Positions 1 through 64,000 of a DNA stretch of 64,000 nt are shown here, in pieces. The stretch spans positions 1,612,001 through 1,676,000 of the forward strand of contig BCIK01000001.1 in the NCBI GenBank assembly GCA_039545295.1. Reading direction: 5' to 3'. The stretch comes from Udeniomyces pyricola (Eukaryota > Basidiomycota > Tremellomycetes > Cystofilobasidiales > Mrakiaceae). The translations under genes were made by a program, and so were the position numbers. The notes below the pieces were generated by a model. The model made no database searches, was not told the origin of the DNA, and worked only from the letters and a program-made list of their open reading frames with translations. The stretch's first letter is position 1. Each line of letters starts with the position of its first letter.

Positions 1-2158
1 ATCTGTACGCAGGTTTGTGTTCCTGATTTACTACGCTTATTCTTCGATCCTCTTCTCGACCCTTTATATTGATCGCGATACAACCCAATTGTTGTAGGCA
101 TGAACGCAACTCAGCCTCACTCAAAAGCACCCACCAACTTTGCCCCGTTCGAGGAGGAGAAGCTGAAGAAGAGCCCCAATCCCCACGACGATGAACCACC
201 CAGAAGCTTCCTCATCACTGTGCGTCACGACAAGCTGCTCAACCATAACAGCTACGCGCCAGCGATATCTCCACTGACTTGGAGTCTCTGTCTTGATTCT
301 GACGTAGGACCCTGAGCTTTCCAAGATCTTTGCCCCGCACGGGGAACTCCTGCCGCCTGGATCCATCATCCGGCGGCCAACTTACGCCAAAACCCTCGAG
401 AAGGTGGCTCGAGAGGGTTCAAAGGCCTTTTATGAGGGGGAAGTCGCAGAGGGGATCGTCAAGGCTGTCAAAAAAGCGGGTGGAATGATGGAGCTCGACG
501 ATCTGAAGGGGTACCAGGTCCACACTCGTCCGGCTCTGTCCATCAAATACCGCAACTCAACTGTATATGCGCCTCAAGCTCCTTCGTCCGGCTCCATGCT
601 TCTTTCGACCCTAAACACCCTTAGCGGCTTCGAAGCTCCTTCGTTTTTGAACAACCTGACGACCCATCGACTCGTTGAAGCCCTCAAGGTGAGCCTGCGT
701 TTTGCTTGAAAATTATCGATCGAAATTAACTCTGCAAAGACTGATGCATACTGTCGTTTTCCAGTTCTCATACGGTCAACGAACGGTCCTGGGCGATCCC
801 TTCTTTGTCCCAAACGTCCCTGAGCTTCAACAATCCTTCCTCACCCCCTCCTCCGGGGCCACCATCCGTTCGCGCATCTCCGACAACAAGACTAGGGAAG
901 GCGATTGGTACGACCCGCATGGATACGAGGTCCTTGATGATACAGGGACTTCGGCTCTCGTGGCTGCCGATGACAGCGGATTGGTCGTTACAGTGACGAC
1001 GACGGTCAACCTGTGAGGAATCATTTCTCGCTCTGCGTCCGATTCTTTTTGTTTTCGGTACCGCTTGAGGTCGTGTGGATCTCTCCGCTTAATGCTGACT
1101 CGAGTGGCTCAAACAGGTATTGGGGATCACGCATCATGGTACCCGAGAGCGGGATTGTCCTCAACGACGCTATGGACGACTTTAGTGTCAAAGGTAAGCT
1201 CTTTCTTACAGGCAGTCCCTCGTTCCGGCCCGGAGGTTATCTCACCGCTGCTCTTTGTCCACTGGTGTCACTCTATAAGGTCGAACCAACGCCTTTGGTT
1301 ACCTCCCAACCCCGTCAAACTACAGTCCGTCCCCTATTTCGTCCCTTCCGAATCCCTTCAATTTTTGTTCGAGATCAAAGAAAAGAAGGCGCCTAGCTAA
1401 CGATCCATGTCTCCTCCTTCGATGATCTCTTTGTTGAGTGTGATTAATAACAGTCAAAGGCAACAAGCGACCTCTTTCCTCCATGTCGCCCTACTTTGTC
1501 GAGGACACCCAAGGCGACTTTTTGTTCGCTGGCTCATGTGCAGGTACGTTGACACCCGTCTAGCGCCCACTGCGACGTGTTCCTTCCCGTATTTTGAGCA
1601 TATCGTCCTTTTTCCTCTATCATTCTTCTCCATTTTCGTTCTTACATCACATAGGTGGATCTCGGATCATCTCCGCCAACAGTCAGATCCTTCGGAACGT
1701 CATTGATTTCAACATGACGGCCCTCCAAGCGGTGACGGCTCCTCGCGTGCACGACCAGATCTACCCACCCATCACGACGCTCGAAGGCACGAGTGAAGCC
1801 ATTCAGTTTGAAGGGTACGTCTCTCGAACTCACGGCTCCTTAGCCATGCTACACCCGCTCTTCCTCAAACCGAACCCTCGGGGCTGCACTAAACGAAACC
1901 TTTTCTCTCACCCCTTCTTGATGATTTCTCTCATCTACTTGGTTCTGTTCTCTTTACTTTGACTGTTCAAACCTGTCCTGACCACTGCGTAGGTACCCAC
2001 CTGAAACGCTCGAGTATCTTCGCAGCCTTGGCCACAACGCCACGTTCGTCCCGACAGGGTCCTCCGTCGCTTGCGCCGTCAAGTACACCAAGCAAGGCGG
2101 ATGGGAAGCCGCTGGTGACCCCAGACGATTCGACGCCGGAGGGAGCATATCAAGCTGA
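1..2158 (+). CDS. Gamma-glutamyltransferase, 3' part (partial at left edge)
   Basis: Gamma-glutamyl transpeptidase, which cleaves the gamma-glutamyl bond of glutathione and transfers or hydrolyses the glutamyl group. Coding exons I can join are 308-688, 765-1012, 1117-1193, 1280-1324, 1460-1543, 1655-1814 and 1993-2158, 386 residues with phases agreeing at every junction. They cover the end of the large subunit (RRPTYAKTLEKVAREGSKAF, AFYEGEVAEGIVKAV) and the whole small subunit. The autoprocessing site is DDTGTSALVAADDSG, where the second Thr of TGTS is the expected nucleophile; the His that usually follows GTS is Ala here. The family motif NKRPLSSMSPYFVED precedes an AGSCAGGSRI glycine motif. 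The fourth donor (1325, GTCCGT) is weak but is the only one that restores frame. The N-terminal half lies off the window; exons before 308 are unclear. Identification is firm, the vacuolar location is only inferred from the family. Confidence 0.88.
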
Positions 2159-2652
2159 AGATTGGGGGCGGACGTCTCTTTCTGAGAAAGGGTAATGGGT
2201 TTGCGTGTAGTGCTGCTCTTGCTGCCTGTTTTCAAGGGGGGGGAGGGATAATTTTTGATTCTTCACTGGCTATTCTGCTCATTTTTAGACATGTAAGCTA
2301 CTTGCGTTCTGTAAGAGTCCGGAAATGATAATGATGCGACATCTAATCTTGATCTCTGGACTGGAAATTACGACGTGTGTTTTGAGTTTAAAGGGGAGTA
2401 CCCTGGACAGGCCCAGGTCGAACGAACCCCCAGCTGGTATACAAGATCATGATCAAGCCTTCTCCCATGGTTTTCTCCGCGTTTGATAGGTAGTCTCTGG
2501 GGGTGCCTGAGTGTAGGGAAGTTCATCACAAGGACCATCACCAGAAGACCAAATCGCGGCAGGATCAGCTACTCTTTTTTCTAATCCTGTACTTGAGGCC
2601 ACCACTCGCTAGTCCAACTCTTTGAACGCGTTCGATTCTATCGTGATGGGGA
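2159..2652. other. Convergent intergenic region
   Basis: Lies between the stop codons of the gamma-glutamyltransferase (+) and the small conserved protein (-), so it should hold both 3' untranslated regions. I see no open frame with coding character and no repeat. Confidence 0.6.
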
Positions 2653-3576
2653 TTACGATCTCGACTCAGAACGCTTGATGGGTGATATTACCTCTAAGAC
2701 TTTCTCTTCGACGTGCAACACAGGGACTTCGGAGGCTCTGCCTTGCATGATGAGCGCTGCGAGCTGTTGGAACGGGATAGGAGGGGGAGGAGCGGCGGCT
2801 GGAACGAGTTGCGAGGGTATGTGGGACGTGAAGTGTGATGGAAAGGTAGAGGGGGAGGTTTTCGTTGTTGTCAATGGTGGTGGTGGTGGTGAGGGTAGAG
2901 TTGTCGCTGTGGTTGTTGCTGATGGGGACGGAACGGAAGAGGAGTCGGATTGGGTAGCGTCATCCAGAGTTGATGGTTCGGAAGGTGAAGCGTCAAGTGA
3001 GATAGGTGCAAATTTTCTAGGGTGGTTTGATTGTTTGGTTATGTTCAGGAGAGGGAGCGTAGGAGTGTGATATATACGAGTGTCCATCATACAAGGTCAG
3101 TTAAATGGCTCGTCGACCGAGGTTTGCGCTGCGCTGATCAGCTCAAACCGGTCGGCTGACCACCTCTCGTGTCACGTATCTAATTAAGGACATCAATTGA
3201 CAGCCGGGGGTGAATCCATGTGCTTGACTGAACGCACCTAGAGAAGCAGTTAACCTTGGCGCGTTGGATCATGGCGTCTCGGGCGGAGTCGGAGAGGTCC
3301 AGTTTGTTGATGAGCCCATTGAGCACGGCCTGCGTCGAAGATAGTCGTTATTTATCGGAGGAGATGACCATCATCCTCTCAAGCTTGACTTTCCCGTTGT
3401 AGAGGTGAATTGGGTAGACGTACAGAGAATGTCTCGTCCTCATCGAAGGGATACCGGTCGAATTGAGCGCGAAGCTCGGTACCGGGCTCGGGGAGGTTGA
3501 GGGGTGAGCTGACTAACGGGAGGTTAGGTTGATGACGTGAGGTTGATAGAAAGGATGGAGATTCAGGCGAGGTCAT
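2653..3576 (-). CDS. Small conserved fungal protein, slight resemblance to DUF5572/Pex39-type proteins
   Basis: Three exons on the minus strand, 3576-3424, 3329-3238 and 3016-2653, give 202 residues; both junctions agree in phase (GTACGT and GTGCGT donors). The N-terminal part has an acidic patch, YPFDEDETFS, followed by a helix-like segment that ends AKVNCFSRKFAPISLD. After a Ser/Thr/Pro-rich linker comes IPFQQLAALIMQGRASEVP, which resembles the short F-x-x-L-x-x-L-I-x-x-G-x-x-x-P motif of fungal proteins of the DUF5572/Pex39 kind, linked to peroxisomal import in recent work. The KPWE tail that marks that family is not present before the stop, so the link is an inference and the role unknown. 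Start chosen at the first in-frame ATG; an upstream exon is not needed. Confidence 0.5.
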
Positions 3577-4999
3577 AGTTTGAGCTGGAAGGGAGTTGAT
3601 CTGCTAGGTGAATTTAGATGGACTTGGTTTATGGTGAGATGGTGGATGTCGAGGTCGAACGTCGAACGTCAACGGTTCAACCGGACGGATGTAGCCGATC
3701 CGGCTGTACTCTCCCAATCGAACAACGACAGTATGCATCGCTACGTACGTAGACTTCCCTCACCATCGCAACACACTCCAACCAGATCCCACCATCTATA
3801 GGACAAAGGGATATCCACGCACAAACACATCAAGATCATGGTATATGGTTCATTGTTCGGTGCTCCTTGCAGATCTTCGTCTCGACGCAGTTGCCGATCA
3901 GCTTGCAGTCGACAGCTTGATCCGACGATGCATGACAGTCGACATGGACTCCTTCAAGCTGAGCGAAGCTGAGCGAAGCTGAAAGTCTCAGTGGTCATCA
4001 ATCAACGTTCAACGTTAAGTTCGAGCTTCAGTGTTTATGCATATCGAGGGTGTCTCGTCGATTGATCAGATGACTATAAAGTAAAAGAGGCGAGACTGGC
4101 GATAGACCGATATCCCAACAGGCTAGCTACTCGACATCGTGATACTAGCTCACAGTGCATATATGGTGACGGTGTTTGTCGAAGAACTTACGTACGCGTA
4201 CGTAGTGTGCCGGCAATCTCATGAGATGATTATGACTCATGATGCACTCGTGATGGTCGTTGATACGAAAACGTCGAGGTTTGAATTTCGAACGTCGCGC
4301 GTCGATCGTATGCGATGATCGATTACATACATGATCGATGACACGGATGATCGACAGATCTGCACCCCGGAAGATAGAGATAAGAAGAACAGACACTAGA
4401 GAAGAGATGGCATCCAAATCCATGGAGTTAGGCAGGGTCGAGAACAATGTAGACTGATAGCGTGCTAGTCAGTTTATACGTATATTGGTCGGATCGACAA
4501 AGCGCCAAAGGCTTCTTTTTAACTAAATCATTTACAACCTTGACCCTAAATCTCCTCGGACCGTCGCGCGTCGACACGTCAACCGACCTAGCCCTCCACA
4601 CCTGATCGACGGTCTCCCACACTGAACAGTGAACGCTACTTTCCCCCACGTCCTCCGCCAGATCCGTCTATAATTTCCGCCCTAACCCGCTCGTACCTCA
4701 CAACGAGATTCGTTAGATCCACGTCATACGGATATCTTGTTTCCTCAACCGGCCTCGGACCGACCATTCGCGAACTACCGACGTGCGCAGACACGCGCGA
4801 CTGACATACGTGATAGCTGACGCAAGCCCATGCCAACAGCGATACTGGCTTGTATGCAATTCATCCAACGGTCCACGTATATATTCACTCGGCACATTCC
4901 TTGATTGATTCTTAACTGAAACGATCGAGACGAGGCAAGGTCCGGTCCTGCTATTCAACATTCACCAGTCACCTCATCCGTGTAGTTGGGCGAACGCCA
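3577..4999. other. Gene-poor intergenic DNA
   Basis: About 1.4 kb with no supportable gene. It holds many short CGACGT/TCGAAC-type words (for example around 3650-3675) and a doubled gagcgaagct at 3960-3980. Weak, gapped similarity to the outer side of the right inverted-repeat arm may extend into its last few hundred bases. Confidence 0.5.
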
Positions 5000-5325
5000 T
5001 GGCACGTCAAACACATCCATCGATCATCATCCAATATCCATCAGACATGCTAGCTGCATCCATGTCGTGGGGAGAACGAGCCGGTCGAGCTGTCGAGTCC
5101 AGACTTTTCACTAACCTTCTCACTAGCCTTCAATCTCTCCAGGCCGCCCAATCGACGCGTACCATTATGCATTGACGTCGGTCGTACAACGTTTGACGTT
5201 TGACGCGTGACGCATGACGTTTGACGTGCTTGACTGTGCGAGTCGCAACGAGTCAGGACAATCGCTCTCCTTTTCACTCTCTTGTCTAGTGCCTGATCTG
5301 CTGCAGAGCGCAGATCTGGGGAGGA

Positions 5326-5420
5326 TACCAGCGCACCAGCGCACCAGCGCACCAGCGCACCAGCGCACCAGCGCACCAGCGCACCAGCGCACCAGCGCAC
5401 CAGCGTACCAGCGTACCAAC
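5326..5420. repeat. 8-bp minisatellite gcaccagc
   Basis: About nine tandem copies of gcaccagc, followed by diverged gtaccagc and gtaccaac units. The partner site in the right arm (about 52253-52322) has about six. It lies roughly 430-520 bp upstream of the TATA box of secreted-protein gene A. Confidence 0.85.
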
Positions 5421-5852
5421 AGCGTACCAGCGTACTAACAGCGTACTAACGCGTCGTTGCGTCATGTATTAGTGCGCTAGTGCATTAGTGCATCGACGCA
5501 TTGACGCATGGACGCATCGACGCATTGGTGCATGACATGAGCTGTCGACATGTCGACGACGTCAGCCGTCATCCCGTCGCCTGTCGAACGTCGCCTGTCG
5601 AACGTCGAACGATCAACGATCAACGGTTAACGATCCCCGGTCGGTCGGACATTGGATGATCGGATGATCGGATGATCGGACCACCCCCCCCCCTTCCCCT
5701 CCCCTCCCCTCCCTCACTTTCCTTCCCCATCCTCCCTGCTAGCTTGCAAATCTGTCCAGGCGAAACAGCTAAACACAGACGATCGTCGACCTCTGCAGTC
5801 GATTGGCCTGCTGGCCTGCTGGCCTCCTGGCCTCCTGACCTCTTGGCAACCC

Positions 5853-5859
5853 TATAAAA
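5853..5859 (+). promoter_or_regulatory. TATA box of secreted-protein gene A
   Basis: TATAAAA inside CCCTATAAAATG, 127 bases before the start codon of copy A. The same CCCTATAAAA element lies at comparable distance before copies B, C and D, so it is very likely the core promoter. Confidence 0.75.
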
Positions 5860-5979
5860 TGCCATGAGATCTGCTTTCAATCCTTTCTTTCCATCAACCT
5901 CTATCATCTCATCTCACTCTTCTCACTCCTTCACCTTCCAACCCAAACCCACACCCAAACTCACCTCATCCTCACCAGT

Positions 5980-7699
5980 ATGATCGCCCCCAAGTTCACC
6001 TCTGCCCTCGCCCTCGCCTGCTCCGTCGCGACCCTCGCGTCGGCTGCCCCGTCCCGACGAGCCACCGCCGTCGGCGTCACTGTCTCGACCAACGAGACCG
6101 TCTCTGCCACGGTCTCGCCTATCCTCACTATCCTCACCGGTCTTGAGGCTTCGACTGTGAGTACTGTACCCTGTCTTGCTGTACCCTGTCTTGCTGTCCG
6201 CTGTCTTGCTGTACCCTGTCTTGCTGTACCCTGTCTTGCTGTACCCTGTCTTGCTGTCCACTGTCTTGCTGTACCCTGTCTTGCCCTGCTGGGCGAGTAG
6301 TCGGTCGCAGAAGCGGACCGGGCTGGATGCAGGGCGCCCGGTATCCCTTTGCTGCAGCTCTTTGACTGCGGATGCTGATGACGATGTGTCTTGTCTTGTC
6401 TTGTTCTGTTATCTATCTTTTCTTATTTTCATCTTCCCTTCTCTCCATCTTCCCTTCTCTCCATCTTCCCTTCTCTTCATCTTCCCTTCTCTTCATCTTC
6501 CCTTCTTTCCTTCCGTCGACCTTCCATCCTCCCAGGGCGCTATCGTCTCGTCCCTCACCTCGACCGTCGCCGAGGGTGCTCTCGACACTGCCGCGACCGC
6601 TGCTTCGCTCGTCGACCTTGACGCTCTCGTGAGTACCCGACGCTGATGGCGATGAGTCTGGCGGTTTGGTGTGGTGTGGTTTAGTGTGATGTGGTTTAGT
6701 GTGATATGGTGTGGTTTGGTTTGGTTTAGTGTGATGTGGTGTGGTGTGGCGTGGTATTTTGGAACCGTCGAATGACCAACAACCGTATCTTGGTCATCAT
6801 GCCCCTCCCCTCCCCTCCCCCCCCCAGCTCTCGACCGCTACGACCGAGATCGAGTCGCTCTCGACCAAGGCCCTCTCGATCTCTGCCGACATCAAGGCCG
6901 ACGCCTCTGCCGCTCTCTCGGCCACGCTCTCCAACGTCGAGTCGATCCTCACGACCGTCAAGACCGAGGCGATCACTGGTGTCGATGCCGAGCTCACTGC
7001 TGGTGCGTTCTTGGTCCATATCCGTTGTCGATTGCGGTGGATCGCTTCATCTCTTCATCTCAGCTGACATGCTTCGTGTGCCATTGATCTACTCCCTCCC
7101 CCTTCATCGGTCTACCCCTTGATCGGTCCGCCCCCTCGTCAATTCACCCCTTGATCGGTCCACCCCTTCATCGATCCATCCCCTCGTCGATCCACTCACC
7201 CATCGATTTACTTTCCTCTACAGTCAACACCGAGCTCTCCGGCCTCGTCAGCGCCCTTCCCTCGACCCTTCTCCGACTTGTCTCGGGTGTTCTCACCACT
7301 GGTCAGTGCTGTCTACTTTGTACTTTTGTTTTCGGTCGACGATGACGAAACATGCCTCAAGACGAAAAAAAAAAAANAAAAAAAAAAAAAAAAACAACAT
7401 GCCACACCCTGGAAACGTGCTTCATCATGCCCCATCACGCCTCATCATGTATCACCATCGTCACGATATGCAACCGAGGACTGGACTGACATACCCTGCT
7501 TCGCCCACGTATCCTCTCGCGTATCCTCTCGCTTGTGCTTGCTCCCCTTTTCCCCTCCCTTCTGGACGTCCACCGCTTGTCGTCCACACCTGCAGTCCAG
7601 CACATCCTCTCCGGCTTCGGACTTGACGGCGTCGTCTCTGGCATCCTTGGCATCATCTCTGGTGTCCACGGCTCTGCCGGTCTCGGCATCCACTTCTAA
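5980..7699 (+). CDS. Cysteine-free small secreted protein, copy A
   Basis: Five exons (5980-6156, 6536-6628, 6828-7002, 7224-7301, 7596-7699) give 208 residues. Residues 1-22 form a clear signal peptide (MIAPKFTSALALACSVATLA, then SA). The mature chain has no cysteine and is made of Ala/Ser/Thr/Leu/Val-rich amphipathic stretches (LSTATTEIESLSTKALSI, LSATLSNVESILTTVKTE), ending in a Gly-rich hydrophobic tail (VVSGILGIISGVHGSAG). I do not recognise the family; the composition recalls hydrophobic-surface-binding HsbA-like or other wall-associated proteins, but no specific motif supports this. Copy B encodes the same protein and C nearly so. Intron 1 holds eight 15-base repeats that keep the frame open. 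The 5' untranslated stretch matches copy C, not B. Function unknown; secretion is inferred from the signal peptide. Confidence 0.85.
6166..6286 (+). repeat. 15-bp tandem repeat in intron 1 of copy A
   Basis: Eight units of a 15-base sequence (gtaccctgtcttgct and variants with gtccgc or gtccac) directly after the intron 1 donor. The length keeps the exon 1 frame open. The same array is in copy B (about 51358-51478) and absent from copy C. Confidence 0.9.
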
Positions 7700-8836
7700 G
7701 CAGGAGATGGGACGGATCGTTCCCTTCATTAGTCGTTTCTTTTTTTTGCGGATTTGACTCGACTCGACTCGCCTCGCCTCGCCTCTTCTTAGATTTCTTC
7801 GCTTCGGTTTATGTGTCATCTATCTCCATCTCGTCTTTGGACCTCTTGTCATCTTTCACCGTACTCCACTCCACTCTACTCTTGGTCTGCTGGTATACAT
7901 ATATATATAATGGGATCTTTTTCTAGCCATGTGACCTCTGATCTTTAGTTCCAGTCGAACCGTCGAACCGTCGAACGTGATCGTCCGTTCCGTAGTCCGT
8001 TCGATAGTATCTACTTGAACTTCGATGACTCCAGATGAGTACGGATTGAGGTCGAAGATGAACCTACAACGTTCCACAAGGTTCTCAGTCCTCAGTCGAG
8101 ATCGCGATCATCGTTTAGAACACGATACCCATATCATACCAAGCGGCGTGCGCCATACCGGAATATATGCATGGTCTCTTTTCATGCTTTATTGCATTAT
8201 ACCACCGCCCCCATCTCGTTCTATGCGGATGAGACCGAAAGCTCCATCTCCCTTTGAGCTGTTTATCTAGAGCGTTCTTTGGTCGACTTTCTGCCTCCCT
8301 CTTCTTCTCTCTGTCTCGATTTAGTTTCACCCATCTTCTTGTTGGTCTCGTCATATTTTTGGTTGTTATGTGTGGTATCTCTCCCCGTTCTATCGGACGC
8401 GACCTTCGCTCCTTCTGATCCATCCATCCTTCACCGGATCTTAATTTACCTTTGCCGGTGTGCTCCTATCTGGTTGTATATAATGGAAGTATTCTTCTCG
8501 CGATGACGCTGCATGCCATGTCTTGGGCCGATCCATCACAAAGCGAGCGGATCAAGAGTAAGTACCGTAAATAGCTAAAGTATACCGAAGGTGTTTCATG
8601 GCCGATGTCATAACTGACTTAGCTAGCAAAACGTTACTCGACGAGTTTAATGAGCGAGTCTCCCTAAATCGATGGAACATTGAATATGTCAAATGTATTG
8701 AGGCTGTCGGTCACTGCTGTGAATTCCACGTGACATAGCACGTGACGTGGACGCATGATAATCGAATATCGATTCGTTTCGTTTCTCTCGCACAGTCGTC
8801 GACACTGAGCGCTGCGCCTCCCATCTACTCAACAAG
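7700..8836. other. 3' flank of copy A and intergenic DNA
   Basis: Bases 7700-8205 belong to the inverted-repeat arm and must include the 3' end of copy A. The frame at 7856-8077 (-) recurs unchanged in the other arm, but that follows from the identity of the arms and does not show coding. 8206-8836 shows no gene. Confidence 0.5.
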
Positions 8837-10069
8837 ATGGCAGGGTTTTTCTCCAACGTACTAATCTATCTTTGCCTGCTTCTTTTTTGATTGCTTTCAT
8901 ACGCTGGGCTCCCAGCATGAGTGTCGTGCTCACTGTTTTCCTCCATTATGCACCCTGTTCATTCCTCTGTTCCCCCCCCCCCCCCCCCCCCCCGCCCCCT
9001 TTTCAAATTCTCTCTTCTCACCTGGTCCGATCTTTCCTTTGCTCAATCCCTCTCCCCAACCAAACAGCTTACGGCCAACCTCCCCACAGACCATGAATCC
9101 CTTCCTTACCTCCTTTTGCCCATCACGTTCCATCTTGGGTACCTCTACGAGCTCTTTCGCCAACGACGGCAAGAACACTGGGTCTTTGGCTTGACGCTCT
9201 TTTCTCGTGCGTTCTGTCGGGTTCGGAAACGTCGATGATGGATGAGGAGGTTTCCAAGCCGATCGATTTTGATCTCCTGTATCGTTGACGAAGATGGAAC
9301 TCATACTCATTTCTCTAGACATGGAACTAATCCAACTTGATTTGCTCCCCATGACTTGTTTGTTCTTGTTGGCATCGTCTCTGATGGGGGTGGTGATGAT
9401 TGCTTTGTATCAGTCATCCAAGCTCTCTATGCCGCTCTTCCCTCCTCTTCGACATCTTCTCAACACCCCTTCTCATTCCCCTTTTCCCTCCTCCCATCTT
9501 CCTTTTCCCTTCCAACCGTCGCTCCTCCCTTTTGGCTCCCAGAAAAGCAAATGGCGTGGTCCTTGGTGTTCTGGACGGTTCCTGCTTTGGGCGAGGCGTT
9601 GATGGGATTGGTAAGTCTCGTGATTGACGTCGTTCGTTCGTCGACGCAGGAAGAAGATCATAAGTAGTTCGCTAATCTGGAACCGATTTAACCTTTTTTT
9701 TTTTTCTTATCTTATTATTTATTAATATTGTTGTTTTCTTCCACTCTCCTCGATTTCTACGTACGAACGTATATGACATACATATCCACGTCCTCTTCTC
9801 TCTCTCTCTCTCTGGGAATTCTCCCTCTTTCTTGGGTCCATCCTTTCCTCCCCTAATCCCATCTGTAACTTCATATATACTCTTTCGACCTCCCCAAACC
9901 CCCCCCCCCCCAAAAAAAAAACCCCTCAGATCTTCCTCCTCCTCCACGTCAATCGTTCCTTGACAGCTCTCGCTCAAGCCCGCATCAATGCCGGCTCCCG
10001 ACGGAAAGCTCTCAAGAAACAGCAGTGAGACGGACGCATCGACGTCGAGCGTCATCATCCCTGACATAT
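8837..10069 (+). CDS. Putative small membrane protein, gene model unresolved
   Basis: Several hydrophobic segments with splice signals point to a multi-exon membrane protein, but I could not close the model. Segments with coding character: an exon around 9070-9218 (HESLPYLLLPITFHLGYLYE, then LFRQRRQEHWVFGLTLFS, donor GTGCGT at 9219); one starting at 9319 in matching phase (MELIQLDLLPMTCLFLLAS, SSLMGVVMIALYQ); one ending in MAWSLVFWTVPALGEALMGL before a GTAAGT donor at 9613; and a last exon from 9974 (SLKPASMPAPDGKLSRNSS) to the stop at 10067-10069. The first exon may start at 8837 (MAGFFSN) or later. No family recognised. Three or four membrane helices are visible. The junction into the MAWSLVF exon is the weak point. 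Confidence 0.38.
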
Positions 10070-10925
10070 GACCGCGCGCGGGGAAGGNGGGGGGGGGGGG
10101 AGGGTTTGATTACAGTAGTCTTGATAGTATACTAGTTTGCGTCAATGTGGGGGGGGGGGGGAATGGCACGTACGCACGCGGGTGGTAGGTATATTGTAAA
10201 AAGTGATCAAAGATGGAGCGCGCACTAAGGTTGAAAACGAGTCTGTTTTCTGTTTTCTGTTCTGTTCTCTTTTTTTTTTTTTTTTTTTTTTTTTCTTTTT
10301 TTTCTCTTCTTGCTATGCGACTCAATTATCGAGGTTGAGTATGTTAAGAAAAAGACATGTATGCTGTTGTTCTGAGTGACAGAGATCGTAGTTGATCGAG
10401 GAGGGGAGAGAGAGATAAAGGCATCAAAGTACCGGCTCATGTATGCGCGCAAACTGATCAGGGATGGAAAAGGGGGAAATAAATAGCAGGGAGGCCTAAG
10501 GAGGGAAGTGAAGACACGTGGAAAGATGTGCTGTTGGAAAGCATGATGAATGAATGAACGACTAGGATGCCAAAGCTCAGGAAGAAAAGATGAAACGAAA
10601 AAGAAAGAAAAGCTAGAGAAGGGACTAGTGATCAAATCGAAATCTGGAACGGAAATGGGTGGCGGGTGAAGCAAAGATAAAAATAAAATAGAATGAAGTG
10701 GAGTAAAGCACAAGCAAGAGGAAGAAGATGGATGAAAGTAGGGACCAAAGCTAGAAAGGGAAGCAAAGACAAATTCTGCAACAGGAAGAAATGGGAAAAC
10801 CAATCAAGGAAACAAATCCGGTACTACTAGCACACATCCGTACAGACACACACATACACACACATAACTACACACACAAACAAGCAAACAAGAAAGAAAA
10901 AACATACAGGAACAACTACGTCGGT
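10070..10925. other. Convergent intergenic region with homopolymers and a purine-rich stretch
   Basis: Contains a G run with an N at 10088, a second G run at 10148-10161, a T run at 10270-10294, and from about 10380 to 10900 a plus strand strongly enriched in A and G. No gene seen. It holds the 3' ends of two convergent genes. Confidence 0.6.
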
Positions 10926-13169
10926 TTATCCCTCGAGTTCTTCAGCAAACGCGTCCAACTCCGCGACCCAAAACCTGCCCTCACCCTCGGATCTCTCGCC
11001 CCCAAACTTCCTCTCGAGCGTGCGCCAACCACCGCTCAGACCCGTCCTCCAACCCCAGACCTCGACGTCCCAGCCGAGGGAGAGTGCGTGCTGGACGCAA
11101 CCGAGGAAACCGCTAGCGTTCAGAGAAGAACCGGCGGCGTCGCCTGTGGCGAGAACAAGCGTTGCAGGGGGGCACGAAAGGAGGGTCTGGAGAATTTTTA
11201 GCTGGAGAAGTCTGTGATGAGTGAGTGCGAGTATGGGATGAAGAAGAGGTAAGCATGCGGCATACAGAGGAACGGATCAAGGATACTGTGCCAGGTACCA
11301 GAGAAGAGAACATGAAGAATGACTTACTCGTCAACACCCTGTTCCTTCATCGTCGACCGCTTCACAAACGCAGGCTTTCCCCTGGCGCTCGCTTTCGTCT
11401 TCTTCATGCTCCTCATGGCTCCCGCATGATTCCTCACTCTCCCCTTAAATCTGTCTGCCGCGAAGAGTGTAGACGCCCCTCCAAACCCACCCTCATCACT
11501 CTCCTCGCTGCTCCCACTGGCGCCACTCGTAGACGCCGCCAGATCCTCGCCGCTGCTCCCAACGAGCGCATCGCCATCCCAATCGACCCGGACGCGCTTG
11601 AGAACGCAAACATCCCAACCACGTTCCTTCTCCTCGTTGAGGTTTTGCCAGAGCGGAGAGGACGCCACAAGTGCAGGTGGAGCAAGGAGAGGTCGGCCAC
11701 GTTGTAGAAGGAGCGAAAGGTTGGGTGTCATGGAGAGCGTGCGACGAGAGGAATCAGCAGAGGGGAAAGAGGTGGAAAGAACGGAAAGCAGACCGACGAG
11801 AATGTTGGAACTGATGGAACAAAGGTTTCAAGAGGCCCCTCCTGGTCGTCAGGATCATTGGACGAAAAGAAAGAAGAGAGCAAAGAACAGCAAAAACAAC
11901 GCAATCAATCACTCACTGATCGATAAAGACGTGGACGCCATTGTCCGCGTTTGGATGGTTTTGACGGCTTAACTCGTTGAGAGGGGTGAGCATCGCAGTC
12001 GCGGGGTGTTCGTAGTCGGCCATGATTGCAAGGGTTTCCTCGGCCAGCACCTGGCTGGTGATTGAAAATTCGTTGTGCGGGAACGAGTGGATGAGCTTCG
12101 TCGCAAGGCGATGAAGAGAGGATGGACGATCGGGAGGAGGGGGAGGAGGCGTATGGACACGCGGTGATGGGATGTAAATAGGAGAATCGATGTGGATGGG
12201 CGAAGGCGGAAGGGTCGGGGAGGATGGAACCGGCCGGCGGATCGGAAGAGGTCGTGATGACTTGGCAAGCTGAGTGGTGAGAGTAGTGGTTGAAAGAGTA
12301 GCGGAAGTGGGAGTGGAGGTCATTGTGCTTTTGACAGAGAGGTTTGTGACCCAGGTTTCCTCAGCAGCTGGCGACGCCACGAGGGTCGGAGTGTCAGATA
12401 GAACAAGGTCTTCTGCGAAATCAGCTGACGCTGCCGAAGCCAAAGCTCGAACCTCCTCGTCGTCCGTAGCAAGAACGTTCCAGTCGATTCGAGCGAGCAC
12501 GGCGTCTTCAGACGTCTGGAGTGACCTGTTTGCGCGAGAAGGTCGATCGGTCCTTCTTGATCTCTTATCCTTCTTGTCTGTCCCGGACCTAACGACGCTC
12601 GCCGACATCCTGCTTTCGATCGTGGACTGTGAGGTCGATGGGACGATGGCGACTGAGCTGTCGGCATTAATGTTGTTCTTGTTTTCGGTGTTCACAGTGC
12701 TGCTGCTGCTGCTGCTGCGAGCAGTTCCTCGGCGGCGGGCCGAAGACGAGGCGGTGAGGCCCGATTCCTCAAGAACACTGCGCTGGTATTCTGTCAGGGC
12801 CCGCTCTCGAGGGGCCCGAGGATTGGGAGGTTTTGATGGGAGAGAGACGAGCTCCGGCACGGATTCAAAGCGGGAGAGTTCTTGCGTAAAAAAGGAGAAG
12901 AGTGTAGGGAAATCACCGAGATCGGGTGAAGGCGAAGAGGAGTGAGCGGTGACAGTGTCGGGAGTGGCAGCGACAGAGGCGCTGTTGGACGAAATTGTGG
13001 CCGCCGTCGGGATCGAAGGTGAGAACGATGCGGCGGCCAAGGCACTCTTGGGGTGAGAGAGAGCAGAGTTGGGAGTCCAGAGTGAGCCCTGAGTAGGCTG
13101 CAAGCGAGGGTAGCGAGAGGCAGGAAGGGTGGAGGTGACCGACGAGTTGGTGGCGAGAACAGACTGCAT
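10926..13169 (-). CDS. NYN (PIN-like) nuclease-domain protein with long disordered N-terminus
   Basis: Three exons, 13169-11917, 11810-11328 and 11211-10926, give 673 residues with matching phases. Residues 1 to about 410 are Ser/Thr/Pro-rich and probably disordered, with a basic patch (KKDKRSRRTDRPSRANR). From about 412 the chain enters a NYN domain: VHVFIDHSNILVGLL supplies the first acidic residue (D417), and the C-terminal part has TLVLATGDAAGSS (D603) followed by LGWDVEVWGWR and WRTLERKF, the usual beta strand with tryptophans. NYN domains are PIN-like metal-dependent RNases, often involved in RNA turnover. A long insert separates the domain halves (residues 445-580), including a stretch rich in Ser, Glu and Gly. 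Substrate and partner cannot be read from the sequence. It diverges from the 1295-residue gene over 707 bases. Confidence 0.8.
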
Positions 13170-13876
13170 GGTTGGTAGATATTGAGTGGCGACGGAGTGG
13201 ATCGGGCGTGAAGGGCGCGACTGGATGGGGTCCTGAATAAGCTAGGCTAGGTACTAGCTTGAGTGTAGTTGAGTCGAGGGAGATCGTACAGCGGATCAGA
13301 CGTCAAGCCAAAGTGGACAAAAGTCGAAGGGAAGTGAAGAAGGGCAAGAGGAATGGAATGTGGCGAATCGGGGCGGAAGATCGGGTGGCGAGGCAAGGAG
13401 AGCAATGAGCAGGCAAGCGATCGGCTCGAGTCGAGTCGGGGTTTGAGGATGGCCGGAAGAAGGAAGTAAAAAGATGAAGGGAGGAGAGGCTACGTGCTCA
13501 GCAACAGTAGAAGGGAACGAGGGAGGAGGCAGAGGTGAGGAAGGTTGAAGAAGGAAAGGAGACGATAGACGATGAATATATGTGTGAATGTCAATTGCGG
13601 ACGAAGCGGAGACCAGGGATCCCTCTCTCACGGGCTGTGTAGAGCCGATCTCGATCTTGCTCACGTGCCAATTCGCACAGCTGACGCGTGGGCGAGAATC
13701 GACAATCCTCGGCGCGTCCTCGTCGCGTCAATACGATTGATTGAAGCGCGCGTTAATGTCAATGCTTCTTCTTGCTTTCGACCTTGGCCAGCTGCTACCT
13801 TTCCTCTCCCTTTCCTTGTCTTGACATTTTCTTGTTACTTGCTTCGTTCCCGTAGTGATACCCGCTCCTCCTCTCA
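13170..13876. other. Divergent promoter region
   Basis: 707 bases between the start codons of the NYN protein (-) and the 1295-residue protein (+). It must hold both promoters. I see no clear TATA box, and the region is pyrimidine-rich toward the plus-strand start. Confidence 0.55.
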
Positions 13877-16800
13877 ATGACCTCGGTCCCACGTGATCCC
13901 CCATTTGCTCCACTCCCGACCTCGCGTCTCCATCGACTCTTCCGACCGTTCCTGTCCAAACTCAACTCCCTTCAGACCCTCCTTCCGCCTGTAACCCCTC
14001 CCTCACCTCTCACAACAGAATCCTCTACCACTACCGATGGCCCCAGGTCCAACACTTGTACTACCAACCCCCACCACAGCGGCTTCCAGTCCCCTCATCC
14101 CGCTCCTCATCCAAAGCCGGCACGTCGAACTTACTCGCGACATGCCAATAACAATCCTCCCTCAACCGGTCCTTCCTCCTTCTTGGACTCAACATTTGCC
14201 TCTACCTCTGCTTCTTCGGCCGCTTCAACGCGTCAAAATCAATTTGAGACAACTTCTGGATCAGCTCGAGGCCTTCCGCTCTTTGAACTCGACCGCAAGA
14301 TGAAACGGACAAGAGCAAGAGGGCTTCCCGCCGAGTTGGGACGGATTCCTCTACCAACGACCAGCGCAGCGAGGATGGGCAGAGGAATCGACTCGAATCG
14401 GGGCGAGATCAAGTGTGTCGGCGTTGAACTGGCGGAACTCTCGTATGTGGAAAGCTCGATCATGGGACTGCTCTAAGCCCGGGTCGGTCCACAGACTAAC
14501 CGCACTTGTATCACTATCGATCAGGAAACGAACTGCTGCGTTTCTGGACTCGTTCCGACACATTCTTGAGCTCGCCTGTCCTTCATCGACCTCGCTGAAC
14601 AGCCTACCTACCGGCGAGCTACATCTATCGCGTGTCCCCCGACTCGGTGTGATCTGCGCTCGAAAGGTCGGGGAGAACATGGAAGCTTGGATCGAAGATC
14701 AAGTCTCAGAGGAATTAGGCGAGACTTCGAGTGGAGGAGGTCACCTATCGGATGTAGGAGGTAAAATGGAGGGAAGAAAACTTGAGCTAAGAAGCGAGTG
14801 GTGGGAAGGCATTCCGGAAGTATGGAGACGGTGAGTTTTCGCATCAATCTCACATCGAGAAGGTATGAGAAGGACAGACGCCTAACTGGGTGCCCTGTTT
14901 GTTTACGTTTTCTTTGGATTCGCTATTCAACGCCACCCTACTTCTCAAATCCGATTCTTACTCATCGTAAATTGTCTTGTAGATATGCCGTCACCGTTCA
15001 TGCTATTTCCCTCGTCCTGAACAGTGACATCCCTTGCCACGCTCTCTTCGAGTCGATGCTTGACATCTGCCTGGATCGCGGAGCCATCTATGAAGCGTCG
15101 CTCCTTCTCCCACACACCATCCTATTGTCATATACTCTCGTTCCGCGCGGTCCAGGGGCCTCGTACCTGCCAACCATGTCTCGCAAGCTTTCACTTTCAT
15201 CTGGGTCTCCGATCGCGTCTCAATGGCAAAACCTCATCGCGTCTTCCTGGACTCAAGTCATGCACTACCTCGACAATTTCGTCGATGCAAGTACTGGGCC
15301 TGCATCGCGTACGCAGCTTCAGAGTCGATGGCTGAGCGATACTGTTGACGGGCTCGTTCGAGACGGAGAAGAGGATCACGAGGCATCGACTCAGCTCGTT
15401 CTCGCCATCTTTCAAACTCTTCTCGTCAATGATGATAAAGACAACACCGACCCAATTTCAGAACTCTTTATCCGACGCATCTGGTCCTGGACGCAATACC
15501 TCATCTTCAACGCAAATCATCTGCACCTCCATGGCTCTTCCCCCTCTACCCTTGTAGTCATCAACGAGTCCCTCTCCGGCATTTCCGCGCTTCTTCGAAC
15601 CCACCTTTCTCCTGATCAGCAACTTGTTGTCTCCAATGCGATGCTCTCGCTCGACATGCATCTCCTCTGCACATCAACGACAACGTCAGCGGTGATGGAG
15701 CCATTATCCCCCTCGAACGTTGCTAGCCCAACTAAGGTCCCATTCGTCAACAGCAGCCGCTTGATTCGCCATCATATTCCCACCGACTCGCTCACCAACA
15801 TCTCTATCCCCCACATTCTGACCTCACACTCGACGCTTTCCACTGTTTTTTCGCTCTCGACCGCCCTCCGGACCCATCATCTCCCGACTCTCGAGGCGGC
15901 CATCCTCTCTGCTGCAATCGACCAATTTGATCGGCTCTCCCCCTTCTCACGACAGAATCGCCCCACAGGTACCCTCCCTACCGCAACTTCATTGACAGAA
16001 CTAGGTACAGAAGAGGAGGACAATGTCTCCGATGATGCACTCGCTGCCCAAGCCTTCCTCGCGGAACTCTCGATCCTGCTCGAAGAGGCCGAAAAGAGCC
16101 AGCGCGAAAAGGAGATTCTCGCCCGAGACGCCCATCGAGCAGGTGGGTTCTCGTCGAGCGCAGGTGGAGAAGGAAGATCCGTGGTCAACAAGGGCGTCAA
16201 ACCGGCGATGAGATTTGAAGAACTCGTTGGCGGCTGGGTCGAGGTCACGCCGGTCGTGAAGAAAAGGCGTCGTCGAATGCCGGGCGCAGAGAGCGATGAG
16301 TGTACGTCCGAGGAAGAAGAGGGCAAAGAAGACGAATTTGATCAGAGCCCATACATCTTGTCTCGATTCGTACCCCATTCGGCACCTCTTGTGACGGTGT
16401 TCGGATCAAGGAGGCAGGAAGAAATAGATCGCATCGCCAGCGAGAAAGCAGGATACGAGTCGGACGATCCCATGGACGCCTTGGGCGAGGACGAGGACGT
16501 CTCTGCTATCCTTTCCCAACAGCCACATGTACCCTTATTACCTTCCCGCCCAGATTTAACTGTCTTGTTACCTCCTGCTCAACCTTTAGCGCTCTGCCCT
16601 CCTCAGGATCAGCGACTCATGATCAAAAGTCACTCGACTTCGGCACTCGTCGCTTCATCTTTGCCCTCTTCTTCTCTGTATGGGACTTCAATAAGTCGGC
16701 GGCCACGTTCCGCTTCACCCCCGGCTAGTAAAAAACTTCGTTCATCCTCCAATGCCGTCATTCCAATCTCTTCCCACGCATCGAATTTGGTCGACGTGCC

Positions 16801-17998
16801 ATCTCTTTCTACTTCTCAAGCCGGGAATGCAGCCGTCCGGAACTCAGCTCGACGAGCCCACTTTGAGCATCAATCTATCCTTGCCACGACCTCCTCCAAA
16901 GCGCGCTCTGACGGGTTTCCAACCCGCTACATTAACCCTTCTTCGTCCGGCATGACCACCACTCTCGGCGACTCTCTGTCTCCCTTGCCCCAGAAACTAC
17001 CGGCTCATGCTTCTCTCGCTCGCCTCCTCCCCGATGATCGACATCCTCCTCCTCAACTACGCCGACAGCAACAGCAACAACACCCACATTCGCCGTCCTT
17101 TGGCTCACCACTTCGTCCGAAGCCAGCTCGGTCGACGGTCCTTCCTTCTTCTCCTCGTCCTTTCACGAATTCGACCATACGCAGCAGCACCCACAGGCGA
17201 ACCTCGAGTCTGTTTTCCCCCCTTCCACCGACAAGCAAGGTCTTGCGATCCCGAAACATCAGGACTGACGACGTCCGTCCGGGTTTGTTCGCCCCGAAGC
17301 CGACGGTGATGGGAAAGAAAGAACGTAACGACGAGGCTGAGGCTATCATTCATTCACGTGGGTCGAGTCAAACACACCGTCGACCTTTGACTCGTTCGGC
17401 TTCCAATAAGGCTTTGACGGTCGTGGAAAGGGCTACTGTATCAACAACATCTGATCACCTTCCTCCGTCAGCTCCTCATACTTTCTCTTCCTCCTTCTCC
17501 TTAAGAAACGCATCGTCTCGCCTTCCTTCGAACGACCCATCATCATTATCATCCTATTCCAACTCCCTTCCCATCATGTCGATCAAGAGCCGTTCTTATC
17601 GCCTGGATCGTTCCCTTTCTTCTGATCAGATGATCGTCGAGAAGAGTCCTCGTCGTCGACAACTTGGTACTCTTCCACTCCATCCCACGACAACCGGTGG
17701 GAACACCCTCCTTGCTACCCCAGAGTTGGCCCCTCATCGTCGCCGTCGCCGTTGTGGATACGCACGCGACGATGAAGAAGAACAAGAAGAAGTAGAAGAA
17801 GGAGAGGGAGAAGGAGGAGGGGTGGTAGATGTGAGTTCGGATGATATGGACCTGTTTGGGTTCCCTTCTCCAGCACCCACGACGTCAGTTGTAGTCAAGA
17901 AGAGAGAGGTGACACCCGGAGGGGGCACTACTGGTGGACTGAGAGCGGGTCGACTGGGAGTAACGTCGGTGAGAGTGATGCAGGAAAGAGGGTACTAG
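13877..17998 (+). CDS. Large conserved-looking protein of unknown function
   Basis: Three exons, 13877-14442 (GTATGT donor), 14525-14830 and 14983-17998, give 1295 residues with matching phases. I do not recognise the family. Residues 1-150 are Ser/Pro-rich. From about 190 to 480 the chain looks folded and helical (KRTAAFLDSFRHILELA, WWEGIPEVWRRYAVTVHAIS, SLVLNSDIPCHALFESMLD, LDICLDRGAIYEASLLLP), like a scaffold of alpha-helical repeats. The rest is low in order, with acidic runs (EEEGKEDEFDQ), basic clusters that could be nuclear signals (VKKRRRRM), many Ser-Pro sites and a QQQQQHPHSP stretch. A nuclear or cytoskeletal scaffold is possible but not shown. The junction at 14443 could also use GTGTGT at 14412 in the same phase, removing ten residues. 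Confidence 0.75.
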
Positions 17999-18465
17999 GG
18001 CCAGAGGGTTAAGAGAGAACCTGGGAAGGCACAGTGTTGGAGATTGGATCTGAGCATGATCAGGTATTGAGTAACGTCAGATGCAGTGGATGTGGGTCGG
18101 GGGCTTTCAAGCTAAAAACGAGATTGGTCAAGTTAGTGACATTCTTGAGAGGGTCTATCGGGTCGGTCCGGGTGATGAGGCTGTATATATATGTATCCTA
18201 GACTCTTTGCTTCTTCTTGATTATTTTCTTTTCGAAGAAACAATCCATACTCGCTACGCTCGCGGCTCATCTGCGAGATCTATTGGAGTGACTCTATCCA
18301 TCAAGATCACCCACAAGGTTATCAACTCTTCTTCTTTCATCAATTGGACATCACCACCATTCATCGCCATCGTTATCGCCCATGTTCGTTACTCTACTCA
18401 AACCACACAGCCGTATCCATCAACCCCTATCATTCTAACACCAAGCGCGACCAATAACTGTCAGA
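17999..18465. other. Convergent intergenic region
   Basis: Between the stops of the 1295-residue gene (+) and the membrane protein (-). No gene or notable repeat seen. Confidence 0.55.
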
Positions 18466-20922
18466 TCATGCTGTGTCGTGTAGCTTGTCGGTTGACGGAG
18501 GGAGCAGTCGGAATGTCGCTTCCCAGACTTGAAAGGTCGATCCGATGAGGAACGCCCAGCTCCCCAGGAACGTCCAGGTGTCGCTTTGAAAGATGGCTTT
18601 GGCTGAGCGGGAGAGGGGGAAGAGGGAGAACGTATCGGGAAAAAGAAAAAATCGAGAGAATAACTAGTCAGAGAGAGATAGAGAATTTCTAGTCTTCCTT
18701 TTCCAACACGTTCTTCCGAGTGTTCTCGACGTTGGTTCTATAGAAACAACAACAACAACAACAACCAAATACAACCGCCAACCAACAGACATCGAAGAAG
18801 GATGGACACGAACAATTGGAGCTATACCCCGTTGCGCCACAGACCAAGAACCCGATGGACCCGATGAGGTTCCAGAAACCGACTTGCCACCCGATGGAGG
18901 TGAAAGGCTTAAGGTGATACCAGGAAGGTTGTACTTCGAGAATGAGGAGTGACGAGGAGAGAACGAAGCCGATGCCTTGGGTGATCGTCCATGGATAAGG
19001 AGAAACCCAAAGGAGAGAGAGAGAGGACGTGTGTGTATGATCAGAGAGAGAGAAAATTGGGTTCGTTAGGGTTCCCGGTTCGGCAAAGGCACACGAACCG
19101 AACCAAACATACACCCAGCAGGCGTAGCAGGCAAAAAAAAAACAGAAAAAAAAAAAACACGAAAAGAGGAGAAACTTTCAGAGTGATTGTTTCTCTTCTC
19201 TGTATCTTGATACAAGACACGTACCTCCGACGACCTGAGGAGTCCAAAAGAAAACGTCGACGACTGCCACGCTATAAGGGGTTCCGGAGGAAAAGCCAGA
19301 GATGACGCCAGGGAGACCCGTTAGGGTCGAGATCCAAAAGACCGTCGCGGCGAACATTTGGATGAACTGAGGTCAGAGGAAGAGAGGGAGTGTTGGAGGA
19401 AAGTTAAGGTCGGACGATGTTAAAAAAAAGGGGGGGGGGGGGATTTCGAGAAGGAAATTTAAAAGGGGAGTTCATGAAAGGCAGAAGATGGGTGCATGAT
19501 GGAGAATGGGCATGGAATAGAATTCGTAGATTAAGATATTCAACTGGTCAGATCTTGATAGGTCGTATTTGTGACAGACCGCTTGAGTAGTTCATCAGGG
19601 AAATAAACACGTACAGCAGCGAGGTATCCCAAATCATGAAGCTGCATTGGCGGTGCCCATGACCACCCCTCCCCGCCCTCCTCGTAGCCCTTGACGAATA
19701 GTTCGGGGTGCGAAGGAGATGGCCTGTTCCCATGTACCGGCGTTGATGCAAACTTCTCGACGTCCCCATGTTGATCATGCGGGTGATTGTGATGATCGGC
19801 TTTCATTTCTGGCATGTCCCCTCCTGAAGATTTAGACGGAAGGGGTCCATAGATCAAATTCTCCACAGAGTCTCCAAAGGCGGTTTCCTTGCCACGGTTT
19901 CCGGCCTCGAGGAGACCGAGATAGGCACCGATGAGGAAAATGGTGCCTCCCAGGAAGGCAAGGGCAGAAGCCGCAGTCGTGACGGATTCAGGCGTCGTCG
20001 CGGGATGAAGGAGAGGGATAAAGATGCAGAAGCCGTTGCAGACCCAGACGGCTGAACCCCACCAGAAAGCTTGAGCCGTCCACCAACTGAGGGAGTACGA
20101 GACGGTAAGATTAGGGAATAAGGGATGTTCACAATGGGAATTAGCCATGGACGGTTGCCATCCGGCGGCCAGGACCGCAGTCTTCGACCTGCCCATTGCA
20201 AGAACACCCATCATGTCTCTCATTTACGGAGTCAGGTACATCCAAGCATGGTGATAAAGGGGCTTCCAATCTGACATACCTGATATCGAGCATGAGATGC
20301 GGTTTGAGTCGATCATGGGTGTATTTGAGACGGAGAGGTAGAGGGGATGCAGCATGGTGGGTCGAAGGAATGGAAGAGTGTCGATGTGGACGGACTGGGT
20401 ACCGACCTGATGAACAAAGCAGAAGTTCCGGAAGAGCCGAAGGATTGGATGGGAAAAGAGATGGATTGAAGAGTAGAGGGGAAAAAAAAGGGAAAGAGCG
20501 AAGAAAAGGCCGAGGAAATCAATTACGTCATTTCCAACGAGATAACTTTCCCTCTCCCTTCCTTTTCCTCCCCCTCCCTTCTTTCAACCCAGCCAACAGC
20601 CACGGGTTGACTGACCCTTTCTAGCATCACGACTGTTCCACTCAGCTCCAAAGTTCGGTACAGGCCCATGAGGATGTTCGACATCAAACGAGGCGTGTGT
20701 GGGTTTGAAGACTTTGTGACGCACGACGGGACGCGTCGTCTTGCGGAGAACCGGATGGCCTGCCGGAAAGGTGGCAGCTGGCGACTGTCGGACGTGCGGC
20801 GAGTAGCTCTTGGTTGGGGTGGAATTGTGGATGGCGGTGGGATCGGAGGAATCGACTGCAACCATGGTTGCCGTAGGAGATGATAGGCGGTCGGTTGATA
20901 GTTGGTAATCAGGGGACGACAT
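18466..20922 (-). CDS. Polytopic integral membrane protein of a fungal family without name
   Basis: Six exons, 20922-20616, 20406-20280, 20218-19615, 19366-19225, 18975-18814 and 18602-18466, give 492 residues; all phases agree. The chain starts with a cytosolic-looking tail with KYTHDRLKPHLMLDIR, then membrane segments SLSWWTAQAFWWGSAVWVC and ASALAFLGGTIFLIGAYLG, a hydrophilic His/Asp loop (ADHHNHPHDQHGDVEK), and further segments FIQMFAATVFWISTLTGLPG, GIGFVLSSSLLILEVQP, GWQVGFWNLIGSIGFLVCG and LGSWAFLIGSTFQVWE. The pattern FWNLIG-GFxxC then GSWAFLIGS is one I associate with a widespread fungal integral membrane protein family lacking a function. Exon 5 end (donor GTTCGT at 18813) was chosen by phase; a GTTGGT at 18786 is an alternative. 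Confidence 0.75.
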
Positions 20923-21618
20923 GGTCGATGGCTGATGGTGCTCGGGGTAAATGGGGCAGAGACGGTAAGTAAGACAGCGAGACTGTTAGACTAGACTAGA
21001 CTAGACTGAGCTGCCAGATGGAACAAGTCGAGGCAGAAAATAGACGTTGGCTTCGCTCTCTGTAATTGATCAAGGTAATCATCAATCAATCGTCCGGCCG
21101 TGGGAAGATGATCAATATTGGTTGCAGAGTGTGAATAGTTGTTGATGTCGTCAACTCAGCCCTGGTTTATTCGAGATTGATTGAGATATGATGTATATAT
21201 AGAGCAGACATGGAGGCAGATATCAGATGCCTACGTTTATGCAATGTGCAGATTGATGGGTGCAATATATATATATGTATATAATATGATATGATATATA
21301 TATATATATATATTATGATGTAATATATATACCCTTGTATGTGCGGTGTAGATATATATAATATTGTATCATACGACGTGAATGGTGACTTGTGAATTGG
21401 CTCAGTCCGCTGGTTGCTTGCTGGCTGGCTGGCTGGCTGGCTGGCTGGGGGGCCGCTGGGCGTAATTCGTCAAGACTCGAGTGGCCGAGTGGATATGTGG
21501 ACCGAATTCATCGTCGTCCTCCTTCGCCCCTTCGACAAAGGACCCTCTCACCACCCCCACCCTCCGTTTCCCACTCCATCCCCGTCTGCCTCCTTCACTT
21601 CCCATTCCTTCTCCTTCC
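20923..21618. other. Divergent intergenic region with AT microsatellite
   Basis: Between the starts of the membrane protein (-) and TOM40 (+). It contains an AT-repeat block at about 21264-21363 (atatatat runs with TATA-like words in both directions) and a run of ggct repeats at 21420-21448. Both promoters should lie here. Confidence 0.6.
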
Positions 21619-23586
21619 ATGTCGGTCCCCCTCCAGAACACTCCCTACACTCCTCCAGCCGAGATCAAGCTCGCTCCCCAGGCGTCCTACCTGTCCGGCG
21701 TGACGGCCCTTCTCTCTGGCTACGCCGACCCTATCCTCGGCCAGTACAGGAAGCTTAACCAGTACCGTGGCGAGGTTGCCAACCCGGGCAACGTCGAGGC
21801 CCTTGGCAGGGATGTCAAGAGTGAGTGTTTGTTCTTGACTATCCCTATTTCTCGGGCCTCTATACTGGTGTATCAACCTGAGGGATGGTTACTGCTCCAC
21901 ACCCACGCCGGGAAAAGAGCACACGAGGGGAGAACGATCCTTTTCCGAGATGCATGCATGCCTGGCTCTCAACAGCCATGCGGAACAACGCGTCAAGATC
22001 TCTTACAAGCTGGCATGACGTCAAACCCAGATCGTCTTCTCTAGCTCAGTCGTTTTGATACGAATCATAGGAGCCAGTCCGAAATGCCGACCAGACGAGC
22101 GAGAGCTGTCGGTCGACGATACGCTCTCTTCCCGCTCCACCTGCCCATCCACATACGCACCATTCCCGACCGTTCTGGTGAAAAAGACGCTGACAACCTC
22201 GAGGTCTTGCTCTATTTCTCTCCCTGCCATCTTGATCGTAGTGACTCACCTGACCAACTTCACCTTTGATGGTGCCAAGGCCGATCTCTCCAAGTCGCTC
22301 TCGATGGATCCGGCCTTCCAGGTTCAGCACTCGTTTTCGCTCGCCAGCGCGACCCAGCCGCCGTCGTACAACTTTGGCGCCGTCTTTGCCAAGAAGGACG
22401 TAAGTCAACAGGCTTCTTGTTTCTTCGTTTCGAATATAGGTGGATTGGATGATTCGGGACCATGTTCTTGGTGCTGCAAGGAGCTGGAGAAGGATGAGAG
22501 AGAGAGAAGGCGAAGATGATGTGGGCTGGCCGCATGGAAACTGACTCAAGTCTTCGTTTGTTGCCATGGCTTTAATTCGATGGATTTCTGACCTTGCCCC
22601 TGCCTTGTAGCTCTTCTTGCAAGGTAGCATCGACAACGACCTCGCTTCTTCGGTCAGGATCAACAAGCCTTGGAATGACTGGAACATCTCCAAACTTCAG
22701 GCTCAGGTTCGTCGGCATTCCTCGTTTCACAGTTTTGACGCGACGCTCTGTTGGATTCGCTCGGGATCATGTTATCCTTCTATGGAAGATGTAACTTGTC
22801 AAGTCCATGGAAACAAACAGAGAGCATCGGCTCAGAAGACATGCGGCTAGTGGAATAGGCTGAATCAAACTCGTCACTCTTCTTCCACCTCTATCCTTCG
22901 CTCGCCAGCTCTCTCCTACTCCTGGACACTCGATGGTCCAAGTCGAGCACGAAATCACTCTTCCTGGAGAGACCATCAACATCAAGGCCGTCAACCCGTC
23001 GCTGACGGACGGTACCGGCATTTACATTACCTCCTTGCTCGCGGCGCTGCACCCTCGTCTCTCGCTCGGTATCGAGAACGTCACCCAGCGACCATCGCCC
23101 GAAATCTCGCAATCGACCCAGTCCCTCCTCGCTAAGTGGACCTCGCCCCTCATCCCCGCGAACCCGTTGACGTCGCCGCCCGGCTCCCCCGCCTTCCACG
23201 AGTGGACCGCGACTCTCCAGGCGCAGATGGCTGGTATCATTGCGGCGACCTACTACCAGAAGCTGAGCGACAAGGTCGACATTGGAGCCGACCTTAACAT
23301 TGTTCTTGCCGGTGGACGGAGAGAGGCGACGGCGACGGTTGGAGCCAAGTACGATTTCAGGATGTCAACTTTCCGAGGCCAGATCGACTCGACCGGCAAG
23401 ACCTCGATGCTGCTTGAGCAGCGATTTGCCCCGACGTTCTCCTTCCTCGTTACTGGCGAGATTGATCACATGAAGGTCCGTTTTCAGTCCATCTTGCCTT
23501 TTGTGTCCCTGCATAGTTGATTTTACCCTCCTTTCAACCTTGGTTACGCGTCTTGTGAATTGTCGTGACCGTGGGGGGGGGGGGGG

Positions 23587-23620
<34 letters not shown>

Positions 23621-23640
23621 CGTGTTGATGAAGGGGAAGA

Positions 23641-23671
<31 letters not shown>

Positions 23672-23964
23672 CGTGGGGGGGGGGGGGGGGGGGGGAAGAG
23701 GGGGCACATGTTCTCTGTACTGACGTGAACACCCTTTTTGTTTTGTTTTCGTCTATTGACAGGCTGGTGCTGCCAAGTTGGGTCTCGGTGTCATGATTGA
23801 GTCCACGAGGTATGTCTCTCCTCGTGTTAATTCATCTGTACTTTCCATGAGTAAAATGCTGTTTACCAAGACCTTGGAGCGCTGATATGTTGTCGTCCTC
23901 ATACCTGTCTGCGCGCAGTCTTACCCCCGAGGAGATGGGCATGGTCCCGGCTCCTGCCGCGTGA
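21619..23964 (+). CDS. TOM40: Mitochondrial import receptor subunit Tom40
   Basis: Six exons, 21619-21820, 22242-22399, 22611-22706, 22909-23475, 23763-23809 and 23919-23964, give 371 residues. Tom40 is the beta-barrel channel of the outer-membrane translocase through which nearly all nuclear-encoded mitochondrial proteins pass. Family blocks are plain: NPGNVEALGRDVK; THLTNFTFDGAKADLSKSLS; DPAFQVQHSFSL; PPSYNFGAVFA; LFLQGSIDNDLASSVRIN; WNDWNISKLQAQ; VQVEHEI; KAVNPSLTDGTGIYI; YYQKLSDKVDIGADL; GAKYDFRMSTFRGQIDSTGK; GEIDHMK; KLGLGVMIES. Length is usual for the family. An in-frame ATG lies upstream at 21481, but the extension has no family support, so 21619 was chosen. Intron 4 (23476-23762) carries two long G runs and a TG repeat. 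Confidence 0.95.
23573..23702 (+). repeat. G-tract / (TG)n / G-tract block in TOM40 intron 4
   Basis: About 48 bases that are almost all G on the coding strand, then a TG repeat (about 23641-23667), then a second pure G run of about 22. The block occupies much of intron 4 of TOM40. Confidence 0.9.
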
Positions 23965-24794
23965 GAGAATGAAGATGGAACGTGTGATGGACGGGAGAAG
24001 AGGGGTGGAACGAGGTGTTGAAAGGTCAAGCAAGGGAGGGGAAGGAAGGAGAGAAGGACAGAGTCAGGGGGGAAAAGAAGGGAGCGAGAGAGAAAGAGAA
24101 GCCTTTGTAGGCTGGTTGAAAGCGTTTCTCCTTCCTCCTTTCCCCTATGATGCAACCCCCCCTTTTTTTGCCCAGATTGCTCCGGCCGCCTCTGTCTATT
24201 TCCCTTTTTCCTTCGTGACCCCTGTGTATCAATGAGAAGCACTTTTAGAGACCTGTTTGGTAGATGAGCAATCGTCAGATCGGAGTGAGCCATGGTGAGC
24301 CAAGAGTAACAACATGTGAAAGCGATGGATGGACTGGCAGCTGGAGAGGTGATATGGTGACGTTGTACAGATTGCGGCGGTGCAGTAACCGAATGTTGGT
24401 CATGTCCAGTAATCATAACTCGATCGTCATGATGCATGATCAATTGATGAATCTCTTGCCTAGCTTCGCCTAGCTCTGCTCCGCTGGAAAACCTTTCCCT
24501 TGCTGCCCCTTCGCTCTGCTCCATCACACTGGTAATCAGACCTTTCCTCTCCTAATCTATTCGTGCGTCCATCTCCTCATCGACGACGTACGTTGCTCCC
24601 CTGCCAGAGCGTTCCCCGGCTTTCTCCAACCTCAGTCCTTGCCCGTTGCATCGCATTCTCGTTCAACTGTTCTCACCTTTCCCTTACGAATATCAATCTT
24701 CATCTCGGTTTCCTCGTCGATTGCTTAGCTTACACACGCACTCTCTCACTCTCTCACACTCAGATCAAGACCCCAAGCTTCGAATAGCCCGTTT
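23965..24794. other. Intergenic region TOM40 to UBP2
   Basis: Holds the TOM40 3' end and UBP2 promoter. It is purine-rich at 23965-24110 and pyrimidine-rich with tctcactctctcacactc just before the UBP2 start. No gene seen. Confidence 0.55.
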
Positions 24795-27700
24795 ATGACC
24801 CCTTCTGGCGGACCCTCTATCCCTCCTCCCTCACGTAAACCTTCTGGTCCGCGTCAGCCACTCCCTCCGGCATCGTCCACGCTCTCCTCCGCCTTCAACG
24901 TTCAGACCCTCGACGACGTCCCAGCTGTCACCTCCATCACCGTACCGCCACCTACAGCGATGACGACTTCTTCACGACAGACATCAGGAGATCAGACCAT
25001 GACCGATCCTCTCGAGCCACCACCTTATGACTTTGAAGCGGTCGATGCCGGATCGCAGCAAGAGCCTTTCGTGACCGATGTCAAGAATCGCCAGCACATG
25101 GAACCTCGCCCTGGTGTCGTCGCTCCTTCTGCCTCTTCAGCCCTGTTATCCTCAGATATCCTCGAAAGCAAATCTCCCTACTGGCCTGCACCGGCAGGCG
25201 GTCCGCCACCACCACCACCGCGCCATCCGATGCACTCGCAGCAGCAGCAGCAGCGGTCGATTCGGTTTGAGCACCCTGACCGCCCCCCTTCCCATCACGC
25301 GCCAATCTACAGTCCACCAGATGAAGGACCCCGACACGTTGAGTTCTCACAAGATTACTCCGATATGTCGAAGCCTGTACCCGACGTGTTCGAACAGTGT
25401 CGGCAGCAGCAGCAGCAAGCTCAAAGCATGAACAGCAACTTGGACGTCAATGCCCCCTACGACCCCATCGACTTCCAACCTCCACAAGACGTCTCATCTC
25501 CACGCCAAAGCTTCCCTTCGACCACCATTACTGAACTTCCCGGTAGCCCGACACAGTGGTCGACAGCCAACAATGATTCTCCTCCGTCTACGCTTCTTCT
25601 AAGCGAGTTTGAGTCCGCACCCGATGTCGTTCAAGTCGGACCGGGTGTGCTGCCCCTCGCGTTTCTCGAGCACCCTTACTGGCCTCTTGGCTGGACTGAA
25701 GGATGGGAAGTTAAGATCAACTCATTGCCCAAGATCTCCGTCCCACCCGCTCCTGCGGCAGTCGTGCCCACAGCGACGCCATCGAGTTCCTCCGTTACTG
25801 CGCCTATCGCCGACAGTGATTCTGCCCCTGCCATCCTCGTCGACACGGACTCCCAGCCCTCAGAACCACTGCCTATCAACCCTATGGCATCCTCGATCTC
25901 TTCTCCCGCTGGAACATCTGGCACTGGCGTAGATGCCCTGTCCTCAACGCCCAATCCAGTCGCTCTGACTTTACCTCCCCCACCGACTGTGGAAGAGATC
26001 CGCGCCAGTCTTCCCCAACCCACGCTTCCATCTGGCGAACCTACAACTGGAGCAGCTGTCTTCGACTCGGAGACATTCTCGTGGTGGGTGTTCAAGACGG
26101 GAAAGGGCTTGCCCGACGCGGCCGAGTTGACTTCGCTGGGGAAGCGTCGCCTGGAGGAGTTCGTGAGCTTGACGCCAGGTCGCGCGACAAGCGTCGTTGG
26201 GCCCAATGCGGAGGCGTTAAATCTTGCGAGGCATTATCACCTCATCCAAGGAGGGAGTGAGACTGTTTCAACCAGCGGGAAGGACCATGGGGTCATTTGT
26301 TGTCCGAGAGAGGTCCAAGTTTTCTCAAACGTTCGCTCGACAGTGGCTATGGACATTTCACAGCCTTCCACACCCTCGCCTCCTTTGGACACAGCCAATT
26401 CTTCCATCACTGCTGAGACACCATTGGATAATCGCTTTGCTTCTTCACTGCCTTCACAAGAGCCAACCACGACGACTGCTTCGTTGCCACTCGCTTACGA
26501 TCCTACGCCCCTTGCGCCGGGATTGAACAGCAGCACTCCAGCTCAGTCAGCCCCCTCTCACCCTGATCCTCGGCCGTTCTCGCCTCCTACTATCACCCCC
26601 ACACTGCCGGCTCAAACGGTTCACGACGACCTATGGGTGTCGGCCAATTCCAACGACTACTTGATCATGCCACGCGGGCCGACTGTCAAGGGTCTCTTTG
26701 AGCCTGAAATCGTCATAGCCTTCAACAAGAGTAGAGCCGTCGACCCCCCGCCGGGCAAAGATGGAATTGTAGAAGCTTGGTCGACCATCCTCACGTACGT
26801 CAAACTGCGACCCTTTTTTTTTTTTTCATCTGTTGCTCGCTCCTCTGCCATGCTCCTGTCATCTAGATGATCGTGCTGACGAGTGGTGTTGGTTATGGTT
26901 CGCTCGGTTTTGTTTGCGGTGTGGGGTTACCTTAGATGCATCAACAATGCCCTCTTTGGAGGTAACATGCGTGCAGTCTCATTGAGCGGCAAAGCCTTTG
27001 AGCGGTTCGTCCTTCCTCTACCATAGTCTCTTCTTTCCCTTGCCAGCCTCTTTCTATCGTCCTCGCCAGTGAGAGATTGCATCTGATATCTGTACCACGA
27101 TCCTCTTCCATCTCGGTTCGGACGAACAGGAAAGTCAAGTGCGACGACCTCAGCAAGCGGATCCTGTCTGATATTGGCTTCGTCATCTCCACCGAGACAA
27201 AAGAGGATGGCTCGACCAACTTGATTGCAGCGGTGCCAACCCGTGATTGGACGACACTGAGGGTTCGATTTATGCGGGCTTGGATCGAGGTGGAAATCAT
27301 GTTGGAGACGTATAGGCGATTCAAACGTTTGTAGACTCTTCTGGTTCTTGTTTCTCTAGTTTCGTGTCCCTGCAGAATGATGACTTTGGTATGCTGACAT
27401 TGGTGTTGTGTTCATCTTTTTTTTTTCCTTTTACCAACCTGTTTGTGGACCATGTGATTCGCCTACTTTGATGCAGAATTGTCGACAACTGACGTTGTCA
27501 CTCACGTCGAGTTGTCGCTTCCTTGGAAGGGGAAATTTGCGGAGTGTATCGGAGCCTCGGAACTTGATAGTCAGTGACGGCGGGCGGCATCCGAGGAAAA
27601 GATCGGACGCTTGATGTGGCAATGATCTGACATCTTTATTCGCTATCTCTCTCCTTGACTTGTCTTGCCATATTCTGCCCGGATAGTCCCCCGCACGGCG

Positions 27701-30700
27701 TGGCGTTACAAAGACTTCCAAGAGAGCACCCCGACCGAATCGTATGCGCAAGCTTTCCGAACGCTGGGTCTCAACACCCACTTTTTTTGTGTTCCCAACC
27801 AAATCATCGCATTTGCCTATGCGGTTCAAAGTCACTACGATCCTCATCACCTCGCGCTTCATCTCGAAGCCCTAGATCGTATCTCGGAAGGCTGGGGCGG
27901 TACCGGCAAAGACGAGCTTCAAGTCCAGGTCACGATCGAGCGCTCCAAAGGAAACCACCTGTTGTCCGAGGTTGATGCAGCCTACGACTCGTTCGAAGGT
28001 CTCGACAAGGCCTCGGAAACGTCCATGATGGTGAACCGGAGTGATTTCCCGGCGTCTTATATCGTCGATCAAGTGAGGACGTCGTTTGCGAAGCTGGCGT
28101 TGGAGCATTCGAGCGATGTCGCCAAGTTGAGGGCCGCCAAGGAGGAGTTGGCGACTCGGTTGGAGGTCATTGCGTGGGATCGCAGGTTCTCGCCAGCAGT
28201 TCGAGCTGCCATCCTCTCGTTGAGAGAGAGTTTCAAGAAGGACCCGATTAGCACGCAGGAGGCGTATCGAATGCTGGAGGCGAGTGAGGAGATTGACGAT
28301 GATTTCTTGACGGCGTGAGTGCTGCTCGAGCATCTTGTCTCGTTCTTCCTACATACTCTCTCCTGATCACGTACTGACTGTGACACTATTGTCCTCCCCC
28401 CCTCCCCTTCCCCTCAAAATAGTTTGTATGAGATCCGAGTCAGTACACCCCTTGATCTCCACAAACGACGCAACCGTACATTCGAATGAGCCTGACGCTT
28501 ATTTAATCCTCCCCCCCCCCCTTTATATGTGTCGCATCTTGCCCCTCAGGTCTCAGACGCCCCTGGCAGAGCATCAGAATGGAAAGATGCCCTCCGTGCT
28601 ATCGCTGAGGCCCGAGGAAGTGCCACCCTCCGGCGATTCATCGACACTGGTTCTCGTCGTACGTGCACATTCATCCTCTCTGTCTTTCGTCTTCCTCTCT
28701 GCTGCTGTCGTGTCTTTTTCTTGCTACCTTTTGGGTACGTCAACCCGTTGTTCCGGATGAGTGATCTGATCAACGCTCGATCCATAAACTTGGGGTTTAG
28801 CTGCGGCACTTCCAATGGAAGAGGTTCAGCCCGTCTCGAAAGACCGACCCGTTGGACTCGCCAACATTGGCAACACATGCTATCTCAACTCTCTTCTACA
28901 GGTCAGTACCGCTTAGTGTTTTTCAACGTGATTCCGTCCAGACGGTTTCGTAGACGCCCCCCCCCCCCTTTCCCTCTTCCCCCTTCCTATGGGAGGTTTT
29001 TGCTGAATGTTTGTTTGTGGTGTGATCGATGGGTTTCTTGTCGATCTATCTTCGGATACAATGGGACATTCCTTTGCTTGCAGTACTTCTACACTATTCG
29101 ACCGCTTCGATCCATCGTCATCCAAGCCGGAGCGTATCAGGCTGACTTGTCTATGGGTCAGGAGAGACGTGTCGGCGGACGTATCGTCAGTCAGAAGGAG
29201 ATTGAGCGATCGATCCGATGTAAGTCGATCCTTCTTTCAGGACCAAAATATACTAGAGGGTCTGTCTGTAACCAGGATGTATGGCTCAGTCGGCTGACTT
29301 TCCCACCGCTGGCTCACTCTTGTCGTCATCCCTTGATATCCAGTCATCGAAGCACTTGCCGGACTTTTCCTCCAGCTCGAATACTCGACAGATCCGTTCA
29401 TCACGCCTGAGAAAGAACTCGCCTATCTTGCTCTTGTCACATCCAAGGACGAGGATTCCGAATCAACTCCTCTTGCCCAACCGGCCCAGATCACTGCCGA
29501 GACGGCTCCTCTTCTCGACTCGCCGACGATGACGCTTGTCGATGAGCCCATGGTATCTACTGCTACAGTGCCCATTCCGGTGGCTCCGCACCTCATGTCG
29601 CCATCGATACTTGGTAAACGATCGAGTCAGGACCGGGACGAAGTCATGGACGTCGATGATGCCCCTTCAAATTCAACAAGCGATGAGTCGCAAACTTACT
29701 TCACACCCAACGCCGATCCGGACGTGGATCTCAAAACTATTGAATCCGATCACTCGTCAGTGCCAACACCAGCGACCTCTCCCACTGCGAACGACCTGCT
29801 TTCGCCAACGACGATTTCCGCCGCCTCTCGCAAATCGCTCCGGCAAGACTCGGACGATGCCTCGGCTGCTCGATCGGCCAGAGCGACTTCGGCGCTGCCC
29901 GAAGAGCGTTCAAAGCAACAGCCCCCTGATATCTCTTTGGTCGACGATTCAACGATGGCCGATCCGAGTGAGCCGTTCCAAGACAGTAACGGGCAGGGTG
30001 ACTCGTTGCTACTCAGTTCTCAAGACCAACAACCCTCGACTTCAAGCCGGATTCCACCACCATTGCCTCCTCGGCGGACGGTCTCACAGCTGACCTCGGA
30101 TGGACCCATGATGTTTGGTAAGTCACTATCCTTTCTTCCTTAGTTCGTGTGCAGGTTTCATCTGCTCTCAGCTAGGTTTCTGTCCCTTGGTCTTTCGTTG
30201 CGCGATTTCCTTCTCATCTTTTCTCCTTGACAAACTCTTCGTTCTCTCGCTTGCGCAGGCAAGCAACACGACGTCTCGGAGTGCCTCGACAATTGTCTCT
30301 TTCAGATTGAGGCCGCCCTCGATCCCGACAAGCTCACGGGTGCGCTCATGGAGGATCAATTAACGCCCATCGGCTCGATCAAACAGTGCGTTCTCAAAAA
30401 GAAAAAAAAAGAAAAATCCAACTGAAACCTGTTCGCACATGGCATTAGATTGTCCATAAGCCCTACAGTAATTCTCATCTCCTCGACGTCTTTGATCTTT
30501 TTCTGCTCCCTCCATCGCACTTTGCCGTCCTCGCCAGGCTCTTTTACGGTAAAGCGCGTCAAAGTCTAACGTATACCAGTCAAGATGACATCCAGGACGA
30601 CGAGCCCTCCTCTTCTTCCTCTAGTTTACACGACAAGGACCTCATCTTCAACCACATCCTCGTCAACGTCGGCGAGACAGGTACCTCCAAGGACGTCTAC

Positions 30701-32280
30701 GATGGCCTCTCTGAGTATTATGCTCCAGAAGAAATCGAACTCGAAGGCAAGAAGGCTCAGATCCGAGAGCGACCCATCGAGTTCCCACCGATACTGCATG
30801 TCCAGCTTCAAGTGAGTTACACACCCTATAATCTCTCTGTTCGCCGATGCTACTTTGCCCGATCGTACATAGCTTACCGAACACACCTGTGCTCCTGTCC
30901 CAATTCGTTTCGTCCTAATCGTGTTTCTTCCTCTTCATCTTCCTCTTCCTCTTCCTCTTCGTTTCCAGCGGGCCCAATTCGATCGCAAGACCGCGAGAGC
31001 GTACAAATCGAACGCGTACGTCGCCGCACCCGAGACGTTGTTCTTGGATCGCTACCTCGACACGGCCGACGAGGCCAAGCGGGTCGCTTCGGGTGCTCTC
31101 GAGGCGCTTATCCGAACCCATCGTGATAAGATCGAGTTACTCAAGGCAAAGGTTAGGAGTTTCTCTAAATCAAAGACTTGCTTTCTCCAAGCAGGAGGGG
31201 GAGGGAGGCGGGGGCAAGGGGGTTTCTCAAGGTTGGAAATATGGATGAGGCAGAATATTTGTGAAGCCAAACGTATTCACACTTTCCTTCGTATCGCTGT
31301 TCTCGAATTTTATTTCTTTTTGATTTTTTGTCTTTCTTCTTCCGTTTTCTTTGCAGGAACCTTGGTCGGAGGCTCTCACTTTCCTCTCCGAAGACGTTTT
31401 TCCCAACCCAGATTGGTTCCCGACTCATCCTCACCTGTCCTCCCATTCCACCTCTACCGACTCTTCCGCTGCCGCCGCCACCGCCATTGACGACACTTCG
31501 GCCCCTATCCCTGTGAATGGCAAGGAAATGGACAAGAGTCAGGAAGAGGAGTCACTATGTGACGCCCTTCGACGCGCGAAAACTTCGATTACTACTGAGA
31601 TTGCCGAGGCGGAGGAAGCGATCAAGGAGTTGAAGGTCGAGGTGGAGTCGATTTGGGAGGACGATAAGGAAGTCGAGTATGAGCTTGCTTCGGCGTTTAT
31701 GCATCGAGGAGATGCCGCTTTTGGACATTGTTAGTGATTGCTTTATGCCGTTGTTGTTGTTGTTGTTGTTGTGGTTGACGAGTGGAGTAGAGGAGAAGCG
31801 GGAGATGGGGGAGAGATCTGATCGGACCGCTCGGAAGCAACGCTTTCGTGTTCGTGTGTGTGTGTGTGTGTCACATAAGGCTTCATCGCTTTACGTCCTC
31901 AACTTGACACCTTTCTTTCCCCCCTTTTTCCATCCTTTTTCCTCTTTTCACCCCTTTTCTCTTCCTCCAACCCACCCACCCGCCTGGTCGGAATGTTTGA
32001 AATCTTCCGCCTCACACACACACACACAAAAGACTACTTGCATCAACGGAACTTACCTGGGAAACCCGAGGAATGGCTCAAGTTCAACGACCAGTACGTC
32101 ACCACGCTGAGTCGGGATGAAGCGATCGGTGATTCCGGCACGAACGCGAATCCGTACTTGCTCGTTTATGTTCGGAAGGGCAAGAACACCTCGACGACGA
32201 TGACGACGACGACGGTGAGGGGTATCGAGGCGCTATACGGCGGTTTGGTCGAGACGGTTCATCGGTCGCTCGGGGCATAA
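24795..32280 (+). CDS. UBP2: Ubp2-type ubiquitin carboxyl-terminal hydrolase
   Basis: Fifteen exons: 24795-26794, 26936-27004, 27130-27326, 27477-27569, 27687-28314, 28423-28438, 28550-28658, 28801-28901, 29084-29219, 29344-30117, 30259-30385, 30538-30811, 30969-31151, 31357-31729 and 32033-32280; 1775 residues, all phases in agreement. The cysteine protease removes ubiquitin from proteins; yeast Ubp2 acts with Rsp5 and trims K63 chains. The first 600 residues are Pro/Ser-rich. Then comes the helical region typical of Ubp2 (ALYEIRVSDAPGRASEWKDA, ARGSATLRRFIDTG), and the USP domain: Cys box VGLANIGNTCYLNSLLQ (Cys about 1064), a disordered Ser/Asp-rich insert in exon 10, KQHDVSECLDNCLFQIE, and His box FMHRGDAAFGHYYLHQR (His about 1693) with FNDQYVT. 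The stop-containing gap at 27327-27686 is bridged by two introns and a 93-base exon. Confidence 0.9.
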
Positions 32281-33677
32281 TCGAACGACGGTCAGAGGAT
32301 GATTGGTTCTCAAGAACGAATTAAAACTCAACACTGGTCGATGGGGAGAGGGGAGAGGGGAGGGGGGGGGTTCCTTGTTCGTGTTTGTTTTCGTGGTCTT
32401 GTCATACCTTGCTTGCACTTGCGCTTTCCCAGGATTTTCGTTGGTTTTTCCAAAAACAACTTTTATTTTATTTTATTTTGCTTCTTCTTCTTCTTCTTCC
32501 GATAATAAGCCGTTTCAAAAGACCCCATGTTCTGGAAAGGGGNGGGGAAGGNGGNGGGGGGGGGGGAGAGAGAGATCTTCTTCTCCTCCTCCTTCCTTTA
32601 TCTTTTTCTTTCTTCACTCCTCACCCGGCCGTTCTGGTTTCTTACCTTTTCCTTGATTCCTCCATTAAGAAAAAAAAAAAAAAAAACTCTCAACTTCTCA
32701 CTCGGTGGTGAGTGCGCGCGGGAAATGGATGGATAGTTGGATGGATGGATGAAACCCCCGGCTCGTGATGGACGGGACCCCCCCCCCCCCCCCCCCCCCC
32801 CTTCCCCCCAAGTTATATATATATATATAATTGATCGAAAAATTTTCCTCATGCGACTAACGACGACTCGACTCGAACCCCGGTCGTCGGACACGACACA
32901 CACACACACACACCAAAATGAGGATGGGAAAAGAGAGAGAGAGAGAGAGAAAGAGAGGGAAGAATCACCGAGAGGCATCGGGAGACATGTAAGAAGAACA
33001 CAGAGAGAGGGTGAAAGGTGGGAGAAGAGAGGGGAAGGGGAAGGGGAAGGTTGTAATAGAAGAGAAGGAAACAAACAAAGGAAAGAGAGAGAAGGAAACA
33101 AAAAAAAGAGGAGGGGGGGGGCGAGGGGGAGGTGAAATGGGCGAAGTCGGTCGGGTCTAGGGCAAAGAATGAAAGAGAGAAGAAAAAAAAAGAGGAGAAG
33201 GGGGTTGAGAAGGAACAAGAACAAGAAAGATGAATGGGTTGAGAAAAAGAAGAAGAGAGAGAGAGAGAGGCAAACAGGGGGGAGAGACAAGGGGATTTTT
33301 GTTTTGTTTTTTATATTAAAAAAAAGATAGATAGTAAAAAGAGGAAAAGAGAAAAAAAAAGAATGCAGAAAGCGGGGGGGGGGCAAGGAAAGGAAAGGCT
33401 AGCGCGTACTGTGACTATCGTACGTCGAGGTGAGAAAGGAATGGGAAGGACAAAGAGGCAAACCAAAAAAAAAGGAAAGAAAAAAAGAAAAAAAGAAGAA
33501 AACGCTCCAGAATCGGCCAAGAACAAAATGCATCAAACCAAATTTCGATGCGAAAGGAGTGAGTCAAAAGAAATGGACATATAACAATTGGGATTTTTTT
33601 TTTGTTTGCACCCTAGTTTGCTTGTTTGTGCTTCCCGATTTCGGCTTGTAAGGTTTGAGGGTTATAGAACAAGGTTT
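32281..33677. other. Convergent intergenic region, low complexity, with Ns
   Basis: Between the stops of UBP2 (+) and the GT69 gene (-). It has G runs with three Ns (about 32543-32555), an A run near 32670, a run of about 30 C at 32770-32801, TA repeats at 32816-32830, CA repeats at 32898-32913, and a 600-base purine-rich plus strand (about 32925-33520). Long frames here, such as 32598-33386 (-), come from the pyrimidine-only strand and do not look like genes. Confidence 0.65.
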
Positions 33678-36485
33678 CTAGATCGATCGATCGTGCTTGA
33701 TAAGGGTAGCGTCGAGCGTCGAGCTGTAAGCGGGCATTTGCTCCCAGATAGGGTCGACATCTAGTCAGGAGGAATGGACGAAAGAAAAAGAATGGAAGCA
33801 AGTCAAGAGAAAAAAACAAAGGTACAAGGATTTTTTCGGATGTGAGCGATTGTCCAATAGCCACCTTTCTCCGACGGGGACAACAAATCAAACTCCCAAG
33901 GCGAGCGAGCAGAGTAGCAGAAAGAAGAATGAAACGTACCTGGTCCGTCCAGATCTCCAGCACCATCCCAACCCCAACACCAGACGTATTCAGGATTCGG
34001 CGTGAAATCGACCAGCTGGGTCTCCTCTTCAGTGAACAGACGGTCGTGCGGGCCGTCTGTGTCCGGTGAAGCCAGGGGGTTGAATGTGAAAGAGGGAGGG
34101 AGAGTCATGGTACGTCAGTATTTCGCTTGCACTTCCCAAAGCTCCAAGGAGGAAGTGAAGAGGGAGAGGAAGGACGTACACCACGTTCGGTCTTGAGGAT
34201 CAGTGTGAGGATCATCGGGAAGACCGCCTAGTCGAGTGTAGCCTCGGATGGCAGTCAGGTTTCGGCGGTCAGGATGGATGATGGTGTAGACTTTCTGTTT
34301 AGGGTCAACACGAAAACACCGAGTATGAAGGAACGCGAGGAATTGGGACAGGCGAGAGAGGACGAAAAGAGGTGAGGTCATCAGTGATGTCGGGATAGAG
34401 GGACGAAATGAGAGACGAGGTCAACGGACGTTGTCGTAGGCGAGCTTGACTCGGGGGACCATCATAATTCGACCATAGCCTGTTTCAGAGCAGGATTATG
34501 CAACATCAGTAACCAGGAAGGAGAAAAAGAACGACAAAAAAGCCCATACTGCACCCGAACCAAACAACAACAGCATTGTCTCTGCACTCACCCGCTTTGG
34601 TGTAATCGTTGCAGATCAGCGAGCATTCACTCGCCGAGCACTCGGCCTTTCCAAGATCAGCCATTCGGAATTTGACATGAGGGACAGCATAAATTGGGGC
34701 CGGGTCCATAACGGCGATACCGTTCCAGCAAGACTGGACTTGAACGGGCAGATGGTTTTGGAATCGACGGCTTGATTCGGGATGGTGGAACACTTGCTCG
34801 AAAGGAGCGTTCTCAAGGGCGGTTCCGTTGATGTCTCGAGCAACCCTGTGGTACAAAAGCATGAGAGAAGCAAAGGTTAGATCAGGGAACATCATGGGAA
34901 CATAGCAAGGCGGTCACGTGAACGGACCAGTTGTCTGCAAAGGGGTGTAAAAACACATGTGGTCAGCGACTCATCGAGATCCATCAGGACTATGTGTGTA
35001 TGACCTTATGCTTACCATAGAAGACAGGAGCTCCCTGAAATACAATTATCGCGAGACAAACAAAGAAAACGAGACTGATTAGCACAAGAGAGTCCCACCC
35101 GTGCCCCCCGCCGCGTGATCCCGTTGTCCTTCTCCATCTGCTGTATGCTTGTTCTCTCCGCTCCCCAATCTTCTTTCCATCGTTTCTCTCATACGTTGCG
35201 TCTACCGAGCGAATGCAAACCGGCGGACAGACTCACAATGTCGTCGTGGAACATGTAATCAGACGCGCAGGTGATACCGGCGTTCTGAGTTCTGCTCTGC
35301 CAGATCAACTCGAGCAAGTCGTCGACGCACGGCAAGATGTCGTTCATGAAGACGATCGAGTCAAAAATCTCCTGCTTGTTCTCACGAAGTTCGTGGAGCG
35401 GGACGAGGGCGGCGTTTCGAACCTCGGCGAGGTACTCGATTCGGTGGTTGAAGTTTCCTCGCGTCCTCATCGAGGTTCGGATCTCGACCCGAAGGCCCGA
35501 CGTTTGTGCGAGGGCATCAAAGATGCGGAGGAGAGCCTTGGTCTGGTCGGTCGATCCGTTTTCGTAGATGGAGACGTAGATGTTGTGGTACCCGAGGATA
35601 GCAGCGACTCGGAAGAGCGTAGCAAAGAGATCGGGAATGACGTCGAACGAGTTGTAAAGGTTGATGGCAAAGAAGTACTTGTGCTTCTGGCCCGAGAGAT
35701 CACGCCTGATGATACCCGATTGGTCGTCGGTATGGTCATTGGAGGGGAGCGAGCCATCGTAGAGGGCGTCGGTGTGGCTCTTGGGCGAGGACGTGAACCA
35801 GGAAAGCAAGCCCCCAGGCTTGCTCCAGGTGGACACCTTGCCGAAGAGCGGGGCGTATCTCTTCTTGGCCTGCTCAACATACATGGACTGGGCGTGTCTG
35901 GTGCACTCTTTGGTGTGGTGTGGACTGAGCGTGGAGAGGAGCTCAATGACGCGATAGCGCTGATCAAGCGTTGGCAACTGAGGTTGGTTGCGAGATCCAG
36001 GACGAGGGCCGACAGAGTTAGGCTTGCTTTTGCTACGCACGCCCGACCACGACTCCACCGTCGGCGTCTTTACGAGGGGAGAGGTACAAAGCAAGAAGCA
36101 GTACGGATCGTTAGCGTCGAGCGAGAAGCAGCGGACACGACCAGCAGAGAATGGGACAACGGACGTTTGATGGGGTCGAGGAGAAGAGCTGTGTGACCAG
36201 GATCGGGAGTGGAGTGAATCTCAGGGGATCAGCGTGTGCTACCATCGGGTCGGCTGCGATTACCCTTCTCTGCCTCTTTCCAACACGCCCAAACAAAAGA
36301 TGAGACCACTCAGAACTCACGTTGGCAAAGAGCAAGCCAACAAGGATACCAATCAGGAGCGAAGTGGCCGTTGGTAGACGCTTTCGGATCCCGGCGACAA
36401 GGCTTCCTTTGGCGTGCTTATCGTCGTCGTCGAGCGAGGGCCGACGCGACGAGAGGCCAGTCTTGCGGGCCTTGAAGGTCGACAT
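33678..36485 (-). CDS. GT69 alpha-1,3-mannosyltransferase, CMT1/CAP59 family
   Basis: Nine exons: 36485-36321, 36067-35237, 35034-35016 (19 nt), 34934-34928 (7 nt), 34845-34592, 34479-34430, 34294-34180, 34056-33940 and 33760-33678; 546 residues, all phases agree. Type II Golgi-like layout: short basic tail, anchor TATSLLIGILVGLLFAN at about 39-55, then a luminal domain. Family blocks: KYFFAINLYNSFDVIPDL, ILGYHNIYVSIYENGSTDQT, LAEVRNAALVPL, DSIVFMNDILPCVDDLLEL, GITCASDYMF, GAPVFYDNWVARDINGTAL, VQVQSCWNGIAVMDPAP, FRMADLGKAECSASECSLIC, RIMMVPRVKLAYDN and WCWGWDGAGDLDGP. In Cryptococcus members of this family add mannose to capsular or glycolipid chains; the acceptor here is unknown. Exon 2 start is the least certain junction: the intron before it (253 nt) might hide a further exon. 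Confidence 0.88.
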
Positions 36486-36876
36486 GGCGAAGGAGGAGGA
36501 AGAAGGGACTACCGGCGTAGGAAAAGCAAGCGAAGCGGAAGACGAAGAGGAGGAGGAGAAGGAGAAAGGGGCAGGGAACGAGGAAGGACAGGCGGATCAA
36601 AGATCTGTCTAACGGGCGGGAGATTGAGAGGAACGTGAAGTATCGTGTAGAAGCATGTATGTACAAGCAGGCTGTTGTCCGTTGTACTGAATTAGGCGCG
36701 TCTACGCCGTACAAGGCTGTGCGATTTCTACATGATCATTGCCAATCACTTAAAGTTACGTTACGCCGCCTGCCTCACACTATTATATCACTCCGTTTAA
36801 AGTATCACAATCGTATGGCAACATAGATCGACACTCCAACAACAACATAACAAACACCCAGTACACCACAGTCCAT
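36486..36876. other. Intergenic region F-box gene to GT69 gene
   Basis: Holds the 3' end of the F-box gene and the promoter and 5' leader of the GT69 gene; the minus strand is pyrimidine-rich just before its start codon. No gene seen. Confidence 0.55.
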
Positions 36877-38129
36877 TCATCGCACAATAATCTTAAACCA
36901 ACCCTCGACTTCCCACACTTCCCTACTCCCATCTTGCCACCCGCGCTCGACCCACTCGACTTGATCTCCCGCCCGGAGGACAACCCGGTTCAATCTCCCC
37001 GCCTCGAGCCATCCCTCTCGGATGAGTTCCACACTCATCAGGACGTCTTCCCTCCTCTCCATAGCCTCAAAATCCCACTCTTGCTCAATCGTTTCAAGCG
37101 TAGCAAACCATGACGCAGAGACACTCTTGTGGAGGTGCTGCGGGTCGAGCAGTACCCCCCGATACGTTAGTGAGACCAGACGACGGCGCCAGGCAACCAG
37201 AGTCGTTTCCAGCAATGGGGCTGAGAGAGGCACTACAAGGAGTCGATCTGAGAGTTTGCCATCCGACCGCGAAAAGGTGACATGCTGTGGCTCAAGACAT
37301 CGTAGGAGCTGCGAGTAGCCAGCAAGGCAGCACGCGCTACTGGTAGCTTTGCGAGGGCTATAGATCCGAGGACGGGTTTCGAAGAGCAGCTCGAGGTGTA
37401 CCAAATTCGGGAGAGCGAGTGATGGGTATGATGGAAAGGAAGAAGCGACCGAGGTGGGGAGATGAAGGGATAGTGTCAGGACACTATCGAGGGAGAATCT
37501 GGGATGCACAGCTCTCAGAAGCAGAGACCGGTGTGGTTCACGCTTAGGGGAGGGAAAGCAGTACAGCAAACTATGAGCTCGCGTCTCATTTTACTAATCA
37601 TCTTGATGAGTAGAGTGAGAAGGATGAAGTCATACCGGTCGAGCGAGCTCGATGAGCCGCAATGGTTGCTTGATAGTAAGCTTGCGGTATACGAGAGGCA
37701 AGGCAATCTCAAGAAAGGCAGAGTTGACAGCGCACAGCAGGACCAGTGTACGGTGCGAGGTGACGAACGAGACGATGTGATAGAGAAGCTCGATTGGGAG
37801 GACGGGCATACACGCATCGTGCTTGATAGTTGACCGGACCGACGCCGAGGTTGGCACGAAGGACTGCATGTATAGGACCAAAGGTAAGGGCAATGAACGG
37901 AGGGTGAGCTGGGGAACTATACAGTACAGGGGATAGGCCAAACAGTGGCGACTTGAGAGCGGGATACCCTCACGTGAGCTGTAGCATTGAGAGGACGGTT
38001 TGAGGACCTGAATGGGGTAGGCCCTAGGTACGATCTTGATGAATGTATAGAACGCTCGGCCAACGGCGACGGCGACGGTGGATCGAGAGCGAGGGCGTCC
38101 AACTGCGCTCCGAGATCGAGAATGGACAT
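36877..38129 (-). CDS. F-box-like protein
   Basis: Three exons, 38129-37974, 37863-37636 and 37542-36877, give 349 residues, all junctions in phase 0. After a 70-residue Ser/Pro-rich start comes MPVLPIELLYHIVSFVTSHR, followed by TLVLLCAVNSAFLEIALPLV and YRKLTI: the LP-x-E-L pattern with the following helices and the (L/I)Y-R-x-(L/I) end is that of fungal F-box proteins. The remainder has leucine-rich spaced segments (LPNLVHLELLFETRPRIY, LLVVPLSAPLLETTLVAW, RRRLVSLTYRGVLLDP) that may be degenerate leucine-rich repeats. Such proteins usually recruit substrates to SCF ubiquitin ligases, but a subset act elsewhere. The call rests on the N-terminal motif only. It is divergent from SUB2. Confidence 0.65.
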
Positions 38130-38986
38130 TGCACAGAGATTGAATTGGGACGTCGAGATGTTGCGGTGTATAGCTGTGGGATAGAGGGAAGGCAGTGACG
38201 AGCGGGATAGATGAAGAGAGAGCTAAGTAGGTGGGAACCTGTGAAGAAGGCGGAGGTCGATGTTGTGTCGAGCGGGGGAACCAAAGGGGGCGTTACTAGC
38301 TCTTTAGATTGAGGACGATTGACGTGGAAGGGCCGGGTGACCGTCGTTGTTGCTGTGTGATGTTGGCTCTCAAGATGAAAACGTCTGTTTTCTCCTCAAA
38401 CTAAATGAGATGAAGGAATGAGGAAACTGGGAACTTTATGATGGGCAGATGGTTTGGATGTATAAAATGGATGTATAAAATGGATGTATAAAATGGATGT
38501 ATAAAATGGATGTATAAAATGGATGTATAAAATGGATGTATAAAATGGATGGATGAATGGATGGATGGATGGATCCATGCATGCATGTATAAATCCAATT
38601 TACAATGAGATGGTTAAGCGTGCGGGCGGACCAGCGAGCAAGGGATCGATTTGTGGAAACGTCTTCTTCTCGTTCCTTCACGCGTCTGCCTGCCACTGGT
38701 CCACTGGCGCCCTCGCTCGAACCAACCCTCCCTCGCCCTTTCTTCCACAACCACTCACCCGTCTCCCCCCTTTCCTCCCTCCCCTCCCTCACCTCCTTTC
38801 CGTGCGTCCACCAACTTCTTCTTCTTCTTCTTCTTCACGTCTCATCTTGCATCCCTTCTCTCTTATTCTTCCATCCATCCATCCATCCATCCATCCAGCC
38901 GTCAAACTAAAACACATCCTTTTCCTCTCATCCGTGTGCTTGCTTTCCTTATCCTGCCCCATCAGACCTTTCCTTTCCTTTCCAAA
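38130..38986. other. Divergent promoter region, F-box gene and SUB2
   Basis: 857 bases between the two start codons. It contains the 13-base TATAAAA array (38457-38549), a ggat/ggatgaat repeat just after it (38547-38573), a pyrimidine-rich leader, a cttctt repeat at 38817-38835, and an atcc repeat (about 38869-38898) before the SUB2 start. Confidence 0.7.
38457..38549 (+). repeat. 13-bp tandem array, each unit with a TATAAAA
   Basis: Seven perfect copies of atgtataaaatgg in direct tandem, so TATAAAA recurs every 13 bases at 38461, 38474, 38487, 38500, 38513, 38526 and 38539. The array sits about 330 bases upstream of the F-box start and about 440 bases upstream of SUB2; TATAAAA reads toward SUB2. 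Confidence 0.9.
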
Positions 38987-41900
38987 ATGGCTGACAACGA
39001 AGAGCTCGTCGACTACGAAGAGGAGGATGTTGTTGCCCCCGAGATCATCAAGAATGAGGTTGGCACCAACGGTGCCATCGATGCCGACAAGGACAAGAAG
39101 GGTTCTTACGTCGGAATCCACTCCACCGGCTTCAGGTGAGTTTACCCAGCGAGTTATCATTCACTTGATTACGCGTTCTTATGCGCTGTACACAGATCCA
39201 CATAGAGATGGGGATGGCGAGGGTAAACACGACGCGCAAGACGCGTTCGATGGACCAGTGGGCAGACAAGGAGGGCAGGGGGGGGGGGCCGTTTGGAGAT
39301 CAATCGTTGCAGATGGTCGTCCCTCTCCCCCATATGGCACGGGCGCGTGGAAGCCCTCGCCCCGCTGTCGGATCTTTTGCTGGAAGTCGAGTGGCACCAT
39401 CGAGTCTACTGCTCGAGTCAGCTATGCTTGATTAGTGTACTGGCTGAGTTTGAACTCCTGGTTGCCACCCGCATATATTCACACGTGAGGCAGCGTTCGC
39501 AGAGAGAGACCATCGAGATCGCGAGCTGACTCGCCTTGCTTTTCTTTCGCCTCGTGCGCGTTCCGCCAGGGATTTCCTCCTCAAGCCTGAGCTGCTCCGA
39601 GCCATCTCAGATCTCGGATTCGAGCACCCTTCTGAGGGTGAGTTGATATCATCCAATCTGACTTGTACTGCGGTTGTTGAGCTGTCAATTGACATGTTAC
39701 CACTCCTCTTATACCTGGGCCTTTCAACATGGTCACGATCTCTTTCTCTCTCGTGCCTCGTTCCCTCTCACCTCGATGTATACACTTGCCTCCTTCAGTC
39801 CAGCAGGAGTGCGTTCCTCAGTCGATCCTCGGCATGGACGTTCTTTGCCAGGCCAAGTCGGGAATGGGAAAGACTGCCGTCTTTGTTCTTGCTACTCTCC
39901 AGCAGATCGAGCCCGTTGACGGCGAGGTTGCCGTCATCGTTCTCTGCCACACCCGAGAGCTTGCCTACCAGATCAAGAACGAGTACGCCCGGTTCAGCAA
40001 GTTCATGCCTGAGCTCAGGACCTCCGTCTTCTACGGTGGAACCCCTGTCAAGACCGACACTGAAGTCCTCAAGTCCAAGGACAAGTGCCCTCACATCGTT
40101 GTCGGTACCCCCGGTCGACTCAACGCCCTCGTCAGGGACAAGGCCCTCAACGGCGCTACCGTCAAGCACTTCGTTCTCGATGAGTGCGACAAGCTCCTCG
40201 AGCAGCTCGGTTAGTCATACACCCATCCTCGCCTTCCTACGCATTGGTTTCGCATCAGTTCGCCGCCGCCGTTGTCGCCCTCGCCGCTGCTGCCCGTCGT
40301 CGTCGCCGCGTCCCCATGTCACCACCGCTCTCGTCTGGTCGTACTCGCCTCTGCTCGTCCCGTTCGTCGCCCTGGATGGCTCGACTGCGCGGATTCGCTC
40401 TTCGTTTTCGTAACTGCCTACTCGTTACCTGTTTGGACCGACGCTTGATCTTTTCTCTCCGACGACTCGTTGCGGTCGCTGGCCACCTCGAGGAGAGAAA
40501 CGTTATCTGGGAGTTAACGTAGCCTGCAGTCGGTCACAATGGGACAGGGATGGCGTACCAATCTCCTTTCGACTTGAGCCTTGAGCCTTCAGCAAAAGCT
40601 CCTCGACCCATTCCCGGTTGAGGTGGCGAAGCGCCTTGCCATCCCTCTCTTCCTTCCTCGCCCGTTCAGGTCGTCGTCATCGCGCCTGGGTGGCGGAAGT
40701 AGCGGCAACGTATCAAACGAGACAACGACAGGGCGAGCGATAGCGCGCAATCCTACCTACCTATTACCATAAGCGCCCATGCCTCCTAATTGCGCTCGAA
40801 CCAAAATTTACGCTCCTGCCTTCCTCTCTTCCTTTCCCTTCTTCGCCATTCAATTTCCCTCCTCCAACGCTTCATCTTCTCCTCTTCGCCCTTGTTCTCT
40901 TCCACCCGAACCCCTTTGCTCTTTCTGTAAACGCCTCTCCCCCTTCTTAATTCCGATGTTTGCCTCTGGTTCAATCTGGTTAACGACCCAACTCAGACAT
41001 GCGACGAGACGTTCAGGAGATCTTCCGAATGACTCCTCATCACAAGCAGGTGGGTCTATCAATACGTTTTCCCTTACCTACTCGCGTCGAGAACCAGCAG
41101 CGGTGCTCATCATCTGCTATGTCGCCATCTTTGTCCTCTCTATTGTCTTTAATGCTGCTTTCTACAGGTCATGATGTTCTCAGCTACTCTCGGCAAGGAC
41201 GTCCGAACCACTTGCAAGAAGTTCATGCAGAACGTGAGTCTAATCCGTTTCGAGTACCACAAAAAAAGCTAGCCTTCAATGACAACTAACATATACCTCG
41301 TTTGTTGCCTTGTTTTTGATCTTTGCGTACAGCCGCTTGAGATCTACGTCGATGACGAGACCAAGCTTACCTTGCACGGTCTCCAGCAATACTACGTCAA
41401 GCTTGAGGAGAAGGAGAAGAACCGAAAGCTCAACGACCTCCTTGATTCGCTCGAGTTCAACCAGGTTTGTTGGCTCTCTTCGCGATCTTCAAGCCAAGAC
41501 ATTCATCAGCTCACTTAGTATGCGCATCTTTAACCCTTTTTACCGAAACCAGGTCTGCATCTTCGTCAAGTCTGTTGCCCGAGCGACTCAGCTCGACAAG
41601 CTTCTCCAAGACTGCAACTTCCCCTCGATCTGCATCCACTCGGGTCTCTCCCAGGATCAGCGAATTGAGCGATACCAGCAGTTCAAGGCGTTCGAGAAGC
41701 GAATCCTCGTCTGCACTGACATCTTTGGTCGAGGTATCGATATCGAGCGGGTCAACATCGTTATCAACTACGATCAGTCGACTGACGCTGACTCGTACCT
41801 GCATCGAGTTGGGTGAGTAACGTGTCCCTCTTGCACTTTGTTGTGTCATCCTTCTCCCTCAACTCTCTCTACTTCTATCATGCTTGATAAGATTTGATCC

Positions 41901-42400
41901 GAAACTGATGTTTTTTTCACACTCCCCCTTGCTTTTTTCGGCCAATCAGACGAGCCGGTCGATTCGGAACCCGAGGTCTCGCCATCACTTTCATCACCGG
42001 AGACGCTGACTCTGAGATCCTCGTTCGTTGCCTTTCTCGCCTTCTGTTCTTTGAGAGGGCAAAGTTGACGGACGTGTAGAGTCAGTCCCCTCAGCGCTGA
42101 TACTTGTTCTTTGACTTTCTCGTTCCTCTATCTTCTTCCTCCCTGTCCCCTTTCCCCTTTGTGTTCCGCCCTGTGTTCATCCACTTTTACAGAAAGCGAT
42201 CCAGTCCCGATTCGAGGTCAAGGTGGAAGAGCTCCCGGAGACGATCGAGCCGTCGACTTACATGTACGTTCATTGGAGTGCTTTGCTTTGGCTTTTCCTT
42301 TTGAAACAAGGTTGACTGAATCCTGACGACCCACCACCTCATATGGCTTGCCTTTACGGCGTTTGCTCTCTTTCCCTTTGCTGTTTGTAGGACCTCGTAA
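38987..42400 (+). CDS. SUB2: DECD-box RNA helicase Sub2 (UAP56/DDX39B)
   Basis: Ten exons: 38987-39135, 39570-39637, 39799-40209, 40997-41049, 41168-41233, 41333-41464, 41553-41812, 41950-42022, 42193-42263 and 42391-42400; 430 residues, all phases agree, matching the usual 430-450. Sub2 acts in spliceosome assembly and, with Yra1 and THO, in mRNA export. Motifs in order: [15 protein letters not shown] and Q motif EVQQECVPQ; motif I AKSGMGKT (about 91-98); [21 protein letters not shown] (about 200-203); SAT (232-234); [32 protein letters not shown]. The end is [18 protein letters not shown]. Exon 10 codes only for the last base of Met, then Thr-Ser-stop. Intron 3 is 787 nt and intron 1 434 nt, much longer than the rest. 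Confidence 0.96.
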
Positions 42401-44120
42401 ACGACCAACAACAACAACAACAAAAACAAAAACAAAGAATCTGCCAGAAAAAAAAAACGATCACGATCCTTTTTTGTTTTGTTTCATCTTTGGTCTTTTT
42501 TTCCTTTTTACTCCCTCCTCCTCTTCCCTTTTCCGATGTACTCTTTTCTCGTCCCACCCACTCCCCGTCCTACTCCCCTTCCTCTGACTCTCTCTCTCTC
42601 TCTCACCTCCGCATGAACTCTTCCGATTCGTTTTTTTTTTTTTTCTTCTTCTTCCAATATATATCTCACAACTTTCTTGCTTGACGGAACCCCAAGACCT
42701 TGAGAGATCCTACCCGTACGCGCCTGCAAAAGGAAGAGCGAACAAAGCAGGACGCGTCATGAGTAAGGTGGGGGTGGGGGGAGGGAGAATAACTGCTTGC
42801 TTGCAAAACGATACCCCGGCGCGCCGGGTGGACCCGGAATCGAGTCGGATGGGACTGGATCAACTCGTAGGAAGGAAGCATTCTGACGGCCAGATTAGAA
42901 ACACAGCGTCATGGGATGAATGGATGGATGAATGAGTGGATGAAATGGATGGACAAGTCAATGAACGGATCGATCAAAGAAATCAATTGGATTGAGGAAG
43001 AGAAAAATGACCAGGAATGAGATGGGAAGAGGGAAGGGGGGGGGGGATTTAAGAGGAACGAGAAAGGACATGGGTGTGGGTGGGGATACGTGTCGAAGCT
43101 GATAGTAGCCAACGAAAAAAGATTAAGAACGAGAGAAAGAAGAGTGAAAAGCCCCCCCCCACCCCCCCCCCCCCCCCGAGGCTAGGGAAAGAAGACAAAC
43201 TGGGATGGAAGTCATCGATAGAAGATTGTGCCAATTTAAAGAGGAGAAGGAAAAAAAAAAAAAAAAAAAACAGAGAAGGGGATCGTTTAGAATGCGGTTT
43301 GGAGATGCGTGACGAGATGAAGGGGGAGGAGGGGAAGGGGGGGGAGGAGAAGCATCGAGCAAGAGAATCAAGGAAGAAAGAGAGAAACGTCAATGAGGTT
43401 GCGTCGTCAGAAGCGAGAAGTAAGAAAAGAATGGCGAATTTTATCTTATTTTACAACATGGAACAAGCAAGAGAAGTATAAAAGAAAAGAAAAAAAAGAA
43501 GAAGAAGAAGAAAAAATATAGGAGCAAAGAAGGGTGAGTGGTGGGTTGGCTGGTAGGGCATGTGCGAGAAAGAAAAGAAAACAGACGCGAGACAACCTAG
43601 ATGGGAGGCTTGAAAGGAAAGATAGTATGAGGGACGAGTCAAGCGAGAACGGAACGGGAGTTTGAGGGCCGGGTGGGAGTTCGGATTAGGGGGGAGAGTG
43701 GGCAAAAGGAGGCTCAGAAGATTGTCCATCTTCACGGGGGACGGTGTGGAATAGAGCAGGGAGAGAAGAAACGGAGTGGGATGTGGCGTGAACGAGCGAA
43801 GACGATAGGAACCCATGAGTCGTTGAAGGGCAAGACCGAAAGAGAGAGTGACACGGGAGAGGAAAAGCCAGAAAGGGGGAAGTGGCAATGAGTGCGAGCA
43901 AGGCAACAACGGCAGCGAGAGGTGAAGTGGCGGGGAAAACGTCTTTGGCCGTCGTTGTGGAGGGAAGACAGGGCGCGCGCATGTTCCGGCGATCAAAAGG
44001 GCCATTGAAGTCAATACAAGAGAAAGGAGAAATCCGATAGTAAATGAGCGCGTTATTGTCAACAGGTTGAATGTCAAGATGGCTTCAAGTCGATCGGTAA
44101 GTCTCGACGAGTTGCGCTCG
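42401..44120. other. Convergent intergenic region, purine-rich plus strand
   Basis: Between SUB2 (+) and ATG1 (-). From about 42930 to 43900 the plus strand is mainly A and G, with a C run at 43153-43177 and an A run at 43251-43270. The frame 43451-44077 (-) is open because of this composition (Leu/Pro/Ser/Phe-rich); I see no reason to call it a gene. Confidence 0.6.
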
Positions 44121-47100
44121 CTATGCCGAGGGAGGAGGTGAGGATGCTGAAGCCGTCATACGTCGTCGAAGCGCATCGAGTCTCTTTTGACCAGCATTGA
44201 TAACTATGTTCCAGCATGAGTTTCAAACGGAACCGTGTCAGCACGATAGAACCACATGACAAGACCGGGGACCGTCAGAAACATAGTAAACGAGAGTCGA
44301 GCCAAAATAATAAACTGTCACGCACACTTGTCGACCGTCAATCGATCTTCTTCCTCCATCATACCGCCTTCCCTAATTGTGTCGTCGAGGATGGCACGGA
44401 ACATCCAAATAGCACTTTCGTATGCCTGTTCGATAGGGGCCGGGTCATCTCCAAGAGCTTCATGGATGGCAGCCGTTCGAGACTTGAAAAGGGCCAGAGA
44501 CGAGGGTTGGAAAAGAACAAGAGCAGTCAATACCATGACCCTAGATCAACATACATGGATGACCGAAACCCGACAAACGCGAGACGTACGAGTTCCATAG
44601 CGCGGTCGTAAAGCAGCCGTTCGGCAAACGTTGCTGACTCGGGAACCTCCTCGGCGCATCGAGCTTTGGCCCACTCGGCCTTGTCGAACGCCTCGTTGAA
44701 CCGGGCCCGAAACCATTGTACAGCTAGCACTCACACGCAGGAAGGAAGTTTCGATCGGAGTGTGTAAGTGAAGCTCACCTAGGATCAAGGAGGGTAGGAT
44801 ACGTTACGATAACTCACTCTCGTTCAGCTCTGCACTAGCCTCAATCCCTCCATCGAGACCTCGTCCAATGAGCGCCTCTTGCCAGAAGGCCTTGGCCGCC
44901 TCCATTCCCTTTTGTAGAAACGCGAGAACCTTGAGGTAGAGGATCAAGCTCTCAGCCGCCACAACATCCATCCGGAACATGGAAGTGTCGCTACCCGAGT
45001 TGGAGTTGGCTCCGCTTGATTTCCTCCGATTCATGGTTCCGACACCTCCCGGTCCGCCTCCTGAAGGGTGGTATCCGTGCGCACCAACGCCGCCTTGGAA
45101 GCCTGATGAAGAGCCTGGAGAGTTAGTGTTGGAAGTACCAAGAGCAGATCCATCGGCGGCCGACGAGAGCATGGCGAGCTTGCCGTCGGCGAAGTCGATG
45201 ATGGTCTGCGCCTTATGGGCCAGTTCTTGTAGTAAGTTGAGGAGCTCGGTCTCGGCTTGGTCGGCATCGCCAATTTGCGCTCGCCGCCTAGCAGTCGCTC
45301 GGGCAACCACCCCGGCGCCTTTGGCTGCTGCAGAGGAAGGGGAAGTCCCAAAGATGCGGCCCGAGGCAATGGAGAGAGCGCGAGCCAGGACTCCACCTCC
45401 GGACGTCGTGGGCGAAGAAGAGTATCGATGTAGGAGCGGTGGCTGATGGGACGAAGAAGAGCTGGGTAGTATCGAGTGTCCAGAACCGGCAGAGCCGACC
45501 GAGTTAGGGCCTGGCGATGAGCTCGCGTAGTGATTAAAATGGCCCGAACTCTGAGGTACGGCGAGCGGACGAGTCAGGGAGGTGGTGTAGTTGTGCTGGA
45601 GAGGTGAAGGGCGTGATGGGGAAGATGCTAAAGCGAATGGAGGCGTGACTGAAAGGGCGAATGAATTGGGCTGGGGCGAGGATGAGAGCGCCACCGACGT
45701 CGGTGGACTGCTGCCAGAAGTGAGAGCCGAGATGGGTCTCGAGAGCAGCGAACGCGATGATCGACGTCGACTGACAGTTGCGGGAGGACGTGAAAATGCG
45801 GCATCAAGCTCTGATGATCAAAGAAACTGACTATTCGTCAGCCGCTATCGCTATACACCCGGTCTGAGAAAATTCAATTCCATGAAAGGCCGAGATGCAA
45901 CAACAACTCACCGTCGGCCAATGAATTGATTTCAACAGTCCTCTTTTCGATGACTACATAATCCCGACTCGCCGCATCATCCTCGTCCCCAAATTCCAAA
46001 CCACTCGTGTGCATGGCCCCTGAGCCTATCGAGTTCTTCCTGTCTCCTATGCTAGGCCGCCTGGTCGGGCCGCTACTCGAGCGCCTTTCGATCTCGCGTG
46101 GACCTATGCCCAACGTATATCGTTCACTGGGACTTTGCTCATTCTCGCCAACCAGATACCGCGGCTCAAACGATGACGGATGGCGATGAGGTTGAGGATG
46201 ATACGTTGGCGAACTTGACTGCTGCGCAAAAGGTGGTCGCGAAGAGGAAGATGGAATGGGCTGAGGAGATGGGGGTTGCGGGTGCGGGTAAGGCGCTTGA
46301 GTCATGACGGGTGAAGCAGGGCCAGAGAGCGGCTGGACAGGCGGACGGGTTGTCGAAACGGATGATGTTCTCGAGGGTGGAGATTGGCCGTACGCTTGGG
46401 GAGCGGGTGATGCCGGGAGAGGAAGTGCAAAAGGGGGGGGCAAAGGCGCCGATCGAATGGGAATGGGCGCCACCGTCGAGGGGTAGGTTACTATGGCTTG
46501 GGTCGGAGGCGTGCTCGACATGGGCTGCATCGAAGCTGGGGGTTTTGGGATGTTGACCATCTTGGGTTCTCGTAGCCGACTCGTCTCACCACTGACCACT
46601 TCGTCCCGGAAGAAGTCGTCAAAACTCATCCGCTGGACAGGGTTCCGTTTGAGGAGACGCCGCACCAGATCCTTCACAGGCCGGCTGACGGGTCGGGCCC
46701 TGACCCCATTGCCACCAGCGTTCGAAGCGGCCGCTTCAGGGTTCCAAGACGATTTTTCGTCAGGAAACCGGATCTTGTCTTCACCGCGTTCGATCTTTTT
46801 GAGAAGCTCAACGTGGTTCTGAGCCTTGAAGGGGGGCTTTCCGGCCGACATTTCGTAGAGGACGGTCCCGACCGACCACAGGTCCGCCTTGGCGTCGTAC
46901 TTTTCGTAGCGCAGAATCTCAGGCGCCATATAAAGTCTGAGAGACAGAAGCAAAAGCGCGTTAGCTGAGAAGAGATCTAGCAGTACAGCTGGAAGACGGA
47001 TGAAAAAAGGAAGCCTACGGAGAGCCACACAAGGTCTCGGCCATGCTTGCACCCTCGAGGAAACGGGCGAACCCGAAATCCGCAACCTTGAGCACGGGAA

Positions 47101-48655
47101 TACCGAGTGGATGACCAGCTGCAACTTGAGTAGCTGAAGGAGGTTGTAAGAGCAGATTCTTTGACGTATCCGAAAAGCTCAATGTCAGCTTGTAGCGCGA
47201 TTAGGTCCAAATGAACGAAGAGTACATAATAGGTTACTCACCTGGGGCTTGATGTCGCGATGAATAAGATTTTGAGACCGAAGGAACTTGAGAGCCAGAG
47301 CTGATCAAACATATGGACCAGAGGGGAGGAAGAATATAAGCGACCTTACACTCGACGAAAACGATCCATCTATCGATGCGACCGACCTAGTTGACCCAAG
47401 AAACATCGGACGACGACTTCGTCCAGCCCTCCTTCTTCTGGATGGGGCCAGAACTGCTCTATGCTTGCACCTTCGGGACGATACTCCAGCGTTGGTAGTC
47501 TTCCTCGCTTCTTGATATAAAACGATAGATCTCCCCCCGAGCAGTAGTCCATGATAAGATAAATGCGCTCGTCGAGTTTCTGAGGTTATACAGCGAGTGG
47601 ATTCAGTCATCGAAGATCCATCTACGATCGTATGTTCAGGCGTAAAAGATTTTAGTCCGGCTAAAGCTGGAGACCGACTCACCAGACAGTCTTCGAGGCC
47701 GACAATGTTGGGATGATGAATAGCCTTGAGAATGGCGATTTCGGCCTCGAGGTTCTCAAGCAGCTTGGACGTCATCTTGGCACGTTGAACGATCTTGATG
47801 GCGACAATCTCGCGCGTGTCCTGATGTGAATGCAGCATGATACGGTCCAGAAGAAAGATGGCAGAAACAGCCGAGTCTTATCAGCCTCAGTTCGATATGC
47901 GACAGGGCTACGTCGAAAGGGGGTACAGCACTCGACGCGCAGTTATTACGCGGCGAGCCTCGCGACTGTCGATGGACTCCAGTCGCGAGCACATCGACCG
48001 TCGGCTTTGTGCCTTGCACTCATGCATCACAGAGTAACCAGTGCAAGGATCTACGACACTTAATTGAACGCGTTTGTCAATCCGAGACAGGTGAAGTCAT
48101 GTCGGATACCCAGCGATCAACAGAGAGAGGGAGGGGAGGGGAAGGGAAAGGTACTCCTCTTCCCACCGCTCCCCACTTCTGACTCCGTTCATGCGCCTGC
48201 GCTCCAGGTCCACGCCGACAGTCGGTCGCTGCCGGCTTCGTCGGTGATCTTACGCATGTACCATCTCACTCAACTCGCTAACAGATCTACTGACAGCTAT
48301 GAGCTGAGTCATGGGTGTAGATCTGAGGACGAAAGGAGAGGACAAGAGAGGAAAGGCCTCCCCCGTGCCAATCCTCCCCGGTAAGAGCATCCGAGTTGAC
48401 CGACCATGGACAAGCGCACCTGAGTCCCGTCGATGGCATCATTCTGACTCCTTTCCGCTTCTCTCGTTCAACAAGCCGGATAGAAGCGTAGCAGATCACT
48501 AAACGTATCGGACGCACCGCTTTGTAGCCCCTCTGGACAGTGGCGAAGCTGCCTCGGCCGATCTCACTTCCGAGGAGGTAGGAGCCGACTCGTTCGCGTT
48601 CGCGATTAGGCGCAACGCTCGCCGCGAGGTGGGACGATGCAGGGCCAGTCGACAT
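44121..48655 (-). CDS. ATG1: Serine/threonine protein kinase Atg1 (ULK1 family)
   Basis: Ten exons: 48655-48518, 47820-47683, 47579-47387, 47300-47242, 47158-47019, 46936-45912, 45810-44818, 44723-44590, 44482-44328 and 44181-44121; 1011 residues, all phases agree. Atg1 starts autophagy, bound to Atg13 and Atg17-type scaffold. Kinase motifs: GRGSFATV (33-40), VAIK (Lys55), [21 protein letters not shown] (Asp172), DFG (203-205), [23 protein letters not shown]. An unusual insert with a Pro/His/Glu run ([17 protein letters not shown]) lies between the E helix and the preceding strand, as in other fungal Atg1. The middle is Pro/Ser-rich. The C-terminal Atg13-binding helices (MIT-like) are present: [85 protein letters not shown]. 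The last junction (44327 to 44181) gives [10 protein letters not shown]; a small exon could be missed there. Confidence 0.93.
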
Positions 48656-49454
48656 GGCGACGCGCAGGTAGGTGGTTGGAGGTGACTCTGGTTTGGGAAG
48701 AGTTGATTGGGTTGGAATCCGGAGGGGGTGATGGAGAGGAATGAGGTGGAGCGACTAGGGTTATCGCGAGCTGATCGGGTCGATGGGAGGACGGGACGAA
48801 GGGGTGGATGATGATGAGAGCAAGCGGTGGCGGTGGATTGGGCGTTGTTGCTGTAACAGGCGGTGAGACACGCTACTAGCTGGGTGGGGTTGGGATGTTG
48901 AAATGCGGACTGGCGCGAACAAGTGGAGAGGGAGATGTAAGTGGGACGATGCTGATGAGGAGTGGATTCGATAAGCGATCGGCTGATGTATGAGTGACAG
49001 TGGGGGGGGGGGGAGGGGGGGAGGAGGAGGAGAGAGAGCAGCTAATACGTACAAGAGTGGAAGGGGGGAGGACGCGGGCCGACCTCAAGCGCGCGCACTG
49101 GAGCCAGGCTAATGATATATGATAGACGATGGACCAGTCTTGGACCAATCCACTCTCACGCGATCATTGCGCCCCATTTCGTGTGTTGATCATCGATGCC
49201 AGTCGATTCGCAAGATAACGCTCCCCACACGTCATCCGCCAGGGCAAAGCTCACATCCATCACGTCCCATTACAGCAGCCGTCGGCTCGACCACCTATGA
49301 TGATATATCAAGACTTACAACTACTCATCACGATATCACCATTCGTTGCTCAACATCATGGTATTCTAGACATACATGGCGCATGAACCATAAATATTTA
49401 CACAGCCATTCAGTAGACTCCATCATCTTTCAAGGCAGGTACGTGCAGAGACCG
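48656..49454. other. Intergenic region upstream of ATG1
   Basis: Contains the ATG1 promoter and a G-rich stretch at 49001-49036. No gene seen up to the inverted-repeat arm. Confidence 0.55.
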
Positions 49455-49959
49455 ATGGTATAATGCAAAAAGCATGAAAAGAGACCATGCATATATTCTG
49501 ATATGACGCACGCCGCTTGGTATGATTTGGGTATCATGTTCTAAACGATGATCGCGATCTCGACTGAGGACTGAGAACCTTGTGGAACGTTGTAGGTTCA
49601 TCTTCGACCTCAATCCGTACTCATCTGGAGTCATCGAAGTTCAAGTAGATACTATCGAACGGACTACGGAACGGACGATCACGTTCGACGGTTCGACGGT
49701 TCGACTGGAACTAAAGATCAGAGGTCACATGGCTAGAAAAAGATCCCATTATATATATATGTATACCAGCAGACCAAGAGTAGAGTGGAGTGGAGTACGG
49801 TGAAAGATGACAAGAGGTCCAAAGACGAGATGGAGATAGATGACACATAAACCGAAGCGAAGAAATCTAAGAAGAGGCGAGGCGAGGCGAGTCGAGTCGA
49901 GTCAAATCCGCAAAAAAAAGAAACGACTAATGAAGGGAACGATCCGTCCCATCTCCTGC

Positions 49960-51664
49960 TTAGAAGTGGATGCCGAGACCGGCAGAGCCGTGGACACCAG
50001 AGATGATGCCAAGGATGCCAGAGACGACGCCGTCAAGTCCGAAGCCGGAGAGGATGTGCTGGACTGCAGGTGTGGACGACAAGCGGTGGACGTCCAGAAG
50101 GGAGGGGAAAAGGGGAGCAAGCACAAGCGAGAGGATACGCGAGAGGATACGTGGGCGAAGCAGGGTATGTCAGTCCAGTCCTCGGTTGCATATCGTGACG
50201 ATGGTGATACATGATGAGGCGTGATGGGGCATGATGAAGCACGTTTCCAGGGTGTGGCATGTTGTTTTTTTTTTTTTTTTTNTTTTTTTTTTTTCGTCTT
50301 GAGGCATGTTTCGTCATCGTCGACCGAAAACAAAAGTACAAAGTAGACAGCACTGACCAGTGGTGAGAACACCCGAGACAAGTCGGAGAAGGGTCGAGGG
50401 AAGGGCGCTGACGAGGCCGGAGAGCTCGGTGTTGACTGTAGAGGAAAGTAAATCGATGGGTGAGTGGATCGACGAGGGGATGGATCGATGAAGGGGTGGA
50501 CCGATCAAGGGGTGAATTGACGAGGGGGCGGACCGATCAAGGGGTAGACCGATGAAGGGGGAGGGAGTAGATCAATGGCACACGAAGCATGTCAGCTGAG
50601 ATGAAGAGATGAAGCGATCCACCGCAATCGACAACGGATATGGACCAAGAACGCACCAGCAGTGAGCTCGGCATCGACACCAGTGATCGCCTCGGTCTTG
50701 ACGGTCGTGAGGATCGACTCGACGTTGGAGAGCGTGGCCGAGAGAGCGGCAGAGGCGTCGGCCTTGATGTCGGCAGAGATCGAGAGGGCCTTGGTCGAGA
50801 GCGACTCGATCTCGGTCGTAGCGGTCGAGAGCTGGGGGGGGGAGGGGAGGGGAGGGGCATGATGACCAAGATACGGTTGTTGGTCATTCGACGGTTCCAA
50901 AATACCACGCCACACCACACCACATCACACTAAACCAAACCAAACCACACCATATCACACTAAACCACACCACACCAAACCGCCAGACTCATCGCCATCA
51001 GCGTCGGGTACTCACGAGAGCGTCAAGGTCGACGAGCGAAGCAGCGGTCGCGGCAGTGTCGAGAGCACCCTCGGCGACGGTCGAGGTGAGGGACGAGACG
51101 ATAGCGCCCTGGGAGGATGGAAGGTCGACGGAAGGAAAGAAGGGAAGATGAAGAGAAGGGAAGATGAAGAGAAGGGAAGATGGAGAGAAGGGAAGATGGA
51201 GAGAAGGGAAGATGAAAATAAGAAAAGATAGATAACAGAACAAGACAAGACAAGACACATCGTCATCAGCATCCGCAGTCAAAGAGCTGCAGCAAAGGGA
51301 TACCGGGCGCCCTGCATCCAGCCCGGTCCGCTTCTGCGACCGACTACTCGCCCAGCAGGGCAAGACAGGGTACAGCAAGACAGTGGACAGCAAGACAGGG
51401 TACAGCAAGACAGGGTACAGCAAGACAGGGTACAGCAAGACAGCGGACAGCAAGACAGGGTACAGCAAGACAGGGTACAGTACTCACAGTCGAAGCCTCG
51501 AGACCGGTGAGGATAGTGAGGATAGGCGAGACCGTGGCAGAGACGGTCTCGTTGGTCGAGACAGTGACGCCGACGGCGGTGGCTCGTCGGGACGGGGCAG
51601 CCGACGCGAGGGTCGCGACGGAGCAGGCGAGGGCGAGGGCAGAGGTGAACTTGGGGGCGATCAT
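49960..51664 (-). CDS. Cysteine-free small secreted protein, copy B
   Basis: Inverted copy of gene A: exons 51664-51488, 51108-51016, 50831-50657, 50435-50358 and 50063-49960, again 208 residues with the same predicted protein, including the signal peptide. Introns match those of copy A except that intron 2 lacks one 15-base unit (sequence of the gtgtggtttagtgtg kind). The 5' untranslated stretch differs: it carries a tandem ctcat repeat (about 51718-51762) where A has the leader shared with copy C. Intron 4 has the N at 50282, matching the N at 7377 in copy A. Function unknown. Confidence 0.85.
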
Positions 51665-51810
51665 ACTGGTGAGGATGGGATGAGAAGGTGGAGGAGTGAG
51701 AAGAGTGAGGAGATGAAGTGAGATGAGATGAGATGAGATGAGATGAGATGAGATGGGATGAGATGATAGAGGTTGATGGAAAGAAAGGATTGAAAGCAGA
51801 TCTCACGGCA

Positions 51811-51817
51811 TTTTATA
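51811..51817 (-). promoter_or_regulatory. TATA box of secreted-protein gene B
   Basis: TATAAAA within CCCTATAAAATGC on the minus strand, 153 bases before the start codon; the extra distance compared with copies A and C (127) comes from the ctcat repeat in the leader. Confidence 0.72.
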
Positions 51818-52252
51818 GGGTTGCCAAGAGGTCAGGAGGCCAGGAGGCCAGCAAGCCAGCAGGCCAATCGACTGCAGAGGTCGACGATCGTCTGTGTTTA
51901 GCTGTTTCGCCTGGACAGATTTGCAAGCTAGCAGGGAGGATGGGGAAGGAAAGTGAGGGAGGGGAGGGGAGGGGAAGGGGGGGGGGGGGGGTCCGATCAT
52001 CCGATCATCCGATCATCCAATGTCCGACCGACCGGGGATCGTTAACCGTTGATCGTTGATCGTTCGACGTTCGACAGGCGACGTTCGACAGGCGACGGGA
52101 TGACGGCTGACGTCGTCGACATGTCGACAGCTCATGTCATGCACCAATGCGTCGATGCGTCCATGCGTCAATGCGTCGATGCACTAATGCACTAGCGCAC
52201 TAATACATGACGCAACGACGCGTTAGTACGCTGTTAGTACGCTGGTACGCTG

Positions 52253-52322
52253 TTGGTACGCTGGTACGCTGGTGCGCTGGTGCGCTGGTGCGCTGGTGCG
52301 CTGGTGCGCTGGTGCGCTGGTA
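52253..52322. repeat. 8-bp minisatellite, right-arm version
   Basis: About six copies of gctggtgc, the complement of the gcaccagc array in the left arm, which has about nine. Confidence 0.8.
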
Positions 52323-52644
52323 TCCTCCCCAGATCTGCGCTCTGCAGCAGATCAGGCACTAGACAAGAGAGTGAAAAGGAGAGCGATTGTCCTGACTCGT
52401 TGCGACTCGCACAGTCAAGCACGTCAAACGTCATGCGTCACGCGTCAAACGTCAAACGTTGTACGACCGACGTCAATGCATAATGGTACGCGTCGATTGG
52501 GCGGCCTGGGGAGATTGAAGGCTAGTGAGAAGGTTAGTGAAAAGTCTGGACTCGACAGCTCGACCGGCTCGTTCTCCCCACGACATGGATGCAGCTAGCG
52601 TGTCTGATGGATATTGGACGATGGATGTGTTTGACGTGCCTCAG

Positions 52645-54202
52645 TGGTGATCGTCCAACCAATGTACGGATACGGTGAATAAGCTGAACAGACTCGAACG
52701 TACTGATCGGACGCCTCGGCTCGTCGAGAGCTCGTGTCGGACGTCGAATGTCGACGGTCGATCGTCCTTCAGTTTGTGGTGTCATCAAACATCATTGGCG
52801 ACCGATGTCGAGCCATACATGCAGCTAATTAGCATGATAGCAATTAAATGAGAACAAACTAGCACGACGTGTCATTATGGCTACCTATGTACTGTGCGCG
52901 TGTTGTTGTTGGTCCGCGAGTGAGGTACTGATCTGTTGATCACTGAGAACTGTCGAGTCGTGACCTGACGAAGCTCGAAGGATGGATGGATGAACGAGCT
53001 ACGACCGATCAGGGCGACCTCTGTCAGCTGCTAACCCGATGAATCTGGGATATGGAATCTGGCCGAGGCTCTAGAAGCTACAAGCTACAAGCTAAGGGCG
53101 TGGATGAGATGAGCGAAAGGATTGATGTCGACGACGCGAGCTGGTGAGAAAGAGGATCGTCGTCGACGTCGGACCGCCCACGGGGATTGTGATCGTGCAC
53201 GCGCGCGCGCTCCGATCACATCGACTTGACAGGGAAGGCCTAATTTTATTCATTTTAGGGTCAAGGTTGGGCGTAACTCAGCAGCTTATAGTTTATCATA
53301 GCTAATATTCGATCGCCGTCTCTGACTTCGCCTCGACTCGACGTACTCAAGTCCAAGCTCAGCTTCAAGTCCTCCTTCGCTTTTTAGCCGCACATCCCAC
53401 ATCGTCATATTCCGACTTGATCCATCGTTCAATCATTTCTCCGTTGGCTCAACGTTTAACAACAGTATACAGGCGCTAGTCTTGCAACGCACGCGCGTGC
53501 ATCAACCTGCTAATGCGCTACGCGCTGAGCGCTGATCATGCAATCATGCATCACACACCGATCAGCAATCTCATTCGACAGAGCTACGCGCAGAATTGCC
53601 TACTATTCGATCGCCCGACCGCACGGCACAACGAGACCTTATCGGAGGTCCTTCGATGCTTCGACTTCGATCGAATGATCGCCAGTCTACAAGCTACACC
53701 AGTCAGGAATAACTCGACGTATCGTCTATCATCATCTCAGCTTTTGATCGAACACCGGACAGGTGCTACACACTCAAAGCTTTTTCCTCCAGTCGATCCT
53801 CTCGTTCTTACGGCCCATTAACACAGACATCATACGATCGACTCGAGCCGAGTTCCGGTCACAGTCGAATGCGTCTAACGTCAGGCCGCGTCAGGCACCC
53901 AAAGTTCAACTCTTCCGTCTAGCTGAACGAACGATGATGCACATCTTGCCTGCTAGCTAAGCCAGCTAATCATGGTCAACGCCGTGGGCAAGTCAAGTCC
54001 AGACCATTCGAGGCGCAGATTGACGTCGGTCGTACGTTGTTTCAGGCCTCAGGACTGTACGACGATCGTGCTCTCTTTGACTCTATTATGTGACTGTGCA
54101 CTGATCGTACTGATCTACTGGGGATTTTCTGCTGACGAGGTTTTGCACTAGCTCTCGAAAGCTGCAAAGGCGAAACGAAATGGTCATCGTCCCTGGCAGC
54201 CC
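52645..54202. other. Intergenic DNA upstream of copy C
   Basis: No gene seen. There is a cacgcgcgcgcgc run near 53198-53210. The words tcaagtccagacc and attgacgtcggtcgtac at 53993-54042 match the promoter-distal part of the inverted-repeat arms (5095-5185), so copy C retains a diverged version of the same upstream region. Confidence 0.55.
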
Positions 54203-54209
54203 TATAAAA
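54203..54209 (+). promoter_or_regulatory. TATA box of secreted-protein gene C
   Basis: TATAAAA within CCCTATAAAATGC, 127 bases before the start codon, exactly as in copy A. The leader from 54230 to the ATG is the same as in copy A. Confidence 0.75.
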
Positions 54210-54329
54210 TGCCGTGAGATCTGCTTGCAATCCTTTCTTTCCATCAACCTCTATCATCTCATCTCACTCTTCTCACTCCTTCACCTTCCAACCCAAACCC
54301 ACACCCAAACTCACCTCATCCTCACCAGT

Positions 54330-55665
54330 ATGATCGCCCCCAAGTTCACCTCTGCCCTCGCCCTCGCCTGCTCCGTCGCGACCCTCGCGTCGGCTGCCCC
54401 GTCCCGACGAGCCACCGCCGTCGGCGTCACTGTCTCGACCAACGAGACCGTCTCTGCCACGGTCTCGCCTATCCTCACTATCCTCACCGATATTGAGGCT
54501 TCGACTGTAAGTAGTGTCGCCGGTCTTTAAGATATGATTCTTGTGCTGGCTGGTGATTTGGGGTAGACTGCGGAAGCTGATGATGGTGTACCTTCGTGTT
54601 ATTCATTCCCCTTGCTTTTCTATTCTCCTCTTTTTAATCGATCATCCTGCCCCCTTACCCTTCCTTATCACTTTTGTCAGGGTGCCATCGTCTCTTCCCT
54701 TGCCTCGACTGTCGCTGAGGGTGCTCTTGACACCGCCACCACTGCTGCTTCGCTCGTCGACCTCGACGCTATCGTAAGTCCCCGATAACTAGGATCGGTG
54801 TTTTGGTCTTATTTAACTCTCCGAGTTCCGATCGAATCGTTGCACACTCAGAGTATTAGACTGACGAACCCTGAATACTCCGTCATGTCCTTATCTACCC
54901 TTCTTGCCCCATATCTTGCTCCTCCCCCCCCCCCCCCCCATCTCCCCGCTTTCCTGCTCTTCCCACATCGCATCCTATTTCAATTCCTGCCTCCTCCCAG
55001 CTCTCGACCGCTACGACCGAGATCGAGTCGCTCTCGACCAAGGCCCTCTCGATCTCTGCCGACATCAAGGCCGACGCCTCTGCCGCTCTCTCGGCCACGC
55101 TCTCCAACGTCGAGTCGATCCTCACGACCGTCAAGACCGAGGCGATCACTGGTGTCGATGCCGAGCTCACTGCTGGTGCGTGACGTGACAAGACTATCCC
55201 ATCTTGCTCCGTTCTTGTTTTCCTTTCTTTTCTTGTGTTCTTCTCTGCTTCATTCGACTGACGTTGATCTACTTTCCTCTGCAGTCAACACCGAGCTCTC
55301 CGGCCTCGTCAGCGCCCTTCCCTCGACCCTCCTCCGACTTGTCTCGGGTGTTCTCACCACTGGTCAGTCCTCCTTCCCCTCCTTTTTGCCCTTTTCCCCG
55401 CTCTTGCCTTCCTCGCAGAAACATACACCAGGATACTGACGGAGTTTACTTTGCCTCTTCTTCCCCCCTCCCTCTCACATCTTCTTGACCTTCCCTTTCG
55501 AACATTTCCCTTTCTCTCGGGGTTATTTTTTTGTTGTCTCGCCTTCTTTTCGAACTTGCAGTCCAGCACATCCTCTCCAGCTTCGGACTTGACGGCGTCG
55601 TCTCTGGCATCCTTGGCATCATCTCTGGTGTCCACGGCTCTGCCGGTCTTGGCATCAGCTTCTAA
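54330..55665 (+). CDS. Cysteine-free small secreted protein, copy C
   Basis: Exons 54330-54506, 54681-54773, 55001-55175, 55285-55362 and 55562-55665, all the same lengths as in copies A and B; 208 residues. Exon 3 is identical to A; exons 1, 4 and 5 differ by one to a few bases (for example LTDIEAST instead of LTGLEAST, and the end GISF instead of GIHF). Exon 2 differs by about 15 percent, mostly at third positions. None of the four introns resembles those of A and B apart from short stretches at the splice sites, and intron 1 has no 15-base repeats. Same signal peptide and same lack of mature cysteines. Function unknown. Confidence 0.85.
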
Positions 55666-57018
55666 ACCAACCCACGACCGTCCATAGCCTATCATCTCAA
55701 TGATGATGGGATGGAAAACAAGCTGTCGTCCCTCACTCATCTCCTTTAGAACTATCTCTCTTAATAGAGCGTTTCCTTCATTCGGAACAATAATAAAAAT
55801 CAACATCTCTTAGTCTCTTCTTTTTACTTAATCTTCGGAATGGGTCGGTCTAGTCTGGTCTGGTCTCCACTTCGATCCTAATTGGAGCTAGCTGCCGGCC
55901 TAGATCTTTCTGGGCTTTCTTTTTCTTTGGTTGTCTTCCATTTTTGTGTTGTCATTTCCGGGGGGGTGAGGGGCGGTCATTTATATTTATATTAATGAAG
56001 ATTCCTTTCTCCTTAAATTCTCGCGTCGTTCAAAAGCGAAGAAAAAGTCAAGAGAGGGAACCCCATCATTTATGCGTTTGATCTTTTGACGTCAGCTTGT
56101 CGAGTGAATGCATGGACCGACCGTCCTCGATGAAGTCGATGGTATGGACAAGTCCAACTTTCTCCAAACTGCTCATAACATCGGTGGACAGCAAAAGCTA
56201 TGGGTATCGAGCTGGAATCAGAGTTTGATTCCCCACCATTACGTACACATAACTGATCCCCATATATCATATATGGGTAAAGGCGCAGTAACGACGATCT
56301 AGACTCTCAAACAAGGAGACATTCTAGGCAGCTGGGGGGACAAAGATGAAAAGAAAAATCACAAAAAAAAAAACCCTTCGACGTTTGCTTAATCGACGTC
56401 GGTACCGGTCCGCAGCTCTCTTATCATGCACCCCCCCCCCCGGCCCCCCACAAGGGTGCGGATTTGCATGGATTGAGATGATATATCATTCATACCCAAA
56501 GGGCCTGGTCAGCCGACACATAACACTATGCACTTGGATTATAACTGGAGGCGTGCAAACTCAGAGCCAAGGTCACAACGACGTACTAGCTCGCTGTCCT
56601 GCAATCAGATAAGTTAATTAGCCATCTTGATCATCAGGCTACTCGGATGATAATCAACAAGTATTGTTGAACTTGTGGTGTTTGCTCTTTCGTTTTTTCT
56701 TTCGGAACGGGTACTGAGTAAATGGACGATTAACCGGAATTCATCCTTATACAAGAGCAAAAAAAAAAATAAGAAGAAGAAGAAAACAGAGAGAGAAAGG
56801 ACAGGACAGAAAGATCGGGAGTATTACAGCGCTGCGTGGTAGGAAATATATGAGGTTAGAGATAGGGAATTGGATTTCGAGAGAAGGGAAAGGACTGACA
56901 TGTTGAGATGTCGAAAAGCAGTAGGATCAGGAAGATGATATGTATATATCTATATCTATATCTATATCAAGGTTTAGGAGTGCGAGGTAGAGGTGTGTCT
57001 TTTTTTTTTCTTCTCGAT
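55666..57018. other. Convergent intergenic region between copies C and D
   Basis: 1.35 kb with no supportable gene. There is a G run near 55961-55966, a C run at 56431-56440, an A run at 56760-56769 and a tatatctatatcta stretch near 56943-56966. Confidence 0.5.
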
Positions 57019-57985
57019 TTAGAGGTTAAGACCACCGAGGAGACCGCCGAGGAGACCACCGTTGGAGCCACCAAGGAGACCGCCGAGGATGCTACCGAGA
57101 CCCAAGCCGTTAAGGAGGCTCTCCACGGTCGCGAGAACGCTGGCGACGAGCTTGAGGAGAGCCGTGGGGAGGTTGCCGAGAAGAGTGGTGAGATCGACAG
57201 TGACGGTGGCGAGGGGATCAGAGAGACCGGTAACGCTGGAAACGGAGCCGATAATGGTCTGGACGTTGGTGAGAACACCGTTCAAAGCGGCTTGAGCTTG
57301 GGTGGTGACGTTGGAGATGTCCAATCCGGAGGAAGTAAGGGCCTCAATCTCGCTGTTCGCGGTGGAGAGCTAGGGTCGCGAGGAAAAGAAGAAACCAAAC
57401 ATCGAAAAGGGGAAGATGGAAACGAAGAATGGAAAGCATGAGCACCGTTGAACACGGATCAAGAAGAGTCCCCATCCAGTTGGTGGGAGGGAATGCAGGA
57501 CATGAAGAACACGTTTGATGTTGAAAAGCAAGGGGATACATACGAGGGAGTCAAGATCGAGGAGGGACGAAGTTCCAGTGGCAGTGGTCAATCCAGTGGA
57601 GGAGACGATACCCTCGACCTGAGTGACCAAAGCACCCTATTATTCAAAAGCCGAAGAGGACAAAGAAAGATCCCGAAAACAATGGTAAAAATGAACACGC
57701 CGAATCGATGATCAGCACTAGAATGCTAACTGTGCTAGAGCCGGAAAAGCAAACGACGAGATGGTAACGAGCTAGACATACCGTGGAGGTCTGCAATCCA
57801 GTGAGGATGTTGAGCAAAGGGGAAACGGCCGAGGAGGAGGAAGAAGATCCAGTGACGCCTCCGAGGAGACCTCCGAGAAGTTCTCGCTCCTCAATGGCAG
57901 GAGCAGCAGCGGTGGGAGCGGCCGACGCGAAGGACGCGAAGGAGAAGGCAATGGCGAGAGCGGTGGTGAATCGGGAGGCAATCAT
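57019..57985 (-). CDS. Cysteine-free small secreted protein, paralogue D (two introns fewer)
   Basis: Three exons, 57985-57782, 57636-57544 and 57369-57019, give 215 residues. The start is a signal peptide (MIASRFTTALAIAFSFASF, ASA) aligned with that of copies A-C. Then comes an extra segment (IEERELLGGLLGGVTG, a Ser run), and the shared order: SPLLNILTGLQTST, GALVTQVEGIVSS, LLDLDSL, LSTANSEIEALTSSGL, LPTALLKLVASVLATVESLL. It ends in Gly/Leu repeats (LLGGSNGGLLGGLLGGLNL). Exon 2 has exactly the 93 bases of the other copies, and intron positions 1 and 2 are shared, but the third exon corresponds to exons 3-5 of A-C without introns. The mature protein has no cysteine. Function unknown; the Gly/Leu tail suggests a surface or wall role only by composition. 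Confidence 0.82.
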
Positions 57986-58100
57986 AGTGTTGGATTGGGT
58001 GGAAAGACGGTTGCTGAGTGGATGAGGAGGTTAGTGAGTGAGAAAGATGTGTGTGTGGTTGATGGGAAGAAAGAAGAAAATGATGGTCGGATTGAGACCC

Positions 58101-58107
58101 TTTTATA
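58101..58107 (-). promoter_or_regulatory. TATA box of paralogue D
   Basis: TATAAAA within CCCTATAAAAGGG on the minus strand, 122 bases before the start codon, matching the placement in the other three copies. Confidence 0.72.
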
Positions 58108-60264
58108 GGGCAATCAGACACTCTAAACGCAAGCCCGAAAAAAAAAGAAAACGTCAAAGAGACGCAGAAGACCAGTGACCCAGTGAGCCAGCTAGCTGCC
58201 TTGGCTAATAGCGAGCCATTCAGACGTCAGATCATGATCAAGTGAGGACATCCGGCCATCAGATATCAGTGATCCGGCCAAGAGACGTGTTAGCAAGATT
58301 GGGTGTCCGAGTCGGCGCGGACTACGACTAGCTCCCGGCATACATGCTGGTCCCCTAAATTGAACATTCGGCCTTGTTTAGCACGCCATTGACAGACTGA
58401 GGTTGATTGTCAATCCGACCTTCGCGCACGTCTATGGACCTGGATGAAGTGAAGAAGAAGAACGGAGATATCTGAGGTCGATAAGACATGAGTGGACGGA
58501 TCGTAGAATCAGAGTATGTTGTCGTTGCTGGAAGCAAACCATGGCCGGACTCCAAGATCCAGTATCCAAACCTCTTGCATCTGCCTCACGCATTCGTTGA
58601 GCCGTCCCCGTGCTGCACGTCATATATACTTACGTGCACGTCAATCAGAATTTCCCGTTTCGAACTTTGGTCGTTGGTTTGAAGGTGCGTCTTCCATATA
58701 TATTACAACAAGACCCGTAGTGTTCTAACCTCACGTAAGAGCCTAAATGATCTACTTGTCAAGTCTTTTTTTTTTCTTTCTATATATATAGGGGCGAAAA
58801 AAAAAGTGAAAGCGAGTCAAAGCTCCGTGGCAAAATGAACGGTTAGCATACGACGTATATATTGTGTTCCTCTGCAGCCTGAACTGGACGCCACCCAATG
58901 CCACCAAAGGGTTGGACAACACCGGATATATAAAGTGCATGATCCGAGCCTCAAAAGATCGACGTTGGATATGATGTTGGATCGTTTCAAATTTCAACGG
59001 ATGGGTCGGACGGACGTACACGCGTGCGGCAGACGTGACGTACTCATGAACCTACTACCCGCCCCTCCTTCAACGCACCTCCAATTGCAAGGATCGTGGT
59101 ACCGTCTACCGTAGAACAAACGCACTCACATCACCTACGACGATCCTCAGACCTTATATAACGCTCAACCAGCCTCAACGGTTTGTTTTCTTTCGCTGTT
59201 GGCTCTGTTTTATTTTGGTGTTGCTCACCGTCACCGCCGACGGCTGCACGTACCCGTTAATTGCGGGCGCCATGTGACAGTTGTTTCTCTTTCGTCTTCG
59301 ACTGATTCAGGTCTCAGGCCCGTCGACACGTCGACAGAACATACATCATCATGTTCTCGGCTTGATCCGCCTGCATATCTCATGACTCAGTGCTCAGTGC
59401 TTAGAGCTGTAAATCTTCGGGCATATATATATACAAGCGAGTCGAGCTAGGGTCCGGCTCTGGTAACTTCGCCCGGGCGCCGGTGGCGCGAGCTAGTGGG
59501 CTAGTTGAATTATGTAGTAGCCCGATGTCTATACATGATAGCTCATGCGTCAATGTACATACATACGATTGTGGACTAAACGTATACAAATTGTATGTGA
59601 GCGATATGCGCTATAGCAGGTCGTAGCTAGTCAGTCATATGTAAGAAACTCGACGGACTTGCAGATACTTTTTACGTCACGGTGGTCGCACACTAGTTTA
59701 CCAGACTTGTGTCAATCATGTTGGTGTAGATGTCGAATGTCGAGTTCCATGTTGTTAGCATGGCTCGCGTTGGCGAGAAGCACAGGTAGTAGCAAGCCAG
59801 AACGGCGAGGGAAGCTGGGCGCTGAAGGCCCAGCGAGAGAACGTCGACGTCCGTCGATGATCCGTCTAGGACCGTTATGGACACGAGATGAAGTAGTTCA
59901 TGGCGGCGCGAGTAGAGACCGCGCACGTCAGTATAGTCCCGATGGATCAGTGAGTAAGTATACAGGCACGAGAGGTACATCATAAAAGATGAGTTTGCTT
60001 TTGGGAGAACAAAGTCAATACGGATAAGTGATGTTTCAGTTGTTGGAGGGAAGCACGAAATGGAAGAAAGAATTCGATTGATACACTGTATGTATAATGC
60101 CTCATGATGAGACACGCCAATCCTTCGTCCTGCTCCTTCCCAATTCTTCTTCCTGTCTTGTCCTTGGACGAAGTGACAAGTTCATATGCACGTACTAGGC
60201 ACTTTGAAGTCAACCCCACTACATCGCACCACTATCCATCCCGCCAGCAACCCTCCCTTTTGAC
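58108..60264. other. Gene-poor DNA between paralogue D and UFD1
   Basis: About 2.1 kb without a supportable gene. Short TA-rich stretches occur at 58700, 58780-58790 and 59425-59432. The frame 59693-60115 (-) lacks splice context, and its composition does not look like a conserved protein. Confidence 0.5.
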
Positions 60265-62840
60265 TCAATCAATCTCGATGACATCGTAAGCCTGTTGCTT
60301 CGCCTTGCCTTTTCCCTTGCTACTACTCCCCGTCGATCTGAGTGTATTGCCCCCACCCGAAAGGTTTGCCCACGGATCGACTGGTCCAGCATCGGCGGCA
60401 TCGGAATCTTGGGCCGCAACGGGTGCGCCCGGACGTGGAGTCGAAGAACTCGAGGATGTCGCCGAGGTGGATGACGTGGTTGGGTCAGAAGTGGAAGGTG
60501 TGGGTGGAGCAAACGTCCGAGGGGCTCGCCCAGAGAGTGTCGCGCCGGATGTAGAAAGGCCAGAGAAAGGAACGGCCTAAACCAACACAAGCAAGAAGCC
60601 AGAAACGACCCGGATCAGTACGTATGAGCAAATCGGAAGAAGAGTGCTTTCAAAAAGTTGTCAAGATCATGAGGTACGAAGTAAGAGGAGAGTGCAACCA
60701 CATCAGGCACTTACCGGCGTTGCAGTGGCTTCGGCGGATGAAGACCCTGGCTTAGGGGCGGCCGGGTCAAAAGGTTTGTACTGCCAACCGAAAAAGAGCT
60801 TGCCCGGTGGAAGGTGGAGTGCGGCTGGAACTGGGTCGGATGAGGCTGAGAGAGCAGACGTTGGGATGATGCGCGCTTTGCTATACGTGGGTGATACGGG
60901 AGAGGAGGAGGGGGGAGATTGTGCAACGAGATGAGAATCATGATAAGATGGGAACACAAAGGTCGAGCAATCGGGCCGCCGGTTTGCATTTGCACACGGT
61001 AATAGACGAGAGAGCAGAGGGACGAAGAATAAAGACTCACTCGGTCCGTCGAATGATGCTGCTCGGGTCTGCCTCCTCAATCTTTTTGGCTAGTCCCTTT
61101 CCCTTTGTTCTCCTCCCGTTAAGGGATCTTCCACCACCTACGAAGGCTTCGAATGCAGCCTCGGCTGCATCGGATGTGTCACCTCGACCCGAGGCAGATG
61201 AGGCAGAGGATGGCGTCGTAGAAGTGACGTCGATGTTAAGCTTGGAAGCCATCGTCTGGATCGCTTTGGGAGGAGGAGGAGCAGGCTCGACGTAGCCCTT
61301 GGGGGTGGCGAAATCGACCTGAAGAGCGTAATATGACGCATGTTCGAACGTAGTGAGCGACCAGGATTCAACGGACAGTCAAGCAACGGGAGGAAAAAGA
61401 TCGCGAAAGTCCTTACCTCGAGATCAGTGTCCTGACACGAAATACCTGGTCCCTCAGGCTGGGTTTCCATCACAAGGAACTCGAACGCGATCGAGTTGTA
61501 CGAGACCGAGAAGATGTCACCTCTGGTCAGGCATGAGAAGTTTCGGAGACATGACTCAAGGCTAAAAAGAATATGGAGAAAAAAAAAAGATGAGAGAAGG
61601 TCGTTCAGGATCGGGAGGGGAGGGACGTAAGGACGAGCGACGGCTATGCTTCCTTCATCAGCGACACTCACACCGCCTTTGGGTCGGAGACCTCGAGGAA
61701 CTCAAGGTTCTGTGCCTGAATTTTGACCAGTTTACCCTTGGGCAGCTTTGCCCCGGTCGCTCGGATAGGGTCACCCTCGCCCAAGCTAGAGAGATGAAGA
61801 GAAACGATGCGCGTCGTCAGTATCTCGTCAAGATCGACAAGAAAGCTCTCGACGCAACGACTCACTTGAGGGTTCGCATCATCTTGATTGGGGAGCATAG
61901 CAGAAATCAAGAAACACAGAACAACTCTCAGCCCGAGCCGAGCAAAACGCAGGAATACGATGGACCGTGAGCTACCACGCACCCAAGGTGGCAGGTAGAC
62001 GACTCCCTCCTCAGCAATGAACTCCAGAACACCGGCATGGGTCTCGAGCGCTGCTGATCTTGGATTCCGCAGGTGGAAAGCCCATGGGCCTTCGAGCTCC
62101 AGGTTGGCTGGCGAGGGAGAAAAATGAAAGGTGCGCTTGAGGATCAGTCTCCCTCTTCCATGGGACGAGCGGCGTATATACGACAAGCAGCTCACTCAGT
62201 CGAACCAAAGCAGAAGGTGGCATGATGACTGGAGGATAGGTTTGATCAGTTGGATACAAAGAGATAGCAAAGCCAATGGAACCGGTAGGTGAGCAGAGGA
62301 GAACGGTCAGCATCGGTAAGTGTCGACGTCATCAGATCCCATCCCGTTGTCGACGCGAAACGAGCACGAGACGGGCGTACTCTTGCCGCCGTGGACGAGA
62401 TTGGCCCGGGTAGAGCCCTTGGAAAGCATCTCGGTTGAGTAAGCCCTGAAATGGTCGTCGTAGGCTCGACTAGAGAGAGAGAGAGGTTGCCCATCGGGAA
62501 GGGAAGGGGTGAGACGAGTATATGAGCCATCGGTCCGCTCGAGAGTCGAGGCTATTCAGGGCTAAGCAAGACAGGCAGAGAAGCAGTCATCGACTAACGG
62601 TGGAGGAGCCTCTCTCTGCCCCCCAAACCCTCCGGCAAGCTGGGAGAGGAAGCCACCTGGTGGACACATGGTCAGATGACGGGGGTCGCAGACGACAGGT
62701 GTGAGTTCAGGTGTTGGAGATGACCGGCGGGCTCTGATTGCGTGGAGGTGGTCTAGTCAGTTGAGGGATCAAGGTCTCGCACCTGGACCGCCAAAGGGAG
62801 CGCCGCCTGCTGGATCGTCGGCGTAATGGGAATTGAACAT
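60265..62840 (-). CDS. UFD1: Ubiquitin fusion degradation protein 1 (Cdc48 cofactor)
   Basis: Eleven exons: 62840-62783, 62656-62599, 62469-62381, 62228-62196, 62107-61983, 61882-61866 (17 nt), 61785-61672, 61561-61417, 61318-61041, 60880-60715 and 60576-60265; 464 residues, all phases agree. Ufd1 with Npl4 binds ubiquitylated clients and brings them to the Cdc48/p97 unfoldase. The N-terminal Ufd1 domain is typical: FRAYSTEMLSKGSTRANLV, GGKIIMPPSALVRLS, NLELEGPWAFHLRNP, THAGVLEFIAEEGVVYLPPW, MMRTLKLGEGDPIRATGAKL, LPKGKLVKIQAQNLEFLEVS, DPKAVLESCLRNFSCLTRGD, FEFLVMETQPEG and DTDLEVDFATPKGY. The C-terminal half is basic and Ser/Pro-rich as usual, with LPPGKLFFGWQYKPFD, a conserved Ufd1 tail motif. 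The first 36 residues are Gly-rich (GGFLSQLAGGFGG). Confidence 0.94.
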
Positions 62841-63337
62841 GGATGTGACCGCTTAGAAGGAAGGAAGAAGGAAGTGTGGGGTGATGGTGAGCAGGTGAGA
62901 TGGGTTGGTGTTGAGGGGAATTGTGCGGTGACCGGTGATGAGGGATACTGGAGTTTCCCAGACTCGTCGTGTATAGATTGTAACAGCAGTGGTGGGACGT
63001 GACGCGTGACGCGTGATGGATGGGGATTTGCTGGGCGGTGCTGATGGAGTTGTTGCGGTGCTCCGAATTGTTGCAACGTTGTTCGTTCATGATGCATGAA
63101 TAATAATAGTCAAGATGCAAAGGAGTTGCCCCTTTGAAGACTAACGAGTCAACTACAAGTTGATTCCAAAGTCAACAACTCCCTCACCGCATATATCCAC
63201 CACATATCAACGCATATCCTCACTTTTTCCCAATCCCAATCCCAATCCCAGTCCCCTTGGCCTTGCCGGGTTCCTTTGCCCACCTTTCGGCCAGCTCTCG
63301 AGCTTAACGAACAGCCGCCCCTCCCATCGCCCGCACC
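62841..63337. other. Divergent promoter region, UFD1 and right-edge gene
   Basis: About 500 bases between start codons. It contains a gacgcgtgacgcgtgatg doublet (63001-63016), a tcccaa repeat (63230-63250) and pyrimidine-rich leader sequence before the plus-strand start. No gene seen. Confidence 0.55.
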
Positions 63338-64000
63338 ATGGCCGCCTCGGCCTTCACCAACCTCCTCGCCTCGACTACGGCGACAACCCATCATCCTGAC
63401 GAGACCACCTTCCTCGATCCAAACGTCTCCTTGCCCTCCCTTGCCGATAGCTTTCACTCCGAGGACGAACGCGACAAAGCAGGTCCACGCGATTTTGGTG
63501 TCGGTTCGAGTCGCGTAGGAGGGGCAGGTGATCGCTCTCGGCCGGGCAAAGAGACAGAACACCGTCCTCGGTCGCCAGCCCCAAACTCGATCCGACGACT
63601 TGGCGATACACCTGGTACAGCGAGGAAAGCAAGGTCAACTAGAAGCCGTAAGCATCGACGATCCTGCAAACCATAGCATACTGAACAATTCACGCATCTC
63701 GAGCCCATCGGCGACGCCCTTCCCTTCTTGCGACGCGTCTCGGCTTCGTCTTTCTGTCCTGGATCAATGCTTCTTTGCCAGCAGACACTGGTACGATGGC
63801 TCACATATACCTTCCTCCTCTCAATCATCCTTCTCGTCTGTTGCTTGGTCAACAATCTTAGATCTCCGCTCTGTCTCACCAGCTAGCTTCGACGACGGCT
63901 CCCAGTCCATCTCCCCTTCACGCTTCCCGCCATCAGCCCTCGCCGACATTCCGACCCCACGAGCACGCGACAAACAGTCTAACACCTACACTCGCTCCCC
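63338..64000 (+). CDS. Unknown protein, 5' end (runs off the window)
   Basis: Exon 1, 63338-63647, starts with MAASAFTNLLASTTATTHH and ends at a GTAAGC donor; a second exon from 63862 continues in phase (HLRSVSPASFDDGSQSISPS) to the edge of the window. The visible 150 residues are Ser/Thr/Pro-rich with Arg clusters (KARSTRSR) and look disordered, so the family cannot be told. A very small exon inside the 214-base gap (around 63780, after TTGCCAG) cannot be excluded. Confidence 0.6.

Follow-up and report, generated by a model that had tools for sequence, protein, structure and literature searches.

In Udeniomyces pyricola, a 41-kb block is bounded by an inverted pair of genes, with a third copy of the gene nearby, and a comparison of the sequences indicates that the copies have probably been kept alike by ectopic gene conversion. 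The structure is real, and it is unusual but has precedent; we regard it as a new flip/flop candidate, for which inversion of the enclosed block is plausible. The window, which is the whole stretch of DNA that was analysed (64 kb), comprises bases 1,612,001–1,676,000 of contig C1 (1.90 Mb) in an assembly of 25.0 Mb and 38 contigs.

The 64-kb window was compared with itself by blastn, and the arms gave a single inverted pair, 4969–8207 against 52678–49453, with 96.5% identity including indels. The arms and the block were delimited as follows.

4969..8207, + strand: left arm of the inverted repeat (blastn against the right arm and base-by-base alignment)
49453..52678, - strand: right arm of the inverted repeat (blastn and base-by-base alignment)
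8208..49452, no strand: block between the arms, 41,245 bases, with TOM40, SUB2, ATG1, a possible UBP2 and other genes
6690..8122 (+ strand), equivalent to 50969-49537: longest perfect block, 1,433 bases (base comparison)

Over 3,273 columns, the aligned arms showed 32 mismatches and 81 gap positions, and other scoring gave limits of 5001–8204 and 52640–49456. The next perfect blocks measured 530 bases (6145–6674) and 332 bases (5351–5682). An earlier note on this DNA had described inverted 3.2-kb arms with near-perfect cores about 41 kb apart, and these measurements bear out that description, with coordinates that agree within some 35 bases and an exact distance of 41,245 bases.

The similarity of the arms by chance is excluded. 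A 234-kb stretch of contig C1 that contains the window served as a control region and was searched by blastn with a low-complexity filter for repeats of at least 150 bases; it contained five such pairs, namely the arm pair and four pairs involving the third gene copy, and none was found inside the block. In the 25.0-Mb assembly, with simple repeats skipped, the upstream end of the arm (4969–5860) and its downstream end (7701–8260) each matched just the two arms. A mobile element was rejected as the source of the arms because neither arm end has a match in the assembly beyond the two arms themselves and because blastn detected no homology between the left and right flanks compared (1–4968 and 8208–16000 against 41001–49452 and 52679–64000).

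Each arm contains one complete five-exon gene, preceded on the outer side by roughly 1 kb of upstream DNA, and the two genes, A and B, both face the block.

5980..7699, + strand: gene A, encoding a predicted secreted protein of 208 amino acids (GT-AG introns, open frame)
5980-6156, 6536-6628, 6828-7002, 7224-7301 and 7596-7699, + strand: exons of gene A (open frame, splice sites)
49960..51664, - strand: gene B, encoding the same protein as A (one synonymous difference in 627 bases)
51664-51488, 51108-51016, 50831-50657, 50435-50358 and 50063-49960, - strand: exons of gene B (open frame, splice sites)

The start of the A/B protein resembles a signal peptide by eye. Protein A matched no Pfam family above the cut-off, and none of 5,326 candidates drawn from 5.8 billion proteins, in a database that may hold few fungi, was a homologue at E ≤ 0.001.

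The positions of the differences between the arms were compared. The 5′ untranslated region of B is rewritten relative to that of A; leaving this region out, just six substitutions separate the arms over 5031–8122. The arm interior (6145–8122) showed 0 substitutions per 1,963 aligned bases and one 15-base indel, a count that could miss small differences within the perfect block, since both arms carry one N at the matching site of the same 30-base adenine run (7377 and 50282). The inner arm end (8123–8204) showed 5 substitutions and 1 indel per 81 aligned bases, and the outer arm end showed 5 substitutions within 4984–5000. The difference in divergence between the inner end and the interior gave P = 9e-8, which is descriptive because the limits were chosen post hoc from the alignment. 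Across introns 1–4, A and B differed by one 15-base indel and by no mismatch, and they were identical over the 300 bases that follow the genes. Tandem arrays are usually quick to change length. The arrays in introns 1 and 3 have the same length in A and B, which fits recent homogenisation, and the arrays in the promoter and in intron 2 are of unequal length.

The greater divergence of the arm ends than of the interior suggests that the A/B pair is probably old and has been kept alike. An unlikely but serious alternative is a young inverted segmental duplication, by which the 3.2-kb segment holding gene B would recently have gained a copy across the block, and in which youth alone would account for the identity and neither conversion between the arms nor inversion would have taken place. 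The six substitutions are in keeping with a recent origin, and the position of B within a cluster formed by B, C and the more distant gene D suggests that A could be the moved copy. In contrast, the concentration of differences at the inner and outer ends of the arms is not what youth alone predicts, and youth leaves unexplained the exon patchwork that separates A and B from C, although an explanation of that patchwork is not required of a young duplication.

The third copy, gene C, was overlooked in the first reading of the window. It lies just outside the right arm and forms a direct repeat with A at a distance of 48 kb.

54330..55665, + strand: gene C, third copy just outside the right arm (exon alignment to A)
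54330-54506, 54681-54773, 55001-55175, 55285-55362 and 55562-55665, + strand: exons of gene C (the same five exons and intron positions as A)
5844..6177 (+ strand), equivalent to 54194-54527: tract shared by A and C, with TATA box, 5′ untranslated region and exon 1 (97%, blastn)
6817..7008 (+ strand), equivalent to 54990-55181: tract shared by A and C, with exon 3 and its splice-site edges (99%, blastn)

The numbers of differences between C and A in exons 1–5 were 2/177, 14/93, 0/175, 1/78 and 4/104, respectively, and those at fourfold sites were 0/47, 10/23, 0/41, 1/23 and 1/21. Thus, exon 2 departs from the remaining exons of A and C at fourfold sites (P = 4e-8), and the four near-identical exons of A/B and C together differ at 2 of 132 fourfold sites. 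The changes between A and C outside exon 2 are partly non-silent; both changes in exon 1 alter an amino acid, and those in exon 5 alter two residues. All four introns of A and C are 49–55% identical, against 42–46% for shuffled sequence, and the 500 bases upstream of the two genes are 54% identical overall, against 40% for shuffled sequence. Within the upstream DNA, A and C reach 96% identity and align gaplessly over the final 140 bases ahead of the start codon, whereas B does not align gaplessly there. The motif TATAAAA at 5853–5859 lies inside the exon 1 tract, which starts at 5844.

At least four further members of the family (D, E, F, and G) were found in the genome. E and F are on contig C3, G is on contig C2, and D lies in the window near C.

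57019..57985, - strand: gene D, distant paralogue near C with three exons (41% and 49% amino acid identity to A over two main stretches)

D and F are sisters that share a DNA match of 1.8 kb at 78%, and they are the sole control pair from the same family, apparently not homogenised. Their introns are 74% identical and their exons 84–95% identical, and their fourfold differences (20/144) are spread across all three exons. By comparison with D and F, the intron divergence between A and C would be expected to come with many silent changes, and these are absent from four of the five exons of A and C.

These comparisons provide good evidence for conversion among the gene copies. Ectopic conversion that needs local homology would account for the pattern of A and B as well as for that of A/B and C. 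Between A and B, the introns and flanks still align, and conversion could have covered almost the entire 3.2-kb arm. Between A/B and C, the introns no longer align, and only islands would have been homogenised, namely the promoter core with exon 1, exon 3, and, almost as fully, exons 4 and 5, while exon 2 would have escaped. From this one genome, we infer conversion to be the cause of the patchwork and the arms to be older than the conversion. The start of the shared tract upstream of the TATA box makes DNA a likelier template than cDNA; conversion templated by cDNA is disfavoured by this 5′ start of the exon 1 tract and by the skipping of exon 2. Two points bear on the strength of the argument. 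Constraint on codons could account for some of the silent identity but would leave the exemption of exon 2 unexplained, and the repeat-rich introns of A and B may simply evolve fast, which counts against conversion. The proportion of G or C at third positions was 78% in A, 53–70% in three open reading frames of the block, and 66% in E and G. Whether or not the block flips, the trio of A, B and C would be a natural record of how far conversion reaches after introns have diverged, and in this trio conversion appears to halt at or near exon edges.

To describe the gene content, a Pfam scan at E ≤ 0.01 was made on 30 unspliced open reading frame stretches of the window, one of which had been entered twice with slightly different limits. 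Matches were obtained in 9 of the 30 stretches. Those above the Pfam cut-off were a kinase piece, Porin_3, DEAD, and Helicase_C, and those below it were a second kinase piece, two RPT, one KRE1, and one F-box-like match. All nine PDB matches (9/9) of the Porin_3 gene were to TOM40 or the TOM complex, and the best 16 PDB matches of the gene with DEAD and Helicase_C were to the SUB2/DDX39 (SUB2/UAP56) group. The kinase gene also has an ATG1-type MIT domain, which is split into two pieces within 44650–45244; its kinase piece by itself had ULK3 as the best match, which was weak. The block had been described beforehand as one of essential genes including TOM40, UBP2, SUB2, and ATG1. The Pfam domains support TOM40, SUB2 and ATG1, with PDB matches in addition for TOM40 and SUB2, and UBP2 is possible only, as all RPT matches fall below the curated cut-off. 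In baker's yeast, the word essential suits TOM40 and SUB2 but not ATG1 and UBP2. ARAGORN with bacterial settings predicted 0 tRNAs in the window.

With regard to recombination, the arms are long enough and alike enough to recombine, as the earlier note had proposed, and the gene copies carry sequence signs of DNA exchange. We expect that a minority of A–B exchanges can resolve as crossovers, as happens in the flip/flop region of Saccharomyces, and these would flip the block; approximately 4% of conversions resolve as crossovers in the figure cited in PMC9731477. A and B point inward, and each arm includes about 1 kb of the DNA upstream of its gene. If a crossover fell inside the genes or downstream of them, each gene would therefore keep its own upstream side, and only the inner, 3′ neighbours would be swapped. 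The suggestion that inversion could change the promoter context of the secreted-protein genes is not supported, given this inclusion of upstream DNA in the arms and the identity of the A and B proteins. The further suggestion that recombination would leave the genes inside unharmed applies to an exchange between A and B but not to a crossover between A and C, since these are direct repeats and a crossover between them would delete the block including TOM40 and SUB2. Such a deletion would probably be lethal in a haploid. Exchange with C could then convert exons, while its crossovers would be purged as lethal deletions, and, if so, conversion and crossover would be recorded separately at the A/B/C locus.

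We tentatively propose, as a possibility that falls short of an even chance, a block that flips recurrently in a fungus other than the Saccharomyces yeasts, with a continually homogenised secreted-protein gene as the driver and with C in the same conversion network. The nearest known system is on Saccharomyces chromosome XIV, where a 24-kb block between homogenised inverted repeats of 4.2 kb has flipped repeatedly within each species (PMC9731477). As described there, the flip/flop region (Centroid genes) resembles the present locus in its near-identical inverted repeats that carry genes (4.2 kb in Saccharomyces and 3.2 kb in the present case), in the enclosure of tens of kilobases of ordinary genes (24 and 41 kb, respectively), and in an identity that runs through intergenic DNA with signs of homogenisation (PMC9731477). 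The differences from that description are that both orientations and the homogenisation are documented in many Saccharomyces strains, against one assembled genome here; that each Saccharomyces repeat has two protein genes and, at its end, a tRNA gene, a trait that the mechanism does not require, whereas each arm here holds one gene and no tRNA was found in the window; that the Saccharomyces Centroid family is mostly near centromeres; and that only the present locus has a third copy outside the arms (PMC9731477). A recurrent inversion on the mammalian X chromosome, also with homogenised inverted repeats, is reported for many mammalian species (Caceres et al., cited in PMC9731477). The same mechanism is proposed for it, in which conversion keeps the repeats alike and an occasional crossover flips the block (PMC9731477); that locus is an animal one, and ours is a fungal one known from one assembled orientation. 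A literature search found no paper that combined recurrent inversion, inverted repeats and basidiomycetes, which does not by itself establish absence. If the block flips, it would be a case of inversion toggling by homogenised gene copies outside Saccharomyces, and the locus would allow one to ask why such gene pairs stay alike.

The repeat could also be the consequence of an inversion and not its cause. A single inversion through staggered breaks would have left inverted duplications as a scar, and we regard this origin as improbable, though it is compatible with conversion among the copies. The mechanism is reported for Drosophila inversions, which have inverted duplications at both ends of the block, as here (PMC5080602). 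According to that report, the Drosophila duplications occur only at the breakpoints of inverted arrangements (PMC5080602), whereas one gene order is known here. The location of one arm in the family cluster and of the other alone would fit one ancestral locus, but the identity of the arms would still require later homogenisation or youth.

An artefact of the draft assembly, which would have made one arm or set the orientation of the block, is quite improbable. The matching N in both arms points in this direction, as it suggests a single consensus used once in each arm. A consensus placed twice could overstate the identity of the interior and sharpen its contrast with the arm ends, since reads anchored in the unique flanks would preserve differences precisely at those ends. 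In addition, the 234 kb contain 20 N places (17 single and one run of 100), which indicates a draft scaffold assembly, and the 1,433-base perfect block is longer than the short reads presumed to have been used. On the other hand, both arms pass gaplessly into different unique flanks, and they differ by substitutions, by two changes in tandem-array length, and by the rewritten 5′ untranslated region of B. A false arm is easier to exclude than a wrong orientation. The orientation of the block depends on whatever joined both sides of the 1.4-kb perfect repeat, and a draft assembly may set the orientation of such a block arbitrarily. The Saccharomyces inversion was overlooked by short-read assemblies for the same reason (PMC9731477).

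In Ogataea, a 19-kb region is flanked by inverted repeats of a few kilobases. A programmed inversion switch of the flip/flop type seen at the mating-type loci of Ogataea and Komagataella, where the choice of the gene expressed depends on orientation, is hardly credible here despite the similar geometry and the similar size of the invertible block in Ogataea polymorpha (19 kb), because inversion there is a regulated switch of cell type at the mating-type locus (PMC5720833), whereas both arms here carry the same gene for one identical protein and no match to the homeodomain, HMG-box or pheromone-receptor Pfam families, and hence no mating-type gene, was found among the 30 unspliced open reading frame stretches of the window.

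The 5′ untranslated regions of the family were also compared. E matches A and C at 71% across this region. A conversion of the 5′ untranslated region of A from C is not needed to explain their likeness, as E matches both of them there, and the version carried by B looks derived.

A single N occurs in each arm of the inverted repeat, at 7377 in the left arm and at 50282 in the right arm, and the two lie at the identical place in an identical A run. This coincidence suggests that the assembler placed one consensus twice. Of the isolated Ns in the 234 kb of the contig around and including the window, many fall within a run of G or C or next to one. Long G runs are recurrent in the window (23571–23700, 48994–49030, and elsewhere).

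Genes A and B, the copies in the left and right arms, carry short tandem arrays in the promoter and in introns 1–3, with units of 8, 15, 16, and 30 bases. The arrays of the left arm are as follows, and those of the right arm are likewise at the mirror places:
5327–5446, tandem array
6164–6284, tandem array
6428–6506, tandem array
6663–6755, tandem array
7099–7195, tandem array
For C, the third copy outside the right arm, no intronic tandem array with a score of at least 60 was reported. The 5′ untranslated region of B is rewritten relative to that of A, with 79 bases (51678–51756) versus 53 (5914–5966); it contains an expanded GAGAT array, and a stretch common to A and C is missing from it, as judged by eye.

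In our gene models, intron 4 is present at one position in A, B, and C and is absent from the paralogues D, E, F, and G; furthermore, intron 3 is also absent from D and F, and intron 2 from E. D and F are an older duplicate pair. Within 56693–59398, the region that holds gene D, there is a match to the region of gene F on contig C3 at 78% over 1.8 kb, and four further short collinear matches extend beyond this.

An uninterrupted ORF of 1058 amino acids lies at 14822–17998. No Pfam family was found for it, and its single homologue, annotated only as "hypothetical protein", matches at 44% over 68% of the length.
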